Part shown: piece by piece, positions 1-64,000 of the stretch
How positions within the stretch are numbered: the stretch's first letter is position 1
How the letters are laid out: each line of letters opens with the position of its first letter
From: Dokdonia sp.
GTDB lineage: Bacteria; Bacteroidota; Bacteroidia; Flavobacteriales; Flavobacteriaceae
Reading direction: 5' to 3'
NCBI GenBank assembly: GCA_020630915.1
Contig: JAHDIF010000007.1
Location: 62,001 to 126,000, forward strand
DNA length: 64,000 nucleotides
Position numbers and translations under genes: made by a program
The notes under the pieces: model-generated
What the model was told of the DNA's origin: nothing
Database searches by the model: none
What the model saw: only the letters and a program-made list of their open reading frames with translations

Positions 1-171
1 GTATGCAGGCGAGCAGAGCGTCTCGCCTCTGCGCTTATGGAGTTAGAACCATTTGACCCTCACACCCTCACCTACCTTAACAGACTTTCTGACTACCTTT
101 TTGTACTGGCACGGAAGTTGTCCTTAGACTTGCAAGCAGACGAGATCAAATGGATCCCGAAAAAATTATAA
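1..171 (+). CDS. ATP:cob(I)alamin adenosyltransferase (PduO-type), 3' end
   Basis: Only the last 56 codons are in the window, read in frame 1 up to the TAA at 169-171. They contain VCRRAER near the start and [14 protein letters not shown] further on, which are the C-terminal signatures of PduO-type corrinoid adenosyltransferases. This family transfers the adenosyl group of ATP to cob(I)alamin to make coenzyme B12. The meaB-type gene at 8670, a chaperone of B12-dependent methylmalonyl-CoA mutase, fits the same cofactor use, but it is 8.5 kb away. The N-terminal part lies off the window, so activity cannot be judged. Confidence 0.85.
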
Positions 172-194
172 TATCAAGAATACCCTGCTATACC

Positions 195-208
195 GCTTTC
201 GCGAAAGC
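195..208. repeat. GCTTTCGCGAAAGC palindrome, intergenic copy
   Basis: Exact 14-bp palindrome, extended to 16 bp by flanking C and G. It lies between the adenosyltransferase stop and the promoter of the DUF2795 gene. It is one of 18 exact copies in the window. Confidence 0.95.
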
Positions 209-278
209 GTACCACAAACAACGCATCGCTACTGGTTTACACGTTCTTACATTTATTTTGAAATAATCGTGAATTCAC

Positions 279-308
279 TTGGTTTTTTGCCTAGAAAAAT
301 TATTTTTG
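279..308 (+). promoter_or_regulatory. Bacteroidota-type promoter for the DUF2795 gene
   Basis: TTG at 279-281 is followed after 19 bp by TATTTTTG at 301-308, matching the flavobacterial -33 TTG / -7 TAnnTTTG consensus. The start codon is 24 bp downstream, leaving room for a short leader. Confidence 0.6.
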
Positions 309-331
309 CACAAAATTAAAACACATACGCT

Positions 332-553
332 ATGTACTGGACTTTAGAACTGGCTTCTTACCTGAGTGATGCACCTTGGCCCGCAACAAAGGACGAGTTG
401 ATCGATTATGCGATTAGAACAGGAGCACCTCTTGAAGTAGTAGAAAATCTACAAGCTATTGAAGATGAAGGAGATTCTTACGATTCTATAGAAGAGATCT
501 GGCCAGATTATCCCTCAGACGAGGACTACCTCTGGAACGAAGATGAATATTAA
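332..553 (+). CDS. DUF2795 small acidic protein
   Basis: A 73-residue protein beginning MYWTLELASYLSDAPWPATK and containing ELIDYAIRTGAP, the core of the DUF2795 family common in Bacteroidota. The second half is strongly acidic (EDEGDSYDSIEEI, DYPSDEDY). There is no signal peptide or membrane segment, so it should be cytoplasmic. The family has no assigned function that I can state. It has its own promoter upstream and a terminator directly after it, so it is probably monocistronic. The start is set by the only upstream ATG at a good distance from the promoter. Confidence 0.85.
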   Translation: MYWTLELASYLSDAPWPATKDELIDYAIRTGAPLEVVENLQAIEDEGDSYDSIEEIWPDYPSDEDYLWNEDEY

Positions 554-577
554 CAATATATTACGTCAAAACACATT

Positions 578-606
578 AAAAAGTCTCGCAAAGAGGCTTT
601 TTTTTT
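578..606. terminator. Terminator between the DUF2795 gene and secA
   Basis: The stem AGTCTC/GAGGCT around a GCAAA loop is flanked by an A-run on the left and eight Ts on the right. It can work in both directions but serves the + strand gene here. Confidence 0.75.
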
Positions 607-651
607 GAGTAAATTTGACCACCATTACATTTAGAAAAGACAACCATAATT

Positions 652-3600
652 ATGGGATTATTAGATAACGTATTAAAGATTTTTGTAGGCGATAAGTCTA
701 AGCAAGATGTAGGTGCCATTAAACCTATTGTAGAGCAAATAAAATCACACGAGAAAGCATTAGAGTCACTATCCATAGATGGCTTACGCGAAAAAACAAA
801 CGAGTTTAAACAGCGCATAGCAGCAGATCTGAAAGATATAAACGATCAAAAAGCAGCGCTGCAAACACAAGCAGAAAACGAAGAAGATATTGATAAGCGT
901 GAAGACATCTATGCAGAAATAGATACACTCACAGATCAAGCGTATGAAGTTTCAGAAAAAACATTAGCAGATATACTTCCAGAAGCCTTTGCTGTAGTAA
1001 AAGAAACAGCAAAACGTTTTGTGCACAATACTGAGATCGAAGTTACCGCAACAGAATATGACCGTTTATTAAGTGGAACGAAAGACTACGTAACCTTAGA
1101 TGGTGACAAAGCCATCTGGACAAATAGTTGGGATGCTGCAGGTAAAGAAGTAACGTGGGATATGATACACTATGACGTACAGCTCATAGGAGGTATCGCA
1201 ATGCATCAAGGTAAAATTGCAGAGATGCAAACCGGAGAAGGAAAGACCCTTGTGGCTACACTCCCTGTTTATCTTAATGCCCTAACAGGAAATGGAGTAC
1301 ACCTAGTAACCGTAAATGACTACTTAGCAAAGCGTGATAGCGCTTGGATGGCTCCTATCTTTCAGTTTCACGGGCTTACGGTAGATTGTATAGACTACCA
1401 CAGACCTAATAGTCCAGAACGTCGCGCGGCTTACGCTGCAGATATTACATATGGTACGAATAACGAATTTGGTTTTGACTACCTGCGCGATAATATGTCT
1501 CATAAGCCTGAAGATTTAGTGCAACGCCCGCATAACTATGCCATTGTAGATGAGGTTGATTCTGTACTTGTAGATGACGCTCGTACGCCACTTATTATTT
1601 CTGGCCCAGTGCCTAAAGGAGATGTACACGAGTTTGATGCTCTGAAACCTTCTATTGAGAAGATTGTAGATATACAAAGAGCAGAGCTTGTAAAAACGCT
1701 AGCAGAGGCAAAAAAACTTATCTCTGATGGTGATACTAAAGAAGGTGCAATAAAACTCTTACGCGTGTACAGAGGTCTTCCTAAAAACAAAGCCCTCATT
1801 AAGTATTTGAGTGAAGAAGGAATACGCCAGTTACTTCAGAAGACAGAAAACTTCTATATGCAAGATAACAATCGTGAGATGCCTAAAATAGATGAGGCAT
1901 TATACTTCACCATTGATGAAAAGAATAACCAGATCGAACTTACAGATCGTGGTATTGAATATTTATCTGGAAAAGATGATCCTAACTTCTTTGTGATGCC
2001 AGAGATGGGAATGGAAATTTCCAGAATTGAAGAAAAAGGACTTTCTCCAGAACAAGAAGCGGAAGAAAAAGAAGAACTCTTTAGAGAGTTTTCCGTAAAG
2101 TCTGAGCGTATTCATACGATGAATCAACTCCTTAAAGCCTACACCCTATTTGAAAAAGATACGGAGTATGTGGTGATGGAGAATAAGGTGATGATTGTAG
2201 ATGAGCAAACGGGGCGTATTATGGATGGCCGTCGTTACAGTGATGGATTACACCAAGCGATAGAAGCCAAAGAAAATGTAAAGATTGAAGATGCCACCCA
2301 AACCTTTGCAACAGTAACCCTACAGAATTACTTCCGTATGTACCGTAAATTATCTGGTATGACCGGTACTGCGATTACAGAGGCAGGAGAGCTTTGGGAA
2401 ATCTACAAACTGGATGTGGTAGAAATACCTACCAATAGACCTATAGCACGTCACGATAGAGATGATCTCGTTTACAAAACAAAACGTGAGAAATACAATG
2501 CAGTTATAGACGAAGTAACAAAATTATCTAAAGAAGGGAGACCTGTGCTTATAGGCACCACCTCTGTAGAGATTTCTGAATTACTGGGTAAAATGCTTAC
2601 TATGCGCAAGATCCCGCATAATGTATTAAATGCAAAACTTCATAAAAAAGAGGCAGATATTGTTGCAGAAGCAGGTAATGCAGGAGTAGTAACCATTGCT
2701 ACCAATATGGCTGGTCGTGGTACAGATATTAAACTATCCGACCAAGTAAAAGCTGCAGGCGGTCTTGCTATTATAGGTACAGAGCGTCACGATTCTAGAC
2801 GAGTAGACAGACAGTTAAGAGGTCGCTCGGGTCGTCAGGGAGATCCTGGAAGTTCACAGTTTTATGTATCTCTAGAAGATAACCTGATGCGTTTATTTGG
2901 TTCTGAACGTATTGCGAAGATGATGGACCGTATGGGTCTTAAAGAAGGAGAAGTCATACAACACTCTATGATTTCTAAATCTATAGAGCGTGCTCAGAAA
3001 AAAGTTGAAGAGAATAATTTTGGGGTACGTAAGCGACTTCTTGAGTATGATGACGTGATGAATGCACAGCGTGAAGTAGTTTATAAACGCCGTCGTCACG
3101 CATTGCATGGAGAGAGACTGAGAGTAGACCTTGCTAATATGATTTATGACACCTCAGAGGTAATTGTAGAGGCTAATAAGCAAGCACAGGATTACAAGAA
3201 CTTTGAGTTTGAGTTAATTCGCTATTTCTCTATGCCTAGCCCAGTAGACGAAGGCACTTTTTCAAGTATGGGAGAAAAAGAACTTACTGATAAAGTCTAT
3301 CACGCCGCTTTTGATCATTACAAAGACAAAATGACTCGTAATGCAGATCTGGCTTTCCCTATTATTAAGCGAGTGTATGAAGATCCTGCAAGCAAGTTTG
3401 AGCGCATCGTTGTTCCCTTTTCTGATGGTACAAAAGAGCTTCGAGTTGTGACTAACTTACAGGAAGCATATGAAACGGATGGCAAGCAGTTAGTAAACGA
3501 CTTTGAAAAGAATATCACACTCGCTATTATAGATGATGCTTGGAAAACGCATCTTCGCAAGATGGATGAGCTAAAACAATCTGTACAACTTGCCGTACAC

Positions 3601-4014
3601 GAGCAAAAAGATCCTTTGTTAATCTATAAGTTCGAAGCTTTTGAGCTTTTTAAAGCAATGATTGATAAAGTAAATAAAGAAGTAATTTCCTTCTTGTTTA
3701 AAGGAGAGATTCCTCAAGGTAATCAACAACAAGTAGCAGACGCCTCAAAAATACGCGAGCGACGTGAGCAAACACAAACCCAAAAGGAAGAAATTCCTAA
3801 TATGGATGAGCGTGCAGCACAAAGTCGCGCCGCTGGAAACACCCAGCCACAACAGCGCCAAGTAACAGAGACCATCGTAAGACAACAGCCTAAAATAGGT
3901 CGAAACGATCGTGTTACTATAAAAAATGTACTCTCAGGAGAAAACAAAACCCTAAAATACAAACAAGCAGAACCTCTTATTGCAAAAGGGCAATGGGTAC
4001 TTGTTGAAGAATAA
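652..4014 (+). CDS. secA: SecA preprotein translocase ATPase
   Basis: A 1120-residue SecA, the cytoplasmic ATPase that drives preproteins through SecYEG. Walker A is MQTGEGKT at residues 192-199, the DEVD box is at 300-303, and motif V/VI (NMAGRGTDIKL, then QLRGRSGRQGDPGSSQFY) starts near 685. It is about 220 residues longer than the E. coli protein; the extra length lies mainly around residues 340-500 between the DEAD core and the SEC-like ATPase half, as in other Bacteroidota. The C-terminus reads KIGRNDRVTIKNVL and has no CxCxSGxxxxxC(H/C) zinc motif, so the usual SecB/lipid-binding tail is replaced. It starts at the ATG after the terminator at 578-606 and is followed by its own hairpin at 4038. 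Confidence 0.98.
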   Translation: MGLLDNVLKIFVGDKSKQDVGAIKPIVEQIKSHEKALESLSIDGLREKTNEFKQRIAADLKDINDQKAALQTQAENEEDIDKREDIYAEIDTLTDQAYEVSEKTLADILPEAFAVVKETAKRFVHNTEIEVTATEYDRLLSGTKDYVTLDGDKAIWTNSWDAAGKEVTWDMIHYDVQLIGGIAMHQGKIAEMQTGEGKTLVATLPVYLNALTGNGVHLVTVNDYLAKRDSAWMAPIFQFHGLTVDCIDYHRPNSPERRAAYAADITYGTNNEFGFDYLRDNMSHKPEDLVQRPHNYAIVDEVDSVLVDDARTPLIISGPVPKGDVHEFDALKPSIEKIVDIQRAELVKTLAEAKKLISDGDTKEGAIKLLRVYRGLPKNKALIKYLSEEGIRQLLQKTENFYMQDNNREMPKIDEALYFTIDEKNNQIELTDRGIEYLSGKDDPNFFVMPEMGMEISRIEEKGLSPEQEAEEKEELFREFSVKSERIHTMNQLLKAYTLFEKDTEYVVMENKVMIVDEQTGRIMDGRRYSDGLHQAIEAKENVKIEDATQTFATVTLQNYFRMYRKLSGMTGTAITEAGELWEIYKLDVVEIPTNRPIARHDRDDLVYKTKREKYNAVIDEVTKLSKEGRPVLIGTTSVEISELLGKMLTMRKIPHNVLNAKLHKKEADIVAEAGNAGVVTIATNMAGRGTDIKLSDQVKAAGGLAIIGTERHDSRRVDRQLRGRSGRQGDPGSSQFYVSLEDNLMRLFGSERIAKMMDRMGLKEGEVIQHSMISKSIERAQKKVEENNFGVRKRLLEYDDVMNAQREVVYKRRRHALHGERLRVDLANMIYDTSEVIVEANKQAQDYKNFEFELIRYFSMPSPVDEGTFSSMGEKELTDKVYHAAFDHYKDKMTRNADLAFPIIKRVYEDPASKFERIVVPFSDGTKELRVVTNLQEAYETDGKQLVNDFEKNITLAIIDDAWKTHLRKMDELKQSVQLAVHEQKDPLLIYKFEAFELFKAMIDKVNKEVISFLFKGEIPQGNQQQVADASKIRERREQTQTQKEEIPNMDERAAQSRAAGNTQPQQRQVTETIVRQQPKIGRNDRVTIKNVLSGENKTLKYKQAEPLIAKGQWVLVEE

Positions 4015-4037
4015 AAATAAGTACATCTTATATAAGA

Positions 4038-4070
4038 TAAGGCGAGAACCCACAAAGGCTCGTCTTATTC
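4038..4070 (+). terminator. Hairpin after secA, probable terminator
   Basis: TAAGGCGAG at 4038-4046 pairs with CTCGTCTTA at 4059-4067 with one G-T wobble, followed by a short T-rich stretch. It lies just before the next start codon, so termination may be partial. Confidence 0.5.
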
Positions 4071-4078
4071 TTCCATTT

Positions 4079-4894
4079 ATGAAGTATCCTATACAATTAA
4101 TCTGCACAGATATAGACGGCACCCTGCTTAATGCAGAGCGTTGGTTAAGTGAGGATACGGTTACCGCTTTCGCGAAAGCGGGATTACCCACCATCCTAGC
4201 CTCTTCTCGAATGCCTAGTGCATTAACTTACCTGCAAGAAGGTCTCAATATTTTAGGGAGTCCACTCATCGCCTATAATGGAGGTCTTATCATTGGGAAT
4301 AACGGAGCTTTAATCCAGAGTAATACTTTCCATCTAGGCATATTAGAAGTTATAATTGACCACCAAGTACTGCACAAGTATAACCTTAGTATATACTCCA
4401 ATGACGATTGGTTTACTGCAGAAGATGATCAATGGACAAAAAGAGAAAAAAATAACACCCGTGTCCAACCTACCCTGCAAAATGTACAGGACACCCTACG
4501 TAAACTGGCCATCGAAAAAAGAGGCATTCATAAGTTAATGTGTATGGGAGATCCTGCAGCCCTCGATCACCTTGTGGTACTTTTAAAAGTGTATAAAAAT
4601 ACGGTACACCTGTACCGCTCAAAAGACACTTATCTCGAAATCACTCCAAGGGACATAGATAAAGCCAAAGCCCTTAAACTTGTCATAGAAACCGAATATG
4701 ATTTTGGGATGGAATCTGTAATGGCTTTTGGTGATAACCACAATGACGACGAATTGATAAAGCACGCCGGCTTGGGTGTGGCAGTAGGCAATGCAACAGA
4801 AACACTTAAATCACTAGCAGACTATGTGAGTCCTTCTACTAATAAGGAAAATGCTGTCGCAAAAGCAATTAATAAATTTTTAATAACAGATTAG
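4079..4894 (+). CDS. HAD-superfamily hydrolase, Cof type
   Basis: A 271-residue cytosolic phosphatase of the Cof/YidA branch of the HAD superfamily. Motif I is TDIDGTLL near residue 10 and motif IV is GDNHNDDELI near residue 220, with the large C2-type cap between them. Such enzymes dephosphorylate sugar phosphates, nucleotides or FMN; the substrate cannot be read here. I start at the ATG at 4079 (MKYPIQLICTDIDGT) because motif I must lie near the N-terminus; the longer frame from 3980 would overlap secA. An exact palindrome copy at 4166-4179 encodes AFAKA shortly after motif I, in a linker. The 3' end overlaps the convergent M23 gene by 26 bp. Confidence 0.9.
   Translation: MKYPIQLICTDIDGTLLNAERWLSEDTVTAFAKAGLPTILASSRMPSALTYLQEGLNILGSPLIAYNGGLIIGNNGALIQSNTFHLGILEVIIDHQVLHKYNLSIYSNDDWFTAEDDQWTKREKNNTRVQPTLQNVQDTLRKLAIEKRGIHKLMCMGDPAALDHLVVLLKVYKNTVHLYRSKDTYLEITPRDIDKAKALKLVIETEYDFGMESVMAFGDNHNDDELIKHAGLGVAVGNATETLKSLADYVSPSTNKENAVAKAINKFLITD
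4166..4179. repeat. GCTTTCGCGAAAGC palindrome inside the HAD gene
   Basis: Exact copy read in the AFAKA frame (TVTAFAKAGLP). Confidence 0.95.
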
Positions 4895-5558
4895 GATCAG
4901 GACAGTTCTCCTTGTAAAATTCTAGTTGAGAGCGTGAGGACACGCCTGGATAGTCTCCTTTCTTTTCCTCCATATCTCGAATTACTTGAAAATGTAAGTG
5001 CGGCGCATAGCAACCGTTTACCTCAGGTTCTCCTAACCAGGCAATGAGATCTCCCGCCTGTACTCGCTGTCCAACCGCCTTTCTTTTTAAAGACTCTATA
5101 CTTAAGTGCCCATACAACGTATGAAAGGAATAGTCTTCAAAACGGTGTTCTAATATAATGGTAGGACCGTAGTCACCAAAATTGGTATTCTCTTGAAAAC
5201 TATGCACAACACCATCAAGCGGAGTAAAGACTTCTGTCCCGGCATTACACCACAAGTCTATTCCTAAGTGTATATTCCTTTTATCTTCTGGTTTTGTGCC
5301 TTGAAAATAATCAGATCGGTCGTATAATTTGCGTTGCTCTAGATAGCCACCATAGGCTACTTTAGCCTTGTTCACTTTTAAAAACTTTTGTAATTGATTG
5401 TGATGAGCCTCGGGATCTTGAAGGATCGCTATATCTAGTTGCTCATTAGACGAAGAAAGGTCTAAAGCAACAAAATCCTTTCTGTGAAAAGAAGGATTGA
5501 TAATGGGAGTAAACTTTCGCGTAAGCGAATTTAATATTTGTTTAAAATGCATATGCAT
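4869..5558 (-). CDS. M23-family (LytM-type) metallopeptidase
   Basis: 229 residues with a C-terminal LytM domain: HLGIDLWC provides the first zinc His and Asp, HTLYGHLS the central His and HLHFQ the last His. The family cleaves glycyl or D-Ala-mDAP bonds of peptidoglycan. No signal peptide or membrane segment is visible in MHMHFKQILNSLTRKF or after it, so export is unclear and the protein could act on a non-wall substrate. The N-terminal 80 residues are unrecognised. A decayed palindrome (ACTTTCGCGTAAGC, 5512-5525) encodes part of SLTRKF. A second ATG two codons in is an equally possible start. Its 3' end overlaps the HAD gene. Confidence 0.85.
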   Translation of the reverse strand: MHMHFKQILNSLTRKFTPIINPSFHRKDFVALDLSSSNEQLDIAILQDPEAHHNQLQKFLKVNKAKVAYGGYLEQRKLYDRSDYFQGTKPEDKRNIHLGIDLWCNAGTEVFTPLDGVVHSFQENTNFGDYGPTIILEHRFEDYSFHTLYGHLSIESLKRKAVGQRVQAGDLIAWLGEPEVNGCYAPHLHFQVIRDMEEKKGDYPGVSSRSQLEFYKENCPDPNLLLKIY

Positions 5559-5600
5559 ACTCTAATATACCAAAATAGGGATATACTAAAATACCACAAT

Positions 5601-7322
5601 CTATTTTAAAACTACATCGCTATACTTAGCCGTAATTGTGATCACATTACTTGTGCTTCTCGATTTATGGTAGCCGTTTACCATTTCTGTTTTCCCATTT
5701 TTCATAGACTTTGTTTCTAACTGGCGCGGTAATAAAAACTCGTTATGCTCTCCGCTGTAGTTAAAGTTAAAAGCACCTTCTGGCAAATTTAAAACTAGGT
5801 CACTATTCTCAAGAATGAGGGTGAGTGATCCAAAATCATCACTTACTTGAGGGATTGACAACTGACCAAAAGAACCAGAGATCATCCCAGAGCCGTTTAG
5901 TCTATTAATAACCACATTACTAGAATTTGAGGTGATTGCAATATCTTTTGCATTTGCGATTGTACATTCCTTTACGTGACTGGCAGTAAGTCTACCCCCA
6001 TTCCAAGTTGCCACGCTAATAGGACTGTAAGAAACATCGATGGAGGTATCTCCTCCATCGATGCTAGCGGCAGCAAGACTGCCGTGTGTTATAGTTCCCT
6101 TTGCATTATACGCACTGGCCATTTTTACTTTTCCGTAGCGTACGTTAAGATCCAGTTCTGCCTTTTTAGGCATCTTGATTTTAATCACACGTTTTACATC
6201 TCTATTAGAAGGGCGTTTCTTATCTGTATCCACATTCATTCTAATATGAGTACTGGTGTTGCCGTTTTTGTCTCTAGTCGTAGTCTTTTCCCATTCACCT
6301 TCGTGCTCTTCTGCCCATTTTTCCATCTTCTCTCCAAACTCTTCTCCCCAAGCTTCCATAGACTTCCCAAAGTCTTCTCCCCAATCTTCAAAAGCATTTT
6401 CCATAGATTTCCCAAAATTCTCTCCCCAAGCTTCCATAGCTTCTCCAAAACCTTCCATTTTAATTTCAAAATTATCACCCCAAGCTTCCATATCCTTTTC
6501 AAAGCTATCTCCCCAATCTTCCATATCTTCTAACCAACGATCTGTTTCTCTTACTGATACATCAGTACCATACTTTCTATTGAGTTTATCCACATAGCGC
6601 TGCTTATCTTTACGATACTCGTTATCATTAAAATTCATATTACGGGTTTTCCCAAATGGCCATTGTGGGATATCCTTAAGACTACTTAGAGCTCCACCTA
6701 GATTTCCTAAATTCCAATTTCCTTCATTTTCTTTTTCCCATTTGTCCATTGCCTTATCAAAGTCAGGTCCAAATTGATCCTCCATTTGTTTCTCATATCC
6801 CTTTAAATATGCCTTTCCATCACGTTCATACGCCTCGTGATCAAACTTTACTTTTCCTAAACCATTATAAAATTCTGCTGGTAAAGGAGTGCCTGCAAAA
6901 CTTTCTAATAAAGGTCCTACAATTCCTTCCATAACGGGTTCTACAATACTTATTGCTCCTCCTACTATAGGACCTATATTAATATCTAAATCATCGAGAT
7001 CGTCAAGGTTTATTACTGTTGCATCTCCATAACCACTGGCACTAGATATACGTACGCTGTTACTATTACCACTTACAGAAAGATCCCAATCTTCTAGAGC
7101 GTCTCCCACATTCTTGCCCTCAACATAGGCTTCTACAGAAACTTCATCTTTACTCCACGTTTCAAAAATTACATCTGCATAACGGGTATCTACCTCGATC
7201 TCCACGTCCTTATTAACGTTAAATCGCTCATTCAATTTTTCTTTTTTTACCTGAGCAAAAACAGCATTGGACATCACAAAAAACGTGAGTATCAAAAGCC
7301 AATTAATTTTATTAGTTTTCAT
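5601..7322 (-). CDS. Secreted DUF4097-like adhesin with 11-residue repeats, in an ECF-sigma operon
   Basis: A 573-residue exported protein: a signal peptide ends at VFAQ (about residue 24), then a DTRYADVIFETWSKDEV segment as in DUF4097 putative adhesins. Residues about 263-342 are a run of near-repeats of the form MExWGxxFxxx, predicted to be amphipathic helix. The C-terminal 190 residues are beta-rich (DLNVRYGKVKMASAYNAKG, later NSDLVLNLPEGAFNF), which fits the DUF4097 beta-solenoid. It starts 6 bp after the anti-sigma stop, so the three genes form one operon. DUF4097 proteins often sit with ECF sigma/anti-sigma pairs in Bacteroidota; their molecular role is not known to me. The helical insert is unusual. 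Confidence 0.75.
   Translation of the reverse strand: MKTNKINWLLILTFFVMSNAVFAQVKKEKLNERFNVNKDVEIEVDTRYADVIFETWSKDEVSVEAYVEGKNVGDALEDWDLSVSGNSNSVRISSASGYGDATVINLDDLDDLDINIGPIVGGAISIVEPVMEGIVGPLLESFAGTPLPAEFYNGLGKVKFDHEAYERDGKAYLKGYEKQMEDQFGPDFDKAMDKWEKENEGNWNLGNLGGALSSLKDIPQWPFGKTRNMNFNDNEYRKDKQRYVDKLNRKYGTDVSVRETDRWLEDMEDWGDSFEKDMEAWGDNFEIKMEGFGEAMEAWGENFGKSMENAFEDWGEDFGKSMEAWGEEFGEKMEKWAEEHEGEWEKTTTRDKNGNTSTHIRMNVDTDKKRPSNRDVKRVIKIKMPKKAELDLNVRYGKVKMASAYNAKGTITHGSLAAASIDGGDTSIDVSYSPISVATWNGGRLTASHVKECTIANAKDIAITSNSSNVVINRLNGSGMISGSFGQLSIPQVSDDFGSLTLILENSDLVLNLPEGAFNFNYSGEHNEFLLPRQLETKSMKNGKTEMVNGYHKSRSTSNVITITAKYSDVVLK
6290..6530 (-). repeat. Degenerate tandem repeat coding for MExWGxxFxxx units
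   Basis: About six to eight 33-bp units inside the DUF4097-like gene. They are recognisable on the + strand as recurring CCCCAAGCTTCCAT or CCCCAATCTTC blocks. Two units are shortened (MEGFGEA and MENAFE), so the array has drifted or lost bases in multiples of three. Confidence 0.75.
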
Positions 7323-7328
7323 AATTCT

Positions 7329-7934
7329 TTAGACTGTTTGTTCAGCATCTTGAGATGCCTTTAATTCGGTTAATTTTTTCTTTAGTTTAGATAATAACTC
7401 TAAACGTAATTTTAAATTTTCTACCATAGCGTTTACCATTTCTTCACTTATTCCACTCTCGGTAATCTCTTGGTTTAAACGTGCATACTCTGCATCTAGT
7501 TGTGCTAGCTGTTTTAAAAAGGCATCTACGAGTTCCTTATTTTCATCTGTAATTTCTAGACGGGCGATCTCTACGTTTATACTTGCGAGGTAATAATCTT
7601 CTACCTTTTTAAACTGTGGAGATAAATCACTCAACTGTACTGTCGGGTCTTCTTTAGGCTGTTCTTGACCTTCTGTAGATACGATTTGTGTATCCGCTTT
7701 TGCGAAGGCCTCTTTACCAACAAACCACACGATACCTCCTGCTAGAATAAGAACAGCTGCTATTTTGAGAAAGAAATTCCATCCACTACTAGTGTTTCCT
7801 CCACTGTTTCTATTTTCTTCTTGCTCCGGCAATGCTTTTGCAAGTCGCTCTTCAAATCGAGATTGATGCCCTTCTCTTAGTGTAAGATCATCTTCCCTAC
7901 TATCTCTCATCATTTCTCTAAGATCCTGTGCCAT
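7329..7934 (-). CDS. Probable membrane anti-sigma factor
   Basis: 201 residues: a charged cytoplasmic N-terminus of about 48 residues (REMMRDSREDDLTLREGHQ), one membrane helix (FFLKIAAVLILAGGIVWFVG, about 52-71), and a long helical extracytoplasmic part rich in Leu, Glu and Lys. It has no HxxxCxxC zinc motif, so it is not a classical ZAS anti-sigma; the assignment comes from its topology and from overlapping the sigma gene by 17 bp. Just after the membrane helix EAFAKADTQ is encoded by a decayed palindrome copy (CGCTTTTGCGAAGGC). It probably holds the sigma factor at the membrane and releases it on an envelope signal. Confidence 0.7.
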   Translation of the reverse strand: MAQDLREMMRDSREDDLTLREGHQSRFEERLAKALPEQEENRNSGGNTSSGWNFFLKIAAVLILAGGIVWFVGKEAFAKADTQIVSTEGQEQPKEDPTVQLSDLSPQFKKVEDYYLASINVEIARLEITDENKELVDAFLKQLAQLDAEYARLNQEITESGISEEMVNAMVENLKLRLELLSKLKKKLTELKASQDAEQTV

Positions 7935-8466
7935 AATGCAACATTTTTAATTGTTCTTGCAACTTCTTTTTACCTCGGTGCACCAACGTACGAGAAGCTA
8001 CTTCTGTTATTTCTAATATTTCAGAAATTTCCTGATGGTCATACCCTTCTACTAAGAATAGCATTAATGGATAACGGTATTTTTCAGGCAATTCTTCGAT
8101 TTCCTTTTTGATGTGGTCTACAGTAACCTGATCGTGCACTTCCCAGTTTTCTGTATCCTCATCTACTTTACCTATAACTTCTTCATTAAGTGCTATGAGT
8201 GTCGCTTTTTTTGCTTTGATCATATCGAGACTTTTATTGATCACGATACGCTTAAGCCAAGCTCCAAAGGTTACCTCTCCAGTAAATTGATGCAATTTTA
8301 AAAAGGCATTGATAAAGCCTTCGTGCATCGCTTCTTCTGCTTCATATGTGTTCTTTAAAAATCGAAAGGCCACGTGGTACATACCATCACAGTATTTATT
8401 GTACAATTGCAGCTGCGCCTTTCGGTCGTTAAGTTTACACTGTTCTATGATTTCTGTTACAAGCAA
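7918..8466 (-). CDS. ECF-family RNA polymerase sigma factor
   Basis: 182 residues with region 2 (LYNKYCDGMYHVAFRFLKN, then FGAWLKRIVINKSLDMIK) and region 4 (IEELPEKYRYPLMLFLVEG followed by the helix-turn-helix HQEISEILEITEVASRTLVHRGKKKL). It directs RNA polymerase to a regulon that cannot be read here but probably includes its own operon. The start is TTG at 8466; no ATG occurs upstream in the open frame and the next ATG (residue 29) would cut region 2. A TAAATTTG -7-like box lies on the minus strand at 8555-8562, with no convincing -33 element. Confidence 0.93.
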   Translation of the reverse strand: MLVTEIIEQCKLNDRKAQLQLYNKYCDGMYHVAFRFLKNTYEAEEAMHEGFINAFLKLHQFTGEVTFGAWLKRIVINKSLDMIKAKKATLIALNEEVIGKVDEDTENWEVHDQVTVDHIKKEIEELPEKYRYPLMLFLVEGYDHQEISEILEITEVASRTLVHRGKKKLQEQLKMLHYGTGS

Positions 8467-8602
8467 ATTTGATGGTTGATTAAGTTGCTATTCTGTCTAA
8501 ATACGATTGGTAATTCTCCATGTTGCAAAAAACATAAAAAAAATTTCTCCTCCTCAAATTTACTACCTTTACGTAACAATGAATTAAGGGAATAATGAGT
8601 TA

Positions 8603-8677
8603 ATGCGCTATTATTTACCAAAATACCAATACATCAAAATACCAACATACCAACATACCAACATACCAGTTGAATAA
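8603..8677 (+). other. Possible short upstream ORF overlapping the meaB start
   Basis: ATG at 8603 opens a 24-codon frame that runs through the 8-bp repeats and ends at TAA 8675-8677. It overlaps the TTG start of meaB at 8670 in the arrangement TTGAATAA. It could couple or modulate meaB translation. There is no independent sign that it is translated. Confidence 0.25.
8641..8668 (+). repeat. 8-bp tandem repeat ACCAACAT before meaB
   Basis: Three perfect units at 8641-8664 and a half unit (ACCA) follow degenerate relatives (AATACCAATACATCAA) upstream. The array ends 2 bp before the TTG start codon of meaB. Confidence 0.9.
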
Positions 8678-9719
8678 AAAAGTATCACATATAAAAGGGA
8701 TTAATCCCGCTTTCGCGAAAGCAAACTCAAAACCAAAGAAGCCCTCTTTGGATATTCCTGATCTGGCTGACGCCATTGTTTATGGAAACCACACGGCCTT
8801 ATCTCAAGGCATTACTTTGGTAGAAAGCACTTCTCCCAAACATCAAGAAAGGGCACAACAACTTATTGAAAAATGCCTACCAAAAGCCAATAAGTCTATT
8901 CGTGTTGGGATAACGGGTGTTCCTGGTGTTGGAAAAAGCACTTTTATTGAAGCCTTAGGCTCCTACCTAACAGAAAAAGAAAAAAAAGTTGCTGTACTTG
9001 CGGTAGATCCTTCAAGTTCTATTTCTAAGGGAAGTATTTTAGGAGACAAAACTCGTATGGATATGCTATCTCAAAATCCTCGTGCATTTATTAGACCTAG
9101 CGCTTCTGGAGATTCTTTAGGTGGCGTTGCACGTAAAACCCGAGAGGCTATTATTTTGTGTGAGGCGGCTGGTTTTGATACAATTATTATAGAAACCGTG
9201 GGCGTAGGACAGAGCGAAACGATTGTTCATTCTATGGTAGATTTCTTTTTACTCTTAAAACTAGCAGGTGCTGGCGATGAACTTCAAGGCATCAAACGTG
9301 GTATCATTGAAATGGCAGACGCCATTGTAATTAATAAAGCAGATGGGACTAACGAAAAGCCTGCAAGGTTAGCAAAGGCGGCTTTTGCAAAGGCACTACA
9401 CTTATATCCCCCTAAAAATAGTGGCTGGTCACCTAAAGTCACTACCTGTAGCGCTCTAGAAAAAAAAGGGATAACAGAAATATGGGATCTTATCTCTCAA
9501 TATATAAAGGTAGCCAAAGAGGAAAGCTATTTTGAAAAAAAACGACTGGATCAAAATAAATACTGGCTACTACAAACTATTGAAAATAGTTTAAAAGATA
9601 ATTTTTATCAAAACCCAGAAGTGATGCGTCAATTTCCTCAAATCATAGCCTTAATTAGTGAACATAAAATTTCTCCATTTGAAGGGGCTCAAAAGTTATT
9701 AGACATTAGCCATAAATAG
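8670..9719 (+). CDS. meaB: MeaB/ArgK-family GTPase, methylmalonyl-CoA mutase chaperone
   Basis: 349 residues of the G3E GTPase family. The P-loop is GVPGVGKST near residue 80, followed by AVDPSSSISKGSILGDKTRM (switch region), ETVGVGQSE and the base-specificity motif NKADG. MeaB protects and reloads adenosylcobalamin in methylmalonyl-CoA mutase. No mutase gene is in the window. The start is TTG at 8670: no in-frame ATG lies upstream in the open frame (stop at 8601) and the next Met is inside the conserved domain. The first 14 residues include AFAKAN, encoded by a palindrome copy at 8709. A second, decayed copy gives AAFAKALH at about 9380. The 3' end overlaps the convergent PAP2 gene by 14 bp. 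Confidence 0.92.
   Translation: MNKKVSHIKGINPAFAKANSKPKKPSLDIPDLADAIVYGNHTALSQGITLVESTSPKHQERAQQLIEKCLPKANKSIRVGITGVPGVGKSTFIEALGSYLTEKEKKVAVLAVDPSSSISKGSILGDKTRMDMLSQNPRAFIRPSASGDSLGGVARKTREAIILCEAAGFDTIIIETVGVGQSETIVHSMVDFFLLLKLAGAGDELQGIKRGIIEMADAIVINKADGTNEKPARLAKAAFAKALHLYPPKNSGWSPKVTTCSALEKKGITEIWDLISQYIKVAKEESYFEKKRLDQNKYWLLQTIENSLKDNFYQNPEVMRQFPQIIALISEHKISPFEGAQKLLDISHK
8709..8722. repeat. GCTTTCGCGAAAGC palindrome in the meaB N-terminus
   Basis: Exact copy read in the AFAKA frame (NPAFAKANSK). Confidence 0.95.
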
Positions 9720-10281
9720 AAGTAGTATACTTATGCAAGAAATACCTAAACACTTTAAAAAATAGCCATCCCAAAACCCCTCCTATTATCCAACCTGTAA
9801 CAACATCTCCAGGATAATGTACCCCTAGATAAATACGGCTATATCCTACTAAAGAAGACCAGAATAATAATATAAAAATCAAATAACGATAGTGTGACTT
9901 TAAAGCAAGCCCAGCAAAAACTGCGGCTGCCATTGTACTAGCCGCATGAGCCGAAAAGTAACCGTACCTCCCACAACGCTCTGCAACAAATCGCATTGTT
10001 TCTTTCCAGAGTTCTACTTTACAAGGTCTGGGACGTTCAAAACCATGTTTGAAAAGGTTTGCTAGCTGATCAGTACAAGTAATCATAGCTGCCACAACTA
10101 AAACACTAATCACCGTACCTTTTAAGCCAAAATTCTTATATATCAAATAGATGAGAAAAGCATACAAAGGGGCTGCATATAGCTTATTAGTAATAATAAG
10201 CCAGAGGAAATCCCAAGACTCATTACCTAAACTATTTAGGTAAAGGAAAAGCTCGTGATCGTATTCAAGAAGTTGTTCCAT
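9706..10281 (-). CDS. PAP2-family membrane phosphatase
   Basis: 191 residues with about five hydrophobic segments and the three PAP2 motifs: KHGFERPRP (KxxxxxxRP), FSAHAAS in place of PSGH, and SRIYLGVHYPGD (SRxxxxxHxxxD). Such enzymes dephosphorylate undecaprenyl pyrophosphate or phosphatidate at the membrane; the exact lipid is not readable. It starts 5 bp after the small gene at 10287-10517, so it is probably in the same leftward transcript as the lipoprotein and MATE genes. Confidence 0.9.
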   Translation of the reverse strand: MEQLLEYDHELFLYLNSLGNESWDFLWLIITNKLYAAPLYAFLIYLIYKNFGLKGTVISVLVVAAMITCTDQLANLFKHGFERPRPCKVELWKETMRFVAERCGRYGYFSAHAASTMAAAVFAGLALKSHYRYLIFILLFWSSLVGYSRIYLGVHYPGDVVTGWIIGGVLGWLFFKVFRYFLHKYTTSIYG

Positions 10282-10286
10282 CTAAC

Positions 10287-10517
10287 TTACTCTACATCAT
10301 ATTTTGCAATCTCTGCATCATAAAATTCGGTTGCTTGTTTGATCGCATTCTCAGTTTCTGAGGCAAGTTCATCCTCATCTTGCTTGTCAAACTCCTCAAA
10401 CCATTCTATTTCATCTTTAGTAAGATCAATAATAAAACGTGGGAATTCTGTATGTACTACAAATATCGCATCTGGAAATTGGCTGTTGTCACCTAGTAAG
10501 AATTTTGGTATCGTCAT
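10287..10517 (-). CDS. Small acidic conserved protein of unknown function
   Basis: 76 residues, MTIPKFLLGDNSQFPDAIFV to the end, with no signal peptide or membrane helix and many Glu and Asp. I do not recognise a domain. It sits tightly between the lipoprotein gene (10 bp upstream) and the PAP2 gene (5 bp downstream), which supports it as a real gene in the operon. The opposite-strand frame here is a shadow. Confidence 0.65.
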   Translation of the reverse strand: MTIPKFLLGDNSQFPDAIFVVHTEFPRFIIDLTKDEIEWFEEFDKQDEDELASETENAIKQATEFYDAEIAKYDVE

Positions 10518-10527
10518 AATATTTTAT

Positions 10528-11115
10528 TTATTTCTGAGCCTCTTCGTAAAGCTTAATGGCTTTTAGATAGTTTTGCGCTCCATTTTTAGTTTGGTCATAA
10601 ATAAAACCATCGAGTTGAGGATGATTTCTATGTATATATGCCAATAAGGTATCTCTTTTTGCCACCCATAAAGAATCATTAAAAACAATAGATTCTCCTG
10701 CTTCTATCTCTCTAATTTTATTACTGTCAAAATGAAACACCTCTACATACTTTGTAGGTTCTTCATTTAAAAACTGGATGCGTTTACACGTTTTACTTAC
10801 AGTAAGTTTCACCTTATTTTCAGTTATTTCCTCAGTATTATAAATAGTGTACACAGGAGAAAAACTGGAATCCCATTCGAGCCAGTTTGTAAAGGACTCC
10901 TTTGACCAAGATTCTACATACGAGCCACTTACTTGTGTTATACTATCTGCAATACTATTTCGTATTGCATCAAAATCGCTCTCATTGAGTGCCTGATAAT
11001 AGCGCTGCACAATCTCTTCTTTAGATGGGGTTTTTTCTTTAGTTCGTGATTGATCACATGAGAAACAAATTCCTACAAACACAATCAGTATGAGACCTCT
11101 AATGCAATTATTCAT
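10528..11115 (-). CDS. Lipoprotein, possibly NTF2-like
   Basis: 195 residues with a lipoprotein signal whose lipobox is CFSC, followed by a charged linker. The segment EEIVQRYYQALNESDFDAIRN and the later SWSKESFTNWLEWDSSF suggest an NTF2/SnoaL-like fold, seen here only as a sequence resemblance. The start overlaps the end of the MATE gene by 8 bp, so translation may be coupled. Its role is unknown. Confidence 0.75.
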   Translation of the reverse strand: MNNCIRGLILIVFVGICFSCDQSRTKEKTPSKEEIVQRYYQALNESDFDAIRNSIADSITQVSGSYVESWSKESFTNWLEWDSSFSPVYTIYNTEEITENKVKLTVSKTCKRIQFLNEEPTKYVEVFHFDSNKIREIEAGESIVFNDSLWVAKRDTLLAYIHRNHPQLDGFIYDQTKNGAQNYLKAIKLYEEAQK

Positions 11116-12454
11116 TAATTAGTTTTTTGGAAAGATAATTAAATCTAAAGTACAATAGTATGGCAGACACTGTAAGCCCAACTAATAACCCTACCCAAAT
11201 CCCTTGACTGCCCATTTGATCCTCCCTGCCTAAATACCACATCACGGGAAAGCCCACAACCCAGTAGGCTATAAAACAGATCACCGTAGGAATATTTACA
11301 TCTTGCAAACCTCTTAATGCCCCCAAAATAGTAACCTGCACACCATCACTTAACTGAAATAACGCGGCAACGATTAATAATTGTGACGCAAGAAAAATAA
11401 CTTCCGGGTTATCTATATAAAAGGGAGGTAAAAAATCTTTTAGCAGAATAAAACCAACCGCAAAAACGGCTTCAATTAGGAAAACTTGAAGAAATATAGA
11501 GAATGCAATACGTCGCAAATTAGGAAAATCACTCTTTCCTTTTTGGTTACCAACACGTATGGTTGCAGTGACTCCTAATCCCACAGCAATCATAAATGTC
11601 ATGGATGCCAGGTTGAGTGCTATCTGGTTAGCCGCTTGCGCATTGGTACCCAGAATTCCAGATAAAAAGATAGCGGCAGTAAATACAGCTACTTCAAAGA
11701 GCATTTGTAGTGCTGTAGGAAAACCCAATCGTATTAATTCTTTAAATTCCGACCATTGGATATGCTGCATATTCCCTATATAAAAATAGGGTTTAAACTT
11801 TTGCTTTCGCGAAAGCAAAAACACCAACAATCCCAACATAAAAAATCTAGAAATTAAGGTTCCCCAAGCTGCACCCTCTACTTCTAATCTCGGGAAAACC
11901 CATATACCATAAATAAGGAAATAGTTAAAAATTACATTTACAACATTTGCGGTAAGCGTTGCATACATAGCAAAACGGGTCTGTGATAATCCATCTGCAA
12001 ACTGCTTAAAAGCTTGAAATATCATAAGCGGAATCATAGAAAACGCCACAATCTCCAGATAAGGTATGGCTAGTTTCACTACCTCTTCAGGCTGATCTAA
12101 CATACCTAATACTGGCTTTGCCACCAATAAAGCTAGAAATAATAGTACGCCATTTACAGCACACATAACCACTCCGTGATGAAAATGAAGTCTTCCCTTT
12201 TCGATATTACCAGCTCCATCTGCCTCTGCCACTAAGGGTGTTATTGCAAAAGAAAATCCAATTCCAATAGAAAGCGCTATAAATACTAGACTATTACCTA
12301 AACTTACTGCAGCAAGCTGAGCTGGACCCAATTGTCCTACCATCAAATTATCTGCTAGAGCCACAAGAATATGACCTAACTGCCCAAGCATTATTGGGTA
12401 TGCTATAGATAAATTTGTATTGAATTCTGAAGTAAACTTTCTTAGTTGTAGCAT
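11108..12454 (-). CDS. MATE-family efflux transporter (NorM-like)
   Basis: 448 residues with about twelve membrane helices in two MatE halves; the first begins AYPIMLGQLGHILVALADNL and contains MVGQLGPAQLAAVSLGNS, typical of NorM-like proteins. These export cationic drugs or metabolites in exchange for Na+ or H+. A palindrome copy at 11803-11816 is read in the LSRK frame (LLSRKQKFKP) in a cytoplasmic loop between helices, a tolerant site. It is the first gene of a leftward run with the lipoprotein, the small protein and PAP2. Confidence 0.93.
   Translation of the reverse strand: MLQLRKFTSEFNTNLSIAYPIMLGQLGHILVALADNLMVGQLGPAQLAAVSLGNSLVFIALSIGIGFSFAITPLVAEADGAGNIEKGRLHFHHGVVMCAVNGVLLFLALLVAKPVLGMLDQPEEVVKLAIPYLEIVAFSMIPLMIFQAFKQFADGLSQTRFAMYATLTANVVNVIFNYFLIYGIWVFPRLEVEGAAWGTLISRFFMLGLLVFLLSRKQKFKPYFYIGNMQHIQWSEFKELIRLGFPTALQMLFEVAVFTAAIFLSGILGTNAQAANQIALNLASMTFMIAVGLGVTATIRVGNQKGKSDFPNLRRIAFSIFLQVFLIEAVFAVGFILLKDFLPPFYIDNPEVIFLASQLLIVAALFQLSDGVQVTILGALRGLQDVNIPTVICFIAYWVVGFPVMWYLGREDQMGSQGIWVGLLVGLTVSAILLYFRFNYLSKKLINE
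11803..11816. repeat. GCTTTCGCGAAAGC palindrome inside the MATE gene
   Basis: Exact copy read in the LSRK frame, in a loop between helices. Confidence 0.95.
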
Positions 12455-12505
12455 AGAAAGGTTAAAGATAGATAAAAGGTATTTTTGGGGTTGACAAACC
12501 TCTAT

Positions 12506-13261
12506 CTACAGTAATTTTTCTATGTATATGCTAGCACTCCCTGCTTCTCTAATCGTTACAATATTGGCCGCATTATTACTATCTATTCCCGCTCTAACAA
12601 TATCAACTGAAATGACTGCGCCAATAGGAAGTTCCAAAACTTCTGTGATATGTAAGGAAGATTCTTGATGTCCGTTATTTGTTCTTATGTAGCCCGTAGA
12701 ACTATATGTACCGGTAGGCGTTCCACCAATATTTATTCTCATTTCTGGTGCAAAACGGTCCCTTCCACTAGTTGTTGCCAGAGGAACATTTACAACAATC
12801 TTGTACCTTCCTGCCTCACCAACAGTAACTCTTTGATTAGCTGCATCTATGGTATATAAAGTGGTATTATCATTCCACAATAATGTTCCAAACAGTGGGG
12901 CGTTGATCGCCGTATCCGGGTTCATATTTGTTGTAACGTCCGTATTTGAATATTTTACTGATTGACCTATATTAGAAGTAGTTGTCGTGGCATTGTCTAA
13001 TGCCTCCCATACTGGAGCTACGGTAGTGTTTGAATTATATTGAAATTGATCACTATCTGTATTGTAGATAAACAATCCATTTGCAGGACTAGCGATTAAA
13101 TCTCGCTCTGCCGTAGTAACTCTTGGTATTAGAACTCCACCCGTTGTAGAGTTAATGTCCAAAACAGAAGAAGCGTCTGGTGTCGTTGTATTTATTCCTA
13201 CCTGAGAAAAACCTACAGTAGAACTAATTAACACTAAATAAAAAATTACTTTTTTAATCAT
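12506..13261 (-). CDS. Secreted protein with flavobacterial GIN-TP N-terminal motif
   Basis: 251 residues: a signal peptide ending near VGFSQ, then VGINTTTPDASSVLDI and GGVLIPRVTTAERDLI, a motif common at the start of flavobacterial surface and tail-fibre-like proteins. The C-terminal half (GRYKIVVNVPLATTSGRDRF, then IYIEKLL) is beta-rich and resembles C1q/TNF-like jelly rolls. A cell-surface or extracellular location is likely; function unknown. A -7-like box lies 42-49 bp upstream of the start. It is monocistronic. Confidence 0.75.
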   Translation of the reverse strand: MIKKVIFYLVLISSTVGFSQVGINTTTPDASSVLDINSTTGGVLIPRVTTAERDLIASPANGLFIYNTDSDQFQYNSNTTVAPVWEALDNATTTTSNIGQSVKYSNTDVTTNMNPDTAINAPLFGTLLWNDNTTLYTIDAANQRVTVGEAGRYKIVVNVPLATTSGRDRFAPEMRINIGGTPTGTYSSTGYIRTNNGHQESSLHITEVLELPIGAVISVDIVRAGIDSNNAANIVTIREAGSASIYIEKLL

Positions 13262-13302
13262 AACTCAATGACTTTACTTACAGTGAATATTACATAAGCA
13301 CA

Positions 13303-13310
13303 CAAATTTA
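13303..13310 (-). promoter_or_regulatory. -7 box (TAAATTTG) before the secreted-protein gene
   Basis: TAAATTTG on the minus strand matches TAnnTTTG, 42 bp from the start codon. No good -33 TTG is seen at the expected spacing. Confidence 0.4.
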
Positions 13311-13401
13311 ATGTTTTTAACCATATCTATTTAATTTTTAACTAGATATCATTTGGTTTTGCTTTTAAATGTAATTGTTGGACAACAAAAAAACCAATAT
13401 A

Positions 13402-14826
13402 TTAATCTCGAATTGAAGTCGTCATTTTTATACCTGGCTTCTGAATGTAATTATCCATTAGGTAGATAAGGCTTGTCATTGTTGCAGCCCCTAATTCAAG
13501 CTCTCTTTTATTTACTGCATCAAAGGTATCGTTAGCCGCATGATGATGATCAAAATAACGTTGAGAGTCTGGTCGCAAACCTGCTAAAACAATCCCCTTA
13601 TTACCTTCTTTGAGAGGTCCAATATCTGCTCCACTACCTCCTTTTTCGAAATAATGAATAAGATAAGGTTCAAAGAGAGGTTTCCAACTGAGCACCTCAT
13701 CAAAATTACGATCATCACTATCAAAAGAAAAACCACGTGGTGTAAAACCTCCTGCGTCGCTCTCTAAAGCAAAAACGTGTCTTTCATTATTCTTTTTAGC
13801 TTCGGCCGCATATTTTCTTCCTCCTCGTAATCCATTCTCTTCATTCATAAAAAGTACTACCCGAATACTATGTTTAGGTTTATAACCCACTGCTTTCATT
13901 AGCCTGAGTACTTCCATACTCTGTACAACACCTGCCCCATCATCATGGGATCCATCACCGAGATCCCAAGAATCTAAGTGACCTCCTACAACCATATACT
14001 TATTAGGATACTCACGACCTGTTATTTCTCCAATAACATTAAAAGATTCTACATCTGGTAAATTCCTGCATGACATACTGTAATAGAACTTCGTATCAGG
14101 ATTAAGCTTTAATAAGGTGCTCAATAATTCTGCTCCTTTTGTACTTATTGCTGCGGCTGGGATATGTTGCGCCCTTGGTAAATCACCGTAAGACATTGAG
14201 CCGGTGTGTGGATAATCATCTATACTATGCGTTACAGATCGAACGATTACGCCAGCTGCTCCAAGCTTTGCTGCCTCTGCTGCTCCACTGTAACGCTGGT
14301 CAACACAACCACCGTAAGCCCTAAAGGTTTCAATAAGTTCATCCTGCATAGGCCTGTTGTAAAAGACCACTTTCCCCGCAACTTTATCCTTTCCCAAAGC
14401 TTTAAGCTCTTCAATACCCTTTACTTCTATCACACTTGCTTTTAAACCATTAGGAGGAGTAGCTATAGAACCCCCTAAGGCACAGATAGGGACTTGGGTT
14501 GTTTCTCCCAATCCTGTTTCTATATATGCATATTCAGTTGCTCCGCGTATCCACTTTGGAACCATTACAGGTTGTAACCATACTTTATCAAGACCTATCG
14601 AATCTAATTGCGACTTCGTCCATTCTACAGCAAGTTCTGCTCCTAGACTACCACTCAATCTAGATCCTATTTGATTAGACAAATAATCTAGCCATTGATA
14701 GCTATTCCCATTTGTTAAGGCCTCATTATAAATTTGTTTGATTTGAATGGAATCTTTTTGCGCTTTCGCGAAAGCAGAAATCAAACAAATACATATAATC
14801 ACAGCTATTCTTCTCAGGTTATTCAT
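13402..14826 (-). CDS. M28-family secreted peptidase (carboxypeptidase Q-like)
   Basis: 474 residues: signal peptide, PA-type domain, and an M28 zinc peptidase domain with GGHLDSWDLGDGSHDDGAGV (metal His and Asp) and FMNEENGLRGG (catalytic and metal Glu). Such enzymes remove amino acids from peptides outside the cytoplasm. I start at 14826 (MNNLRRIAVIICI) because this ATG overlaps the PPK2 stop in the arrangement ATGAATAA and opens a normal signal peptide; the longer frame adds 16 charged residues. A palindrome copy at 14762 encodes the cleavage region SAFAKAQ. Confidence 0.92.
   Translation of the reverse strand: MNNLRRIAVIICICLISAFAKAQKDSIQIKQIYNEALTNGNSYQWLDYLSNQIGSRLSGSLGAELAVEWTKSQLDSIGLDKVWLQPVMVPKWIRGATEYAYIETGLGETTQVPICALGGSIATPPNGLKASVIEVKGIEELKALGKDKVAGKVVFYNRPMQDELIETFRAYGGCVDQRYSGAAEAAKLGAAGVIVRSVTHSIDDYPHTGSMSYGDLPRAQHIPAAAISTKGAELLSTLLKLNPDTKFYYSMSCRNLPDVESFNVIGEITGREYPNKYMVVGGHLDSWDLGDGSHDDGAGVVQSMEVLRLMKAVGYKPKHSIRVVLFMNEENGLRGGRKYAAEAKKNNERHVFALESDAGGFTPRGFSFDSDDRNFDEVLSWKPLFEPYLIHYFEKGGSGADIGPLKEGNKGIVLAGLRPDSQRYFDHHHAANDTFDAVNKRELELGAATMTSLIYLMDNYIQKPGIKMTTSIRD
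14762..14775. repeat. GCTTTCGCGAAAGC palindrome encoding a signal-peptidase site
   Basis: Exact copy in the AFAKA frame; Ala-Lys-Ala followed by Gln is the predicted cleavage site of the M28 peptidase. Confidence 0.9.
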
Positions 14827-15685
14827 TATTGAGTTGTTCTTTATAAAGTTCAATATTTGCTTTGGTCTTATCATCTAATTCCGGCTCTTGAATATCTTCG
14901 TACTGTTGTAAGGTTTCTAACAATATAGTCGCTACAGCAAGTCTTGCAGCCGGCTTATTATCTGCCGGTATCACATACCAAGGAGCGTGAGGTTTTGAGG
15001 TCCTATTGATTGCATCTTCATAACAAAGTTGGTAATCGTCCCACAATTTACGTTCTTTAAGATCACCTGCAGAGAATTTCCAGTTTTTTTCCTTTTTGTT
15101 CAATCTACGAAGTAGTCTATTCTTTTGCTCTTCTTTAGACAGATGAAGGAAGAATTTATAGATAAGCGTACCATTTTCTGCCAGGTGTTTTTCAAAGGCA
15201 TTGATCTGGTCAAATCGCTTATCCCAAAAAGCATCATTTACATCTTGTACACTGTTTACATCAGGCAAATTCTCGCCTAAAATATATGCTGGATGCACGC
15301 GGGTAACAAGCACGTTTTCATAATGAGTACGATTGTGTACGCCAAATTTTCCTCTAGCAGGAAGTGCCAGATAGTGCCTCCACAGATAATCGTGTTTGAG
15401 CTCCAGATCTGTAGGCACCTTAAAACTATACACCTCGACACCTCTTGCATTAAAATCTTTAAAAACCTCACGTATCAAACTATCCTTACCCGAAGTGTCC
15501 ATTCCTTGCAAACAAATAAGCACAGAATACTTACCGTGGGCATACAAGGTATCTTGTAGTTTCCCAAGCTTTTTCCTAACCTTCTTTAATTGTTTTTCTA
15601 AAACTTCCTCAGTATGATCAGTTTCGGGTTTAGTAGACCAATTTGCTAATGAAATATGATCATTTACTTTTAATGAGTCTTTCAT
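14819..15685 (-). CDS. PPK2-family polyphosphate kinase
   Basis: 288 residues. Walker A is GMDTSGKD at about 61-68, the lid-module region is RGKFGVHNRTHYENVLVTRV, and WKFSAGDLKERKLWDDY is followed by APWYVIPADNKPAARLAVA, the standard C-terminal PPK2 block. The family transfers phosphate between polyphosphate and nucleoside mono- or diphosphates; single-domain proteins of this length belong to classes I or III and I cannot settle which. It overlaps the M28 peptidase gene by 8 bp, so the pair is translationally coupled although no functional link is obvious. Confidence 0.92.
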   Translation of the reverse strand: MKDSLKVNDHISLANWSTKPETDHTEEVLEKQLKKVRKKLGKLQDTLYAHGKYSVLICLQGMDTSGKDSLIREVFKDFNARGVEVYSFKVPTDLELKHDYLWRHYLALPARGKFGVHNRTHYENVLVTRVHPAYILGENLPDVNSVQDVNDAFWDKRFDQINAFEKHLAENGTLIYKFFLHLSKEEQKNRLLRRLNKKEKNWKFSAGDLKERKLWDDYQLCYEDAINRTSKPHAPWYVIPADNKPAARLAVATILLETLQQYEDIQEPELDDKTKANIELYKEQLNNE

Positions 15686-15707
15686 AATCTGCTAGGTTAA
15701 CCTTTTA

Positions 15708-16871
15708 TTATTTACTCGCAAACAGTTTTACATCACTTTCACTTACCTCTGCATCCCCAAGGATAAGAAGACGTTCCACTACATTGCGCAATTCTCTAAT
15801 ATTTCCTGTCCAGTCATATTCTTGAAGTAGCTTAATGGCTTTATCAGAAAATATTTTTTGTGCAGTTCCTTGCTCTTGCGATATCTTTTTTGAAAAGTGA
15901 TTGATCAATAAAGGAATATCTTCTCTACGATCATTAAGTGCTGGCACTTTAATAAGAATCACCGCCAGTCTATGGTATAAATCTTCTCTAAAGTTACCTT
16001 CTTCTATTTCCTTTTTAAGGTTTTTATTAGTCGCAGCTACGACTCGTACATCCACCTTGATATCCTTATCACTACCCACGCGCTGCACACGACTTTCTTG
16101 CAATGCTCTTAGCACCTTAGCTTGTGCAGAAAGGCTCATATCTCCTATTTCATCTAGAAAAATAGTTCCGCCGTTAGCCGCTTCAAACTTTCCTGCACGG
16201 TCTTTATTAGCACTCGTAAAAGCTCCTTTTACATGACCAAAAAGCTCACTCTCTATCAATTCTGAAGGGATGGCAGCACAATTTACCTCGATAAGGGGCC
16301 CTTTAGCCCGCTCACTTTTCTCATGTAACCAATGAGCTACGAGCTCCTTTCCTGTTCCGTTAGGCCCTGTAACGAGGACACGAGCATCGGTCGCAGCCAC
16401 TTTCTCAATCATGTCTTTGATTTGTGTAATTGCTGGGCTCTCACCTATCATCTCGTACTTCTTACTTACTTTTTTCTTAAGTAAGGTATTCTCTACAACA
16501 AGATTTTTCTTATCAAGTGCGTTACGCACTGTATTTAAAAGTCTATTAAGGTCTGGCGGTTTTGAAATGTAATCAAATGCTCCCAGACGCATCGTATTTA
16601 CAGCAGTGTCTAAATCTCCGTGGCCAGAGATCATTACCATAGGAATCTCAGGTTTGAGCTTCTTTACAGCTTCCAGTACTTCAACACCGTCCATTTTAGG
16701 CATTTTAATATCACAAAGAACTAAATCATAGTCATTGTCTTTGATTTTATTAATCCCTTCTAGGCCATCCTCTGCTTCCTCTACTGCATATTCTTTATTT
16801 TCTTCAGATAAGATCTTAGTCAATACTCTGCGTATTGCTGCTTCATCTTCTATAATTAGGATTTTTGACAT
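15708..16871 (-). CDS. Sigma-54-type response regulator without a DNA-binding domain
   Basis: 387 residues: receiver domain with the phosphoacceptor Asp54 in LVLCDIKMPKMDG, then an AAA+ domain with Walker A GPNGTGKE at 169-176, the sigma-54 contact loop GAFTSA at 216-221, and LDEIGDMSLSAQAKVLRALQ as Walker B and beyond. The protein ends VVERLLILGDAEVSESDVKLFASK right after the AAA+ C-subdomain, so the Fis-type helix-turn-helix of NtrC is missing. It could activate sigma-54 polymerase from solution or through a partner. No histidine kinase is nearby. GAFTSA differs from the usual GAFTGA at one residue. Confidence 0.92.
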   Translation of the reverse strand: MSKILIIEDEAAIRRVLTKILSEENKEYAVEEAEDGLEGINKIKDNDYDLVLCDIKMPKMDGVEVLEAVKKLKPEIPMVMISGHGDLDTAVNTMRLGAFDYISKPPDLNRLLNTVRNALDKKNLVVENTLLKKKVSKKYEMIGESPAITQIKDMIEKVAATDARVLVTGPNGTGKELVAHWLHEKSERAKGPLIEVNCAAIPSELIESELFGHVKGAFTSANKDRAGKFEAANGGTIFLDEIGDMSLSAQAKVLRALQESRVQRVGSDKDIKVDVRVVAATNKNLKKEIEEGNFREDLYHRLAVILIKVPALNDRREDIPLLINHFSKKISQEQGTAQKIFSDKAIKLLQEYDWTGNIRELRNVVERLLILGDAEVSESDVKLFASK

Positions 16872-16923
16872 ATATATTTTTTTAGTTTTATGCTTTACCG
16901 CTTTGCTCTCTCAAAGGTCGTGA

Positions 16924-16970
16924 ACCTGCCTGCCTGCAGACAGGTCTCCAGATCTCGCTTTCGCGAAAGC
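16924..16970. repeat. Composite repeat: CCTGCCTG/CAGACAGG inverted repeat plus GCTTTCGCGAAAGC
   Basis: An imperfect 22-bp inverted repeat at 16924-16945 is followed 11 bp later by an exact palindrome at 16957-16970. It lies between the MscS gene and the response-regulator start. A related composite occurs at 45850-45880. Confidence 0.85.
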
Positions 16971-16983
16971 ATACTTCAAAAGA

Positions 16984-17880
16984 CTATTCCTTTTTTTGAT
17001 GTATGTATATATCCCGCTGTGGGAATGGAATACTAATGTTGTGTTCTCTAAAAGTTTTATCAATCGTAAATCGTAAATCACTTTTAATTCTAGGATCTAC
17101 AAAGCTATCTTTTACAAAAAAGTAAAGACCAAATAACAGCGCAGAATCTCCAAAATCTTCAAATAATACAAAAGGTTTTGGGACTCTCAAAATACCATCA
17201 TGTTCTTGAATACACCCTAAAAGTAATTTTTCAACCAAGGCTGTATCACTACCGTAAGCTACTCCAACGTTTATACTCTCTCTTGTCGTCTTATGGTTTT
17301 GGGTATAATTATAAATCGTTTCCTTTATAAACTTATGGTTAGGAATGATAATTACTTTATCATCTCTAGTTAAAGCTCTTGTAGTACGCAATCTTATTTC
17401 AAGAACGCGCCCTACCCGATTATCTGACTCTATGATATCGCCTACCCGTAAGGATTTATCTACCATTATAAAAATACCGCCTATAATGTCTAGAAATAAT
17501 TCTTGCAATGCAAACCCAATACCTACTAGCAATGCCGCAGAAGCTGTTAGTATCACATTCACATTAACTCCTGCTGAGGCTAAAGCCACAAGAACAACAA
17601 TCAAATAAACAAAGTACCTCGCAAACTTAAAAACACTCACAAATTTGAGTCTGTCTTCTTGACTCATTTTTCTCGTGAGTAGCCTTCTTATCCAATTGAG
17701 AACAAAATTAGTCGTAACTAAAGAGAGGATAACTAAGAGTAGTAAACCTACGGTAATATGAATAGCATCTTTACCTTCCCCTACAGGAATAAGATCCATT
17801 TTGAAAAATCTGACAAGGTTTCCCCACACATCTTCTTCAATGACTTCCTTAACTTTTTCTACTGCCTCTTCTTGTATCAC
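16984..17880 (-). CDS. MscS-family mechanosensitive channel
   Basis: 298 residues with three hydrophobic segments and the MscS pore signature ILTASAALLVGIGFALQELF followed by IIGGIFIMVDKSLRVGDIIE. It is the small-conductance type that releases osmolytes on hypo-osmotic shock, in the inner membrane. It starts with GTG at 17880 one base after the stop of the ABC permease (TAAAGTG), which supports this start over the internal Met28. It is the third gene of a leftward ABC ATPase-permease-MscS run. Confidence 0.92.
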   Translation of the reverse strand: MIQEEAVEKVKEVIEEDVWGNLVRFFKMDLIPVGEGKDAIHITVGLLLLVILSLVTTNFVLNWIRRLLTRKMSQEDRLKFVSVFKFARYFVYLIVVLVALASAGVNVNVILTASAALLVGIGFALQELFLDIIGGIFIMVDKSLRVGDIIESDNRVGRVLEIRLRTTRALTRDDKVIIIPNHKFIKETIYNYTQNHKTTRESINVGVAYGSDTALVEKLLLGCIQEHDGILRVPKPFVLFEDFGDSALLFGLYFFVKDSFVDPRIKSDLRFTIDKTFREHNISIPFPQRDIYIHQKKE

Positions 17881-17881
17881 T

Positions 17882-19180
17882 TTAGTATTTTAACCATTTA
17901 AACAATTCCTTATAGGTAGGTTTCTTTCCATACATTAAAATACCTACTCTATAAATTTTAGAACCAAACCACACTGTAAACATAAATGATCCAATCAATA
18001 ATGCTACAGATAAAATGAGTTGCCAGCTTGGGACATCAAAGGGAATACGCATAAGCATCACAATAGGTGATGTGAGTGGTACAATAGAGAATATAGTCGC
18101 GACTGTACCGTGAGGATTGTCAATCACAGCAAAAAAGCCAACATATATGGCCAGCATTAAGGGCATAATAATAGGTAACATAAACTGCTGTGTATCTGTC
18201 TCATTATCTACAGCGGCCCCTATAGCAGCATAGATAGAACTATATAGAAAGTAACCACCTATAAAATATACGAAGAATCCTGCAATTAATTGTAGGAAAG
18301 GTAAGGCTGCAATCTCTGTAAAAATCTCGGTAAGTTTATCAGGATTACTCGCGATTTCCTGTGCTTCTACGCTCATTGCACCATTTGCTGCAGAAGGATC
18401 AATACCCAAAACAAGTTGTCCTACTGTAAGCAATACAATACCTAGGACAACCCAAATTGCAAACTGAGTAACTCCTGCGAGTGTGGTCCCAAGAATCTTA
18501 CCCATCATGAGCTGAAAAGGTTTTACAGAAGAAATGATCACCTCTATAATCCTATTAGTCTTCTCTTCTATCACAGAGCGCATCACCATATTACCATATA
18601 TTATGATAAACATCATTAGGAGATAGCCTGCACCACCGCCAAAAGCAGCTTTAATCCAGTTACTCATCTTAGAAGATTTCTCCCCACTGTAGTTTTCTAT
18701 ACCAAGATCTACACTAATCTTAGAAGTTTCTAAAACGGCTAGATCTACACCATTCTCAACAAGATTCTGATTAGTTAGTTTCTTTTCTATCTTCTTTTCT
18801 ATAGATTCTACAAGGCCAAACGAAGGTGTTTCTTTGCCATAAAAGGTTACTCCTTTTGCATTATTCTCACTCCCTTCGGGAATATGTAACACACCATAAT
18901 ATCCTTCATCCTTAGCTAGTTTTCTTACAAAATCTAACCCTTGATCTGTCATATTAAGATAGGTCGTTTGATCTGTATTTGTAAACTCTGCCGTAAATAA
19001 TCCAGTATCATCTACTAAGGCAATGGTACGTTTATCGTCCTTATTTAATTGCGTGAGATAGGTAATAAGCATCACCATTCCCACCATAATAAGCGGGCTC
19101 AAAAACGTCATCACCAAAAAAGACTTGTTGCGCACGCGCGCCATATACTCCCTTCTTATTATTAATGGTAGCACACTCAT
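17882..19180 (-). CDS. ABC transporter permease, NatB-like
   Basis: 432 residues. One membrane helix follows the N-terminal IIRREYMARVRNKSFLVM, then a large extracytoplasmic part of about 130 residues, then a cluster of five to six helices (GAGYLLMMFIIIYGNMV, VTQFAIWVVLGIVLLTV and more), the ABC-2/NatB topology. Proteins of this type form Na+ or other export systems with a NatA ATPase. The start codon overlaps the end of the ATPase gene by 4 bp (ATGA). Substrate not readable. Confidence 0.9.
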   Translation of the reverse strand: MSVLPLIIRREYMARVRNKSFLVMTFLSPLIMVGMVMLITYLTQLNKDDKRTIALVDDTGLFTAEFTNTDQTTYLNMTDQGLDFVRKLAKDEGYYGVLHIPEGSENNAKGVTFYGKETPSFGLVESIEKKIEKKLTNQNLVENGVDLAVLETSKISVDLGIENYSGEKSSKMSNWIKAAFGGGAGYLLMMFIIIYGNMVMRSVIEEKTNRIIEVIISSVKPFQLMMGKILGTTLAGVTQFAIWVVLGIVLLTVGQLVLGIDPSAANGAMSVEAQEIASNPDKLTEIFTEIAALPFLQLIAGFFVYFIGGYFLYSSIYAAIGAAVDNETDTQQFMLPIIMPLMLAIYVGFFAVIDNPHGTVATIFSIVPLTSPIVMLMRIPFDVPSWQLILSVALLIGSFMFTVWFGSKIYRVGILMYGKKPTYKELFKWLKY

Positions 19181-20112
19181 ACGTTTTGATTTACGGTTTG
19201 GATAAAAATATCGTTTACACTTGGGATTACTTCTACAAAATGAGTTACCTGCCCGTACGATTGCAATTCTTGCAACAGAGCGTTAGGACTGCCATTTGAA
19301 TCTAGCTGTATGCGCAGTTTAAGTTCATCACCTAAAGATTTAAAATGTGCAGGAGTGGTGGTAAACTTTGAAGAAAGGGCAGATTGCGCTTTCGCGAAAG
19401 CGTCCTCACCCACCTCAACACCTACTTCAAAGGTGTTGTTCCTGTATTCTCGTTTGATGGCATTAATCTCACCATCTAAAATCTTATTAGATTTATTGAT
19501 AAGGGCAATATGGTCACATAACTCCTCCACAGACTCCATACGATGCGTAGAAAAAATTACCGTCGCTCCTTCTTCTCGAAGCTGGAGAATTTCATCCTTA
19601 ATTAAGTTTGCATTGATAGGGTCGAAACCACTAAAAGGCTCATCAAAAATGAGCAACTTAGGATTGTGCATGACCGTTACCACAAACTGAATTTTCTGAG
19701 CTTGCCCTTTGGAAAGTTCCTGTATTTTCTTGTTCCACCACTCGCCTATTTCTAGTTTATCAAACCAGTGTTTAGCCCGTTTCTTTGCCTCTGCTTTATC
19801 TAAACCCTTTAATTGAGCAAGGTACAAGACCTGCTCTCCTACCTTCATGGACTTATACAGCCCTCTTTCTTCTGGCATATAGCCTATATCTCTTATGTGA
19901 TGCGCCTGCAATGGCTCGCCTCCAAGGGTTACAGCACCTGTATCTGGCATGGTGATCTGGTTAATAATACGTATTAAGGTAGTTTTACCTGCTCCGTTAG
20001 GTCCAAGTAACCCAAAAATGCTTCCTTCTGGAACCGAAACAGATACGCTATTAAGTGCAGTAAACTCTCCAAACTTTTTGGAAACGCTGTCTGCAACGAG
20101 TAATGAATTCAT
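19177..20112 (-). CDS. ABC transporter ATP-binding protein, NatA-like
   Basis: 311 residues: Walker A GLLGPNGAGKTT at about 34-45, signature ELSKGQAQKIQF, Walker B LLIFDEPFSGFDP, and an H-loop in FSTHRMESVE. A C-terminal DUF4162-like extension follows. It pairs with the permease at 17882 to form an exporter. A palindrome at 19388-19401 encodes AFAKAQ in this extension, outside the nucleotide-binding core. It is first in its operon, after a 257-bp gap from dnaJ. Confidence 0.93.
   Translation of the reverse strand: MNSLLVADSVSKKFGEFTALNSVSVSVPEGSIFGLLGPNGAGKTTLIRIINQITMPDTGAVTLGGEPLQAHHIRDIGYMPEERGLYKSMKVGEQVLYLAQLKGLDKAEAKKRAKHWFDKLEIGEWWNKKIQELSKGQAQKIQFVVTVMHNPKLLIFDEPFSGFDPINANLIKDEILQLREEGATVIFSTHRMESVEELCDHIALINKSNKILDGEINAIKREYRNNTFEVGVEVGEDAFAKAQSALSSKFTTTPAHFKSLGDELKLRIQLDSNGSPNALLQELQSYGQVTHFVEVIPSVNDIFIQTVNQNV
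19388..19401. repeat. GCTTTCGCGAAAGC palindrome in the ABC ATPase gene
   Basis: Exact copy in the AFAKA frame (EDAFAKAQSA), in the C-terminal extension. Confidence 0.95.
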
Positions 20113-20338
20113 AGATTTTTGTTGGAAATCTAAAGATAGTAATAAGGACTAAGAGCACACAAGGCTTTTAATATAGTTTTATAGATTAATTCCTACAGTT
20201 TACGAATAGCCCAAAAAACAAAACCCACCCTAAACAAATGCCTAGGATGGGAAAAAAATTGCTATGAAAAAGAAAAATAACGCTAAAAGAATTTAACGTT
20301 ATTTCAAATATACTACTTTTTACAATGATAGATTAAAG

Positions 20339-20361
20339 AACTTTCAAATAATCTGAAAGTT
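20339..20361 (-). terminator. Hairpin after dnaJ, possible terminator
   Basis: AACTTTCA and TGAAAGTT form a perfect 8-bp stem 9 bp after the dnaJ stop. The T-run on the minus strand is short. A second weak hairpin (AATAACG/CGTTATT) lies at 20276-20303. Apart from these I see nothing in 20113-20369. Confidence 0.45.
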
Positions 20362-20369
20362 AACATTTA

Positions 20370-21479
20370 CTAAGAAAACATATCCTTTACTTTTTCAAAG
20401 AAGGATTTATCTTCCTTTTCTGGGTTAGGAGAGAAATTCTCGTCCTCCGCCATTTTTTCAAAGAATTGCTTTTGCTCTTTTGTAAGCGTTTTAGGCGTCC
20501 ATACGTTTACGTGCACTAATAAGTCACCCTTTCCATAACCGTTTATAGAAGGGATTCCTTTTCCTCGTAGACGCAATATCTTCCCGCTCTGCACTCCTTC
20601 TTCTATCTTGATGCGTACTTTACCTGTTACCGTATCTATTTCTTTAGACGCACCTAGCACCGCCTCACTTATACTTATATATAAGTCGTAGTGCAAGTTA
20701 TCTCCTTCACGTTGCAGGTGATCGTGATCTAACTCTTGGATAGCGACCAGCAAGTCTCCCGCAATCCCATTACCTGGTGCTTCGTTTCCTTTTCCTTGCA
20801 CCTTAAGTTGCATCCCGTCTACTACACCCGCCGGAATTTTTACACTTACCGTTTCTTCTTCTGCGATGAGTCCTTGAGCATCTGCTCCATCCGGACGCTT
20901 ATCTATACTTTGTCCAGCACCGCCACAAGTATTACAAGGTGCAGAGGTTTGCATACGACCTAAGATGGTGTTCTGTATGCGAGTTACTTGCCCGGCACCA
21001 TTACAAGTACTACACTTTTTATAGGTAACTCCAGGCGCTTGTTTTTTACGCTTTATTTTTATTTTCTTTTCGACACCGTTTGCAATCTCTTCTAGGGTAA
21101 GTTTTACGCGTACTCTTAGATTACTTCCTTTTACCCTGCGCTGACCACCGCCACCAAAACCACCAAAGCCGCCACCGCCAAAAGCACCTCCAAAAATATC
21201 TCCAAACTGGCTAAAGATGTCATCCATATTCATGCCGCCACCACCAAAACCTCCGCCTTCAAAGGCTTGATGACCGTACTGATCGTACTTTGCACGCTTT
21301 TGCTCATCACCTAACACCTCATAGGCCTCAGCAGCTTTCTTAAAATTTGCTTCAGCTTCAGCATCACCAGGGTTTTTGTCTGGGTGAAATTGTACCGCTT
21401 TTTTTCGATATGCCTTTTTAATTTCGGCTTGTGTAGCGCCTTTAGAAATACCTAATATGTCGTAAAAATCTTCTTTCAT
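20370..21479 (-). CDS. dnaJ: DnaJ co-chaperone with a reduced zinc domain
   Basis: 369 residues: J domain with HPD at 32-34, a Gly/Phe-rich region at about 75-113, a zinc region, and the two substrate-binding beta domains (from about 200). DnaJ delivers clients to DnaK and stimulates its ATPase. The zinc region has only CSTCNGAG (156-163) and CNTCGGAG (182-189); by spacing these are canonical motifs 2 and 3, which build zinc centre II, so centre I (motifs 1 and 4) is gone. I believe other flavobacterial DnaJ proteins look the same. It follows grpE at 104 bp and is probably cotranscribed from the promoter before grpE. dnaK is not in the window. Confidence 0.95.
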   Translation of the reverse strand: MKEDFYDILGISKGATQAEIKKAYRKKAVQFHPDKNPGDAEAEANFKKAAEAYEVLGDEQKRAKYDQYGHQAFEGGGFGGGGMNMDDIFSQFGDIFGGAFGGGGFGGFGGGGQRRVKGSNLRVRVKLTLEEIANGVEKKIKIKRKKQAPGVTYKKCSTCNGAGQVTRIQNTILGRMQTSAPCNTCGGAGQSIDKRPDGADAQGLIAEEETVSVKIPAGVVDGMQLKVQGKGNEAPGNGIAGDLLVAIQELDHDHLQREGDNLHYDLYISISEAVLGASKEIDTVTGKVRIKIEEGVQSGKILRLRGKGIPSINGYGKGDLLVHVNVWTPKTLTKEQKQFFEKMAEDENFSPNPEKEDKSFFEKVKDMFS

Positions 21480-21545
21480 TGTGATGACCCTCTCTTTGGG
21501 TAACTATTTAATTAGATGGTATGGGTATATAATATGCTTTCGTAC

Positions 21546-21584
21546 TTCGACAAGCTCAGTATGAACTTCATTTTCGTGAAAGCT
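21546..21584. repeat. Decayed repeat cluster between grpE and dnaJ
   Basis: TTCGACAAGCTCAGT at 21546-21560, a short sequence found as a dispersed repeat in many genomes, is followed by ATTTTCGTGAAAGC, a decayed copy of the GCTTTCGCGAAAGC palindrome. Both fill the gap just after the grpE stop. Confidence 0.6.
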
Positions 21585-22123
21585 TACTTACCCGTCACCA
21601 CTTTAGGAAAACGTATGATCTTATCTCCTAATAAATATCCTTTTTCTATTACATCTACTACCTTACCTACGAGTTTCTTCTTAGGTGCTGGAATTTGAGT
21701 AATCGCTTCGTGTAACTCTGCATCAAAGGTGTCTCCAGCCTTAACTTTTGCTTCTTCTAAGCCCTTAGATTTAAGGGTTTCTTTAAGCTTATTACTTATA
21801 AGAGTCATCCCTTTTACATGCACATCGTCTTTATCGTTACTGTACTCTTTAAGCGCTCGATCAAAATCATCCAGTACAGGCAATAGTGATTGGATCACTT
21901 CCTGACCAGCCGTTTTAAATAACTCTATACGCTCTTTTGTAGTGCGTCTCTTATAATTTTCAAATTCTGCAAAAAGGCGTAAAAATTTATCTTTTTCTGC
22001 AGCGAGTTCTTCTTTTACTTGATCAAGTTCTGACACCTCTGGAGCAGCTTCTTGTGTTGTCTCCTCCGCAGTTTGAGCTACTTGCGTGTCATCCATTTCT
22101 TGTGTATTATCTTCTGTTGCCAT
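21584..22123 (-). CDS. grpE: GrpE nucleotide exchange factor
   Basis: 179 residues: an acidic, Gln/Thr-rich N-terminal tail (about 35 residues), the long coiled coil (ELAAEKDKFLRLFAEFENYK, RRTTKERIELFKTAGQEVIQ), and the beta domain ending IEKGYLLGDKIIRFPKVVTG, the family signature. GrpE releases ADP from DnaK. It lies upstream of dnaJ on the same strand and has a good promoter 35-66 bp before its start. No CIRCE element is seen. Confidence 0.96.
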   Translation of the reverse strand: MATEDNTQEMDDTQVAQTAEETTQEAAPEVSELDQVKEELAAEKDKFLRLFAEFENYKRRTTKERIELFKTAGQEVIQSLLPVLDDFDRALKEYSNDKDDVHVKGMTLISNKLKETLKSKGLEEAKVKAGDTFDAELHEAITQIPAPKKKLVGKVVDVIEKGYLLGDKIIRFPKVVTGK

Positions 22124-22157
22124 AACTGGTCTTTAATTCAATTTTTAATTGAGGTGG

Positions 22158-22189
22158 CAAAAGTACTGCCAATTTCATAAAAATGTCAA
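22158..22189 (-). promoter_or_regulatory. Promoter of grpE-dnaJ
   Basis: On the minus strand TTG (22189-22187) is followed after 21 bp by TACTTTTG (22165-22158), a full match to TTG/TAnnTTTG. It lies 35 bp before the grpE start. TGACATTTT is repeated directly at the -33 side. Confidence 0.6.
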
Positions 22190-22265
22190 AATGTCACAGA
22201 CTATATGAACCTTTTTTACAATTGAGATTTAATATAAATTTAAGACTGTAGTGCCATCTTTGAAG

Positions 22266-22273
22266 TACTTTTG
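22266..22273 (+). promoter_or_regulatory. -7 box (TACTTTTG) before the YceI lipoprotein gene
   Basis: Matches TAnnTTTG, 31 bp before the start codon. No clear TTG occurs 19-23 bp upstream. Confidence 0.4.
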
Positions 22274-22304
22274 TATGTACAACAAACATCAAAACATATT
22301 TAAA

Positions 22305-22970
22305 ATGAAAAAAATAATTGTAAACACTTTTGCCATTGCTGCAATAATTGCTGGAACGGTATCTTGTAAAGGAGAAAAGAAAAATGAAACAGATGCGACC
22401 ACTGCAAAAGAGGTTGCTACAGTAGTCGAGGCTACTAAATATAGAGTAAACACAGAAACTTCTGTTATAGAATGGACTGGTTTTAAACCTGGAGAAAAGC
22501 ATACAGGAACACTACACCTAGAATCTGGTGTTGTAAAAGTGGGAGAAAAATTATCCGGAACCTTTTTAATAGATATGAATTCTCTAACGGTAACAGATCT
22601 TGAACCTGGAAATGGAAAAGAAAGTCTTGAAGGACACCTTAAAGGTAATGCAAAAGAAAAAGAAGATCACTTCTTTAATGTAGCGAAGTATCCTACGGCT
22701 GCTTTTGAAGTGACAGGAGTTAAGGATGTCGACGGTAAGAAAACAATGGAAGGAAACCTTACAATAAGAGGTATTAAGAAGAATATATCTTTTCCTGTGT
22801 CATACAATGTACAAGGAGACGCTATGACTCTTACAACAGAGCCTTTTACTATTAATAGAACAGACTGGGGCGTAAACTACGGATCTAAATCTATTTTTAA
22901 TGACTTAGGCGACAAATTTATAATGGATGATATTGAACTTAAAATTTCACTTCAGGCTACAAAAGCATAG
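22305..22970 (+). CDS. YceI-family lipoprotein
   Basis: 221 residues starting MKKIIVNTFAIAAIIAGTVS, with the lipobox GTVSC giving an acylated Cys20. The YceI domain follows (EWTGFKPGEKHTGTLHLESG, DMNSLTVTDLEPGNGKESLE, GHLKG). YceI proteins are lipocalin-like beta barrels that bind polyisoprenoids or amphiphiles in the periplasm. The longer frame from 22251 adds 18 residues that would spoil the lipoprotein signal. A second YceI gene, soluble rather than lipidated, is at 42447. A strong terminator follows. Confidence 0.92.
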   Translation: MKKIIVNTFAIAAIIAGTVSCKGEKKNETDATTAKEVATVVEATKYRVNTETSVIEWTGFKPGEKHTGTLHLESGVVKVGEKLSGTFLIDMNSLTVTDLEPGNGKESLEGHLKGNAKEKEDHFFNVAKYPTAAFEVTGVKDVDGKKTMEGNLTIRGIKKNISFPVSYNVQGDAMTLTTEPFTINRTDWGVNYGSKSIFNDLGDKFIMDDIELKISLQATKA

Positions 22971-22990
22971 GCAGTGACCAACATATCATA

Positions 22991-23018
22991 AAAAATCCGC
23001 CAGCTGGCGGATTTTTTT
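22991..23018. terminator. Bidirectional terminator
   Basis: AAAAAATCCGCCAGCTGGCGGATTTTTTT-type structure: an 8-bp perfect GC-rich stem (TCCGCCAG/CTGGCGGA) with A- and T-runs on either side. It serves the YceI gene and the convergent epimerase gene. Confidence 0.93.
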
Positions 23019-23937
23019 ATTGTAGTAAATCTTCTAGTGCTCCTTCCAAAGATTTGTGATAAAACTCAAAGCCTGATTGTAAAATCTTATCTGCACATAC
23101 CTTCTGACTTTCTAGAACAATAGTGGCCATCGGACCGAGTGCTGTTTTCAATACAAATGCTGGGACATTAGGCAAAAACAAAGGTTTTTTAAGTACTTGA
23201 GCAGTTACTTTAGTAAGCTTCTCGTTAGTTACTGGATTAGGTGCAACACCGTTATAAATGCCTGCCAATTCATTTTTCAAAATGTGCAAGTACAAACGCG
23301 CCATATCCTCAATGTGAATCCACGATTGCCATTGCTCTCCAGAACCAAGTGACGCCCCAGCATACAATTTTATAGGTTGCATAATCTTGGGGAGTGCTCC
23401 ATCTTCTTTGTCCAAAATAATACCTGTGCGTACAAGAGTCGTTTGTATATCTAGTTTCTGAAATTCGAAAATCGATGTCTCCCACTCCTCTACTACTTCC
23501 CCTAAAAATCCCTTTGCATAGCTTGGATATTTCTCGTCGTAGTACTTAGTTTGTGAAGATGGGTAACAACCTATCGCACTTGCAGAAATGATATGTTTTA
23601 CGGGGAGTGGATTCTCGCTTTCGCGAAAGCGGTCTAACACCTCATAAATTAAACGCGCACTTTTGATCCGGCTATCCTTAATAACCTGCATATTCTTCTC
23701 CGTCCACCGTTGTGCAATAGTAGCTCCGGCAAGATGTACGATGGTCGTGACTTCTTGTAAGGCGGCTTCATCTATCTCTCCCGTACTAGGATTCCAATAA
23801 AAGCCTTTGTAGTCCGGTTCTTTTGTTATTTTTTTCTTGGAAGTGGTCAAGTAATTTACGGCAATCCCCTGCTGACGACACAATGTCACCAGAGAACGTC
23901 CTACTAGACCTGTAGCTCCTGTTATTAGTATTCTCAT
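23017..23937 (-). CDS. TIGR01777-family NAD(P)-binding epimerase-like protein
   Basis: 306 residues from MRILITGATGLVGRSLVTLC: a Rossmann P-loop GATGLVGR, then VHLAGATIAQRWTEKN and SASAIGCYP in the catalytic region, and a C-terminal DUF1731-like part (LPNVPAFVLKTALGPMATIV, then KVCADKILQSGFEFYHKS). This group is related to YfcH and SulA-type epimerases; substrate unknown. I start at the ATG at 23937, just before MRILITG; the eight upstream residues are not conserved in type. A TATCTTTG box ends 8 bp before this ATG, so the mRNA could be nearly leaderless. A palindrome at 23617 is read as FRES. Confidence 0.88.
   Translation of the reverse strand: MRILITGATGLVGRSLVTLCRQQGIAVNYLTTSKKKITKEPDYKGFYWNPSTGEIDEAALQEVTTIVHLAGATIAQRWTEKNMQVIKDSRIKSARLIYEVLDRFRESENPLPVKHIISASAIGCYPSSQTKYYDEKYPSYAKGFLGEVVEEWETSIFEFQKLDIQTTLVRTGIILDKEDGALPKIMQPIKLYAGASLGSGEQWQSWIHIEDMARLYLHILKNELAGIYNGVAPNPVTNEKLTKVTAQVLKKPLFLPNVPAFVLKTALGPMATIVLESQKVCADKILQSGFEFYHKSLEGALEDLLQ
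23617..23630. repeat. GCTTTCGCGAAAGC palindrome in the epimerase-like gene
   Basis: Exact copy in the third frame (DRFRESENP). It is the only FRES-frame copy in the window. Confidence 0.95.
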
Positions 23938-23997
23938 AGCTGTGCAAAGATACTTGTGCAATCATCTAGTGCCTAAAGATTATAAAAGTCTTAACAA

Positions 23998-25206
23998 CTA
24001 TTCCTTCCCGTCTACGTAGTCTTGGAGGTAACTGTAACGCTCTGTAAGGGTTCCATTTTCTGTAGTCATCCTAGCTCTCTCTAGGATGCCATCTTTATCT
24101 TGGTTATAAAATGCTGGAATTAAATGCTTTAAAAACATCTCTCCAAAACCTTCACTTGCATCTTTAGGCAACTCACAAGGCAGATTATCTACAGCCATCA
24201 CGGCAATACTACCAGGTGTCCCCAAAGGTACTTCCTTCTCTGATTTTGGGTCATAACCATAAAAAGGGTCTGCGATGGTAGAAGGTCTAATCGTACTCGC
24301 TACGGGGCCATCAATATCACAAGATACATCTGCAACAATACTTATATTGAAATCTGGATGTTTTGCATCATCTCTCGTAAATAAGTAAGGTGCTCCATCC
24401 CCATAAAAATGACCAGCAATAAAGTAATCTGTTACCTGAGCATACTTCATAAAATCACTCTCATAACCTGACGGGTCTTTATAAAAAGTATACTTATCCA
24501 TAGGCATACCATCTGTGCGCTTATTATACTCTGTCACATCTATAAGGCAGAATACAGGTTTGTCAAATTGCTGAGTAAGGTATTCGTGGTCAGTAACTTC
24601 TGTGATCTGAAGGTGATCTAAAATTTCTTTTGCCCCTTTTGCCACTTTCCCTGTTCCAGAAAGGCAAATTCTAATAGGAGGCAGTGTGATTTTATCAAGC
24701 TCTCGCTTTACTTCTGCAAGGTCTGCTAAGTACTCTACTTTAGGAAGTTCAAAGAGTTTATCTCGTATTCCTAATAGTCTAAAACCATTATAAGCACCAA
24801 CCAAACCTGCATATCTCCCAAAACCTATAAGACGTGCTCCATTTTCCCTTATAATAACTTCGTGATCGTACATCTCGATATTTTTATCTAGCATGGCTTT
24901 AAGCAACTTCCTATTATAAGGTTGCTTTTTTATCGTATGTGAGAAGTAAAAATACTTTTTGTTAGGTATTAAAAATTCCACGGGTACTTCCTTTACTCCT
25001 AACATCACATCTGCATCAGATACATCTTTTGTCACTTCAAAACCAGCATCTCTATATGCTTCATCAGAAAAAACTCGGATATCTGACGACTCCACGACAA
25101 AGGTCGCTTCTGGGTTTTGTTCTCTGGCAAGGCTTAACATTTCTGGAGAAAAAACAACTCTTCGATCTGGTGGATTCTTACGTTCTTTTATGATGGCAAA
25201 CTTCAT
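23998..25206 (-). CDS. NAD(P)-dependent oxidoreductase of the alanine/saccharopine dehydrogenase type
   Basis: 402 residues. The N-terminal half has the AlaDH/PNT layout (IIKERKNPPDRRVVFSPEML, then DADVMLGVKEVP), and the middle has ICLSGTGKVAKGAKEIL, a dinucleotide-binding loop. The C-terminal half carries VADVSCDIDGPVASTIRPST and DPFYGYDP, as in yeast Lys1-type saccharopine dehydrogenases. I cannot tell a lysine- from an alanine-related or other substrate. It is probably a single gene: 60 bp separates it from the epimerase start. Confidence 0.75.
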   Translation of the reverse strand: MKFAIIKERKNPPDRRVVFSPEMLSLAREQNPEATFVVESSDIRVFSDEAYRDAGFEVTKDVSDADVMLGVKEVPVEFLIPNKKYFYFSHTIKKQPYNRKLLKAMLDKNIEMYDHEVIIRENGARLIGFGRYAGLVGAYNGFRLLGIRDKLFELPKVEYLADLAEVKRELDKITLPPIRICLSGTGKVAKGAKEILDHLQITEVTDHEYLTQQFDKPVFCLIDVTEYNKRTDGMPMDKYTFYKDPSGYESDFMKYAQVTDYFIAGHFYGDGAPYLFTRDDAKHPDFNISIVADVSCDIDGPVASTIRPSTIADPFYGYDPKSEKEVPLGTPGSIAVMAVDNLPCELPKDASEGFGEMFLKHLIPAFYNQDKDGILERARMTTENGTLTERYSYLQDYVDGKE

Positions 25207-25290
25207 AGTACTAAGGTAGTTTTGGCAGTTTTAAAATTTGGTACAGCTTTTGGTCAATACAGGATAACAAATATACGAGTAAGTGATATA

Positions 25291-25326
25291 TTTGTTGTTA
25301 CGCTTTCGCGAAAGCGTGTTTCTTTG
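25291..25326 (+). promoter_or_regulatory. Candidate ssrA promoter
   Basis: TTG at 25295-25297 and TTTCTTTG at 25319-25326 (one mismatch to TAnnTTTG) are 21 bp apart and end 7 bp before the tmRNA 5' end. The exact palindrome at 25302-25315 fills most of this spacer. An alternative -7 box, TATATTTG, lies at 25287-25294 but would give a leader of about 35 bases. Confidence 0.45.
25302..25315. repeat. GCTTTCGCGAAAGC palindrome upstream of ssrA
   Basis: Exact copy, 18 bp before the tmRNA 5' end, inside the presumed promoter spacer. Confidence 0.95.
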
Positions 25327-25333
25327 AATTATT

Positions 25334-25730
25334 GGGGTCGATTTGGTTTTGACAGCGAGATTAACCAAGTTGTAAGCACGTCGAGCTATGGGAATAATGC
25401 TCGTTAATATCTGTCTCACACTTTTAAACGGCGAGAATAACTACGCCCTAGCTGCATAATCTGAATTATAGTAGGATAATGCCTCGGTCTACAAGGTAGA
25501 CAAGCAGGAAGTCACTCGAAAGCCTTGGTTTGCGGCGATCGATTATGTGGCTTCGTAAAAGTAAACCTAGCCACGATAGGGCTTTGATATCGTAGCGAAA
25601 TTTAATCAGAGATAAGCTGTGCGTTGGTAGTTTTTGACCGGCAATCAGACGAAAATTTAAACAAAAACTAAACGTGTAGAAAGCAGTTTTGTTACTTGTT
25701 TGGACGGCGGTTCGAGTCCGCCCGACTCCA
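25334..25730 (+). ncRNA. ssrA: tmRNA (ssrA)
   Basis: The 5' end GGGGTCGATTTGGTTTTGAC and the 3' end GGTTCGAGTCCGCCCGACTC are the paired tRNA-like ends; GGGGTCG (25334-25340) pairs with CGACTCC (25723-25729). The tag frame at 25430-25459 reads GENNYALAA then TAA, so stalled peptides receive A-GENNYALAA and are degraded. tmRNA with SmpB rescues stalled ribosomes. The 3' CCA is not encoded (the DNA continues ACTATG), so it must be added by the CCA-adding enzyme. The one-piece form is intact. A strong terminator follows. Confidence 0.97.
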
Positions 25731-25737
25731 CTATGAC

Positions 25738-25777
25738 AAACCCTAATTATTAATTTTAATTAGGGTTTATTTGTTTT
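25738..25777 (+). terminator. ssrA terminator
   Basis: A perfect stem AAACCCTAATT/AATTAGGGTTT (25738-25767) is followed by ATTTGTTTTTTG. Confidence 0.9.
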
Positions 25778-25819
25778 TTGTAGGAATAGCTAGCTTTGTA
25801 AAATCTAAAAGAGCCTATT

Positions 25820-26596
25820 ATGATCGCTGCTGTCTCCCTTTTTCTTATTGTCACCTTTTCTGTTCTTATTACTAAGGTCTGCACCATTGCATTAGTACAC
25901 ACAGGCCTCTCAGAAGAAAGTGCTAAGTTCCAGTCACGCTCTGCCTATACCGGTGCCGGACTAAGCACCCAAGAAACAGAAAATATTATGAATCATCCTG
26001 TGCGACGCAAGATCATCTATAACTTGATGCTCATAGGAAACGCGGGTATTGTAACGGCCATGTCTTCGCTTATTTTAACCTTTGTCTTACCAGAGTCCAA
26101 TGCTTCTAGATTATACGGCTTCTTAACCATTGTTTTAGGAATGTTGTTTTTATGGCTGGCCATCAGAAGCTCTTGGGTAAACAAAGGTCTATCTCGAATT
26201 ATAAATAAAATGCTTAAAAAATATACAGATCTAGAAATTCAAGATTATGCGGCTGTCCTACATCTTAAAGATGATTTTAAAATTATAGAAGCAGAGGTAG
26301 ATAGTGATGGATGGATGTGTAATCGTACTCTTGAGGAATTAGATTTGCGTCAAGAAGGCATTACTATTTTAGGTGTAGAAAGAAAGGGAGCAGGCTATTT
26401 TGGATCACCCTCTGGTAATTTTAAAATGTTACCTCATGACAAAGTCACTATTTACGGAAAGGCAGAAGGCATAGAGAGTATTTACAACAGAAAAAAAGAC
26501 CACTATGCCCACATAGAGCATCAAAAATTTGTTGAGAAAGAGGAACAAAGAAAGGCGAGTGATCAAGAAAAAATAAACGCATCAACAGACACGTAA
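25820..26596 (+). CDS. Membrane protein with a TrkA-C domain
   Basis: 258 residues: a first membrane helix at about 2-25, two more at about 70-115 (NLMLIGNAGIVTAMSSLILT, LTIVLGMLFLWLAIRS), then a cytoplasmic RCK-C/TrkA-C domain (EVDSDGWMCNRTLEELDLRQ, GITILGVERKG, HDKVTIYGKAEGIESIY). TrkA-C domains bind ligands that gate ion transport; there is no separate Trk-type pore in the window, so it may regulate a channel encoded elsewhere. The C-terminal 25 residues are charged and probably disordered. Confidence 0.8.
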   Translation: MIAAVSLFLIVTFSVLITKVCTIALVHTGLSEESAKFQSRSAYTGAGLSTQETENIMNHPVRRKIIYNLMLIGNAGIVTAMSSLILTFVLPESNASRLYGFLTIVLGMLFLWLAIRSSWVNKGLSRIINKMLKKYTDLEIQDYAAVLHLKDDFKIIEAEVDSDGWMCNRTLEELDLRQEGITILGVERKGAGYFGSPSGNFKMLPHDKVTIYGKAEGIESIYNRKKDHYAHIEHQKFVEKEEQRKASDQEKINASTDT

Positions 26597-26599
26597 ACA

Positions 26600-28330
26600 T
26601 CACTCAATCCTAGGAAGGACCCATAAAATCGCAAGACAAACTAAAAAGAGTATAAAAAACCAGACACGTGCATAAGGATGCAACACTTTTTCGGAAGTTT
26701 GTGTATTTTTCATTCCAGTAAACTTGAGTTGGTTTGCTTTCTTTAATTCAAACGCTTTTTTATTTTGCCAGTCATCATTTGAAAAAACAAAATACCCCAT
26801 CTTAATACTATCATTTTTAAGCTGTACATACTGCCATCCAGGGTTTCGAGGATAGGTAGTTCCCTCCCATTGATCCTTTATGTGCTGGTCCTGTCGCAGC
26901 GCAATTGTATTACCCGTATGAGACACTAATTGTGGGCTCCCTACGGATGTCCTTACCTTAAAAGAAAAAGGTTCATTTTTATAAACCCATTCTTTTTGAG
27001 GAATCAACTGAGATGCAGCCACTTCCTTCTGACTTACCGCACTTAATGTAGTAGACCAAATGTGCTCATATAACTCTCCATTACCATTTAGCACTAACTG
27101 ATACGTATCTTTAAACAAAGAAGTACTCACACGTCCCATTCCTTTCTGGATGTATGCACTCCAGATAGTTCCCTGCGTTTTAAACACGGGTTGTAAGAGT
27201 GTCTCCTGTCTAATTGAAGCACCGTAAACAGGAATAGTAACCCTATTCCAAGGAGCGATTTGAGTTCCTTTTTTTTCATTTCGCTTTAAGCGAAAACCAA
27301 ATGACACCTCATCATTTATGACCGAATCATCTGGCTGAATGAACAGCCCTAGTCCCGCATCCTCAATCTGATTATCTAAGGCTCTTCGGGAATTTCTACT
27401 CAACGCTTGGTAAGATTTCCCGTCCATAATTACTAGGTCAAAATTGCTCAAGTTACTCCGTGTAAAACCATAGATAGTTCCTTTTGATCTATTAAAATTT
27501 TCGAACTTATAGGTGTTTTTTGAAATCTGGCTGCGTACTAAAATCTCATGACCATTTTCTGAAAGAAAGTTCTTAAGATACTTTGTCTCAAAAGTTGGAA
27601 AAGTATTTACAATAAGAATACGCAATTTATGCTCCGGCTGGATAACCACAGGAATTGGATTTTTAGTCAAGATAGTTTGGGAACTGTCTTTCTCAATAAG
27701 ATGATATATATACTGTCCGGCTACTTTTGTTTTTGTACTTAAGTTAAATAGTACTTTCTCAGAATCCCCTAGCGTGATAGAATCCAACGTATTTCCTCCA
27801 CTATCTTCAAGTAACAGTTTTGTTCCAAGAATGGGGTTTGCATACAACCCCTTGAAAACTAAAGAGTCACCAACTGTCAATTCTTGATTGTAGTGCACTC
27901 GTACAATGCCTTTTATTGTATCATTTTGCACATAGGTGGTGCGTATATTTTCCAACTGCCAGAAATCATAGGGAGCCACGCCATTGCCCAGAATGTATGC
28001 CTTACTTACAGCGTCTAATTGATCTTGGCGTAATCCATCAGTAGCATAATGTATCTCAACAAGATCTTTATACTCAGCCCTCAAACTATCTAACTGTGAT
28101 TGTTTAAAATTTTCGGTAAGGATAACACCTACCTCTTTGGTTTGCTCAATAAATTTTGCCGGTTTTAAGTATATAACTGCTAGGGAAGCCACTGCTAGTA
28201 GGGCAATGACAGATTTGAACAACCATCGCTTTTTATGTCGTTTTGCAAATTCCTTCCACAAAAAAACACACCACAATAATCCCACTACTAGTAAAACTGG
28301 CCAAACCCATTGTGCATTTAAAAAGGACAT
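26600..28330 (-). CDS. Bat-locus membrane protein of unknown function
   Basis: 576 residues. It starts MSFLNAQWVWPVLLVVGLLW, close in form to the BatA N-terminus, with a second helix (SVIALLAVASLAVIYL) and a last helix at the end (WFFILFLVCLAILWVLPRIE). The large middle part is extracytoplasmic and unrecognised; LRILIVNTFPTFETKYLKNF and FDLVIMDGKSYQAL suggest a flavodoxin/GATase-like fold as in other Bat-locus proteins. A GTG at 28342 would overlap the previous gene by 8 bp; I prefer the ATG at 28330 because the BatA-type start begins there. It is last in the leftward cluster. Confidence 0.7.
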   Translation of the reverse strand: MSFLNAQWVWPVLLVVGLLWCVFLWKEFAKRHKKRWLFKSVIALLAVASLAVIYLKPAKFIEQTKEVGVILTENFKQSQLDSLRAEYKDLVEIHYATDGLRQDQLDAVSKAYILGNGVAPYDFWQLENIRTTYVQNDTIKGIVRVHYNQELTVGDSLVFKGLYANPILGTKLLLEDSGGNTLDSITLGDSEKVLFNLSTKTKVAGQYIYHLIEKDSSQTILTKNPIPVVIQPEHKLRILIVNTFPTFETKYLKNFLSENGHEILVRSQISKNTYKFENFNRSKGTIYGFTRSNLSNFDLVIMDGKSYQALSRNSRRALDNQIEDAGLGLFIQPDDSVINDEVSFGFRLKRNEKKGTQIAPWNRVTIPVYGASIRQETLLQPVFKTQGTIWSAYIQKGMGRVSTSLFKDTYQLVLNGNGELYEHIWSTTLSAVSQKEVAASQLIPQKEWVYKNEPFSFKVRTSVGSPQLVSHTGNTIALRQDQHIKDQWEGTTYPRNPGWQYVQLKNDSIKMGYFVFSNDDWQNKKAFELKKANQLKFTGMKNTQTSEKVLHPYARVWFFILFLVCLAILWVLPRIE

Positions 28331-28334
28331 CGAA

Positions 28335-30596
28335 TCAATCACGTGTTTTGAGTTCTTGAATAAATAAATCCTCTAAAGTGCCTTTATATCCTGATCTTTC
28401 AGGTGATTTTTCCGTAGTATTAGGCAAGGCATTTGATAGACCTTTCTGAACCTTTCGCCAAATGTTTACCGGTTGGACTTTATCTTCTGTGAGCCATTTT
28501 AATCGCTGCAATGTTGCAAGGTGTTTTGCGGGCTCATTAATAGCTATAGTGGCTAATTCTTGCCCTGCTTTCGCGAAAGCTTCCTTATCCTCATCTGTTA
28601 ATACCTCTTTTAAAACGATACGATCTTCTATAATTTTAACGCTCTGTCGCATAGCTTTATAGGCATCTTCTTTTGCCAAATCATCTTGCTTGTTTGTAGT
28701 TTCAATTTCATCCAAATCTCCAGACAAGCGTTTATCTTCCTTAATAGGCGGTGGATCAAAACCGATGCGATGCACATAAATACGAGCACTATTTTTTATT
28801 TCCTGAATAAGCTTCAATGCCTTGTATTGATAGGGTAACGACTCTTCTGGAGTCGCCAGACGCAAGTACAACTCTGCATCCCACATCTCTGCCATCGCCT
28901 GTTTAAGTTTTCCTCTTAAAGACTCTGTAAATAGGGTTGATTCTTCTGGATCGTCGTGATTATGGAGGTAATCCTCTAGAAATGATTTTTCTTCACTATC
29001 CTCACCTTCATCACCGTGATCATGGGTGTCTTCGTGATCGTGATCGTGGTCTTCTTCAGCAACTAGATTATGTTCGTTTTCAGTGTCATGATCGTGCCTA
29101 AAACCAGCTGTGGGATCATCTGCATCAAAATCATCAATATCAATATCTGGCTGAACAGCAATACCAGAATCTGCTTCATCTCCCATAAACTTTCCATACT
29201 TTAATCGCAATGATTTTTGATCAAACCCCAACTCATTACTTCTGGATTTGAACTCGTTTTCTGTAAGTTCTGGGCGTGCACTAATCAATTTTTCAGTATC
29301 AATAATAAGCTGCCGTTGACTCCTAAAATAATCTGGCATCAAGTCTGCTCCCATCGTTCCTTCTACCCCAAAGCCATCACTCACAGTGTCTTTTATAACC
29401 GCAAAAAAGGTCTCGCTTCTTGTAATATTGGGTCTCGGTGTTTTTTGATCTCGAGCCATCACATAAAAATAAAGCTCGTCTCCCAACTCCATTTTTAATG
29501 CATCAAGATCTATCGTTTTAGATAACTGTAGCGCTTTACTTCCTTCTTTAATGGATTGATCAAACGACAGTCTTTCTTCTCTAAACTTAACTGACTCACC
29601 AGAACCTTTAGTAACAGTAGCAATAATTTCTGCACCGGCAATACCATAATCATCCGTAATTTGTGTGGTGAACTGTATTTCCTTAGTATCATCGTAGTCA
29701 AATGAAGTAAACTGTGCCAACTCTTTTACCTTCAATTCTGGAGGGGCATCTGGAGTTACTTCAATAGCATAAATTTCTGAAGTATAATTTGATCCCAAAG
29801 AATCCGTAAATCTAAAATTGTAATACCCAGAGGACAAAGGTCGCACTGTTATTGTGGCGCTGGATTGGTCTCTTTGTGCGATGGCATTATGAGAAATCCT
29901 CATATCCCTTACTTCACCGAGACCTTCCCATACAGCACTTTGAATCTTACCTTCAAAATCTAGACTCCAGGAAAGTCTAGAGCCTTCTACCACTTTTACA
30001 TTCATATTTCTGGATGTACGTCCTGGTAGTCTTGTGTATTCAGGATAGTGCAAAGTAACTTTTTGATCTTTCAAAACTGGTGCAACATAGCCAGGTGTTA
30101 CTGAATCTACGGACTGTAAGCTCATCATCTGCTCTTGCTCTGGCGCAGACAAAGATGATGACTTAAATAATCCAAAATGAGAGGCAAGAACTCCAAAAAT
30201 TACAAGTAGCAATGAGACTATAGCAGCCTTTTTCAACCCTGTTCTGGGAGTTAGGGCATTTAAATCTGAATCCAGTTGTTCGGTTACCTTATCTTGCTGT
30301 AATTGCGCAAGCCCAGACAGTTCTTGAGGTGCCAGAAGAACCAAGCTAGAACTATACTCGGCTGTATCTAATTGTGTATCTATAAATTGAGTAACCGTTT
30401 CAAAATCAATCTTCCAAGGCTTTATGAACACCAAGCTTACTAGGGTGATGATACCAAAACTCAAGACTCCAAAAAGTATACTTCCAGAAAGAAGTCCTAC
30501 AAAACACCCAGCACCCAAACCATACAACACACCTTCTAGCCATCGCAATAATTGCCATCGTCTTGTGTATTTTTGTATGATGTGTTGTCCTTGCAT
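28335..30596 (-). CDS. DUF4175-like membrane protein with a His/Asp-rich segment
   Basis: 753 residues: two membrane helices at about 22-55, a third at about 145-162 (AIVSLLLVIFGVLASHFGLF), then a long extracytoplasmic part. It matches DUF4175-type proteins that accompany MoxR/DUF58/BatA in Bacteroidota. A stretch at + strand 28970-29100 encodes DHDTENEHN, EEDHDHDHEDTHDHGDEGED, a likely metal-binding or flexible segment. AFAKAGQ near the C-terminus comes from a palindrome copy at 28567. Its ATG overlaps the stop of the BatA-like gene by one base (TAATG). Function unknown. Confidence 0.75.
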   Translation of the reverse strand: MQGQHIIQKYTRRWQLLRWLEGVLYGLGAGCFVGLLSGSILFGVLSFGIITLVSLVFIKPWKIDFETVTQFIDTQLDTAEYSSSLVLLAPQELSGLAQLQQDKVTEQLDSDLNALTPRTGLKKAAIVSLLLVIFGVLASHFGLFKSSSLSAPEQEQMMSLQSVDSVTPGYVAPVLKDQKVTLHYPEYTRLPGRTSRNMNVKVVEGSRLSWSLDFEGKIQSAVWEGLGEVRDMRISHNAIAQRDQSSATITVRPLSSGYYNFRFTDSLGSNYTSEIYAIEVTPDAPPELKVKELAQFTSFDYDDTKEIQFTTQITDDYGIAGAEIIATVTKGSGESVKFREERLSFDQSIKEGSKALQLSKTIDLDALKMELGDELYFYVMARDQKTPRPNITRSETFFAVIKDTVSDGFGVEGTMGADLMPDYFRSQRQLIIDTEKLISARPELTENEFKSRSNELGFDQKSLRLKYGKFMGDEADSGIAVQPDIDIDDFDADDPTAGFRHDHDTENEHNLVAEEDHDHDHEDTHDHGDEGEDSEEKSFLEDYLHNHDDPEESTLFTESLRGKLKQAMAEMWDAELYLRLATPEESLPYQYKALKLIQEIKNSARIYVHRIGFDPPPIKEDKRLSGDLDEIETTNKQDDLAKEDAYKAMRQSVKIIEDRIVLKEVLTDEDKEAFAKAGQELATIAINEPAKHLATLQRLKWLTEDKVQPVNIWRKVQKGLSNALPNTTEKSPERSGYKGTLEDLFIQELKTRD
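28567..28580. repeat. GCTTTCGCGAAAGC palindrome in the DUF4175-like gene
   Basis: Exact copy in the AFAKA frame (EAFAKAGQEL). Confidence 0.95.
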
Positions 30597-31885
30597 TATT
30601 GTTTTCTAATTTTGGCTAATATGCGTTCTCCTATGAGTAATATCACTAATAAAATCCACAGAACATCAGACATATCTGCAACAGCAATCTTAGGTTGTTT
30701 GTCTGCCTTTGCTTTATACATTGTAGCTATTTCCTCTTGAGAAACAACTCTTTGATCCAATGATTCAATAGTCCTGTGCAAATGCGTATCCATCGATAGC
30801 CAGTCCAGTAATTGTGCGACAAATTGCCTTTTTTGAATAATTTCTGGTGTGAGTTTTTGAGTAATTATTGATTGATTAGAGTTCGTACCCGTTTCTATCA
30901 GTTTACTGGCTAGATCATCCCTTTTTAGAAGTAAGGTAGGCCGCTCTGATTGAGATACTGGAAGATCACTTAACCAAACAAGTCGATCACTATTGGCTAA
31001 AGGCACTTCTTTTGTATACTCGTTTATCTCCAAAACTATCGGCTTTTTGGTATACGCTTGTATGGCTTTAAAACAAGCTTCCAAATATAATTTTTGATCG
31101 ACATACTTTTCATCATAGACAAGCGCAATCGTGATGGTTTTTTGCTCGTTATAGGGTACTTGCACACTTGTTGTATTCATTTCTAAGCGCACACTATCCT
31201 TGGTGCTGGCAAAATCAACTTCATTTTGATTTACTAATGTTCGATCAAAAGAAAGGGCGTTATCATTGCTTTGAAGTGTCAGTATTTCGATCTCGTCACC
31301 TACTTTTCTCGCGGCAATTGGGGTATCTACTTCTTTCTCAGGAGCGATCACTACCCACTGAATGTTTGAAGAAACAGAAGGACGTTTTCCTTTTAATGCT
31401 TTCGCGAAAGCGTGTACAAAAACAACCACACTATCTGCCGAAATCTGATCCAATTCTTGAGCTAACTGCCAATAATTAGGGACCTCCTCTGTTACTTCAA
31501 TTTCTTCATCCACCTTCCACTCTGGAAATCCTTTTGTTAATAATCGTCTTCCCTCTAGCGGGATTTGATCAAATAAACTGGCGCCCTCTGTAGAAGATAG
31601 TAAAGAAGGCTCAAAAACGTAGGCAATCTCTTGATTTTGAACCTTTTTTGTAATCTGTGGTTCCGCTAGAATAACGACAAGTGTGCTTATAATGAGACAA
31701 CGTAAGAACAGCAACCACCACTCATTAAGATGTATGCTGTTACTTTGTTTAGATTTTGTTTCGGTAATAAATTGGGTGCTTCCTACTTTTATGGTGCGTA
31801 CTTTTTTCCTACTCCATAAGTGTATGGCTATTGGGATGGCTAGTGCACATAATCCCCAGAGATATGACGGATTCAGCAAAGTCAC
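30596..31885 (-). CDS. BatA N-terminal domain membrane protein
   Basis: 429 residues with the BatA N-terminal signature LLNPSYLWGLCALAIPIAIH followed by LWSRKKVRTIKVGSTQFI, and a second helix (WWLLFLRCLIISTLVVILAE). A C-terminal helix lies at VLWILLVILLIGERIL. I choose the GTG at 31885 (MTLLNPSYLW): it comes 1 base after the DUF58 stop (TGAAGTG) and gives the family's normal start, whereas the ATG at 31936 would add 17 residues inside DUF58. A palindrome at 31398 encodes HAFAKALKG. It is part of the Bat-type envelope cluster. Confidence 0.8.
   Translation of the reverse strand: MTLLNPSYLWGLCALAIPIAIHLWSRKKVRTIKVGSTQFITETKSKQSNSIHLNEWWLLFLRCLIISTLVVILAEPQITKKVQNQEIAYVFEPSLLSSTEGASLFDQIPLEGRRLLTKGFPEWKVDEEIEVTEEVPNYWQLAQELDQISADSVVVFVHAFAKALKGKRPSVSSNIQWVVIAPEKEVDTPIAARKVGDEIEILTLQSNDNALSFDRTLVNQNEVDFASTKDSVRLEMNTTSVQVPYNEQKTITIALVYDEKYVDQKLYLEACFKAIQAYTKKPIVLEINEYTKEVPLANSDRLVWLSDLPVSQSERPTLLLKRDDLASKLIETGTNSNQSIITQKLTPEIIQKRQFVAQLLDWLSMDTHLHRTIESLDQRVVSQEEIATMYKAKADKQPKIAVADMSDVLWILLVILLIGERILAKIRKQ
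31398..31411. repeat. GCTTTCGCGAAAGC palindrome in the BatA-like gene
   Basis: Exact copy in the AFAKA frame (HAFAKALKGK). Confidence 0.95.
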
Positions 31886-31886
31886 T

Positions 31887-32780
31887 TCACGATAGTTTAG
31901 CACGTTTTTTAAGGAATAATTGTAACGCCTCACCAATATGTTGATCCAGCATAAATAATTCGTAGCCTATACCACTTGCAAGTAATTCTTCCTTTGCATG
32001 CGTTATATATTGTTGTAAGCCTTCTAAATATACATCTCTAGCTTCCTTGGTATTTACCTTTACTTTTGTGCCAGACTCTAGGTCTTCAAAAATCACTTGT
32101 CCTTTGTAATCAAACTCATATTCGTTCCTTCCCATAAGATGTAACACGGTAACTTCATTACGAGAGGTTTTAAGTTGCTTTACCATGTCTGTAATCTCAT
32201 CTTGATTCTCGTAAAAATCTGTAATGAAAAAAATAAGCTCTTTATGACTGCGATTATGCAGTTTTTCACTGGCAATATCTTGTGGCCAGCTGCCTTCATT
32301 ACGCAATTGCAATAATTGATATAAAAACCTATTGAAATGCTGTTTCCCTAGAGCTGGTTGTAACGCTTCTAGCGTTGTATCATTAAGAGCAATGAGACCC
32401 GTAGCATCACCCTGACTATGTGCTAGGTGTGCCAGACTAGCTATCAATACATTTGCATAGTCTCTTTTAGAAATATCGCTTTCCTTATGAAGCATTGAGG
32501 CACTTGTGTCTATGATAAACTTAACAGAAATATGAGTATCTATCTCAGATTGCTTGACATAGTAACGACCAGATCTTGCCAGCATCTTCCAATCTAACAA
32601 ACGCAGATCGTCTCCTGGCTCGTACCCTCTATACTGGCTAAATTCTAATCCTGCACCTACGCTCCTACTTCTATTAAGTCCAGACAGATATCCATCTACA
32701 ATTACTCGTGAGATGAGTGTCAATCCAGCTACACTGTTGATCACATCGGGTTTGAGTAATTGTCTATAGTCGTCTTTCAC
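31887..32780 (-). CDS. DUF58 protein with a VWA-like fold
   Basis: 297 residues. The DUF58 core is FSQYRGYEPGDDLRLLDWKM followed by LARSGRYYVKQSE, and the MIDAS-like motif is FIIDTSASM. DUF58 proteins pair with MoxR ATPases, which are thought to act as chaperones for VWA-type proteins. There is no membrane helix. It lies 9 bp downstream of moxR and directly upstream of the BatA-like gene, so the three are one operon. Confidence 0.9.
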   Translation of the reverse strand: MKDDYRQLLKPDVINSVAGLTLISRVIVDGYLSGLNRSRSVGAGLEFSQYRGYEPGDDLRLLDWKMLARSGRYYVKQSEIDTHISVKFIIDTSASMLHKESDISKRDYANVLIASLAHLAHSQGDATGLIALNDTTLEALQPALGKQHFNRFLYQLLQLRNEGSWPQDIASEKLHNRSHKELIFFITDFYENQDEITDMVKQLKTSRNEVTVLHLMGRNEYEFDYKGQVIFEDLESGTKVKVNTKEARDVYLEGLQQYITHAKEELLASGIGYELFMLDQHIGEALQLFLKKRAKLS

Positions 32781-32789
32781 TTTAAGGAT

Positions 32790-33791
32790 CTATGCATTAA
32801 AATTTATTTGATCTAACAATTGACTTGTAACGGTATCTGAGGTAATTCCTTCTGCCTCTGCCTTAAAATTTACAATCACACGATGGCGTAAAACTGGTAA
32901 AGCAACATTTTTTATATCCTCTAGCGTTACTGCCATTCGCCCTTGCGAGAGTGCTCTTGCCTTTGCCGTAAGAATCATTGCCTGTCCCGCTCTTGGACCT
33001 GCACCCCATCCTACCCATTGTTTTACATACTCGTTACTCGTAGTTTCTGGTCGTGTCGCCCGAACAATATTGCTTACGAACTCTATTAAGCCGTCACTTA
33101 TAGGTACTTCCCTAACGAGTTGTTGCAAGCGCAAAATTTCTTTTCCGGAAAGTATAGGTTGGATACTTTCTTTGCTAGTTCCGGTAGTGCTTTTTAAAAT
33201 ATGAGTTTCTTCACTCGCTGTAGGATATCCTATTTTTATATAGAATAAGAATCGATCTTGTTGAGCTTCTGGTAAAGGGAAAGTCCCTGATTGTTCAATA
33301 GGGTTTTGAGTAGCAAGAATAAAAAACGGACGCTCCAATGCGTAGGTAGTTCCAGAGTAAGTCACCTCAAATTCTTGCATTGCTTCGAGCAGCGCTGCCT
33401 GAGTTTTTGGTGGTGTACGGTTAATCTCATCTGCCAGAATAATATTTGCAAAAATAGGTCCCTTTTTAAACTCAAATGATTTCTTTCCGGTAGATTGATC
33501 TTCTTCCAAAATTTCGGTACCTATAATATCTGAGGGCATTAAATCTGGTGTAAACTGGATACGCTTGAAGTCCAGATCTATTGCTTGCGCCAGCGTACGT
33601 ATCATTAATGTCTTTGCAAGTCCAGGTACTCCTTCTAGCAAAGCATGACCGCCTGCTAGAAAGGTGATCAATAATTGCTCTACCGTTTCTTCTTGCCCAA
33701 TAATGACCTTGGCAATCTCTTTTCGTAAATCTGCAAGCTTACCAGTAAGTGTTGTTACTTCTTGCCGTAATTCCTTTAATTCTTGGTTCAT
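32790..33791 (-). CDS. MoxR-family AAA+ ATPase
   Basis: 333 residues from MNQELKELRQEVTTLTGKLA. Walker A is EGVPGLAKT near residue 57, Walker B is LADEINRTPPKTQAALLEAM, sensor 1 is ILATQNPIEQSGTFPLPEAQ followed by QDRFLF. MoxR ATPases act on VWA and DUF58 partners during assembly of envelope or metal-containing complexes. The frame extends 14 codons upstream, but that part is encoded by a dispersed palindrome (33809-33828), so I start at the ATG at 33791. Confidence 0.95.
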   Translation of the reverse strand: MNQELKELRQEVTTLTGKLADLRKEIAKVIIGQEETVEQLLITFLAGGHALLEGVPGLAKTLMIRTLAQAIDLDFKRIQFTPDLMPSDIIGTEILEEDQSTGKKSFEFKKGPIFANIILADEINRTPPKTQAALLEAMQEFEVTYSGTTYALERPFFILATQNPIEQSGTFPLPEAQQDRFLFYIKIGYPTASEETHILKSTTGTSKESIQPILSGKEILRLQQLVREVPISDGLIEFVSNIVRATRPETTSNEYVKQWVGWGAGPRAGQAMILTAKARALSQGRMAVTLEDIKNVALPVLRHRVIVNFKAEAEGITSDTVTSQLLDQINFNA

Positions 33792-33808
33792 TCCTATTAT
33801 TTCTATAT

Positions 33809-33828
33809 ATTTCCGCGAAGGCGGAAAT
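33809..33828. repeat. ATTTCCGC/GCGGAAAT palindrome with GAAG loop
   Basis: A perfect 8-bp stem with 4-base loop, followed by CTCAT. It is the reverse orientation of the family found in the trp operon (46951, 47778, 48453) and before coaD (50922). It lies just upstream of moxR. Confidence 0.9.
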
Positions 33829-33877
33829 CTCATCCACTATTTACTATACTAACTTTAGGACGTCCTGCTTCTAGCTT

Positions 33878-34498
33878 CTAACTCGTCAACGCATACATCA
33901 CTATATTCACCCCAAATCTCGTATTGTCAATCTTATACCAACGTTTATTTCTAAAGTCGTAGTCCCACTCACACCCATAATCTTTATTACTGTACAATAC
34001 GCCTATCCTGCCATTGATTTCAATAGCTTTGAGATAGTCATGTACAAGATCATCGCCCCATCCATTTAATTCTTGAGACGTCGTAGGTGGACCGTCTTCA
34101 AACTCAAAAAAGACATTATAAATTTCGTGATCATTAGGGATTTTTTTCAGCGCATCTACACCAAAGATTTCTTCCATTTGCCGCTCAAAAGATTTTGCAA
34201 ACAATCCATCTATATCATGATTACAATCATCTGCAAAAACAAACCCTCCATTCTCCACATACTTCTTAAAATTTTCTTTTTCCTTCTTGGTAAACTGCAC
34301 TAGTTTATGTCCAGAGATATAACAAAATGGACTTTTAAAAATAGCATCACTCGCGAGTGAAATAATATTTTCCTGCGTATCTACAGCCAGTGTGGTATAC
34401 TCTACTAGCGAATTCAACAAATTAGAGGGCATACGCTGGTCTACATCCCAATCACCAGATTCATATTGTAAGCGTGTGAAGAAGAATTTATTAGACAT
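33878..34498 (-). CDS. DUF4159 protein
   Basis: 206 residues starting MSNKFFFTRLQYESGDWDVD, with CYISGHKLVQFTKKEKENFK and FVFADDCNHD, the typical blocks of DUF4159, a flavodoxin/GATase-like domain that accompanies MoxR/DUF58 clusters. It has no signal peptide. A GTG three codons upstream would overlap the lipoprotein gene; the ATG at 34498 avoids this. It is separated from moxR by 86 bp holding a palindrome, so cotranscription is likely but not certain. Confidence 0.8.
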   Translation of the reverse strand: MSNKFFFTRLQYESGDWDVDQRMPSNLLNSLVEYTTLAVDTQENIISLASDAIFKSPFCYISGHKLVQFTKKEKENFKKYVENGGFVFADDCNHDIDGLFAKSFERQMEEIFGVDALKKIPNDHEIYNVFFEFEDGPPTTSQELNGWGDDLVHDYLKAIEINGRIGVLYSNKDYGCEWDYDFRNKRWYKIDNTRFGVNIVMYALTS

Positions 34499-34500
34499 AA

Positions 34501-35049
34501 TTACCACGTTCTAAAACTCAAAATAGAATTTTCCAATTCGCAAATTTCTTTCTTGCCATACTTATCTTTACTTACTGAAAGGTTTATGGTGTAGAACCAA
34601 TTTTCGACTGGATGCTCAGTTGTAACGAAAAGAGCCAGAGATGGAATTGAATCTTTATTAAAGTCTACCAAGTTCCAAAGAGATTCTTGTTTATTAATGA
34701 CTATACTCCCAGATTCAATTACATTGTATTTTGACTCAATATCCGCTTGCATATCTTGCCTACTCATCCAATTTTCATCTTTTGTCAATTCCGTAATACT
34801 AAAAGTTTTAAAGCTCTCTCCGTCTAGAAACCCACAAACAACACCATTTCCTATGTCATTTGTATGAAAGTAAGGCACCCAATTTGAATTAGGCACATTA
34901 AAGCTAAATCTACCTAAGTTGTCATCAATTTCAACTCCATTAGCTAGATCAATCTTTTCGCAATGACAGTCAGTCATAAAAGCAGAGTTTTCTTTGCAAG
35001 AAAAAAATGCAATACACAAGACAAATAAAAGTGGGAGTCTATTTTTCAT
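34501..35049 (-). CDS. Small lipoprotein of unknown function
   Basis: 182 residues with a lipoprotein signal (LLFVLCIAFFSC, acylated Cys18). No domain is recognised; TLNLSVSK-type beta pattern and DSIPSLALFVTTEHPVENW are visible in the second half. It is separated from pmbA by a terminator at 35108-35145 and lies 2 bp before the DUF4159 start codon, so it probably leads that transcript. A decayed palindrome (ATTTTCGCGAAAGC, 35080-35093) lies just upstream of it. Confidence 0.65.
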   Translation of the reverse strand: MKNRLPLLFVLCIAFFSCKENSAFMTDCHCEKIDLANGVEIDDNLGRFSFNVPNSNWVPYFHTNDIGNGVVCGFLDGESFKTFSITELTKDENWMSRQDMQADIESKYNVIESGSIVINKQESLWNLVDFNKDSIPSLALFVTTEHPVENWFYTINLSVSKDKYGKKEICELENSILSFRTW

Positions 35050-35107
35050 TTTAAAAAATCATCATTGAAATGTTTTCAAATTTTCGCGAAAGCATACTTT
35101 TAAAAAC

Positions 35108-35145
35108 AAAACTGGTTATCACCATAAGTAATAACCAGTCTTATA
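35108..35145 (-). terminator. Terminator after the tldD-pmbA pair
   Basis: ACTGGTTAT (35111-35119) and ATAACCAGT (35131-35139) form a 9-bp stem; on the minus strand it is followed by TTTTGTTTTT. Confidence 0.75.
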
Positions 35146-35159
35146 TCATTTATAGCTGT

Positions 35160-36476
35160 TTATACCGCATCAGAAAGGCTGGTAAATGTAAAGTCGCGTA
35201 CCTTCATATACGGAATTAGACTTCCATCTACTCGCACTTGTTTACCGAGCGTTTCTAGATTATTAAGCATAATAATAGGGCTCTCATTAAAACGGAAATT
35301 CTTTACAGGGTACTTGATTTTTCCGTTCTCAATATAGAACGTCCCATCCCTTGTAAGTCCCGTATAGAGCAAGGTTTGTGGATCTACAGATCGTATGTAC
35401 CAAAGACGTGTAACCAGAATTCCTTTTTTAGTACTCTTGATTAAATCATCCAAGGAGGCATCTCCTCCGGCCATAATAAAATTACTCGGGAAAGGCACAG
35501 GATCTACTCCTTGTTTCTTTGCCCAATAACGGCCATAGGCAAGGTTTTTAACCACACCATTTTCTATCCAGGTCGTTTTTTTGAGTGGCTGGCCTGCTCC
35601 ATTCCAAGTAGGCGCTGGCACCTCATCATTAAGAGGATCTGACCAGAGTGTTACCCGCTCGTCTACAATTTTCTCTCCTAATTTAGTGCCGCCTCCTTTC
35701 TTAGACATAAAACTACGTCCTTCATCTGCAGATCGCGCATTGATGGAGCGTCCTAGTCCTTGCAATAAGCCAAGTCCAGCAGAAGGCTCTAAAATTACCG
35801 TGTACTTTCCAGGTTCAATAGCTTTTGCTTCTCGTGACATAACCGCTTTATCGATGGCTACTTTTGAAGCTTCGGCTGCGTCAAATTTTGTTACGTCATT
35901 AAAATCTCTTGTCACCCATCCCGATCCAGTTCCGTCATTAGTACGCATGGTTACGGTAAATTCCATATTTGTAGACTTGTTGTAAGCAAACAATCCATTC
36001 GAGTTCATCATCGCACTAAAACCTTCTCCTCCGTCTAGAAACCCCGCCGCTGTGACGTCTTTTAACTTTGCTGGCTGTATACTCGCTTCTGCCACCTGAG
36101 CTCTATACTCGGGCGTCATATTTGCTGTAGCTTCTACATAGGTTTTTGACTCGTCGTACGTTTGTGGCCCTAAAGGATCCATAAATTCTGGATTTTCTGG
36201 AGCAAGCTTTGCGAGTTCTTCTGCTCTCTTTATCACTTTTGCAAGTGAGGCATCATCAAACTCATCTATGGTTGCTGTTCCAGATTTTTTACCAAAATTT
36301 GCGGTAACCGCCATACTTTGATTGGACTGATGCCCGGCAGTAGATACAGAGTTACGAGCATAACGTATGTTACCGCTCTCACTACCACTTAAATTTATCA
36401 CACAGGCGTCTGATGTGGAAAAGCTCATTGCTTTCTCCATAATCTTTCTAGCCTCTTCTTTTGAAAATATTCCCAT
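35160..36476 (-). CDS. pmbA: PmbA/TldE-type protease subunit
   Basis: 438 residues of the TldD/PmbA family without the HExxxH motif, so it is the TldE/PmbA-type partner. Landmarks are SESGNIRYARNSVSTAGHQS near residue 30 and YTGLTRDGTFYIENGKIKYP near 380. In E. coli TldD and TldE form a heterodimeric metalloprotease that degrades unfolded peptides and matures microcin B17. It lies 26 bp after the tldD-like gene. It has no signal peptide, unlike its neighbour. Confidence 0.9.
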   Translation of the reverse strand: MGIFSKEEARKIMEKAMSFSTSDACVINLSGSESGNIRYARNSVSTAGHQSNQSMAVTANFGKKSGTATIDEFDDASLAKVIKRAEELAKLAPENPEFMDPLGPQTYDESKTYVEATANMTPEYRAQVAEASIQPAKLKDVTAAGFLDGGEGFSAMMNSNGLFAYNKSTNMEFTVTMRTNDGTGSGWVTRDFNDVTKFDAAEASKVAIDKAVMSREAKAIEPGKYTVILEPSAGLGLLQGLGRSINARSADEGRSFMSKKGGGTKLGEKIVDERVTLWSDPLNDEVPAPTWNGAGQPLKKTTWIENGVVKNLAYGRYWAKKQGVDPVPFPSNFIMAGGDASLDDLIKSTKKGILVTRLWYIRSVDPQTLLYTGLTRDGTFYIENGKIKYPVKNFRFNESPIIMLNNLETLGKQVRVDGSLIPYMKVRDFTFTSLSDAV

Positions 36477-36502
36477 TGTGTTTTTCTTTAAAAAATGACT
36501 AA

Positions 36503-38137
36503 TTAAACGTTACGACCTGTGTTAATCACATTAATGTCGTTAAATCGCGAAGTGGAACTTCCGTGAGAAACTGCACTTACTTGTGAAGGTTGCCCTTTTC
36601 CGTCAAAGAATGATCCAAAAAGACGATAATCGCTCTGGTCACATATTTTTGCACAAGAATTCCAGAATTCTTGTGTATTAGATTGATAGGCCACATCATT
36701 AAGCATTCCTACAATCTTTCCGTCTTTAATCTCATAAAACATCGTTCCTCCAAACTGGAAGTTATAACGTTGTTGATCAATAGAGTACGAACCTCTACCC
36801 GCAATATAAATTCCCTTTTCTACATCCTTAATCATATCATTAATAGAATAGGGTTCTTTACCCGCTTCTAAGGAAATATTAGGCATACGTTGGAATTGTA
36901 CATCATTCCAACTTTGTGCGTAGCAACAACCGTGTGATTCATTCTGACCAATCATTTTTACTTGATCACGAATTGCTTGATAGTTTACCAACACACCATT
37001 TCTAATGATATCCCATTGCTTGGTTTTTACACCTTCATCATCCCAACCTACATATCCTAGAGATCCTTCTTGAGTTTTATCTGCCACAATATTTACAATA
37101 TCACTACCGTACTTAAAGTTGCCCGACTTAAACTTGTCTATAGTGGCAAAACTCGTTCCTGCATAATTAGCTTCATACCCTAATACGCGATCTAGTTCTG
37201 TAGGATGACCTACACTCTCATGTATGGTAAGACCTAAATGATTAGGCTCTAAAACAAGATCATACTTTCCTGCATCTACAGACTTAGCAGTAAGCATTTG
37301 CTTTGCTTGTTTTGCTGCCATTGTAGCGTCTTCTATAATATCGTAACTCTTTCTATAAAGTTTTAAACCATCTGGTCCTTCTAGTTTTTCTGAGGCTAAG
37401 CCATCCATATACTCATAGCCCATTCCCATAGGTGCGCTCATTGCCTGGCGCGTTTTAAACTTACCATCTCCCACGGCGGTAACTCCAAATGTAGGCCATA
37501 TACGATGTACATCTTGGTCTATGTATGATCCTTCTGTAGAAGCAAAATATTTTTGCTCATTCACCATAAATAAGGCCGAGTTTACAAAGTTTGCACCGTT
37601 TTGCTGAGCAGCCGCATTGGCGCTGAGCAATAAGTCTACCTTTTCAGAAACAGGAACTTCTTTAAAATCCTTTGTGATGGGCGTTTTCCAGGACACTTCA
37701 CCGTAAGACTTAACGGGAGCCAGCTCTACTGGGTTTGTTTGAAACTTAGCATTTGCCTTTGCAATAGCAACTGCTTGCTCTGTAGCTTTCTTAATTCCAT
37801 CTTGGGTCACGTCATTTGTAGAGGCAAAACCCCAAGTACCATTTGCAATAACACGTATTCCTATCCCAAAGGATTCTGTGTTTACAACACCTTGTACTTT
37901 ATCTTCTCGTGTACGTACAAATTGGTTTAAATATCTTCCTATTCTTGCATCTGCATACGAGGCTCCCAATCCTTTTGCGGTATTAAGGGCAACATCTGCA
38001 AGTTGCTTTTTGATAATTACGTCCATTCCTGGTTCTAGGAGTGCTTCTGTCGAGATGTTATTCCCCATCAAAAGGGAAGGCATCATTGCTGCGCCTACTC
38101 CCATTCCGGCCAGTTGGACAAAATTTCGTCTTTTCAT
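36503..38137 (-). CDS. tldD: TldD-type metalloprotease subunit with a Tat-like signal
   Basis: 544 residues. The zinc motif is HESVGH in GLTIHESVGHPTELDRVL, near residue 305, as in active TldD. It begins MKRRNFVQLAGMGVGAAMMP, a twin-arginine-like signal with a hydrophobic stretch, so this subunit seems to be exported or membrane-anchored. The usual TldD is cytoplasmic and about 480 residues; the signal explains part of the extra length. It precedes pmbA on the same transcript. Whether the two subunits meet in one compartment is open. Confidence 0.9.
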   Translation of the reverse strand: MKRRNFVQLAGMGVGAAMMPSLLMGNNISTEALLEPGMDVIIKKQLADVALNTAKGLGASYADARIGRYLNQFVRTREDKVQGVVNTESFGIGIRVIANGTWGFASTNDVTQDGIKKATEQAVAIAKANAKFQTNPVELAPVKSYGEVSWKTPITKDFKEVPVSEKVDLLLSANAAAQQNGANFVNSALFMVNEQKYFASTEGSYIDQDVHRIWPTFGVTAVGDGKFKTRQAMSAPMGMGYEYMDGLASEKLEGPDGLKLYRKSYDIIEDATMAAKQAKQMLTAKSVDAGKYDLVLEPNHLGLTIHESVGHPTELDRVLGYEANYAGTSFATIDKFKSGNFKYGSDIVNIVADKTQEGSLGYVGWDDEGVKTKQWDIIRNGVLVNYQAIRDQVKMIGQNESHGCCYAQSWNDVQFQRMPNISLEAGKEPYSINDMIKDVEKGIYIAGRGSYSIDQQRYNFQFGGTMFYEIKDGKIVGMLNDVAYQSNTQEFWNSCAKICDQSDYRLFGSFFDGKGQPSQVSAVSHGSSTSRFNDINVINTGRNV

Positions 38138-38435
38138 CTGTTTCTTTTTAGTGTCACTTAATTGTCAGATGTAATTCGCCTTAAAACTTAATGGCACGCT
38201 ATGCCGTTTTGTTCCGTTGGCTCATTTCATAAGATTTTGCGATTTTGGTTGAAATTAAATACACTTTTATCATAAAATGATTAAAAGCACTATAATATCT
38301 GAAATATTGTCAAGGAGAACGCAACTAGAAATGCTAATTATATCTTAAATTTTTATGCTCTACAGCATTATCCTTCTGATACTTGCAAATCTTACAAGCC
38401 CGCTCTCGAGAAAGCGTACCCCAAAATAATCCCAT
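38138..38435. other. Non-coding stretch upstream of tldD
   Basis: No convincing gene is seen in this AT-rich stretch. It holds a decayed palindrome GCTCTCGAGAAAGC (38402-38415) and an imperfect inverted repeat around CTTTTATCATAAAATGATTA (38266-38286). The tldD promoter should lie here, but no TAnnTTTG box was found on the minus strand. Confidence 0.5.
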
Positions 38436-38466
38436 AAAAAAAGGAACGCCAGACGTTCCTTTTTAC
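38436..38466. terminator. Terminator after the rhodanese operon
   Basis: GGAACG/CGTTCC stem with A-run and T-run flanks (AAAAAAAGGAACG, CGTTCCTTTTTA). It terminates the leftward rhodanese operon and can also serve + strand readthrough. Confidence 0.9.
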
Positions 38467-38487
38467 TATTATTTACGAAAACAGTTT

Positions 38488-38886
38488 TTACTCTATTTCC
38501 TTACCCTCATTGATCCATTGGGTTATCCCCCCCTCGAGGTCAAAAACTTTTTTAAATCCTGCTTCCTCTAAAAGTGCCGCACATTTTGCACTACGACCTC
38601 CTTTTGCACAATACACGTAAACAGGTTTATCCTTATCCAAAGAGGCAACTTGTTCATCCCAATTAGCTCCTTGATACACAATATTTTTAGCGTTTTCAAG
38701 ATGCCCTTTGCTAAATTCTCGTACGGTACGCACATCTATGAGTTGCACATCATCTACTTTTAAGGCTTCTTCCATATCTGCAACGGAGATGAGTTCGACC
38801 GTTTTTATTTCTTGTGCATTTCCTTCTTTGCAATTTATCAACGCTAAACTACCTAAGAGCACGAGTAATACTATTCTAATCTTCAT
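38488..38886 (-). CDS. Periplasmic rhodanese lipoprotein
   Basis: 132 residues: lipoprotein signal with lipobox LINC (Cys20), then one rhodanese domain with the catalytic loop CAKGGRS and LIDVRTVREFSKGHLENAKN. It should transfer sulfane sulfur at the envelope. It is third in an operon with another rhodanese (2 bp upstream) and the metallo-beta-lactamase/rhodanese fusion. Confidence 0.92.
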   Translation of the reverse strand: MKIRIVLLVLLGSLALINCKEGNAQEIKTVELISVADMEEALKVDDVQLIDVRTVREFSKGHLENAKNIVYQGANWDEQVASLDKDKPVYVYCAKGGRSAKCAALLEEAGFKKVFDLEGGITQWINEGKEIE

Positions 38887-38888
38887 TG

Positions 38889-39197
38889 TTATTTATTTAA
38901 AGCGTCCCAAGCGGTGTAACCTCCTACTAAATTGTAAGTTGTTTTAAAACCTAGCTGTCCCATTATTTGACAAGCCTGACCACTACGACCTCCAGAACGA
39001 CAATAAATATAGTAGTTTTTTGACTTATCGAGTTGCTCTACAGCATCAATAAATCCCTGTCCCATAAAAATATCTATATGAGCAGCCCCTTCTATCATTC
39101 CTTCATCTACCTCATCTTGTGTTCTAACGTCTAAGATTGCTGCATTTGCATCCTCTGCTATTTGTGCTTTCCACTGGTCTACTGTAATATCTTTCAT
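38889..39197 (-). CDS. Cytoplasmic single-domain rhodanese
   Basis: 102 residues, one rhodanese domain with active-site loop CRSGGRSGQA and AILDVRTQDEVDEGMIEGAA. No signal peptide. It overlaps the fusion gene by 4 bp (ATGA), so translation is coupled. Together the operon supplies cytoplasmic and periplasmic sulfurtransferases. Confidence 0.93.
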   Translation of the reverse strand: MKDITVDQWKAQIAEDANAAILDVRTQDEVDEGMIEGAAHIDIFMGQGFIDAVEQLDKSKNYYIYCRSGGRSGQACQIMGQLGFKTTYNLVGGYTAWDALNK

Positions 39198-40585
39198 TGT
39201 GTAAGTTTAAGTTGTCCTAATTCTGTTTTTTTAATGGCTCCATAGCCACCAAGTACATTTACCACATTTTCTACACCATACTGCCTTGCTATAGAAGCAT
39301 AAATGAGAGATCTATATCCTCCAGCACAGTGAATATGGTAGGTTTTTGCAGTATCTAAGGTGTTAACATTGGTATGCGCCTCGTCTAGGGATAAGTGTGT
39401 AATACCTTCTATGTGACTTGTGTTGTATTCTCCAGGTTTTCTTACATCTACAGGGTGTGCAATGCTGCCGTTACCTAAGCCGTCTACAAATTCTTGTGCA
39501 GTAACTTCTTGGATATCTGTGATTTCTTTGCCTGCTTCTTGCCAAGCTTCTATACCTCCTTCTAAGTACCCTAAACTCTTGTCATACCCAACTCTTGCTA
39601 GTCGCATTACCACTTCTTCTTCCTTTCCTTCTTCTGCTAGAAAAATGATCTTTTGATTGATATCGGGAATCAATGCCCCTACCCAAGGTGCAAATTGACC
39701 GTGAAGTCCTATAAAGAGTGCTTGTGGGTGGCTCGCTTTCGCGAAAGCGGAATTACTTCGAGTATCCAACACGAGCACATCTTCTTGACTTGCTAACTCT
39801 TCAAATTCTGCAACAGAGAGAGCCTTTGTACCTCGAGCAATGATCGTGTCAAAATCTTCATTCACACGTTTATTCATCGCTACATTTTCTGGAAAATACG
39901 CCGGTGGCATTGCCAGTCCCGTCGTTAATTCTTTAATAAAATCTTCTCGCTTGAGTTTAAAGGCATAGTTCGTTTCCTTCTGGCTTCCAAGTGTATCACT
40001 AGTCTCACTGCTCATATTCTTACCACAAGCAGATCCCGCACCGTGCGCAGGATATACTATTATATCGTTATCAAGCGGTGCAATTTTAGTATGCAAACTA
40101 TCATATAAATATCCTGCAAGGTCTTGAGTTGTAAGATCTGATTTTGCAGCAAGATCGGGCCTACCTACATCTCCTATAAATAAGGTATCTCCAGTAAACA
40201 GTGCTTCTTGCTTTCCTTCAGGAGTATGCAACAAGTAACAGGTAGATTCCATAGTATGACCAGGAGTATGTATCGTTTTGATCGTAAGGTTACCTATGGT
40301 AAATATCTCTCCATCTTTTGCACTATAATGATCATAAGCAGGAGTTGCATTAGGTCCAAAAACTATGGTAGCTCCTGTTTCTTTAGCGAGATCTACTTGA
40401 CCACTCACAAAGTCTGCATGAAAGTGTGTTAGGAAAATATATTTTATAGGCGCCTTGTTTTCACGCGCAAGATCAAGATATGGCTTCATCTCCCGAAGCG
40501 GATCTATAATGGCAGATTCTCCATTACTACTTATAAAATAAGCACCCTGCGCAAGACATTTTGTATATAATTGTTCAACAATCAT
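39194..40585 (-). CDS. Persulfide dioxygenase-like MBL protein fused to two rhodanese domains
   Basis: 463 residues from MIVEQLYTKCLAQGAYFISS. The N-terminal metallo-beta-lactamase domain has THFHADFVSG, HTPGHTMEST and FTGDTLFIGDVGRPDL, as in ETHE1-type persulfide dioxygenases that oxidise glutathione persulfide to sulfite. Two rhodanese domains follow: the first (VLVLDTRSNSAFAKASHPQA) has no catalytic Cys, the second has HCAGGYRSL. The palindrome at 39735 encodes AFAKAS in a loop of the first. I start at the ATG at 40585; ten upstream codons (MYFCHSKQGG) are poor. Confidence 0.92.
   Translation of the reverse strand: MIVEQLYTKCLAQGAYFISSNGESAIIDPLREMKPYLDLARENKAPIKYIFLTHFHADFVSGQVDLAKETGATIVFGPNATPAYDHYSAKDGEIFTIGNLTIKTIHTPGHTMESTCYLLHTPEGKQEALFTGDTLFIGDVGRPDLAAKSDLTTQDLAGYLYDSLHTKIAPLDNDIIVYPAHGAGSACGKNMSSETSDTLGSQKETNYAFKLKREDFIKELTTGLAMPPAYFPENVAMNKRVNEDFDTIIARGTKALSVAEFEELASQEDVLVLDTRSNSAFAKASHPQALFIGLHGQFAPWVGALIPDINQKIIFLAEEGKEEEVVMRLARVGYDKSLGYLEGGIEAWQEAGKEITDIQEVTAQEFVDGLGNGSIAHPVDVRKPGEYNTSHIEGITHLSLDEAHTNVNTLDTAKTYHIHCAGGYRSLIYASIARQYGVENVVNVLGGYGAIKKTELGQLKLTQ
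39735..39748. repeat. GCTTTCGCGAAAGC palindrome in the MBL-rhodanese gene
   Basis: Exact copy in the AFAKA frame (NSAFAKASHP), inside the Cys-less rhodanese domain. Confidence 0.95.
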
Positions 40586-40604
40586 TCCTCCTTGTTTTGA
40601 ATGA

Positions 40605-40612
40605 CAAAAATA
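40605..40612 (-). promoter_or_regulatory. -7 box (TATTTTTG) of the rhodanese operon
   Basis: TATTTTTG on the minus strand, 19 bp before the start at 40585. No clear -33 TTG was found. Confidence 0.4.
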
Positions 40613-40631
40613 CAATATTCTTATCGAGCTA

Positions 40632-40663
40632 AAAGTAAAAAACCGCAGTGGTGTGCTGCGGTT
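40632..40663 (-). terminator. Terminator of the thioredoxin-fold gene pair
   Basis: AACCGCAG (40641-40648) and CTGCGGTT (40656-40663) form a perfect 8-bp stem; on the minus strand a T-run follows. Confidence 0.85.
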
Positions 40664-40686
40664 ATCAACAATTTATATATAAGAAT

Positions 40687-41316
40687 CTATACTTTTATCG
40701 AGCATCCTATTGCTCTTGTTTCTGTTACTTCTATCTCTTTCCCTTCCAGTAAAGCGTTAATTGCATTCTCAAGAAAGCGCTCTTTTACAGCAGCCTCATT
40801 TCTAGAATTATCATCTATGGCTCCTATATACTTTACTTCGTTACCTCTTGCTGTTTTGTGCAAAAGATAAACGTGTGGAGTTTTTGTGGCACCATAGGCA
40901 GGATAAATTTTTTGCCCTTCGTCTAATAAGTAGGGAAATGTATACCCTTTTTCCTTTGCTCTTACCTGCATTTTTTCAAAGCTATCACCTGGCTGCGCTT
41001 CTGGATTATTAGGATTGATAGCAATTACTGGATAACCTTGGTTTTTATATTTTAAATCAAGAGCTATGATCCTATTTTCATTTGCTACAGAGAAAGGACA
41101 GGTATTGCACGTAAAGATTACCACAAAACCTTTAGCATCCTTATAGTCGTTTAAAGAAACTTGTTCCCCATCTATATTTTTTAGGCTGAAATCTGCAGCG
41201 ATATCACCCACATTATAACCTTTAGACCCCTCTCCTACCTTTCCTATTGTATTTACGGCAAAGGCAGATAGAATAAGCACTACTGCGAGTAACGTTAATA
41301 CTTTAAATGTTTTCAT
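40687..41316 (-). CDS. Exported thioredoxin-fold (AhpC/TSA-like) protein
   Basis: 209 residues: an N-terminal membrane or signal helix (FKVLTLLAVVLILSAFAV), then a redoxin domain with FTCNTCPFSVANE, a CxxC pair, and INPNNPEAQPGDSFE. It is probably an envelope thiol oxidoreductase of the 'thioredoxin family with CNTCPF' type. It overlaps the TlpA-like gene by 4 bp (ATGA), forming a two-gene operon. Confidence 0.88.
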   Translation of the reverse strand: MKTFKVLTLLAVVLILSAFAVNTIGKVGEGSKGYNVGDIAADFSLKNIDGEQVSLNDYKDAKGFVVIFTCNTCPFSVANENRIIALDLKYKNQGYPVIAINPNNPEAQPGDSFEKMQVRAKEKGYTFPYLLDEGQKIYPAYGATKTPHVYLLHKTARGNEVKYIGAIDDNSRNEAAVKERFLENAINALLEGKEIEVTETRAIGCSIKV

Positions 41317-41813
41317 AAAAATGTTTTTACTTGTTTTTCTAGTTCTTCATAGGTAAAAGATTGCTCAAAAAAACTTCTCTCACCTTTATTAAATATAATT
41401 GTCGCCGGTATTGCACCAGACCAATCTTGATCTACTTTAGGTATCCATTCATTTGCATTTCCATCGTCCAGCAGCACAACTTGTGATTCTAGTTTATGCT
41501 TTTCAATAAACTGCTCCAACCGTTCTATTTGATCTGGAAAATCTAGGCTCACTAGTACTACGGAGACATCATCTTGATAATTTTTTCCCAATTTTTCAAA
41601 ATAAGGAAGTTCTTTAATGCAGGGCTTACACCAAGTAGCCCAAAAATTTACTACCACAACTGGCGCTTTTACTTCTGTAAGATACGCCTCATACCCTTCA
41701 AAGTCTACAGTGGCAAAGGCCCGACCATTGACCTCTTCATCTATAGTTGTGGTGTTATTTTTTTCACCACAAGACAGACATGTCAACAAAAAATAGAGAT
41801 ACAGTTGTTTCAT
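41313..41813 (-). CDS. TlpA-like thiol-disulfide lipoprotein
   Basis: 166 residues: lipoprotein signal with lipobox LSCG (Cys15-16 region), then a TlpA/ResA-type domain with VVNFWATWCKPCIKELPYFE, the redox motif WCKPC. It reduces disulfides outside the cytoplasm, for example in cytochrome c maturation. It is first in the pair; its upstream region is shared with the divergent marR gene. Confidence 0.9.
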   Translation of the reverse strand: MKQLYLYFLLTCLSCGEKNNTTTIDEEVNGRAFATVDFEGYEAYLTEVKAPVVVVNFWATWCKPCIKELPYFEKLGKNYQDDVSVVLVSLDFPDQIERLEQFIEKHKLESQVVLLDDGNANEWIPKVDQDWSGAIPATIIFNKGERSFFEQSFTYEELEKQVKTFL

Positions 41814-41953
41814 CTATGTAAAACTAAAATATGCTTGTCCTTTTACAAGAGGTATTAACACACTTTAGCGTTTAACTGTTAAAGATTTCCTTTTGATTAG
41901 GGTTACAATTTTTAAAAAAAAGTTAAAATTTCCAAACGCACCCCAATTAACCA

Positions 41954-41986
41954 TACATTTGTATATACAATTATTGTAATGACAAT
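41954..41986 (+). promoter_or_regulatory. marR promoter -7 box with overlapping palindromic operator candidates
   Basis: TACATTTG at 41954-41961 is a TAnnTTTG box. It overlaps the perfect 12-bp palindrome TTGTATATACAA (41959-41970), and a second inverted repeat, ATTGTAATGACAAT (41973-41986), spans the marR start codon. This is a good place for MarR autorepression; inferred. Confidence 0.45.
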
Positions 41987-42428
41987 AGAAGATGTAATAC
42001 AAACCAGACAGTTACCACTTTCGCGAAAGCTATCTATCAACCTTCTCCTCACTGCGAGTTGGGCAACAGATCTTTTGCACGAAACACTCAAACCGTATGA
42101 GGTTTCATTACAGCAGTTCAACGTATTACGTATATTGCGCGGGCAGCAAGGAAAACCTGCAAATTTATCTACCATTAATGAACGAATGGTTACTAAAATG
42201 AGTAATACAACCAGACTCATTGATAAATTGCTTTCAAAAGAATATGTAGATAGAACCATATGCCCCACAAATAGAAGAAAAATAGAAATTACCATTACTC
42301 AAAAAGGTCTAGACATATTAAAAAAAATAGACCCTAAAATCACACAGGCTGAAGAAAAAATTACAGCTAATCTAGATACAAACAAACTCGAATTACTCAA
42401 TACTCTGCTCAATACTTTACGACAATAA
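41979..42428 (+). CDS. MarR-family transcriptional regulator
   Basis: 149 residues with the MarR winged helix: LSTINERMVTKMSNTTRLID, KLLSKEYVDRTICPTNRRKI (recognition helix and wing) and EITITQKGLDILKKID. MarR dimers bind palindromic operators and let go when bound by small ligands. The yceI-type gene follows at 18 bp, so this gene probably controls a two-gene operon, including itself. LPLSRKLS near the N-terminus is encoded by a decayed palindrome (ACTTTCGCGAAAGC, 42017-42030). It is divergent from the TlpA-like gene, with 165 bp between. Confidence 0.92.
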   Translation: MTIEDVIQTRQLPLSRKLSINLLLTASWATDLLHETLKPYEVSLQQFNVLRILRGQQGKPANLSTINERMVTKMSNTTRLIDKLLSKEYVDRTICPTNRRKIEITITQKGLDILKKIDPKITQAEEKITANLDTNKLELLNTLLNTLRQ

Positions 42429-42446
42429 TCACATAAAACAACAACA

Positions 42447-43022
42447 ATGAAAACTAAATTTTTTACTGCACTATTTGCATTATTCATCACAGGGGCTTTT
42501 GCTACGCATAATCCTATTAAAAAAGTAACTATAGATGCCTCTCAAAGCACCGTATCTTGGGTTGGCAAGAAAATTACTGGGCAACACTCAGGAACACTTG
42601 CTTTTCAAGAAGGGCATCTAGAAATGGATGGAGACAGGATTACTGGAGGAAAGTTTGTTGTAGATATGACCTCTTTACAAGTAACAGATTTAGGAGCTGG
42701 AAAAGGAAAAGAAGATCTTGAAGGACACCTTAACTCAGATGAGTTTTTTGGTGTAGAAAATCACCCAACGGCAACCTTTGAAATTACTGAAACATTTGAC
42801 AACGGAGATGCTTACAGTGTGATGGGTAACCTTACTATAAAAGGACATACAGAAGTAGTGAAAGTGCTGCTGAAAAAAGGCCCAAACAATACCTTCTCGA
42901 CAACTTTTAATGTAGACCGCACTAAATACGGTATCAAGTATGGTTCTGCTTCTTTCTTTGACGGACTTAAGGATAGAGCGATTAAAGATGAGTTTGAATT
43001 AACTATTAACTTAGTACTATAA
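42447..43022 (+). CDS. Periplasmic YceI-family protein
   Basis: 191 residues: cleavable signal ending near FITGAFA, then a YceI domain (STVSWVGKKITGQHSGTLAF, GGKFVVDMTSLQVTDLGAGK, DRTKYGIKYGSASFFDG). A lipocalin-like carrier for isoprenoid or other amphiphilic molecules. It is downstream of marR by 18 bp and followed by a good terminator. The MarR-YceI pairing is seen in other flavobacteria as far as I recall. Confidence 0.92.
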   Translation: MKTKFFTALFALFITGAFATHNPIKKVTIDASQSTVSWVGKKITGQHSGTLAFQEGHLEMDGDRITGGKFVVDMTSLQVTDLGAGKGKEDLEGHLNSDEFFGVENHPTATFEITETFDNGDAYSVMGNLTIKGHTEVVKVLLKKGPNNTFSTTFNVDRTKYGIKYGSASFFDGLKDRAIKDEFELTINLVL

Positions 43023-43040
43023 TACCCAACTTATTTTTTA

Positions 43041-43077
43041 CAAGCCTCTTTATTTTTTAACGAAGAGGCTTTTTTAA
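43041..43077 (+). terminator. Terminator after yceI
   Basis: AAGCCTCTT (43042-43050) pairs with AAGAGGCTT (43063-43071), then TTTTT. It separates marR-yceI from the trp leader. Confidence 0.9.
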
Positions 43078-43108
43078 TTTATAATACCTCCCTATCTTTA
43101 CAACTTAA

Positions 43109-43165
43109 ATGAAAAGAAACACAGTACATACTTGGTGGTGGAAAACACAACAATCGTTGTCGTAA
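43109..43165 (+). CDS. trpL: trp operon leader peptide
   Basis: An 18-codon frame reading MKRNTVHTWWWKTQQSLS, with three consecutive Trp codons at 43133-43141. It lies 70 bp before trpE and is immediately followed by the antiterminator and terminator elements described at 43147-43222. It is a sensor: when charged tRNA-Trp is scarce the ribosome stalls on the Trp codons and lets the antiterminator form. A TATCTTTA box at 43093-43100, one mismatch from TAnnTTTG, would leave only a very short leader upstream of the ATG. Confidence 0.9.
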   Translation: MKRNTVHTWWWKTQQSLS

Positions 43166-43222
43166 GCATCGCCTATATGTAAAAATCATAAAAGCAGCCT
43201 GTCTTACGACAGGCTGTTTGCA
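43147..43222 (+). promoter_or_regulatory. trp transcription attenuator
   Basis: Three mutually exclusive hairpins are visible. Pause hairpin: ACAAC 43147-43151 with GTTGT 43156-43160. Antiterminator: TGTCGTAAG 43158-43166 with CTTACGACA 43203-43211, 9 bp perfect, starting over the leader stop codon. Terminator: CAGCCTGTC 43195-43203 with GACAGGCTG 43208-43216, 9 bp perfect, loop TTAC, then TTTGCATTT. A ribosome stalled at the Trp codons frees the antiterminator strand; one that reaches the stop codon covers it and allows termination. Confidence 0.88.
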
Positions 43223-43234
43223 TTTACACCCAAA

Positions 43235-44632
43235 ATGAATTACAAATTAATAACACATCATACCAAGCTACTGGCAGATACGATTACTCCAGTTTCTGTG
43301 TACCTGAGACTACGGGATCGCTTCCCTAATAGTCTCCTTCTGGAGAGTAGTGATTACCACGCAAATGATAATAGCTTTAGCTATATATGCTGCAACCCTA
43401 TTGCATCTATTAAGATAGAAAACGAACATATTATTCAGCAATTTCCGGATGGCACACAGTCTGAACAAACCATAGAGAAAGACACGAATGTGGTGGGTGT
43501 TTTGGACGCTTTCGCGAAAGCGTTCTCATCCCAAACCTCTTCTTTTAAGTTTATAAACAATGGCCTTTTTGGGTATATGTCGTATGACGCTGTGCGGTAT
43601 TTTGAAGATCTTACACTTTCTAAAAAAGAAGGAGACCTTAAAGTTCCAGACGCTTACTACGCTGTTTATCAAAATGTAATTGCTATCAATCATTTTAATA
43701 ATGAAGCCTATGTTTTTTGCCATAGCCTTGATGGAAATGATAATACCACACAAATAGCAGATGTAATTAGAACAAAATCATTTGCTCAATACGACTTTAC
43801 TCGTAAAGATGATGTCAGCACCAATATTTCTGATTCAGATTTCAAAAAACTTGTAGAAACATGCAAAGCACACTGCCAGAGAGGTGATGTTTTTCAAATA
43901 GTACCTAGCAAACGATTCTCTCAAAAATTCACAGGAGATGAATTTAATGTATACCGTGCATTGCGCAGTGTCAATCCATCTCCTTACCTGTTCTACTTTG
44001 ACTACGGAGATTTTAAAATTTTTGGAAGTTCTCCAGAAGCACAAATCATTGTTCAAGATGGACAAGCAGAGATTCATCCAATTGCTGGAACTTTTAAACG
44101 TACAGGTAACGATGAGCAAGATGCGCTTCTAGCCAAAGAACTCGCCGCAGATGAAAAAGAAAACAGCGAGCACGTAATGCTTGTAGATCTAGCTCGTAAT
44201 GACTTATCCCGTAATGGACATAATGTAGTTGTAGATACCTACAGAGAAGTACAGTTCTTCTCTCACGTAATACATCTTGTAAGCAAGGTCACTGGAAAAT
44301 TAAATGTAGGAAGCAATACCCTGCAAGTAGTGGCAGATACCTTTCCAGCTGGAACATTAAGCGGTGCTCCCAAGCATATGGCAATGCAGCTGCTTGAAAA
44401 ATATGAAAACGTAAATCGTGATTTCTATGGAGGCGCCATCGGATTTATGGATTTTAAAGGAAACTTTAATCACGCGATTATCATCCGTAGCTTTTTGAGT
44501 AAGAATCACAGCTTACACTATCAAGCAGGTGCCGGTATCGTAGCAAGCAGCAGCCCTGAAAACGAATTACAAGAAGTGTATAATAAACTAGGCGCCCTCA
44601 CAAAAGCGTTACAACTAGCAGAAGCCTTATAA
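43235..44632 (+). CDS. trpE: Anthranilate synthase component I
   Basis: 465 residues of the chorismate-binding family; it makes anthranilate from chorismate with ammonia supplied by TrpG. SLLLESSD near residue 30 is the feedback (Trp-binding) motif LLES, and the catalytic half has FQIVPSKRF, GSSPE, HPIAGT, DLARNDLSR and TFPAGTLSGAPKHMAMQLL. DAFAKAFSSQ near residue 93 is encoded by the palindrome at 43508, between the N-terminal and chorismate-binding parts. First structural gene of the operon; trpG follows after 2 bp. Confidence 0.98.
   Translation: MNYKLITHHTKLLADTITPVSVYLRLRDRFPNSLLLESSDYHANDNSFSYICCNPIASIKIENEHIIQQFPDGTQSEQTIEKDTNVVGVLDAFAKAFSSQTSSFKFINNGLFGYMSYDAVRYFEDLTLSKKEGDLKVPDAYYAVYQNVIAINHFNNEAYVFCHSLDGNDNTTQIADVIRTKSFAQYDFTRKDDVSTNISDSDFKKLVETCKAHCQRGDVFQIVPSKRFSQKFTGDEFNVYRALRSVNPSPYLFYFDYGDFKIFGSSPEAQIIVQDGQAEIHPIAGTFKRTGNDEQDALLAKELAADEKENSEHVMLVDLARNDLSRNGHNVVVDTYREVQFFSHVIHLVSKVTGKLNVGSNTLQVVADTFPAGTLSGAPKHMAMQLLEKYENVNRDFYGGAIGFMDFKGNFNHAIIIRSFLSKNHSLHYQAGAGIVASSSPENELQEVYNKLGALTKALQLAEAL
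43508..43521. repeat. GCTTTCGCGAAAGC palindrome inside trpE
   Basis: Exact copy in the AFAKA frame (LDAFAKAFSS). Confidence 0.95.
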
Positions 44633-44634
44633 AG

Positions 44635-45207
44635 ATGAGTAAGAAAATAATAGTAATAGATAATTATGACAGTTTTGTGTACAACCTTGTACACTATCTA
44701 GAAGCACTGGATTGTCAGGTAAACGTGCTGCGCAATGACCAGTTTCACATAGAAGAACTGGAGAGCTACGATAAGATATTACTCTCCCCAGGTCCGGGAA
44801 TTCCAGAAGAAGCAGGATTGTTAAAGGAAGTAATTAGAGCTTATGGAGGTAAAAAACCCATCCTAGGAGTATGCCTGGGACAACAAGCTATAGGAGAAGT
44901 ATATGGCGGGCAACTCACCAATCTTGATCAAGTTTTTCACGGTATAGCCACTACTATAGACGTTACTAAAGATGATACAGTACTCTTTAAAGGTCTTGAC
45001 TCAAAAGTAGATGTCGGGCGTTATCACAGTTGGGTAGTCGCTAGAGAGAACTTTCCTCCTTCACTAGAAATAACTGCAGTAGACGAGAATGGCCAAGTAA
45101 TGGCACTACGTCATAGAGAATTAGATATAAGAGGTGTACAATTTCACCCAGAGAGTGTATTAACTCCAGAAGGCAAGGCGATGATTAAAAATTGGGTAGC
45201 AAATTAA
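44635..45207 (+). CDS. trpG: Anthranilate synthase component II (glutamine amidotransferase)
   Basis: 190 residues, class I amidotransferase: oxyanion region LLSPGPGIPEEAG, nucleophile Cys in GVCLGQQAIGEVYGG, and the His-Glu pair in FHPESVLTPEG. It supplies ammonia to TrpE. Starts 2 bp after trpE; not fused to trpD. The next gene is an unrelated lipoprotein. Confidence 0.98.
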   Translation: MSKKIIVIDNYDSFVYNLVHYLEALDCQVNVLRNDQFHIEELESYDKILLSPGPGIPEEAGLLKEVIRAYGGKKPILGVCLGQQAIGEVYGGQLTNLDQVFHGIATTIDVTKDDTVLFKGLDSKVDVGRYHSWVVARENFPPSLEITAVDENGQVMALRHRELDIRGVQFHPESVLTPEGKAMIKNWVAN

Positions 45208-45220
45208 TAAAGTGTATCGT

Positions 45221-45838
45221 ATGAAAAAGTTTCTCACCTACTTCCTATTATGCCTGCTGGTTATAGGCTGTAAGAAAGATATTCCAGAGGCAAAGACACT
45301 CCCAACTCCAGAAATAGTAGTCGTTAAGATAGACTCTACGGCTATTTTAGATTCTATAGCACGAGTAGACAGTATCGCCCGTTTAGATAGTATCACTAAG
45401 GTAATAGAAAGAAATAAAGCCGTTGCCGCCAAAAAGAAAGCATCTATAAAGAGAGCTCCTAAAATTGTAAGTAAAGACGAATCTGCCTATAAGTCCCTAA
45501 TTTTTAATGTGCAATTAGGTATTAACCCCAAACGTAAGAACTGGGTTCTTTTCCAAAACGGAACTTACATTGTTTTTCCAGATGGATATACTAAAGATCA
45601 AATGAAAAACGCTGCAATTAAGCTAGTAAAGAGTTTTAATAACAATGCGCTTAATGTCCAGAAATCTAATTTTGCAAAAGGATGGATTGTCTCAACATCT
45701 GGAGGTATTTATAATTATGTTTCTAAAAGTCAAATAAGAAAAGTCGTTACTGATTTTAAGGAGGTAAGTGCAAGAGGTGAAAAAAATATTATTAAAGATA
45801 AATTAGAAGCCGTTGTGGTTCACATCAATACAAAGTAA
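45221..45838 (+). CDS. Lipoprotein of unknown function inside the trp operon
   Basis: 205 residues from MKKFLTYFLLCLLVIGCKKD, with lipobox VIGC (Cys17). A repetitive segment DSIARVDSIARLDSITK follows, then a basic linker (AVAAKKKASIKRA), and a C-terminal part of about 120 residues without a recognised domain (LIFNVQLGINPKRKNWVLFQ). It sits 13 bp after trpG and 51 bp before trpD on the same strand. A GTG three codons upstream is possible but the ATG gives the normal lipoprotein signal. No link to tryptophan synthesis can be read. Confidence 0.75.
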   Translation: MKKFLTYFLLCLLVIGCKKDIPEAKTLPTPEIVVVKIDSTAILDSIARVDSIARLDSITKVIERNKAVAAKKKASIKRAPKIVSKDESAYKSLIFNVQLGINPKRKNWVLFQNGTYIVFPDGYTKDQMKNAAIKLVKSFNNNALNVQKSNFAKGWIVSTSGGIYNYVSKSQIRKVVTDFKEVSARGEKNIIKDKLEAVVVHINTK

Positions 45839-45849
45839 CCACTTACGCT

Positions 45850-45880
45850 CCTGCCTGCCGGCAGGTAGGTTGGCGAAAGC
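45850..45880. repeat. Composite repeat: CCTGCCTGCC/GGCAGGTAGG plus GCGAAAGC remnant
   Basis: Imperfect 20-bp palindrome at 45850-45869, followed by TTGGCGAAAGC, the right half of the GCTTTCGCGAAAGC palindrome. It lies 10 bp before the trpD start. The same order of parts is seen at 16924-16970. Confidence 0.75.
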
Positions 45881-45889
45881 AGATATCCT

Positions 45890-46882
45890 ATGAAACAACT
45901 ATTAAATAGACTTATCAATCACGAAGTACTTACCAAATCTGAAGCCAGAGAAGTACTAGTAAACATTTCTGAGGGGAAATACAACCCTAGTCAGATTGCC
46001 TCTTTTCTTACGGTGTATATGATGCGTAGTATCACGGTAGAAGAACTTGAAGGATTTAGAGATGCCTTACTTGATCTGTGCCTGGCAGTAGACTTCAAGG
46101 ACTATAATACTATAGATTTATGCGGTACAGGAGGCGATGGAAAAGACACTTTTAATATTTCTACACTCTCTAGTTTTGTTACTGCAGGTGCAGGTGTACA
46201 CGTCACTAAACACGGGAATTACGGCGTAAGTTCTGTCTCTGGAAGTAGTAATGTGATGGAACATCTTGGTATAAAATTTTCAAATGGCCAAGACTTCCTG
46301 CAACGCTCTATGGATACCGTGGGAATGTGCGTGCTGCACGCTCCTCTTTTTCATCCTGCGATGAAAAATGTAGCACCTATAAGACGTGAACTGGCGGTAA
46401 AAACATTCTTTAATATGCTTGGACCTATGGTAAATCCGGCATTTCCTAAAAATCAATTAGTAGGCGTTTTTAATTTAGAACTCGCTAGAATGTACGGGTA
46501 TCTATATCAAAAAGGAGATAAAAAATTTACCATCCTACACGCGCTGGATGGCTATGATGAAATCTCACTCACAGGACCTACTAAAGCAATTACAAATGAT
46601 ACAGAGATGATGCTAGATCCAGTAGATTTTGGAGTGACCGCTCATCTTCAAAAAGATATTTATGGTGGAGATTCCATAGCATCATCTGCAAAAATTTTTA
46701 TGGACGTTATCTCAGGTAATGGATCACAACCTCAAAACAATGTTGTCTGTGCAAATGCAGGAATGGCTATTGCCACAGTAAAAGGACTGACTCCGCAAGA
46801 AGGTTTTGAACAAGCTAAAGAGAGTTTGTTAAGCGGGAAAGCATTAAACAAATTGAAGAAATTGCAAGAGTTGAGCACATAA
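45890..46882 (+). CDS. trpD: Anthranilate phosphoribosyltransferase
   Basis: 330 residues with the family motifs CGTGGDGKDTFNISTLSSF, KHGNYGVSSVSGSSNVMEHL and NMLGPMVNP. It joins anthranilate to PRPP. A hairpin with a T-run follows the stop (46894-46918), and a palindrome precedes trpC, so the trpD-trpC junction of 95 bp is the longest in the operon. Confidence 0.98.
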   Translation: MKQLLNRLINHEVLTKSEAREVLVNISEGKYNPSQIASFLTVYMMRSITVEELEGFRDALLDLCLAVDFKDYNTIDLCGTGGDGKDTFNISTLSSFVTAGAGVHVTKHGNYGVSSVSGSSNVMEHLGIKFSNGQDFLQRSMDTVGMCVLHAPLFHPAMKNVAPIRRELAVKTFFNMLGPMVNPAFPKNQLVGVFNLELARMYGYLYQKGDKKFTILHALDGYDEISLTGPTKAITNDTEMMLDPVDFGVTAHLQKDIYGGDSIASSAKIFMDVISGNGSQPQNNVVCANAGMAIATVKGLTPQEGFEQAKESLLSGKALNKLKKLQELST

Positions 46883-46893
46883 AATTCAAAGAC

Positions 46894-46918
46894 TTCCCGT
46901 GAAGACGGGAAACTTTTT
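46894..46918 (+). terminator. Possible internal terminator between trpD and trpC
   Basis: TTCCCGT (46894-46900) pairs with ACGGGAA (46905-46911), loop GAAG, followed by ACTTTTTAA. It has the shape of a weak intrinsic terminator in the middle of an operon. Confidence 0.45.
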
Positions 46919-46950
46919 AAACCAATACCAATTGCGATTAGGTGGATGAG

Positions 46951-46970
46951 ATTTCCGCCTTCGCGGAAAT
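46951..46970. repeat. ATTTCCGC/GCGGAAAT palindrome before trpC
   Basis: Perfect 8-bp stem with CTTC loop, preceded by GGATGAG. Related copies are at 47778, 48453, 33809 (reverse) and 50922. It ends 7 bp before the trpC start. Confidence 0.92.
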
Positions 46971-46977
46971 AAAAAGA

Positions 46978-47757
46978 ATGGCAATACTAGAAAGAATCAT
47001 AAAGGATAAGCATAAGGAAGTCATCTTACGCAAATGCCTCATTCCTGCAAGTCAGTTGGAACAATCGGTGCTATTTGAGAGAAAAACAGCCTCACTTGCT
47101 ACGGCTATAAAAGAAGGCTCAGGCATTATTGCCGAACATAAACGACGTTCTCCCAGCAAGTCTGTTATTAATAATAGCTTGAGTGTACAGGATGTTGCAA
47201 ACGGTTACGAAAATGCTGGCGCAAGCGGAATGTCTGTACTTACCGATGGAAAATATTTTGGAGGTTCTTTAGATGATTTACTATTGGCACGAGCATCTGC
47301 AAGCTTTCCTTTATTACGCAAAGAATTTATTGTAGATGAGTATCAGATTTTAGAAGCCAAAGCCTATGGCGCAGATGCCATATTATTGATTGCTGCTACG
47401 CTTTCGCGAAAGCAAATACAGCAATTTTCAACCTTTGCAAAAAGCTTAGGACTTGATGTCCTATGTGAATCCCATAATGAGCAAGAATTACAAAATTCTA
47501 TTATGCCTTCTGTCGATATGTTAGGGATTAATAATCGCAACCTAAAGACTTTTGAGGTAAGCCTAGAAACCAGCAAAACACTCATCAAACAGATTCCCGA
47601 TGAGTTTGTAAAAGTTTCTGAAAGTGGCATCTCTTCTGTAGCAGCTATTAAAGAATTGAAGCCTCACGGATTTCAGGGTTTTTTAATAGGTGAGAACTTT
47701 ATGAAAACCGATAATCCTGGAAAAAGTGCTAGGGAGTTTATAGAACAGTTAAAATAA
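46978..47757 (+). CDS. trpC: Indole-3-glycerol phosphate synthase
   Basis: 259 residues from MAILERIIKDKHKEVILRK, a TIM barrel with EHKRRSPSKS, SVLTDGKYFGGSL, LLRKEFIVDEYQI, GINNRNLKTFEV and KVSESGISS. It closes CdRP to indole-3-glycerol phosphate. The frame extends 12 codons upstream (MDEISAFAEIKR) through the palindrome, but the ATG at 46978 is the family start. The palindrome at 47400 encodes LSRKQ in a helix. Not fused to trpF. Confidence 0.97.
   Translation: MAILERIIKDKHKEVILRKCLIPASQLEQSVLFERKTASLATAIKEGSGIIAEHKRRSPSKSVINNSLSVQDVANGYENAGASGMSVLTDGKYFGGSLDDLLLARASASFPLLRKEFIVDEYQILEAKAYGADAILLIAATLSRKQIQQFSTFAKSLGLDVLCESHNEQELQNSIMPSVDMLGINNRNLKTFEVSLETSKTLIKQIPDEFVKVSESGISSVAAIKELKPHGFQGFLIGENFMKTDNPGKSAREFIEQLK
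47400..47413. repeat. GCTTTCGCGAAAGC palindrome inside trpC
   Basis: Exact copy in the LSRK frame (AATLSRKQIQ). Confidence 0.95.
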
Positions 47758-47777
47758 AAAGCCGATTGCGGGATGAG

Positions 47778-47797
47778 ATTCCCGCCTTCGCGGGAAT
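47778..47797. repeat. ATTCCCGC/GCGGGAAT palindrome before trpF
   Basis: Perfect 8-bp stem with CTTC loop, preceded by GGATGAG as at 46951. It ends 4 bp before the preferred trpF start and overlaps an alternative ATG at 47796. Confidence 0.92.
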
Positions 47798-47801
47798 GGA
47801 A

Positions 47802-48437
47802 ATGAAGTTAAAAGTTTGCGGAATGAAATACAATACTCAGGAAGTCGCTGCTTTGCAGCCCCACTATCTGGGCTTTATATTTTACGGTAAAAGCAAACGT
47901 GATTTTGAAGGTATGGAGATTCCGTCGCTTCCTGAAGGCATTAAAAAAGTAGGCGTATTTGTGGATGCTGAGTTGGGGTTTGCCAAAGCGCAAATAGAAA
48001 AATATCAATTAGACGTCCTACAATTGCACGGCAACGAATCCCCAGAATATATCACAGCACTTCGTCACCCTGAACTCGTTTCAGGGTCACACAAGAAGCT
48101 AGACATATGGAAAGTGTTTTCGATAAAAGACGCCTTTGACTTTGAACAACTCAAACCCTATGAAGGACTGGTAGATGCTTTCCTGTTTGACACCAAAGGC
48201 AAAGAAAAAGGCGGCAATGGATACACCTTTGACTGGAGTGTATTAAAAGAATACCCATCGCAAACACCCTTTATTTTAAGTGGTGGCATTGGACTAGACG
48301 AAATAGATAAAGTAAAAGAAATCCTAGCCACAGATTTACCTATTCTCGCACTCGATGTGAATAGTAGGTTTGAGGATGGACCAGGAAAAAAGAATATAAA
48401 ACAGTTAGAAAAATTCAAAACGGCATTAGAGCTATGA
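47802..48437 (+). CDS. trpF: Phosphoribosylanthranilate isomerase
   Basis: 211 residues from [20 protein letters not shown], a TIM barrel with the catalytic Cys in [15 protein letters not shown] and [12 protein letters not shown]. It isomerises PRA to Cd[14 protein letters not shown], near residue 88, is an insertion encoded by a hairpin repeat (48067-48087). ATGs at 47796 and 47802 are both possible; the latter matches the family start. Stop and trpB start overlap (ATGA). Confidence 0.95.
48067..48087. repeat. HPELVSGS-coding hairpin inside trpF
   Basis: ACCCTGA and TCAGGGT form a 7-bp stem with loop ACTCGTT. The reading frame gives RHPELVSGS, a peptide found in many unrelated bacterial proteins because this repeat is widely dispersed. 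Confidence 0.85.
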
Positions 48438-49660
48438 AAGAAACATCAATAGATTCCCGCCTTCGCGGGAATGAAAATGAGTCCTACCAAGCAAACGAAC
48501 GCGGCTACTATGGAGATTTTGGCGGTGCCTTTATTCCAGAAATGCTCTATCCTAATGTAGAGGAGTTACGCTCTCAATACATCCAGATAATGCAAGAACC
48601 TTCTTTTCAAGAAGAGTTCAAACAGCTGCTAAAAGATTATGTAGGACGTCCTACTCCACTCTATTATGCAGCACGTTTTAGCAAAAAATATGGAACAAAA
48701 ATCTATCTCAAAAGAGAAGACCTTTGTCATACGGGTGCGCATAAAGTAAATAATACGATAGGCCAGATATTAATGGCAAAACGCCTAGGTAAAAATCGCA
48801 TTATCGCCGAAACTGGCGCGGGACAGCACGGCGTGGCCACAGCAACCGTCTGTGCATTGATGGGCTTAGAATGTATCGTTTATATGGGAGCTATTGATAT
48901 AGAACGACAAGCGCCTAATGTGGCGCGGATGAAAATGCTAAGCGCTACGGTAAGACCTGCAATGTCTGGAAGCCGCACCCTTAAAGATGCTACGAATGAA
49001 GCCATACGTGATTGGATTAATAATCCGGTAGACACCCATTATATTATTGGGTCTGTGGTTGGACCACATCCGTATCCAGATATGGTGGCGCGTTTTCAAT
49101 CGGTGATTTCTGAAGAGACTAAAAAGCAATTGCTAGAAAAAGAAGGTCGCGAAAATCCTGACTATGTAGTTGCCTGCGTTGGTGGCGGCAGTAATGCCGC
49201 GGGTTTATATTATCATTATTTAGACGAGCCCGAAGTGGGCATCATTGCAGTAGAAGCTGCGGGAAAAGGCATTGACTCTGGAGAGAGCGCGGCAACAAGT
49301 GCTTTGGGTCGTGAAGGAATTATTCACGGTAGCAAGACCTTATTAATGCAAACCGAAGATGGGCAGATTACGGAGCCGTATTCTATTTCGGCGGGACTAG
49401 ATTATCCAGGTGTGGGTCCAATGCACGCACATTTATTTCGTTCAGGACGAGGCGAATTCATCTCTGTAAACGATGCAGATGCAATGACCGCAGGTCTCGA
49501 ACTGAGTAAGCTGGAAGGTATTATTCCAGCCATAGAAACCAGTCACGCTCTTGCGATTTTTGAAACTAGAAAATTTAAAAAAGACGATGTGGTTGTGATT
49601 AACCTCTCTGGTCGCGGAGATAAAGATTTGAATACGTTTATAGAATATTTTAATTTATAA
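48434..49660 (+). CDS. trpB: Tryptophan synthase beta chain
   Basis: 408 residues. The PLP-binding lysine is in GAHKVNN, the phosphate loop is GGGSNA, and [19 protein letters not shown] opens the conserved part. It joins indole to serine. The first 24 residues ([16 protein letters not shown]-type tail) are unusual: SRLRGNE is encoded by the palindrome at 48453. The ATG overlaps the trpF stop and no other Met precedes the conserved start, so the tail is probably translated. Confidence 0.97.
48453..48472. repeat. ATTCCCGC/GCGGGAAT palindrome inside the trpB N-terminus
   Basis: Perfect 8-bp stem with CTTC loop, read as DSRLRGNE at residues 7-14 of TrpB. Confidence 0.95.
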
Positions 49661-49666
49661 AAACTC

Positions 49667-49680
49667 GCTTTCGCGAAAGC
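49667..49680. repeat. GCTTTCGCGAAAGC palindrome between trpB and trpA
   Basis: Exact copy filling the 26-bp gap; it ends 6 bp before the trpA start, where a ribosome-binding region would lie. Confidence 0.95.
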
Positions 49681-49686
49681 AAACCA

Positions 49687-50448
49687 ATGAATAGAATACA
49701 AAAAGCACTCGGTCAAAATAAAAAACTATTGAGCTTATACTTCACCGCAGGATATCCTGCCATAAATGATACCATGTCTATACTGACGCAATTGCAAGAT
49801 AGCGGTGTAGATATGGTTGAGATAGGCTTGCCCTTTTCAGATCCGCTTGCAGATGGTCCTACCATTCAAGCATCAAGTACAGCCGCACTGCATAACGGGA
49901 TGACTACAGCACTCCTTTTTGAACAATTAAAAGATGTGCGCGAGACCATACACATACCGTTAATCCTTATGGGATATTTTAATCCGATGCTACAATATGG
50001 TGTCGAAAAATTTTGTGCAAAGTGTCAAGAAATAGGCATAGACGGTATCATTATGCCTGATTTACCACTCGCCGAATACGAAGCTGATTACAAAGCTATT
50101 TTTGAAAAACACGGACTCATTAACGTGTTTTTAATCACACCGCAAACGAGTGATGAACGCATACAACAAATAGATGCTGCAAGCGATGGATTTATCTATA
50201 TGGTGAGTAGTGCAAGTACTACAGGCGCACAGAGCGGATTTAGTAATAGTACTTCAGACTATTTTGAGCGTATTGCTTCTATGCATCTTAAAAGTGAGCA
50301 GATTGTTGGTTTCGGGATCAGTAATGAGGAAACGTTTAAAGCGGCAACTAAGCATCAAAAAGGTGCTATTATTGGGAGTGCATTCATAAAGCATATTACC
50401 GAGAATGGAACAAATAGTGTAGCAGAGTTTGTAAAGACTATAAGGTAG
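49687..50448 (+). CDS. trpA: Tryptophan synthase alpha chain
   Basis: 253 residues, TIM barrel: the catalytic Glu is in MVEIGLPFSDPLADGPTIQ, the Asp in IIMPDLPLAEY, and GFGISNEETF is the phosphate-binding loop. It cleaves indole-3-glycerol phosphate and passes indole to TrpB. Last gene of the trp operon; its stop abuts the convergent coaD stop with no room for a terminator. Confidence 0.98.
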   Translation: MNRIQKALGQNKKLLSLYFTAGYPAINDTMSILTQLQDSGVDMVEIGLPFSDPLADGPTIQASSTAALHNGMTTALLFEQLKDVRETIHIPLILMGYFNPMLQYGVEKFCAKCQEIGIDGIIMPDLPLAEYEADYKAIFEKHGLINVFLITPQTSDERIQQIDAASDGFIYMVSSASTTGAQSGFSNSTSDYFERIASMHLKSEQIVGFGISNEETFKAATKHQKGAIIGSAFIKHITENGTNSVAEFVKTIR

Positions 50449-50904
50449 TTACTTAACTCTTACAACATCAGGCACGAGGCTTGTATAATCCCCATTATTG
50501 CGAATTACGTCTCTCACAATACTTGAAGAAATATAACTTTTACCAGAACTGGTAAGGAGGAATACGGTTTCGATACCAGAAAGTTTACGGTTGGTATGCG
50601 CAATAGCTTTTTCGAACTCAAAATCTCCTGGGTTACGAAGCCCTCTAAGAATAAACTCTATGTCCTGCGACTTACAGAAATCTACCGTGAGTCCTTTGTA
50701 GGTCATTACTTTTATTTTAGTCTCATTTTTAAAAGTCTCTTGTAAAAAGTGCATTCGCTCTTCTAGAGAAAACATATATTTTTTTGAAGCATTCACCCCT
50801 ATTGCTAGAATGAGTTCGTCAAAAACGGTAAGCCCACGTTCTATAATATCGTAGTGCCCTAAAGTAATAGGATCAAACGATCCAGGAAAAACAGCTCTTT
50901 TCAT
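50449..50904 (-). CDS. coaD: Phosphopantetheine adenylyltransferase
   Basis: 151 residues: AVFPGSFDPITLGHYDIIER (the GxFDPxxxGH nucleotidyl-transfer motif), RGLRNPGDFEFE and the C-terminal ISSSIVRD. It makes dephospho-CoA from 4'-phosphopantetheine and ATP. Convergent with trpA. Confidence 0.97.
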   Translation of the reverse strand: MKRAVFPGSFDPITLGHYDIIERGLTVFDELILAIGVNASKKYMFSLEERMHFLQETFKNETKIKVMTYKGLTVDFCKSQDIEFILRGLRNPGDFEFEKAIAHTNRKLSGIETVFLLTSSGKSYISSSIVRDVIRNNGDYTSLVPDVVRVK

Positions 50905-50921
50905 AATACATACTTCAATTC

Positions 50922-50941
50922 ATTTCCGCAACGGCGGAAAT
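50922..50941. repeat. ATTTCCGC/GCGGAAAT palindrome upstream of coaD
   Basis: Perfect 8-bp stem with AACG loop, followed by CTCAT. Member of the trp-junction palindrome family, in reverse orientation. Confidence 0.88.
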
Positions 50942-50988
50942 CTCATTAATATATTCCTAAATAACGAATACTCTAAAATAATCAATTA

Positions 50989-51075
50989 TTAATTAGAAGC
51001 CTTCAAGCAAGCTTCAATGGCCTTACCAAAAACCTCTTGCAAGGTCATTCCAAAGGCCTTTATTTGTTTTGGCAT
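50989..51075 (-). pseudogene. Displaced 3' fragment of ddl
   Basis: The minus strand encodes MPKQIKAFGMTLQEVFGKAI followed by EACLKASN and TAA, which aligns with the end of the intact Ddl (PRQIKAARMTLQEVFGKAIE, then ACIKDNNLI). Upstream in frame VI also matches. It is 29 codons long and has a 39-bp segment identical to the intact ddl 3' end. It is cut off from its own gene by the membrane-protein gene at 51078-51539. Confidence 0.85.
51011..51049. repeat. 39-bp direct repeat of the ddl 3' end, left copy
   Basis: Identical base for base to 51567-51605. Starts GCTTCAATGGCCTTACC and ends AAGGTCATT. The copies are 556 bp apart and flank the membrane-protein gene. Confidence 0.95.
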
Positions 51076-51077
51076 AA

Positions 51078-51539
51078 TTACTTCTTGAATCTAAAAAATA
51101 TTACACTAAATAGGGCTCCAAATACTAGGCCAATCAATAAAAAAAGTTCCAAATTTAATACTTCAGCACTTATTGATATATCCAAAGTTTCTAAAGTTTC
51201 AAAATTGGACAATTTTTTGAAACTATTATTGAGGTTGAAAATTCGAAATAACCAAAATAAAATTCCAAATCCAATAGTTATAGAGGTAACTATAAGTCTA
51301 TGCCTTAAAGTCTTCAATTTAGTTAGTTTTTCTACTATTAAATACAAAACAGGTATACTTCCAATAATTAATGCAAACATTCTCCTAGCATCAATTGCTT
51401 GAACTAGACTTCCTTCAAATATTATTGTTTGCCAATCATTCAAAAGAGACAAGGATACTTCAAAAAATAGTTTATGCATTAAATACCCTATAATCATAAA
51501 AAAGAATCCCAAAATTAGAAATAATAGATACTTTCTCAT
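51078..51539 (-). CDS. Small membrane protein inserted at the end of ddl
   Basis: 153 residues with four hydrophobic segments (LLFLILGFFFMIIGYLMHKL; ALIIGSIPVLYLIVEKL; IVTSITIGFGILFWLFRIF; LFLLIGLVFGALFSVIFF) and no recognised domain. Its ATG overlaps the ddl stop by one base (TAATG on the minus strand). It lies between two copies of the ddl 3' end, so it was added to this locus. By eye it is more AT-rich than its neighbours. Function unknown. Confidence 0.75.
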   Translation of the reverse strand: MRKYLLFLILGFFFMIIGYLMHKLFFEVSLSLLNDWQTIIFEGSLVQAIDARRMFALIIGSIPVLYLIVEKLTKLKTLRHRLIVTSITIGFGILFWLFRIFNLNNSFKKLSNFETLETLDISISAEVLNLELFLLIGLVFGALFSVIFFRFKK

Positions 51540-52540
51540 TATATCAGATTGTTATCTTTAATACACGCTTCAATGGCCTTACCAAAAACCTCTTGCAAGG
51601 TCATTCTAGCCGCTTTTATCTGTCTAGGGATAATACTTTCTGTAGACAACCCAGGATTGGTATTTACTTCTACAAAATGTGGGATTCCTTCGTGAAAGAT
51701 AAAATCTACTCTGCAAATCCCCTTTAAATTAAGTTTATCGTATACTACCGCTGTAAGATCCTGTACTGCCTTTGTATCACTCTCAGACAAACGTGCAGGC
51801 ACAATTTCTTCCGACTTCCCAGAATACTTGGCCTCTAGATCAAAAAAGTCTCCATCTGGAACAATCTCACAAACGGGTAACACAACCGTCTCTGCACCAA
51901 AGTTAAAAACCCCTACTGACACTTCAGTTCCCGAGAGGAAGGACTCTATTAAAATTTCGTGATCTTCCGTAAACGCTTTATCGAGAGCATCTTTGAGTGC
52001 ACTTTCTTCATACACTTTACTCACGCCGTAGCTGGAGCCGGAACGATTGGGCTTTACAAATACGGGATAGTCAATATTGCTTTTTTCTAGTTCCGATTTC
52101 GCGAAAGCGTACACATCTTCATCTTTTTTATGTAGATAAACAGAAGATGCCATCGGAATATTATAGGATCGCAACACACTCAAAGTATCTCTTTTATTAA
52201 AAGTAAGGGCGCTCTCATAAAAATCACAACTGGTTTGCGGGATGCCTATCGCTTTAAGATATGCTTGCATCTCACCATCCTCTCCTGGAGAGCCGTGTAT
52301 GGTATTGTAACAGGCATCAAAAAATACTTGCCCAAAAGGTAGCATTGCACTAAAATCCCTTTTATTGATGTGAAACTCTTCTCCTTCATACATACACACC
52401 CATCTATCCTTTAAAATATGTACGGCATAAGCTTCATAGGCATCCTTATCTAATGCATTTAGAACGGTTTGCCCGCTATTTATAGAGATTTCTACCTCGC
52501 TACTATAGCCACCCATTAAAACAGCAATATTTTTTTGCAT
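51539..52540 (-). CDS. ddl: D-alanine--D-alanine ligase
   Basis: 333 residues from MQKNIAVLMGGYSSEVEISI: ATP-grasp ligase with VEISINSG (substrate-binding serine), HGSPGEDGEMQAYLKAIGIP, VKPNRSGSSYGVSKV, CRVDFIFHEG and EVNTNPGLS. It makes the D-Ala-D-Ala dipeptide for peptidoglycan. I start at 52540; the upstream 11 codons are not family-like. A decayed palindrome (GATTTCGCGAAAGC, 52095-52108) encodes AFAKSE. The last codons belong to the 39-bp repeat. ddl seems intact. Confidence 0.95.
   Translation of the reverse strand: MQKNIAVLMGGYSSEVEISINSGQTVLNALDKDAYEAYAVHILKDRWVCMYEGEEFHINKRDFSAMLPFGQVFFDACYNTIHGSPGEDGEMQAYLKAIGIPQTSCDFYESALTFNKRDTLSVLRSYNIPMASSVYLHKKDEDVYAFAKSELEKSNIDYPVFVKPNRSGSSYGVSKVYEESALKDALDKAFTEDHEILIESFLSGTEVSVGVFNFGAETVVLPVCEIVPDGDFFDLEAKYSGKSEEIVPARLSESDTKAVQDLTAVVYDKLNLKGICRVDFIFHEGIPHFVEVNTNPGLSTESIIPRQIKAARMTLQEVFGKAIEACIKDNNLI
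51567..51605. repeat. 39-bp direct repeat of the ddl 3' end, right copy
   Basis: Copy within intact ddl, encoding MTLQEVFGKAIEA; identical to 51011-51049. Confidence 0.95.
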
Positions 52541-52617
52541 AAAAAGAAAAGTAGTTTTATTTATGGTAATCAAAAATAACCTTTAATATCCCTCGTTCCA
52601 AAAGGGAGCCATTTTTA

Positions 52618-52625
52618 TATCTTTG
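52618..52625 (+). promoter_or_regulatory. -7 box (TATCTTTG) before the PASTA gene
   Basis: Matches TAnnTTTG, 19 bp before the start codon. The -33 region has only TTC at the expected position. Confidence 0.45.
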
Positions 52626-52644
52626 CTTTACTAACCACTACCCT

Positions 52645-53253
52645 ATGAGTATCATAAAATTTATTTTTAGCAAGGCCTTTGTAAAACAGTTAGTCCTTGC
52701 CCTCGTTATCCTAATCGCATTTATATTTCTGGTAAAATGGTGGCTTAGCAGCACAACTAACCACGACCAGCGTATCGCCGTTCCAGACATTAAAGGGATG
52801 ACGCTAGAGCTTGTAGAACAAGAACTCTCCAATGCAGATCTTAGATATTTTATTATAGATAGTGCAAATTACAATCCAGATTACCCTAAATACTCGGTAA
52901 TTGAACAAAATCCAGCTGCTGGAAAATTTGTAAAAGAAAACAGACAGATTTATTTAGTTTTAAATCCTTCTGGATATCGTAAACTTACGATCCCAAATGT
53001 GATAGACAAAACCAGAAGGCAAGCAGAGCCTACACTTAAAGCCCTTGGTTTTAAAATAGGAAAAATCACCTATATAGATCATATAGGAAAAGACGAAGTA
53101 CGTGGTTTAAAACATAACGGAAAGACCTTAAAGCCAGGAGACTTATTGCAAAAAACATCTACGATAGATTTAGTTTTAGGAAACGGAAAAGGAGATTACA
53201 GAGACGCCTTTTCTAATGATAGTACAGACGACGATTCAGATGGAGGAAACTAA
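52645..53253 (+). CDS. Membrane-anchored PASTA-domain protein
   Basis: 202 residues: one membrane helix (LVLALVILIAFIFLVKWWLS, about 16-36), then PASTA repeats outside the membrane (IAVPDIKGMTLELVEQELSN, VIEQNPAAGKFVKENR, LTIPNVIDKTRRQAEPTLKA) and a Asp/Ser-rich tail. PASTA domains bind muropeptides or beta-lactams; here there is no kinase or transpeptidase domain attached. It overlaps the rluD-type gene by 14 bp, so the two are coupled, and is divergent from ddl, another cell-wall gene. Confidence 0.88.
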   Translation: MSIIKFIFSKAFVKQLVLALVILIAFIFLVKWWLSSTTNHDQRIAVPDIKGMTLELVEQELSNADLRYFIIDSANYNPDYPKYSVIEQNPAAGKFVKENRQIYLVLNPSGYRKLTIPNVIDKTRRQAEPTLKALGFKIGKITYIDHIGKDEVRGLKHNGKTLKPGDLLQKTSTIDLVLGNGKGDYRDAFSNDSTDDDSDGGN

Positions 53254-54274
53254 TCCTATAGGCCCTGAGCCTCAAGACGAATTATACGAGCACCATTCTT
53301 TTACGGCAAGTGACGGCCAAGAGCCTTTGCGTGTAGATAAATTTCTGATGAATTTTGTAGAAAACGCAACGCGTAATAAAATTCAGAAAGCTGCAAAGAA
53401 TGGTAGTATAGAAGTTAATGGCAACGTCGTAAAACAGAATTATAAGGTAAAAGCGGGAGACAAAGTGCGAGTTCTCTTTGAGCACCCGCCTTTTGAAAAT
53501 TTATTGACACCTCAAGACATTCCCATCTCCATTGTTTATGAAGATGATGATCTTCTAGTGGTGAACAAAGAAGCAGGAATGGTCGTGCATCCTGGCCACG
53601 GCAACTATTCTGGAACGCTTATCAATGCCTTGATTTTTCATTTTGATAATTTACCCAACAATAATAGTGATCGTCCAGGTTTAGTACACCGTATAGACAA
53701 GGACACTTCTGGTCTTCTTGTAGTTGCCAAAACAGAACAGGCGATGACAGACCTATCTAAACAGTTTTTTGATAAAACTACAGAGCGAGAATATGTAGCT
53801 GTTGTCTGGGGTAATGTAGTAGAAGATCAAGGAACCATCGAAGGTAACATAGGGCGTCATCCTAAAAATAGATTGCAGAATACGGTCTGGGAAGGTGAGG
53901 ATGCTCATTATGGAAAACCAGCAGTCACACATTATAAGGTCCTAGACCGACTAGGATATGTAACCCTGGTCTCTTGTAAACTAGAAACAGGTCGCACCCA
54001 CCAGATTCGTGTACATATGAAATATATAGGACATACGCTCTTTAACGATGAACGCTACGGAGGGAATGCCATTCTCAAGGGAACCTCATTCTCTAAGTAC
54101 AAACAGTTTGTAGATAATTGTTTTAAAGTACTCCCTAGGCAAGCGCTGCACGCAAAGACCTTAGGATTTGTGCACCCAACTACAAAAGAAATGATGCGAT
54201 TTGAAGCTCCGCTCCCAGAAGATATGCAGCAATGCATCCATAAATGGAAGACGTATGCCACACATCAACAATAG
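53240..54274 (+). CDS. RluA/RluD-family pseudouridine synthase
   Basis: 344 residues from MEETNPIGPEPQDELYEHHS: an S4 domain (LRVDKFLMNFVENATRNKIQ) and a catalytic domain with HRIDKDTSGLLVVAKT (catalytic Asp) and LETGRTHQIRVHM. RluD-type enzymes modify uridines of 23S rRNA helix 69. The ATG at 53216 would overlap the PASTA gene more; I prefer 53240. Which site it modifies cannot be read. Confidence 0.93.
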   Translation: MEETNPIGPEPQDELYEHHSFTASDGQEPLRVDKFLMNFVENATRNKIQKAAKNGSIEVNGNVVKQNYKVKAGDKVRVLFEHPPFENLLTPQDIPISIVYEDDDLLVVNKEAGMVVHPGHGNYSGTLINALIFHFDNLPNNNSDRPGLVHRIDKDTSGLLVVAKTEQAMTDLSKQFFDKTTEREYVAVVWGNVVEDQGTIEGNIGRHPKNRLQNTVWEGEDAHYGKPAVTHYKVLDRLGYVTLVSCKLETGRTHQIRVHMKYIGHTLFNDERYGGNAILKGTSFSKYKQFVDNCFKVLPRQALHAKTLGFVHPTTKEMMRFEAPLPEDMQQCIHKWKTYATHQQ

Positions 54275-54356
54275 GTGATAGTTTTATAATCAAAATCGAT
54301 ACCTGCGGGCTGTAAAAGCAAACATCATTTCCTATTTTTACATAAAAGATTGAATT

Positions 54357-55121
54357 ATGAAAATTGTTGTTTCTCCGGCCAAATCACTCAACTTTGAAAC
54401 ACCTCTTCCTACAGAGAAATTCACACAACCTACTTTTTTAGAAGAAGCGTCAAAATTAAATGGTGCGCTTTCGCGAAAATCAAAGAAAGCCATAGGAGAG
54501 TTAATGCACATTAGTGATGCACTAGCAACGCTCAATAAAGAACGCACACAACAGTTTAGCACCCCGTTTACAGCAACAAATGCTCGTCCTGCGGTATATA
54601 CCTTTGATGGAGATGTCTATCAAGGACTAGATGTTTTTACACTCCCAGAAGAGCAAATAGATCAATTGCAAGACTCCTTACGTATTCTATCAGGTATGTA
54701 TGGCGTATTGAAACCATTAGACCTTATGCAAGCATACCGCTTAGAAATGGGTACAAAGCTTAAGGTAGGACGCGCAGACAACCTTTATAAATTTTGGGGA
54801 GATATAATAACCAAAAAACTCAATGAAGAATTAAAAGAGGACGAGCTATTTATCAATCTAGCCAGTAATGAATATTTTAAGGTGGTCAATACTAAACTTC
54901 TAAAAGTACCCGTGATTACACCCATTTTTAAAGACTTTAAAAATGGCAAACTCAAAGTAATCTCTTTCTTTGCTAAGAAAGCCCGAGGTAGAATGATGCG
55001 TTATATCCTAGACACAAACGCTCAGACAGTTTCAGACCTATTAGGCTTTGATTATGATGACTACAGATATAGTGAAGAGCATTCTAATCCAGAGAAGAAG
55101 GAGTATACTTTTGTTAGGTAA
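54357..55121 (+). CDS. yaaA: YaaA-family peroxide stress protein
   Basis: 254 residues starting [20 protein letters not shown], with YNGDVYxG-type [35 protein letters not shown] and [13 protein letters not shown], the family blocks. YaaA limits free iron and protects DNA during hydrogen peroxide stress in E. coli. ALSRKSKKA near residue 38 is encoded by a decayed palindrome (GCTTTCGCGAAAAT, 54467-54480). Confidence 0.93.
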
Positions 55122-55164
55122 TACTCTATTATAATATGCTTCGCTTTTTTTATATTTTCGTTGC

Positions 55165-55887
55165 ATGTTATATTATCTAATAATAGCCCTCCAAATATAT
55201 TGCGCTTATCACGCGTATAGCACAAGAAACCAAACATATTGGTATCTCGTTATATTTTTTGCGCCAGGAATTGGATCATTGATTTATCTGATAACCCAGG
55301 TATTCACCAAAAGAGACGTTAATAAAATTCAAAACCAAATTACATCGGTTATCAATCCTACAAAAAAGATCTCGGATCTTCAAAAGCAAGTAGACTTTTC
55401 TGACACCTTTAAAAACAGAGTAGATCTTGCTGATGAGTTTGCAAATATTGGAGATCACAACAATGCCATTGAAAATTATCTAAAAGCCCTAACTGGAAGT
55501 CACAGCAACGACTATCACGTAAATTCTCAAATTTTAAAATGTTATTATGAAATTGGAGATTATCAGAAAGCTTTAGAAGCTGGAAATAAAATTAAAGACA
55601 ATCCTAACTTCGAAAAATCCAAAAGTCAGTTCATATATGGTTTGAACTTATCAGAATTAGACAAAATAGAAGAAGCCGAAATTGTATTAAAAAAAATTGA
55701 TCAGCGCTATTCAAACTACCCGGAAAGACTTTTATTAGCTCAATTTTTCATAAAGAACGCTAAACAAAAAGAAGCAAAAGAAGTTTTAGAAGAACTGTTA
55801 CAGGAACAAGAACATATGACCAAACTGAACCGAAGATTGTATAGGCAAACATTTAAAAACATAGAACTAACCTATAAATCTTTGTAA
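55165..55887 (+). CDS. Membrane-anchored TPR-like protein
   Basis: 240 residues: two membrane helices (MLYYLIIALQIYCAYHAYST; YWYLVIFFAPGIGSLIYLIT), then helical repeats resembling TPRs (FKNRVDLADEFANIGDHNNA, IENYLKALTG; VNSQILKCYYEIGDYQKALE; EAEIVLKKIDQRYSNYPERL). The gene is A-rich. Function unknown; TPRs suggest protein binding at the membrane. It ends 7 bp before the convergent bTHX stop. Confidence 0.75.
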   Translation: MLYYLIIALQIYCAYHAYSTRNQTYWYLVIFFAPGIGSLIYLITQVFTKRDVNKIQNQITSVINPTKKISDLQKQVDFSDTFKNRVDLADEFANIGDHNNAIENYLKALTGSHSNDYHVNSQILKCYYEIGDYQKALEAGNKIKDNPNFEKSKSQFIYGLNLSELDKIEEAEIVLKKIDQRYSNYPERLLLAQFFIKNAKQKEAKEVLEELLQEQEHMTKLNRRLYRQTFKNIELTYKSL

Positions 55888-55894
55888 ACTCAGC

Positions 55895-56017
55895 TTACTT
55901 CTTTTTCTTAGGGTTGGCAAGCTGCTTGGCCAGCTTTCTCGCCTTTCTTTTTCTTCTCACCCCAAAGGTTCCTCTAAATATTTTGCCTCTTTTAGACTTT
56001 TGATCTCCTTTACCCAT
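55895..56017 (-). CDS. 30S ribosomal protein bTHX
   Basis: A 40-residue, extremely basic protein beginning MGKGDQKSKRGKIFRGTFGV and ending in NPKKKK. The MGKGDxKxxRGKIFxGxxGxRR start is the Bacteroidota/Thermus THX signature; in Thermus this peptide sits in the head of the 30S subunit. The gene is too short for normal ORF cut-offs and lies on the opposite strand to its neighbours, filling the gap between two + strand genes. Confidence 0.85.
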   Translation of the reverse strand: MGKGDQKSKRGKIFRGTFGVRRKRKARKLAKQLANPKKKK

Positions 56018-56062
56018 CACTTTTGTGTTTTAGTTATTTAAATTTAAGCAATTAAACTTGCT

Positions 56063-56725
56063 ATGTCAAAGGTCTTTCATCATATTCATCCCTATCCACC
56101 TTTTAATCTGGAAAACGCCACAAAACTAATTGTAGGCACCCTACCTCCACCACGTTTTACGAGTGGTGATTTAAAAAAGGGAGACGTACATTTTTGTTAC
56201 GGTAGTATAGATGGTCAATTGTGGCCTATTCTCAATAAAATCTTCGATCTCAACCTTTCTTTTGAAACAACACCAGAAGCTATCGAGGAGCGAAAACAAT
56301 TCTTACGATCAAGACGCATAGGTGTTTGTGACATCGTAGCTTCTTCAAAAAGAATAAAAATAGACGCTTCAGACATAGGGATGCAAGAGGTAGAACTTAG
56401 AGATATATTTACCTACTTAACCATTGCAAAAAATGTGGACACACTCCTATTCACTGGTGGAAACAGTAAGAATGGACCCGAATATTTTTTTCGCCGTAAG
56501 GCTAAAGAGTACAATATCAAACTAGAAGTACTTTCTAGCGAGGTCCCTCGTATCCATCAATTTATTTGGGAAGGTAGAACGATTAATACAGTTTCTCTCA
56601 CAGCGCCCTCTGGTGCCGCAAATAGAGCCGTAGGAAGTTTAGATCAATACAAGAAAATGAAAGCTATAAATCCCGATTTTAATACCATTGATTTTAGGGT
56701 CTTACAATATGCTCCATTTTTTTAA
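56063..56725 (+). CDS. Uracil-DNA glycosylase superfamily protein
   Basis: 220 residues: KLIVGTLPPPRFTSG near residue 22 resembles the water-activating GxxP motif and VDTLLFTGGNSKNGPEYFFR the middle strand; SLTAPSGAANR near the end is the place of the leucine-loop motif. It is close to the group annotated as UDG-family or DNA-deoxyinosine glycosylase-like. Probable role: removal of deaminated bases; substrate uncertain. Confidence 0.75.
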   Translation: MSKVFHHIHPYPPFNLENATKLIVGTLPPPRFTSGDLKKGDVHFCYGSIDGQLWPILNKIFDLNLSFETTPEAIEERKQFLRSRRIGVCDIVASSKRIKIDASDIGMQEVELRDIFTYLTIAKNVDTLLFTGGNSKNGPEYFFRRKAKEYNIKLEVLSSEVPRIHQFIWEGRTINTVSLTAPSGAANRAVGSLDQYKKMKAINPDFNTIDFRVLQYAPFF

Positions 56726-56779
56726 TAGCTTTCCTTTTTGTGGCAATTCGTATCTTCACTTGATCAATCAAAAAATCTC

Positions 56780-58534
56780 ATGAAAAAGCTATTGACTCTT
56801 GCCATAACACTACTCATACTATCCTGTGGAGATACTGTAGACAATCCAGAAAACAAGGATTTCAAAACGCTTTTTGAAACTAGTAATGGCACCCAAACAC
56901 CTACCTACGAGGAGGTGATTTCCTTTTATAAAGAACTAGACGAAGCCTATGTTTCTATTAAAACCTACGAGGTAGGCACCACAGATGCCGGCAAACCACT
57001 TACTCTTATCACTTTTAACCCCAACAGAACCTTTGATAGTGAGTTTTCCAATAATCAAGAGGTACGACGCATCCTTATTAATAACGGTATTCATCCAGGC
57101 GAATCAGACGGTATAGACGCCACCATGATGCTTATGCGCGACCTAGCGATGGGTGTCATAGAGGCTCCAGAAAAAACTTGGATAGGCGCCATAGCCGTAT
57201 ATAACATAGGCGGCGCATTAAATCGAAATAGCACTTCTAGAACCAATCAAAACGGTCCCTCAGCATATGGCTTTAGAGGTAATGCCCGCAACTACGATCT
57301 CAATAGAGATTTTATAAAAAACGATACTAAAAACAGTGAAGCCTTCACGGAGATTTTTCATCTTGTAAGACCCGATGTTTTTATAGATAACCACGTAAGC
57401 AACGGCGCAGATTATCAATACACGCTCACCCATCTCTTTACACAACACAACAAACTCAGTGGTGTTTTAGGCGAGTTTCTACACAATGATTTCCAGCCGG
57501 CTCTGGAGAAAAATCTAAAGGAAAAAGATTGGGACATCACGCCCTATGTAAATGTTTTTAATCGCACACCAGAGCAAGGATTTAGTCAGTTTTATGATCA
57601 TCCTAGATACTCTACGGGGTATACCGCACTATGGAACACAATTGGTTTAATGGTAGAAACCCATATGCTCAAACCCTACAAACCTCGGGTAGAGGGCACC
57701 TATGAACTTATGAAAAGTGCTATTGAAGTAACAGAACAAGAAGGCGAAAAGATCAAGCTATTGAGGAAGAATGCTTTTAACGCTTTCGCGAAAGCGGACA
57801 CCTACCCCATCGCATTTTCTATAGACAGCACTAAAACCACAACACTTGATTTTTTAGGGTATGAAGGAGAAATGACGCCTAGTGAAGTAACAGGAAAACA
57901 ACGCTTAAGATACAATCGAGACAAACCTTTTAATAAAGAAGTCACCTACTACAATCATTTTAAACCTACTAAAGAAGTAACCCTTCCCAAGGCCTACGTA
58001 ATCCCAAGAGGGTACCGAAACATCGCTCTCAAACTAAGGGATAATGAAATACGATTCGATCAGCTTAAAAGGGATACCACATTTATGGCAGAGGTATATC
58101 ATATAGAAGATTATAAGACTTCCCGCAATCCATACGAAGGGCACTACCCCCATTATGGAACCTCTGTAAAGCGATCTCAGGAAGAGGTAACTGTACTAAA
58201 AGGAGGATACATTATTCCCTTAGAAGATAATGAAGAAGGACTACGTTATTTACTAGAAACTCTAGAACCAGAAGCTAATGACAGTTTCTTTAATTGGAAC
58301 TATTTTGATACGATCTTACAGCAAAAAGAAGGGTTCTCGCCCTACGTCTGGGAAGACAAAGCTGCCGCATTATTAAAAGAAAACCCTGAATTGAGAGCTT
58401 CTTTTGAGTCTAAAAAACAAGAAGATCCTGCATTTGCTCAAAACTGGTATAGCCAACTAGCTTGGATTCATAAACAATCACCTAACTATGAGAAAGCACA
58501 TTTACGCTACCCCATCTTTAGGATGCTTCGTTAG
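56780..58534 (+). CDS. M14-family zinc carboxypeptidase lipoprotein
   Basis: 584 residues from MKKLLTLAITLLILSCGDTV, a lipoprotein signal with lipobox LSCG (Cys16). The zinc ligands are in NNGIHPGESDGIDATMML (HxxE) and FIDNHVSNGADYQ (second His). The rest is a large C-terminal part unique to Bacteroidota M14 proteins. It should cleave C-terminal residues of peptides at the cell surface. A palindrome at 57782 encodes NAFAKADTYP after the catalytic domain. The 3' end overlaps the convergent NUDIX gene by 33 bp. Confidence 0.88.
   Translation: MKKLLTLAITLLILSCGDTVDNPENKDFKTLFETSNGTQTPTYEEVISFYKELDEAYVSIKTYEVGTTDAGKPLTLITFNPNRTFDSEFSNNQEVRRILINNGIHPGESDGIDATMMLMRDLAMGVIEAPEKTWIGAIAVYNIGGALNRNSTSRTNQNGPSAYGFRGNARNYDLNRDFIKNDTKNSEAFTEIFHLVRPDVFIDNHVSNGADYQYTLTHLFTQHNKLSGVLGEFLHNDFQPALEKNLKEKDWDITPYVNVFNRTPEQGFSQFYDHPRYSTGYTALWNTIGLMVETHMLKPYKPRVEGTYELMKSAIEVTEQEGEKIKLLRKNAFNAFAKADTYPIAFSIDSTKTTTLDFLGYEGEMTPSEVTGKQRLRYNRDKPFNKEVTYYNHFKPTKEVTLPKAYVIPRGYRNIALKLRDNEIRFDQLKRDTTFMAEVYHIEDYKTSRNPYEGHYPHYGTSVKRSQEEVTVLKGGYIIPLEDNEEGLRYLLETLEPEANDSFFNWNYFDTILQQKEGFSPYVWEDKAAALLKENPELRASFESKKQEDPAFAQNWYSQLAWIHKQSPNYEKAHLRYPIFRMLR
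57782..57795. repeat. GCTTTCGCGAAAGC palindrome in the M14 gene
   Basis: Exact copy in the AFAKA frame (NAFAKADTYP). Confidence 0.95.
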
Positions 58535-59125
58535 ATACTCAATAGGGAAAAGGAGTTTAATATTTTCGTAGGATTTATTAAGCGCTTTTTGAGTTTGCTG
58601 GAAATCTTTCCACTTTACTTTTTCGATACCTTCATTTTCTTGCGGCACTAATTTGCCATTATACGATGAGTACATCTCGTACCAAAAGGTTTCTTTAAGT
58701 TTAAACTTCCCATTGCGTTTAAACACATGGTATGTGGTCTTAATATGTTTCTTTATGGTTACACCTTTCACCCCAGTCTCCTCCTCTACCTCACGCACTG
58801 CGCAGGTTTTTATATCTTCTCCTTTTTCTATTTTACCTTTAGGGAGGTCCCACTTCTTATTTCTATAGATAAAAAGGATTTCCTTTTTATCGTTGTATAC
58901 CAGTCCTCCTCCCGCGACTACTACGGGCAATTTTTTCTTTAAAAACTTGAGAAGTTTCTTTTCGTTTTTATGATATAAGTTCACATAAAAGAGTTCTCCT
59001 TTAGTAATCTTTTTTATAATACGCTTCAACTTTGCCTTCTTAAGCGGAATTGATTTGTAGTTATTCCCAATTTCCTTCTCAGTAGAAAGAATAATAGGGA
59101 TATCATTCACAAAAACTTTATACAT
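58502..59125 (-). CDS. NUDIX hydrolase
   Basis: 207 residues from MYKVFVNDIPIILSTEKEIG. The Nudix box is GKIEKGEDIKTCAVREVEEE followed by TGV (GX5EX7REUXEEXGU). The N-terminal 70 residues carry no known motif. Such proteins hydrolyse nucleoside diphosphate derivatives. The frame begins at 59146 inside pyrE, but the ATG at 59125 leaves a 7-bp gap to the divergent pyrE start and is preferred. Its promoter must lie within pyrE. The 3' end overlaps the M14 gene. Confidence 0.88.
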   Translation of the reverse strand: MYKVFVNDIPIILSTEKEIGNNYKSIPLKKAKLKRIIKKITKGELFYVNLYHKNEKKLLKFLKKKLPVVVAGGGLVYNDKKEILFIYRNKKWDLPKGKIEKGEDIKTCAVREVEEETGVKGVTIKKHIKTTYHVFKRNGKFKLKETFWYEMYSSYNGKLVPQENEGIEKVKWKDFQQTQKALNKSYENIKLLFPIEYLTKHPKDGVA

Positions 59126-59128
59126 TTG
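59121..59128 (+). promoter_or_regulatory. -7 box (TACATTTG) directly before pyrE
   Basis: Matches TAnnTTTG and ends 4 bp before the pyrE ATG, so transcription would start at or next to the start codon. No -33 TTG is seen at the usual spacing. Confidence 0.4.
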
Positions 59129-59132
59129 CAGT

Positions 59133-59771
59133 ATGATTTTAGACAAAGAAACGGCAAAAAAAACTGCCGAACTGTTATTGCAAATTAATGCAATTAAATT
59201 ACAACCACAAGAACCTTTTACGTGGGCTTCTGGCTGGAAATCTCCAATTTATTGCGATAACCGTATCACCTTGTCTTACCCACAGATTCGCAACTACATC
59301 CATCAAGAAATGGCCAAGCAAGTAGAGCTTATCTATGGAAAGCCTGATGCCATTGCTGGGGTTGCTACTGGTGCAATAGGCATTGGAATGCTTGTGGCAG
59401 ACTATCTCAACCTTCCTTTTGTGTACATACGCCCCGAGCCAAAAAAGCACGGTCGTCAGAACAAAATAGAAGGACATCTAGAATCTGGCAGCAATGTTGT
59501 AGTGATAGAAGATCTAATTAGTACAGGAATGAGCAGTCTTAAAGCTGTTACAGCTTTAGAAGAAGCGGGAGCTAATGTAAAAGGAATGCTCGCTATCTTC
59601 ACCTACGGTTTTGAGAAGAGTGTAACCGCTTTCGCGAAAGCAAAAACAGAACTCCACACATTAAGTGATTACAGCCACCTATTAGAACAAGCTGCAGACA
59701 CAAATTACATTACATCAAAAGAAATAGCTACGTTAGAAGACTGGCGTAAAGACCCTGCAAACTGGGGATAA
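59133..59771 (+). CDS. pyrE: Orotate phosphoribosyltransferase
   Basis: 212 residues with the PRPP-binding loop VVIEDLISTGMSSLKAV and the N-terminal GWKSPIYCDNR. It makes OMP from orotate and PRPP in pyrimidine synthesis. A palindrome at 59628 encodes TAFAKAKT in the C-terminal half. The SRPBCC gene follows after 19 bp. The start ATG is preceded by a TAnnTTTG box ending 4 bp away. Confidence 0.96.
   Translation: MILDKETAKKTAELLLQINAIKLQPQEPFTWASGWKSPIYCDNRITLSYPQIRNYIHQEMAKQVELIYGKPDAIAGVATGAIGIGMLVADYLNLPFVYIRPEPKKHGRQNKIEGHLESGSNVVVIEDLISTGMSSLKAVTALEEAGANVKGMLAIFTYGFEKSVTAFAKAKTELHTLSDYSHLLEQAADTNYITSKEIATLEDWRKDPANWG
59628..59641. repeat. GCTTTCGCGAAAGC palindrome inside pyrE
   Basis: Exact copy in the AFAKA frame (VTAFAKAKTE). 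Confidence 0.95.
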
Positions 59772-59790
59772 CACTTACAAACATCACACA

Positions 59791-60183
59791 ATGAACTTAG
59801 AAAGCCCTTCTAAAATAGTAGATCAATCTGCAGAGACCGTTTATAATTTCTTAATGAACATTGAGAATTTTGAAACTCTTATGCCAGAAAACACCCGTTT
59901 TGAAAAGATTAATGATACCCGTTTTCTTTTTGCGCTTAAAGGAATGCCAGAGATTGTATTAGATCTTAAAGAAGGTATACCGCACTCAAAAGTAGTTCTA
60001 GGCGCAGCAAGTGACAAACTCCCCTTTACCCTTACAGGAAATATTACCGAGATTGAAGCTTCAAAAAGTGAAGTTGCTCTCGTTTTTGAAGGCGATTTTA
60101 ACCCTATGATGTCTATGATGATTAAGGGCCCTATCACAAAATTTATAGAAACACTCTCTGCTAACCTGGACAGAGTTGCCTAA
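59791..60183 (+). CDS. SRPBCC-family (START-like) protein
   Basis: 130 residues with a helix-grip pattern: MNLESPSKIVDQSAETVYNF, then LMNIENFETLMPENTRFEKI, a C-terminal helix GPITKFIETLSANLDRVA. Soluble, no signal. SRPBCC proteins bind hydrophobic ligands or assist polyketide-type chemistry; nothing specific can be said. Lies 19 bp after pyrE, so cotranscribed. Confidence 0.8.
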   Translation: MNLESPSKIVDQSAETVYNFLMNIENFETLMPENTRFEKINDTRFLFALKGMPEIVLDLKEGIPHSKVVLGAASDKLPFTLTGNITEIEASKSEVALVFEGDFNPMMSMMIKGPITKFIETLSANLDRVA

Positions 60184-60246
60184 CTCTAATAAGGCTTAAT
60201 TGTTTACTACTTATTGGTTTTAGTTGATAACCTCTCAATTTCTCGA

Positions 60247-60277
60247 TTGACAACAGGAGGCAAAAAAACTATTTTTG
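60247..60277 (+). promoter_or_regulatory. Promoter of the split transketolase genes
   Basis: TTG at 60247-60249 and TATTTTTG at 60270-60277 are 20 bp apart, a full match to the flavobacterial consensus, and end 23 bp before the start at 60301. Confidence 0.65.
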
Positions 60278-60300
60278 AACCACAAAACAACACCACGCTC

Positions 60301-61146
60301 ATGGCAGATATTAAAAAGCTCGAAGATCTTGTAACACAGGTACGTAGAGATATTTTAAGACAAGTACACAAAGTAAATTCTGGTCATCCTGGAGGATCTC
60401 TAGGCTGTGCTGAATTTTTTGTCGCGCTCTATCAAGAAATTATGGATCGTAAAGAAGGATTTGATATGGATGGATTAGGAGAAGATCTCTTCTTTCTATC
60501 TAATGGTCATATTTCTCCAGTGTTTTATAGCGTTTTAGCCCGTTCAGGATATTTTCCTGTAGAGGAGCTTAACACATTTAGATTGCTGGATTCTCGTTTA
60601 CAAGGGCATCCTACAACGCACGAGGGACTTCCTGGTGTGCGCATTGCTTCTGGATCTCTAGGGCAAGGTGTTAGTGTAGCTCTTGGAGCAGCAGAAGCCA
60701 AAAAATTGAATGGCTGTGGCCATAAAGTATATGTTTTGATGGGAGATGGAGAATTGCAAGAAGGGCAGAACTGGGAAGCGATAATGTATGCCGCTGCCAA
60801 TAAAGTAGATAATGTAATTGTAACGGTAGATCTTAACGGGCAGCAAATAGACGGTAGTACAGATGATGTACTCGCCTTAGGAAGTATGCGTGCTAAGTTT
60901 GAAGCCTTTGGCTGGGAAGTACTAGATATTGAGAAAGGAAATCATATGCAAAGTGTAATTTCTGGACTCGAAAAAGCAAAAACACTTTCTGGTAAAGGAA
61001 AACCAGTGTGTGTCTTAATGCATACCGTAATGGGTAATGGTGTAGACTTTATGATGCACACACACGCCTGGCACGGAAAAGCACCCAATGATGAGCAACT
61101 AGCAACAGGGCTGGCTCAAAATGCTGAAACTTTAGGAGATTACTAA
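60301..61146 (+). CDS. Transketolase, N-terminal subunit
   Basis: 281 residues from MADIKKLEDLVTQVRRDILR: the thiamine-diphosphate domain, with SGHPGGSLGCAEF, GSLGQGVSVALGAA and GDGELQEGQNWEA, then a DLNGQQIDG segment. It is the front half of transketolase, encoded separately from the C-terminal subunit at 61223. Transketolase moves two-carbon units between sugar phosphates. The longer frame from 60214 would include the promoter, so I start at 60301. Confidence 0.94.
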   Translation: MADIKKLEDLVTQVRRDILRQVHKVNSGHPGGSLGCAEFFVALYQEIMDRKEGFDMDGLGEDLFFLSNGHISPVFYSVLARSGYFPVEELNTFRLLDSRLQGHPTTHEGLPGVRIASGSLGQGVSVALGAAEAKKLNGCGHKVYVLMGDGELQEGQNWEAIMYAAANKVDNVIVTVDLNGQQIDGSTDDVLALGSMRAKFEAFGWEVLDIEKGNHMQSVISGLEKAKTLSGKGKPVCVLMHTVMGNGVDFMMHTHAWHGKAPNDEQLATGLAQNAETLGDY

Positions 61147-61155
61147 ACTTGATTA

Positions 61156-61202
61156 ATTACGCTAGAGTTTGTCCTGAGCGATCCGAAGGATGAAAGCGTG
61201 AT
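61156..61202. repeat. REP-like hairpin between the transketolase halves
   Basis: ATTACGCT (61156-61163) pairs with AGCGTGAT (61195-61202) with one G-T pair, enclosing GTCCTGAGCGATCCGAAGGA at 61171-61190, a sequence known as a dispersed element in many genomes. It fills most of the 76-bp gap. Confidence 0.75.
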
Positions 61203-61222
61203 TACTAACCCAATATTTCACA

Positions 61223-62176
61223 ATGAAAACATACGAAAACACAGGAAGTAAGGACACAAGATCAGGTTTTGGAGCAGGTCTAGAAGAACTTGGGAAGTCT
61301 AATGAAAATGTAGTGGCGCTTTGTGCAGATCTAACGGGATCTCTCAAAATGGATGCCTTTAAAGCAAACCATCCAGAGCGTTTCTTTCAAGTAGGAATTG
61401 CAGAAGCTAATATGATGGGACTGGCCGCTGGAATGACCATAGGTGGTAAAATACCATTTACAGGAACCTTTGCAAACTTTTCAACTGGTCGTGTATATGA
61501 CCAGATTAGACAGAGTATAGCATATTCTGGAAAGAATGTAAAAATATGTGCCTCGCACGCCGGTCTTACCTTAGGAGAGGATGGAGCCACACACCAGATT
61601 CTTGAAGACATGGGGCTTATGAAAATGTTGCCAGGAATGACTGTAATTAACACATGTGATTATAATCAGACCAAAGCAGCTACTATTGCGATTGCAAAGC
61701 ACAACGGACCTGTATACTTACGTTTTGGACGTCCTAAAGTAGCAAACTTTACTCCAGCAGATCAAAATTTTGAGATAGGAAAAGCTGTACAATTACAAGA
61801 AGGAAATGATGTTACCATTGTCGCAACGGGACACCTCGTATGGGAAGCACTAGAAGCTGCAAAGGAGCTTAATGACCAGGGTATAAGTGCCGATGTTATT
61901 AATATTCACACTATCAAGCCTCTAGATGCTGCAGCCATTATTAGAAGTGTCAAAAAAACAGGATGTATTGTAACTGCAGAAGAGCATAATTTTTTAGGAG
62001 GTTTAGGAGAAAGCGTATCACGGGAACTAGCACTCACGCATCCAACACCGCAAGAATTTGTAGCTACGAACGATACCTTTGGAGAGAGTGGAACACCTGC
62101 TCAGCTTATGGAAAAGTACGGTTTAAACGCCGCGGCTATTGCCAGTGCGGCTAAAAAAGTGATCTCTAGAAAATAA
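61223..62176 (+). CDS. Transketolase, C-terminal subunit
   Basis: 317 residues: the pyrimidine-binding domain with [20 protein letters not shown] and [15 protein letters not shown], and the C-terminal domain from about 190 ([20 protein letters not shown]). It completes the split transketolase with the gene at 60301. Two-subunit transketolases occur in archaea and several bacteria. It is followed by a terminator at 62209. Confidence 0.95.
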
Positions 62177-62208
62177 GAACACTTATTTTACGTTTTAATA
62201 GTATAATG

Positions 62209-62241
62209 AAAGGCAGACTCTAACAATCTGCCTTTATTTTT
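62209..62241 (+). terminator. Terminator after the transketolase genes
   Basis: AAAGGCAGA (62209-62217) and TCTGCCTTT (62227-62235) form a 9-bp stem followed by ATTTTT. Confidence 0.88.
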
Positions 62242-62242
62242 G
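62235..62242 (+). promoter_or_regulatory. -7 box (TATTTTTG) before the outer-membrane gene
   Basis: Matches TAnnTTTG and overlaps the T-run of the preceding terminator, 24 bp before the start at 62267. No clear -33 TTG is present. Confidence 0.4.
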
Positions 62243-62266
62243 TCAATACTTAAAACAATCTCAATT

Positions 62267-62887
62267 ATGAAAAAAGTAATGATCCTGTTACTCTTGATAA
62301 CAGCTACAACAACAGCATTTGGACAAAGTGCAAAATTTGGTATTAAAGGGGGATTAAATTTTGGGGCTACTGGTGATATTACCACTATTGATAACCAAAA
62401 TTTCAGTGGTGATAACAAACTTGGTTATCATGTTGGCCTTTTGACTCAATTTAAATTCTCTGGTATTTTCTTACAGCCCGAAGTACTATACACGCAACTC
62501 ACCACAGAGTATGGAAGCAATAGTGGCGCAGATGCAGATTACACCCTTTCTAAATTAGATATACCTGTTTTACTTGGGTTTGATATTCTAGGTCCGCTTA
62601 ACATTAAAGCGGGACCAGCTTTTCAATATGTGTTAAATAACGAATTAGATGTTAATGATTTTACAACAGAAGATCCTGAAAACTCATTCACAATTGGTTA
62701 TCAAGTAGGTGCGGGAGTGCAACTTGGAAAACTAGGAATAGACTTGAGATATGAAGGTGCTTTTGCAGAAAATGACACAAGTATAATCACCCAAGACATT
62801 TCTAATACGGCTTCAGAGATATTTACAATAGATTCGAGGCCTACGCAATGGATCTTAAGTATCTCTTACATGTTTGGAGATAATTAG
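62267..62887 (+). CDS. Outer-membrane beta-barrel (PorT/OmpX-like) protein
   Basis: 206 residues from MKKVMILLLLITATTTAFGQ, a cleavable signal, followed by alternating hydrophobic strands (KFGIKGGLNFGATGD, LGYHVGLLTQFKFSGIFLQP, FTIGYQVGAGVQLGKLGIDL) and a C-terminal strand ISYMFGDN with the final aromatic. It is an eight-stranded barrel by pattern; function unknown. A terminator follows. Confidence 0.85.
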   Translation: MKKVMILLLLITATTTAFGQSAKFGIKGGLNFGATGDITTIDNQNFSGDNKLGYHVGLLTQFKFSGIFLQPEVLYTQLTTEYGSNSGADADYTLSKLDIPVLLGFDILGPLNIKAGPAFQYVLNNELDVNDFTTEDPENSFTIGYQVGAGVQLGKLGIDLRYEGAFAENDTSIITQDISNTASEIFTIDSRPTQWILSISYMFGDN

Positions 62888-62902
62888 AAAGAGTACCTTA
62901 TA

Positions 62903-62930
62903 AAAAAGCAGCCCAAAAGGCTGCTTTTTT
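62903..62930. terminator. Terminator after the outer-membrane gene
   Basis: AAAGCAGCC/GGCTGCTTT stem with A-run and T-run on either side; can act in both directions. Confidence 0.92.
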
Positions 62931-62939
62931 ATGTTTCAC

Positions 62940-62953
62940 GCTTTCGCGAAAGC
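62940..62953. repeat. GCTTTCGCGAAAGC palindrome, intergenic copy
   Basis: Exact copy with flanking C and G, between the terminator and the FKBP gene stop. Confidence 0.95.
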
Positions 62954-62966
62954 GTACTCAACATAT

Positions 62967-64000
62967 CTAAGAATCTGAGTCTAGATAATCTGGAGTTCCA
63001 TCTCCATCTGTATCTGGATAGGTGATTACACCAGTATTAAAGTTTACATTTATTTCATCTATTGTGTTAATACCATCACCATCATCGTCTTCATCTAAGT
63101 GATCTGGAGTACCGTCTCCATCTGTGTCCTGCGTTGAGACAAAAACTTGTATTTCTTCTTCTTCTCCCTCATCATTAATAATAGTTTCTGTAGTAAAAAC
63201 GACCTCTAAACGTGTAGTAACTCCATCATTTTCATCATCCTCATCTTGAAAATTGTTTACAGCATCTTCATCTGTGTTGTCTACTTCATCGAAAAAGAAT
63301 TGATTTTCATTAATATCTTCATTAATTGAAATTATACCATCTCCATCATGATCTGTCTCTATTCTATCGTACATCTCAAATTCGAACACAAGTGAAGAAT
63401 ATAAACCTATGTTAGAGTTAGGTGGCGATGCAAAATATCCCAATCCACTAGGAATAAAAATTGCTCCAATAGCATAATCGTTTTCAAAAGTAGTAGTTCC
63501 GTCAATATCCGTAGTAAAACCAGAGCTTCCTTTACTTCCAGCTATTCCTCTTGCAAAGCCGTCTATAGTTGCAGGAAGGTTGAACCAGATAGGATTCTCT
63601 GCATTGTCAAAGATATCTCCATAAAGATTTCTACCTGAGTACTTAACAAATGTACTATCTGCATAAGTAGCTGTCTCTCCTACTCCTTCTCTCACCTTAA
63701 GAACATAAAGGGTGTTAGACGTATCAAAACGGTCGTACGTTATGGTATTCAATTCTGGTCTATCCCAGATGGCATCTTTGTCTGCATTTTCATCTGCAAT
63801 AGTATCAAATACTATTTCATAATTAAAGTCTGCTGGAGGATTTGCAAACTCTTCATAATTGTAAAAGTGAGTCTGTAAATATTCTTTAATTAACTCATCG
63901 TCTTCTAAGGATTGCTCAGTTCTGTCTGCTATTTCAACTTCTGTCAATCCATCATCATCATTGGGACAAGCTGTGCAGAAGATTGCTATAGCTATTAACC
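62967..64000 (-). CDS. FKBP-type peptidyl-prolyl isomerase lipoprotein with calcium-binding-like repeats, 5' end off the window
   Basis: At least 344 codons; the frame stays open to the edge and reads LIAIAIFCTACPNDDDGLTE, so the start and part of a lipoprotein signal (lipobox TAC) lie beyond 64000. A FKBP domain follows (TYADSTFVKYSGRNLYGDIF, LPATIDGFARGIAGSKGSSG, AIFIPSGLGYFASPP, YSSLVFEFEMYD). The C-terminus has TSP3/dockerin-like Asp-rich units (DTDGDGTPDHLDEDDDGDGI; TDGDGTPDYLDSDS), which may bind calcium. It is probably a surface folding factor. TTG at 63947 is not the real start. Confidence 0.85.
   Translation of the reverse strand, partial: LIAIAIFCTACPNDDDGLTEVEIADRTEQSLEDDELIKEYLQTHFYNYEEFANPPADFNYEIVFDTIADENADKDAIWDRPELNTITYDRFDTSNTLYVLKVREGVGETATYADSTFVKYSGRNLYGDIFDNAENPIWFNLPATIDGFARGIAGSKGSSGFTTDIDGTTTFENDYAIGAIFIPSGLGYFASPPNSNIGLYSSLVFEFEMYDRIETDHDGDGIISINEDINENQFFFDEVDNTDEDAVNNFQDEDDENDGVTTRLEVVFTTETIINDEGEEEEIQVFVSTQDTDGDGTPDHLDEDDDGDGINTIDEINVNFNTGVITYPDTDGDGTPDYLDSDS

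Follow-up and report, generated by a model that had tools for sequence, protein, structure and literature searches.

The described systems closest to the sequence reported here differ widely in length, symmetry and copy number. REP/BIME elements are hundreds of short palindromes, known Chi sequences, at which RecBCD or AddAB stops degrading DNA, are oriented, mostly G-rich words of 5–8 nt, and Noc sites and parS are palindromes of 14–16 bp with TTTC/GAAA arms; the nucleoid and division sites known to us number in the tens per genome. For DNA uptake sequences (DUS and USS) the readers are type IV pilus systems, and all such sequences that we know of are asymmetric. The published examples covered by PMC7811141 come from the Pasteurellaceae and Neisseriaceae, and those of Neisseria and the Pasteurellaceae are reported to be biased to the core genome, highly conserved and relatively evenly placed, with point mutation given as the origin of the pasteurellacean ones (PMC2397512, PMC7811141); DUS surroundings are reported to be permissive (PMC2397512). 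Riemerella, from the same family as Dokdonia, is reported to transform, with no pilus homologues detected and novel machinery proposed, and R. columbina favors its own DNA (PMC8459023, PMC7965970); F. johnsoniae failed to transform, so competence is not a family-wide trait (PMC7965970). Across the cyanobacteria, the occurrence of HIP1 and of alternative HIPs follows that of methyltransferases, and the same source regards HIP1 as still lacking an explanation (PMC4390886).

A highly iterated palindrome in Dokdonia

The window, a 64-kb stretch of a Dokdonia sp. contig, contains 18 exact copies of the 14-nt palindrome GCTTTCGCGAAAGC, with every coordinate of the original prediction confirmed exactly. 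Four near copies in which the TTTCGCGAAA core is intact (35080, 42017, 52095 and 54467) were missing from the earlier list, and three of them fall within the window's two longest gaps between exact copies. The copies are as follows; gene labels marked with an asterisk were assigned by eye, and "congeners" means the three congeners compared with the window.

195..208, strand., exact copy (exact match)
4166..4179, strand., exact copy, frame AFAKA, in an ORF for a HAD-family hydrolase
8709..8722, strand., exact copy near the start of a MeaB-like GTPase ORF, perhaps before the true start
11803..11816, strand., exact copy, frame LSRK, in a MATE-like ORF*; common to 2/3 congeners, also in G017 and G003
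14762..14775, strand., exact copy, frame AFAKA, near the start of a peptidase-like ORF*; also in G017 and G003
16957..16970, strand., exact copy between listed ORFs
19388..19401, strand., exact copy, frame AFAKA, in an ABC transporter ATPase ORF; also in G017 and G003
23617..23630, strand., exact copy, frame FRES, in an NAD-dependent epimerase ORF
25302..25315, strand., exact copy between listed ORFs; present at the matching position in G017 and G003 when unmasked, unmapped when masked
28567..28580, strand., exact copy, frame AFAKA, in a 753-aa ORF
31398..31411, strand., exact copy, frame AFAKA, in a 446-aa ORF
35080..35093, strand., degenerate copy with 2 mismatches at one outer edge, within an 8.3-kb gap of exact copies
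39735..39748, strand., exact copy, frame AFAKA, in a 473-aa ORF; common to 3/3 congeners
42017..42030, strand., degenerate copy with 1 mismatch at the outer edge
43508..43521, strand., exact copy, frame AFAKA, in a trpE-like ORF*; common to 3/3 congeners, also in G222
47400..47413, strand., exact copy, frame LSRK, in a trpC-like ORF*; common to 2/3 congeners, also in G222
49667..49680, strand., exact copy between two listed ORFs
52095..52108, strand., degenerate copy with 1 mismatch (second base), within an 8.1-kb gap of exact copies
54467..54480, strand., degenerate copy with 2 mismatches at one outer edge, in the same 8.1-kb gap as the 52095 copy
57782..57795, strand., exact copy, frame AFAKA, in a 598-aa peptidase-like ORF*; common to 3/3 congeners
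59628..59641, strand., exact copy, frame AFAKA, in a phosphoribosyltransferase-domain ORF; missing from the matching position in G017 and G003
62940..62953, strand., exact copy between listed ORFs

No copy of the 14-mer appeared in 100 dinucleotide shuffles of the window, and the first-order expectation of 0.0014 per 584 kb, or about 1.5e-4 per 64 kb, agrees with the earlier estimate of about 10^-4. The prediction withstands the refuting comparison set beforehand, that with shuffled 14-mers: the whole 2.97-Mb Dokdonia genome holds 685 exact copies of GCTTTCGCGAAAGC and none of the reversed control, and palindromes shuffled from the same half (200 random draws) average 0 in 584 kb. The same 584 kb contain 173 exact copies and 13 one-mismatch copies. 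The motif is lineage-specific and far above chance in abundance, as uptake sequences are, and a highly iterated palindrome, as HIP1 and the HIPs are.

The original prediction had likened it to HIP1 with a different core. That likeness is supported genome-wide; the core proposed, TTTCGCGAAA, is too short: 173 of the 194 occurrences of TTTCGCGAAA in 584 kb belong to a complete 14-mer, which is flanked by G at either end in 127 of the 173 cases. Of 237 instances of the inner TCGCGA, 195 fall inside TTCGCGAA, and the remaining 42 compare with about 45 expected in all. A methyltransferase target of the HIP1 kind, at which methylation-guided repair would both make and keep the sites, would suit a highly iterated palindrome centered on CGCG, but we judge it decidedly improbable. 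The searches covered C5 methylases (PF00145) and N6_N4 methylases (PF01555), and neither class provides a matching methyltransferase in each genome; among the 14 motif-rich genomes PF00145 is present in six and has no match in eight, and PF01555 is over the cut-off in two, with sub-threshold stretches in two more. With methylases of these two classes so patchy, and TCGCGA not raised outside the 14-mer, the suggested methyltransferase target is unsupported for both classes. In addition, the conserved unit is at least 14 bp, and the density of 133–274 copies per Mb (13 genomes) lies below the 1,000–2,000 quoted for HIP1 (PMC4390886).

Anatomy, spacing and placement of the sites

The conserved unit is larger than the 14-mer and forms a ragged 22-bp palindrome. 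Beyond each end of the 14 fixed bp G is preferred, then T or G, A, and A; strong identity ends just beyond the palindrome, with nothing shared past about 22 bp, and on either strand G is scarce on the 3' side as far out as about 25 nt. These extended flanks, too, had been absent from the original prediction. The 22-nt form can fold into a 9-bp hairpin (−7.3 kcal/mol, z −2.4), and a hairpin, cruciform or RNA structure might be the selected feature, but this is most improbable, since the 14-mer by itself has no folding advantage over its shuffles (z −0.2) and copies occur between genes and in all three reading frames. Selection for a hairpin or cruciform was rejected on the left-right complementarity of the flanks at positions 5–25, which is 0.293 within sites versus 0.310 between sites (143 sites).

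That the copies are single and spread was borne out in the window by a mean gap of 3,691 bp (CV 0.51), with none of 17 gaps below 1 kb. Spacing is even, at about 4 kb: the first 99 gaps of G017 have a CV of 0.74 and include four gaps below 1 kb versus about 23 expected, and eight other stretches have gap CVs of 0.38–0.75. There is an excess between genes, with 79 of the 173 sites in 584 kb falling in the 7.9% of the DNA outside ORFs, and the AFAKA frame accounts for 54 of the 94 sites inside ORFs, counts that rest on a simple ORF caller. The spacing lies near that of E. coli Chi (1,008 in 4.64 Mb), and a Chi-like signal, with the palindrome working both ways, would protect the cell's DNA against a nuclease that degrades from the ends and would promote recombination; the distribution is even, as such a role would have it, and phages with copies would escape. 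However, an exact 14-bp palindrome with 25-nt flanks is far longer than known Chi, and we consider this role improbable.

Origin and maintenance of the copies

The copies originate by substitution and are then strongly held in place, as is the case for uptake sequences. In 200 kb, 43 of 52 G006 sites could be mapped in G008 and 41 of the 43 are shared, with two substitutions in 840 bases of site core between genomes that differ by 8.5% overall. Among the mapped alleles, those lacking the site are all gapless (6/6) and four of the six are one base off, unmappable alleles not being judged; further gapless site-lacking alleles were found among the three congeners compared with the window. A self-inserting or REP-like element was rejected because mapped site-lacking alleles show no indels and identity does not extend past about 22 bp, and the suggestion that the motif is a self-spreading element fails on the same gapless alignments and on the abrupt end of strong identity just outside the palindrome. 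The DNA 51–300 bp from the sites has a divergence of 0.074–0.079 versus 0.085 overall, which is not above average, so that the permissive, more divergent surroundings of uptake sequences are not seen here, though the inter-ORF excess exists.

For the sites in the window, an unmasked alignment found the motif in common with G017 at 11 of 12 aligned places and with G003 at 12 of 13, two genomes that are 95% alike and not independent of each other. Because the exact 14-mer could seed the alignment and help this result, the alignment was redone with the motif masked; conservation was then seen at six of seven mapped sites in G017 and six of eight in G003 (one further displaced by 7 bp), with 11/18 and 10/18 unmapped, respectively.

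Distribution among genomes

All 17 Dokdonia congeners searched hold 369–905 copies, and among 397 genomes of the family six have more than 400 and the remaining 391 have 19 or fewer. Larger genomes are sparser (density versus genome size, rho −0.70, p 0.008, n=13, without kinship correction and with five less complete congeners, G001, G002, G005, G007 and G013, excluded beforehand), as if newly acquired DNA came without sites. A second, more distant genus, g26, has the same 14-mer with the same flank bias, at mostly different positions. Coding sites common to Dokdonia and g26 number 0/20 cells with the Dokdonia query and 0/9 in reverse, and intergenic ones 1/12 and 2/6, in comparisons that reuse the same genes and are not independent; one intergenic place is possibly common to both.

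Intergenic sharing is also low within Dokdonia (3/7, 3/6, 2/3, 0/2, 0/1, 2/5, 2/4 and 1/3), and such sites being less shared between congeners (0/1 to 2/3 per pair) than coding ones is an observation that runs against uptake. So does the presence of copies on several phage contigs in IMG/VR, which uptake does not strongly predict. The phage evidence is limited to contigs with several copies: most exact-motif matches among those listed look like chance, with a flank G of 0.226 over 120 loci among the matches listed versus 0.258 further out, and the G-poor phage examples were picked by sorting on G-poverty.

Copies on phage contigs and a flank bias identical in kind across both lineages would be expected if the site were the operator of an abundant dimeric chromosome-organizing protein, or another global DNA-binding protein, that pins or loops the chromosome about once per 4 kb, with purifying selection keeping the copies. 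A dimer would fit the perfect palindrome with its symmetric outer preference, loops would fit the even spacing with few gaps below 1 kb, and the constraint on the core is very strong in surroundings that are not unusually divergent. This is a close rival to the uptake reading, although a doubtful one: larger genomes have a lower density, 20-kb stretches sampled at 20 places across G017 have 3–9 copies apiece and none belongs to a copy-poor arm (origin and terminus were not located), and an extra ParB-family protein is absent in 13 of the 14 motif-rich genomes. A macrodomain or division site is disfavored by the G017 stretches, and a ParB/Noc paralogue as reader is unsupported by the ParB_N proteins, of which there is one in each of those 13 genomes and two in G011. 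A nucleoid-protein target or segregation signal, both proposed in the original prediction, is still a candidate.

Discussion

Our tentative preference, on an analysis of sequences, is that the palindrome serves self-recognition and is maintained through a bias in DNA uptake or recombination, much as the uptake sequences of Neisseria and Haemophilus work, although it is symmetric and does without a pilus machine. Each copy would lie at the center of a symmetric site recognized in double-stranded form by a trans-acting protein, presumably a single one, common to Dokdonia, the genus g206 and g26, such that a cell undergoing natural transformation could tell its own DNA apart as DNA enters or recombines. 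Fragments with the site would be preferred and incoming intact copies would replace mutated ones, and the site would therefore build up in shared core DNA, at about one per fragment-sized interval, by drive instead of direct selection. The fuller version, a self-signal in the Bacteroidota whose reading machine is unlike the type IV pilus and which became established independently in Dokdonia with g206 and in g26, the same 14-mer lying at mostly different positions and arriving most simply by transfer of the reader gene, is possible but doubtful.

ComEC was found in 26/26 genomes, including 12 motif-poor ones, and does not discriminate; a T2SSE-type ATPase is over the cut-off in five of 14 motif-rich and two of 12 motif-poor genomes. 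At the comEC loci, the neighbors are a peptide transporter and a DPP IV peptidase, with no receptor and not the Riemerella outer-membrane pair. We found no transformation result for Dokdonia in the literature.

The motif offers a clean, testable case of an old puzzle, namely what maintains exact copies of a short word by the hundreds across a genome. With a second genus having its own set of the same word, the reader protein can be sought through gene-tree comparison and pull-down. An uptake signal would explain self-preference in pilus-free Bacteroidota, and a nucleoid site would be far more numerous than those known; the motif also marks DNA of these donors inside other genera. The palindrome resembles an address label read by some protein, perhaps for recognizing the cell's own DNA.

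Comparison with known systems

REP/BIME elements are similar in being hundreds of short palindromes, but the Dokdonia copies show no signs of insertion, lose identity at about 22 bp, and lie inside ORFs in 94 of 173 cases. Chi has a similar spacing of about 4 kb, and the Dokdonia motif is longer and symmetric. Noc sites and parS share its length class of palindrome and TTTC/GAAA arms, but in Dokdonia the arms are two bp closer, the copies number in the hundreds and 13/14 genomes have a single ParB_N protein. HIP1 and the HIPs are likewise highly iterated, lineage-specific palindromes; HIP1 differs in its 8 bp versus 14–22 bp, its higher density and its phylum, and the Dokdonia motif has no universal methylase of the two classes. 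In exactness (173 versus 13) the motif exceeds both HIP1, quoted at 5,648 exact and 1,830 one-mismatch copies with 160 expected, and a pasteurellacean uptake sequence quoted at 438 exact and 947 one-mismatch copies, 86 of the latter expected by chance. One pasteurellacean uptake sequence that its source spells out is asymmetric, unlike the Dokdonia palindrome, which relative to DUS and USS is also longer, has far fewer one-mismatch copies, is spaced at about 4 kb versus about 1 kb (PMC7811141), and occurs mostly in genomes without the pilus ATPase. It nevertheless resembles DUS and USS in its hundreds of copies, origin by substitution, conservation in place, relatively even spacing and weaker flank preferences.

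Abundance and distribution of the palindrome

The original prediction listed eighteen exact copies of a 14-bp palindrome in the window, and every one of them is present where predicted, while 100 shuffles gave none. It also called for a genome-wide count, which yields 685 copies in 2.97 Mb (18 contigs) and no copy of the reversed pattern. A 584 kb set of Dokdonia sequence contains 173 exact copies, against a mean of zero for palindromes shuffled from the motif's half-sequence (200 draws). In all four motif-rich sets the 14-mer is the most frequent palindrome of its length, with a lead of at least 17-fold. Copies with one mismatch are scarce, numbering 13 against 173 exact copies in the 584 kb, 3 against 10 in the congener G014, and 2 against 17 and 4 against 15, respectively, in g26 and g206, two other motif-rich flavobacterial genera. 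In two g26 genomes (G273 and G425) the palindromic 14-mer second in frequency is GCTTTTGCAAAAGC, which differs from the motif by a symmetric double change and has three copies. We found no occurrence of the 14-mer in the openly accessible literature searched; the ten papers containing TTTCGCGAAA are unrelated by title, listings for Dokdonia, Flavobacteria or Nonlabens with palindromes or uptake sequences gave no report of the motif, and a word search of the Dokdonia donghaensis genome note found none of methyl, motif or palindrome.

Among 39 genomes (this one and 38 others) the motif is present in all 17 congeners, with 369–905 copies each, and absent from the six others of the family and fifteen of the order. 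A survey of 397 family genomes finds one copy or more in 80 and over 400 in only six: two Dokdonia, three g26 (578, 664 and 609) and one g206 (408), the next-highest counts being 19, 17 and 16. Genomes G108 and G318 of genus g92 and G083 of g67 carry 16, 19 and 17 copies, above chance and far below the motif-rich genera. Across 395 genomes of the phylum, only the window's own genome exceeds six copies, and among 80 named loci encoding a relative of one window protein the motif occurs in five of the six titled Dokdonia and in none of the 74 others. A SecA tree recovers Dokdonia as a single clade (100/100) with g206 as its sister at moderate support (88/83), and leaves g26 alone on a long branch whose position relative to Dokdonia it does not settle.

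Conservation and turnover of sites

Two congeners that are 89–90% identical, G006 and G008, were compared over 200 kb from each: of the sites that could be mapped, 41 of 43 in G006 and 41 of 44 in G008 are shared (nine and eight were unmapped); for G017 and G003 the shared sites are 17 of 17 in one direction and 17 of 18 in the other. Over 60 aligned-through sites, drawn from one genome per pair, just two of 840 core bases are substituted, against 8.5% divergence between the genomes. Positions 1–10 of the flank change somewhat more slowly (73 of 1,199), and beyond them the rate is ordinary. The six mapped alleles that lack the site all align without gaps, and four are a single base from the motif.

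Coding sites are conserved in 13 of 15 comparisons with more distant congeners, and sites are shared in two of five comparisons with g206 (one of the five resembles a paralogue) and, in a first test, none of nine with g26. A wider test found coding sites common in 4/7 to 6/7 of cases within Dokdonia, with lower values between genes, and in 11/16 and 11/13 within g26. Between Dokdonia and g26 the coding values are 0/20 with Dokdonia as query and 0/9 in reverse, and those between genes are 1/12 and 2/6. Either the same word was largely built up separately in the two lineages, or almost all old positions have turned over. A MATE-like gene of G425 (locus L303) has a 12/14 match at the position of the window's 11803 site, a hint of a coding position common to both lineages.

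Flanks and placement

The flanks are symmetric about the motif centre. G stands immediately outside the motif at 88% of 250 half-sites in G017, followed by T (58%), A (74%) and A (64%), and the 3' side is depleted of G out to about 25 nt. The frequency of G at flank positions 4–25 versus 61–160 is 0.086 versus 0.185 in the window, 0.078 versus 0.186 in G017, 0.093 versus 0.180 in G006 and 0.075 versus 0.191 in g26; the effect is weaker in g206 (0.188 versus 0.230), and the value near the ten G014 sites is 0.123. G017 favours T at the second outside base; in g26 that base is preferentially G or A. Because the two flanks of one site show no complementarity beyond expectation, the bias belongs to the half-site, the pattern of a protein dimer rather than of a hairpin.

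A simple ORF caller places 79 of the 173 sites between ORFs, although it marks 92.1% of the DNA as coding, and the 94 within ORFs are read as AFAKA (54), LSRK (22) or FRES (18). Twenty 20-kb stretches of the G017 chromosome hold 3–9 copies each (variance/mean 0.33, P 0.003), and the first 99 gaps have a CV of 0.74 (P 0.0009 versus random), with four shorter than 1 kb against 23 expected. In eight other stretches, g26 and g206 among them, the gap CV is 0.38–0.75, the g206 stretch having only seven sites. The two longest of these 99 G017 gaps are adjacent and are occupied by ORFs of 4,431 and 5,060 aa (L346 and L347, 285–325 kb). The window's two longest gaps between exact copies (31398–39735 and 49667–57782) hold degenerate copies, at 35080 and at 52095 and 54467 respectively, as if spacing had once been more even.

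Copies on passenger DNA and phage contigs

Low counts in other genera are frequently clustered, and the clusters in six genomes sit on related DNA, with pieces 70–97% alike.

Motif copies on an island and on phage-gene contigs
L085–L091, L094–L099 (G119, G246, G368, G110, G133, G044; several flavobacterial genera): efflux/multicopper-oxidase island with motif copies
L215, L236, L164, L182, L181, L204, L242, L172, L176 (IMG/VR): phage-gene contigs with the motif, 1–3 copies per locus

A motif pair spaced 933 bp apart recurs in four of the six (G110, G119, G133 and G246) and in G192. Annotated plasmid matches to 7.5 kb of the clustered-motif DNA encode RND efflux permeases and multicopper oxidases, and we infer what seems to be a metal-resistance island transferred out of motif-rich donors; the six genomes bearing it have at most eight copies each. 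Where family hits were obtained, the IMG/VR contigs encode portal, head, tape measure, integrase, transposase or primase proteins; some copies fall within phage ORFs, and a single 27-kb contig (L242, L172, L176) bears four. Phage P12024S (L339, positions 1–35,000) has no copy at up to two mismatches.

Candidate readers and possible functions

The features of the motif ask for a trans-acting reader that is specific to 14 bp. The two methylase classes examined are too patchily distributed among the motif-rich genomes, and we know of no methylase that recognises 14 contiguous bp. One 700-aa open frame of G008 (C1:2994546-2996633) has two C5 methylase domain matches. No second ParB copy was found in 13 of 14 motif-rich genomes.

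Our leading, still tentative, reading is that the motif is a self-recognition signal for uptake or recombination. Sites of a chromosome-organising protein, which we place a close second, would better account for the palindromic form and for the ordinary surroundings of the sites; separate build-up in g26 fits an uptake or recombination signal better, as does the lower density in larger genomes. Among 13 congeners of at least 93% completeness, density drops with genome size (rho -0.70, uncorrected for kinship) and copy number shows no significant rise (rho 0.40, p 0.18).

As regards uptake machinery, ComEC was found in all 26 genomes tested, and no pilus ATPase in nine of the 14 motif-rich genomes, which would count against uptake in proteobacteria. 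Excerpts on the family member Riemerella, however, describe transformation without detected pilus homologues and propose a novel outer-membrane machinery; they also report a preference of R. columbina for its own DNA, no transformation in F. johnsoniae, and only A/T-rich words in short-word counts (PMC8459023, PMC7965970). DUS are described, in part of one report, as lying in more divergent surroundings (PMC2397512), whereas we found no such divergence around the Dokdonia sites. Published uptake sequences are otherwise characterized, in portions of two reports, by an origin in point mutation, a relatively even distribution and high conservation (PMC7811141, PMC2397512), and much of the Dokdonia pattern agrees, in its origin by substitution, its evenness and its conservation.
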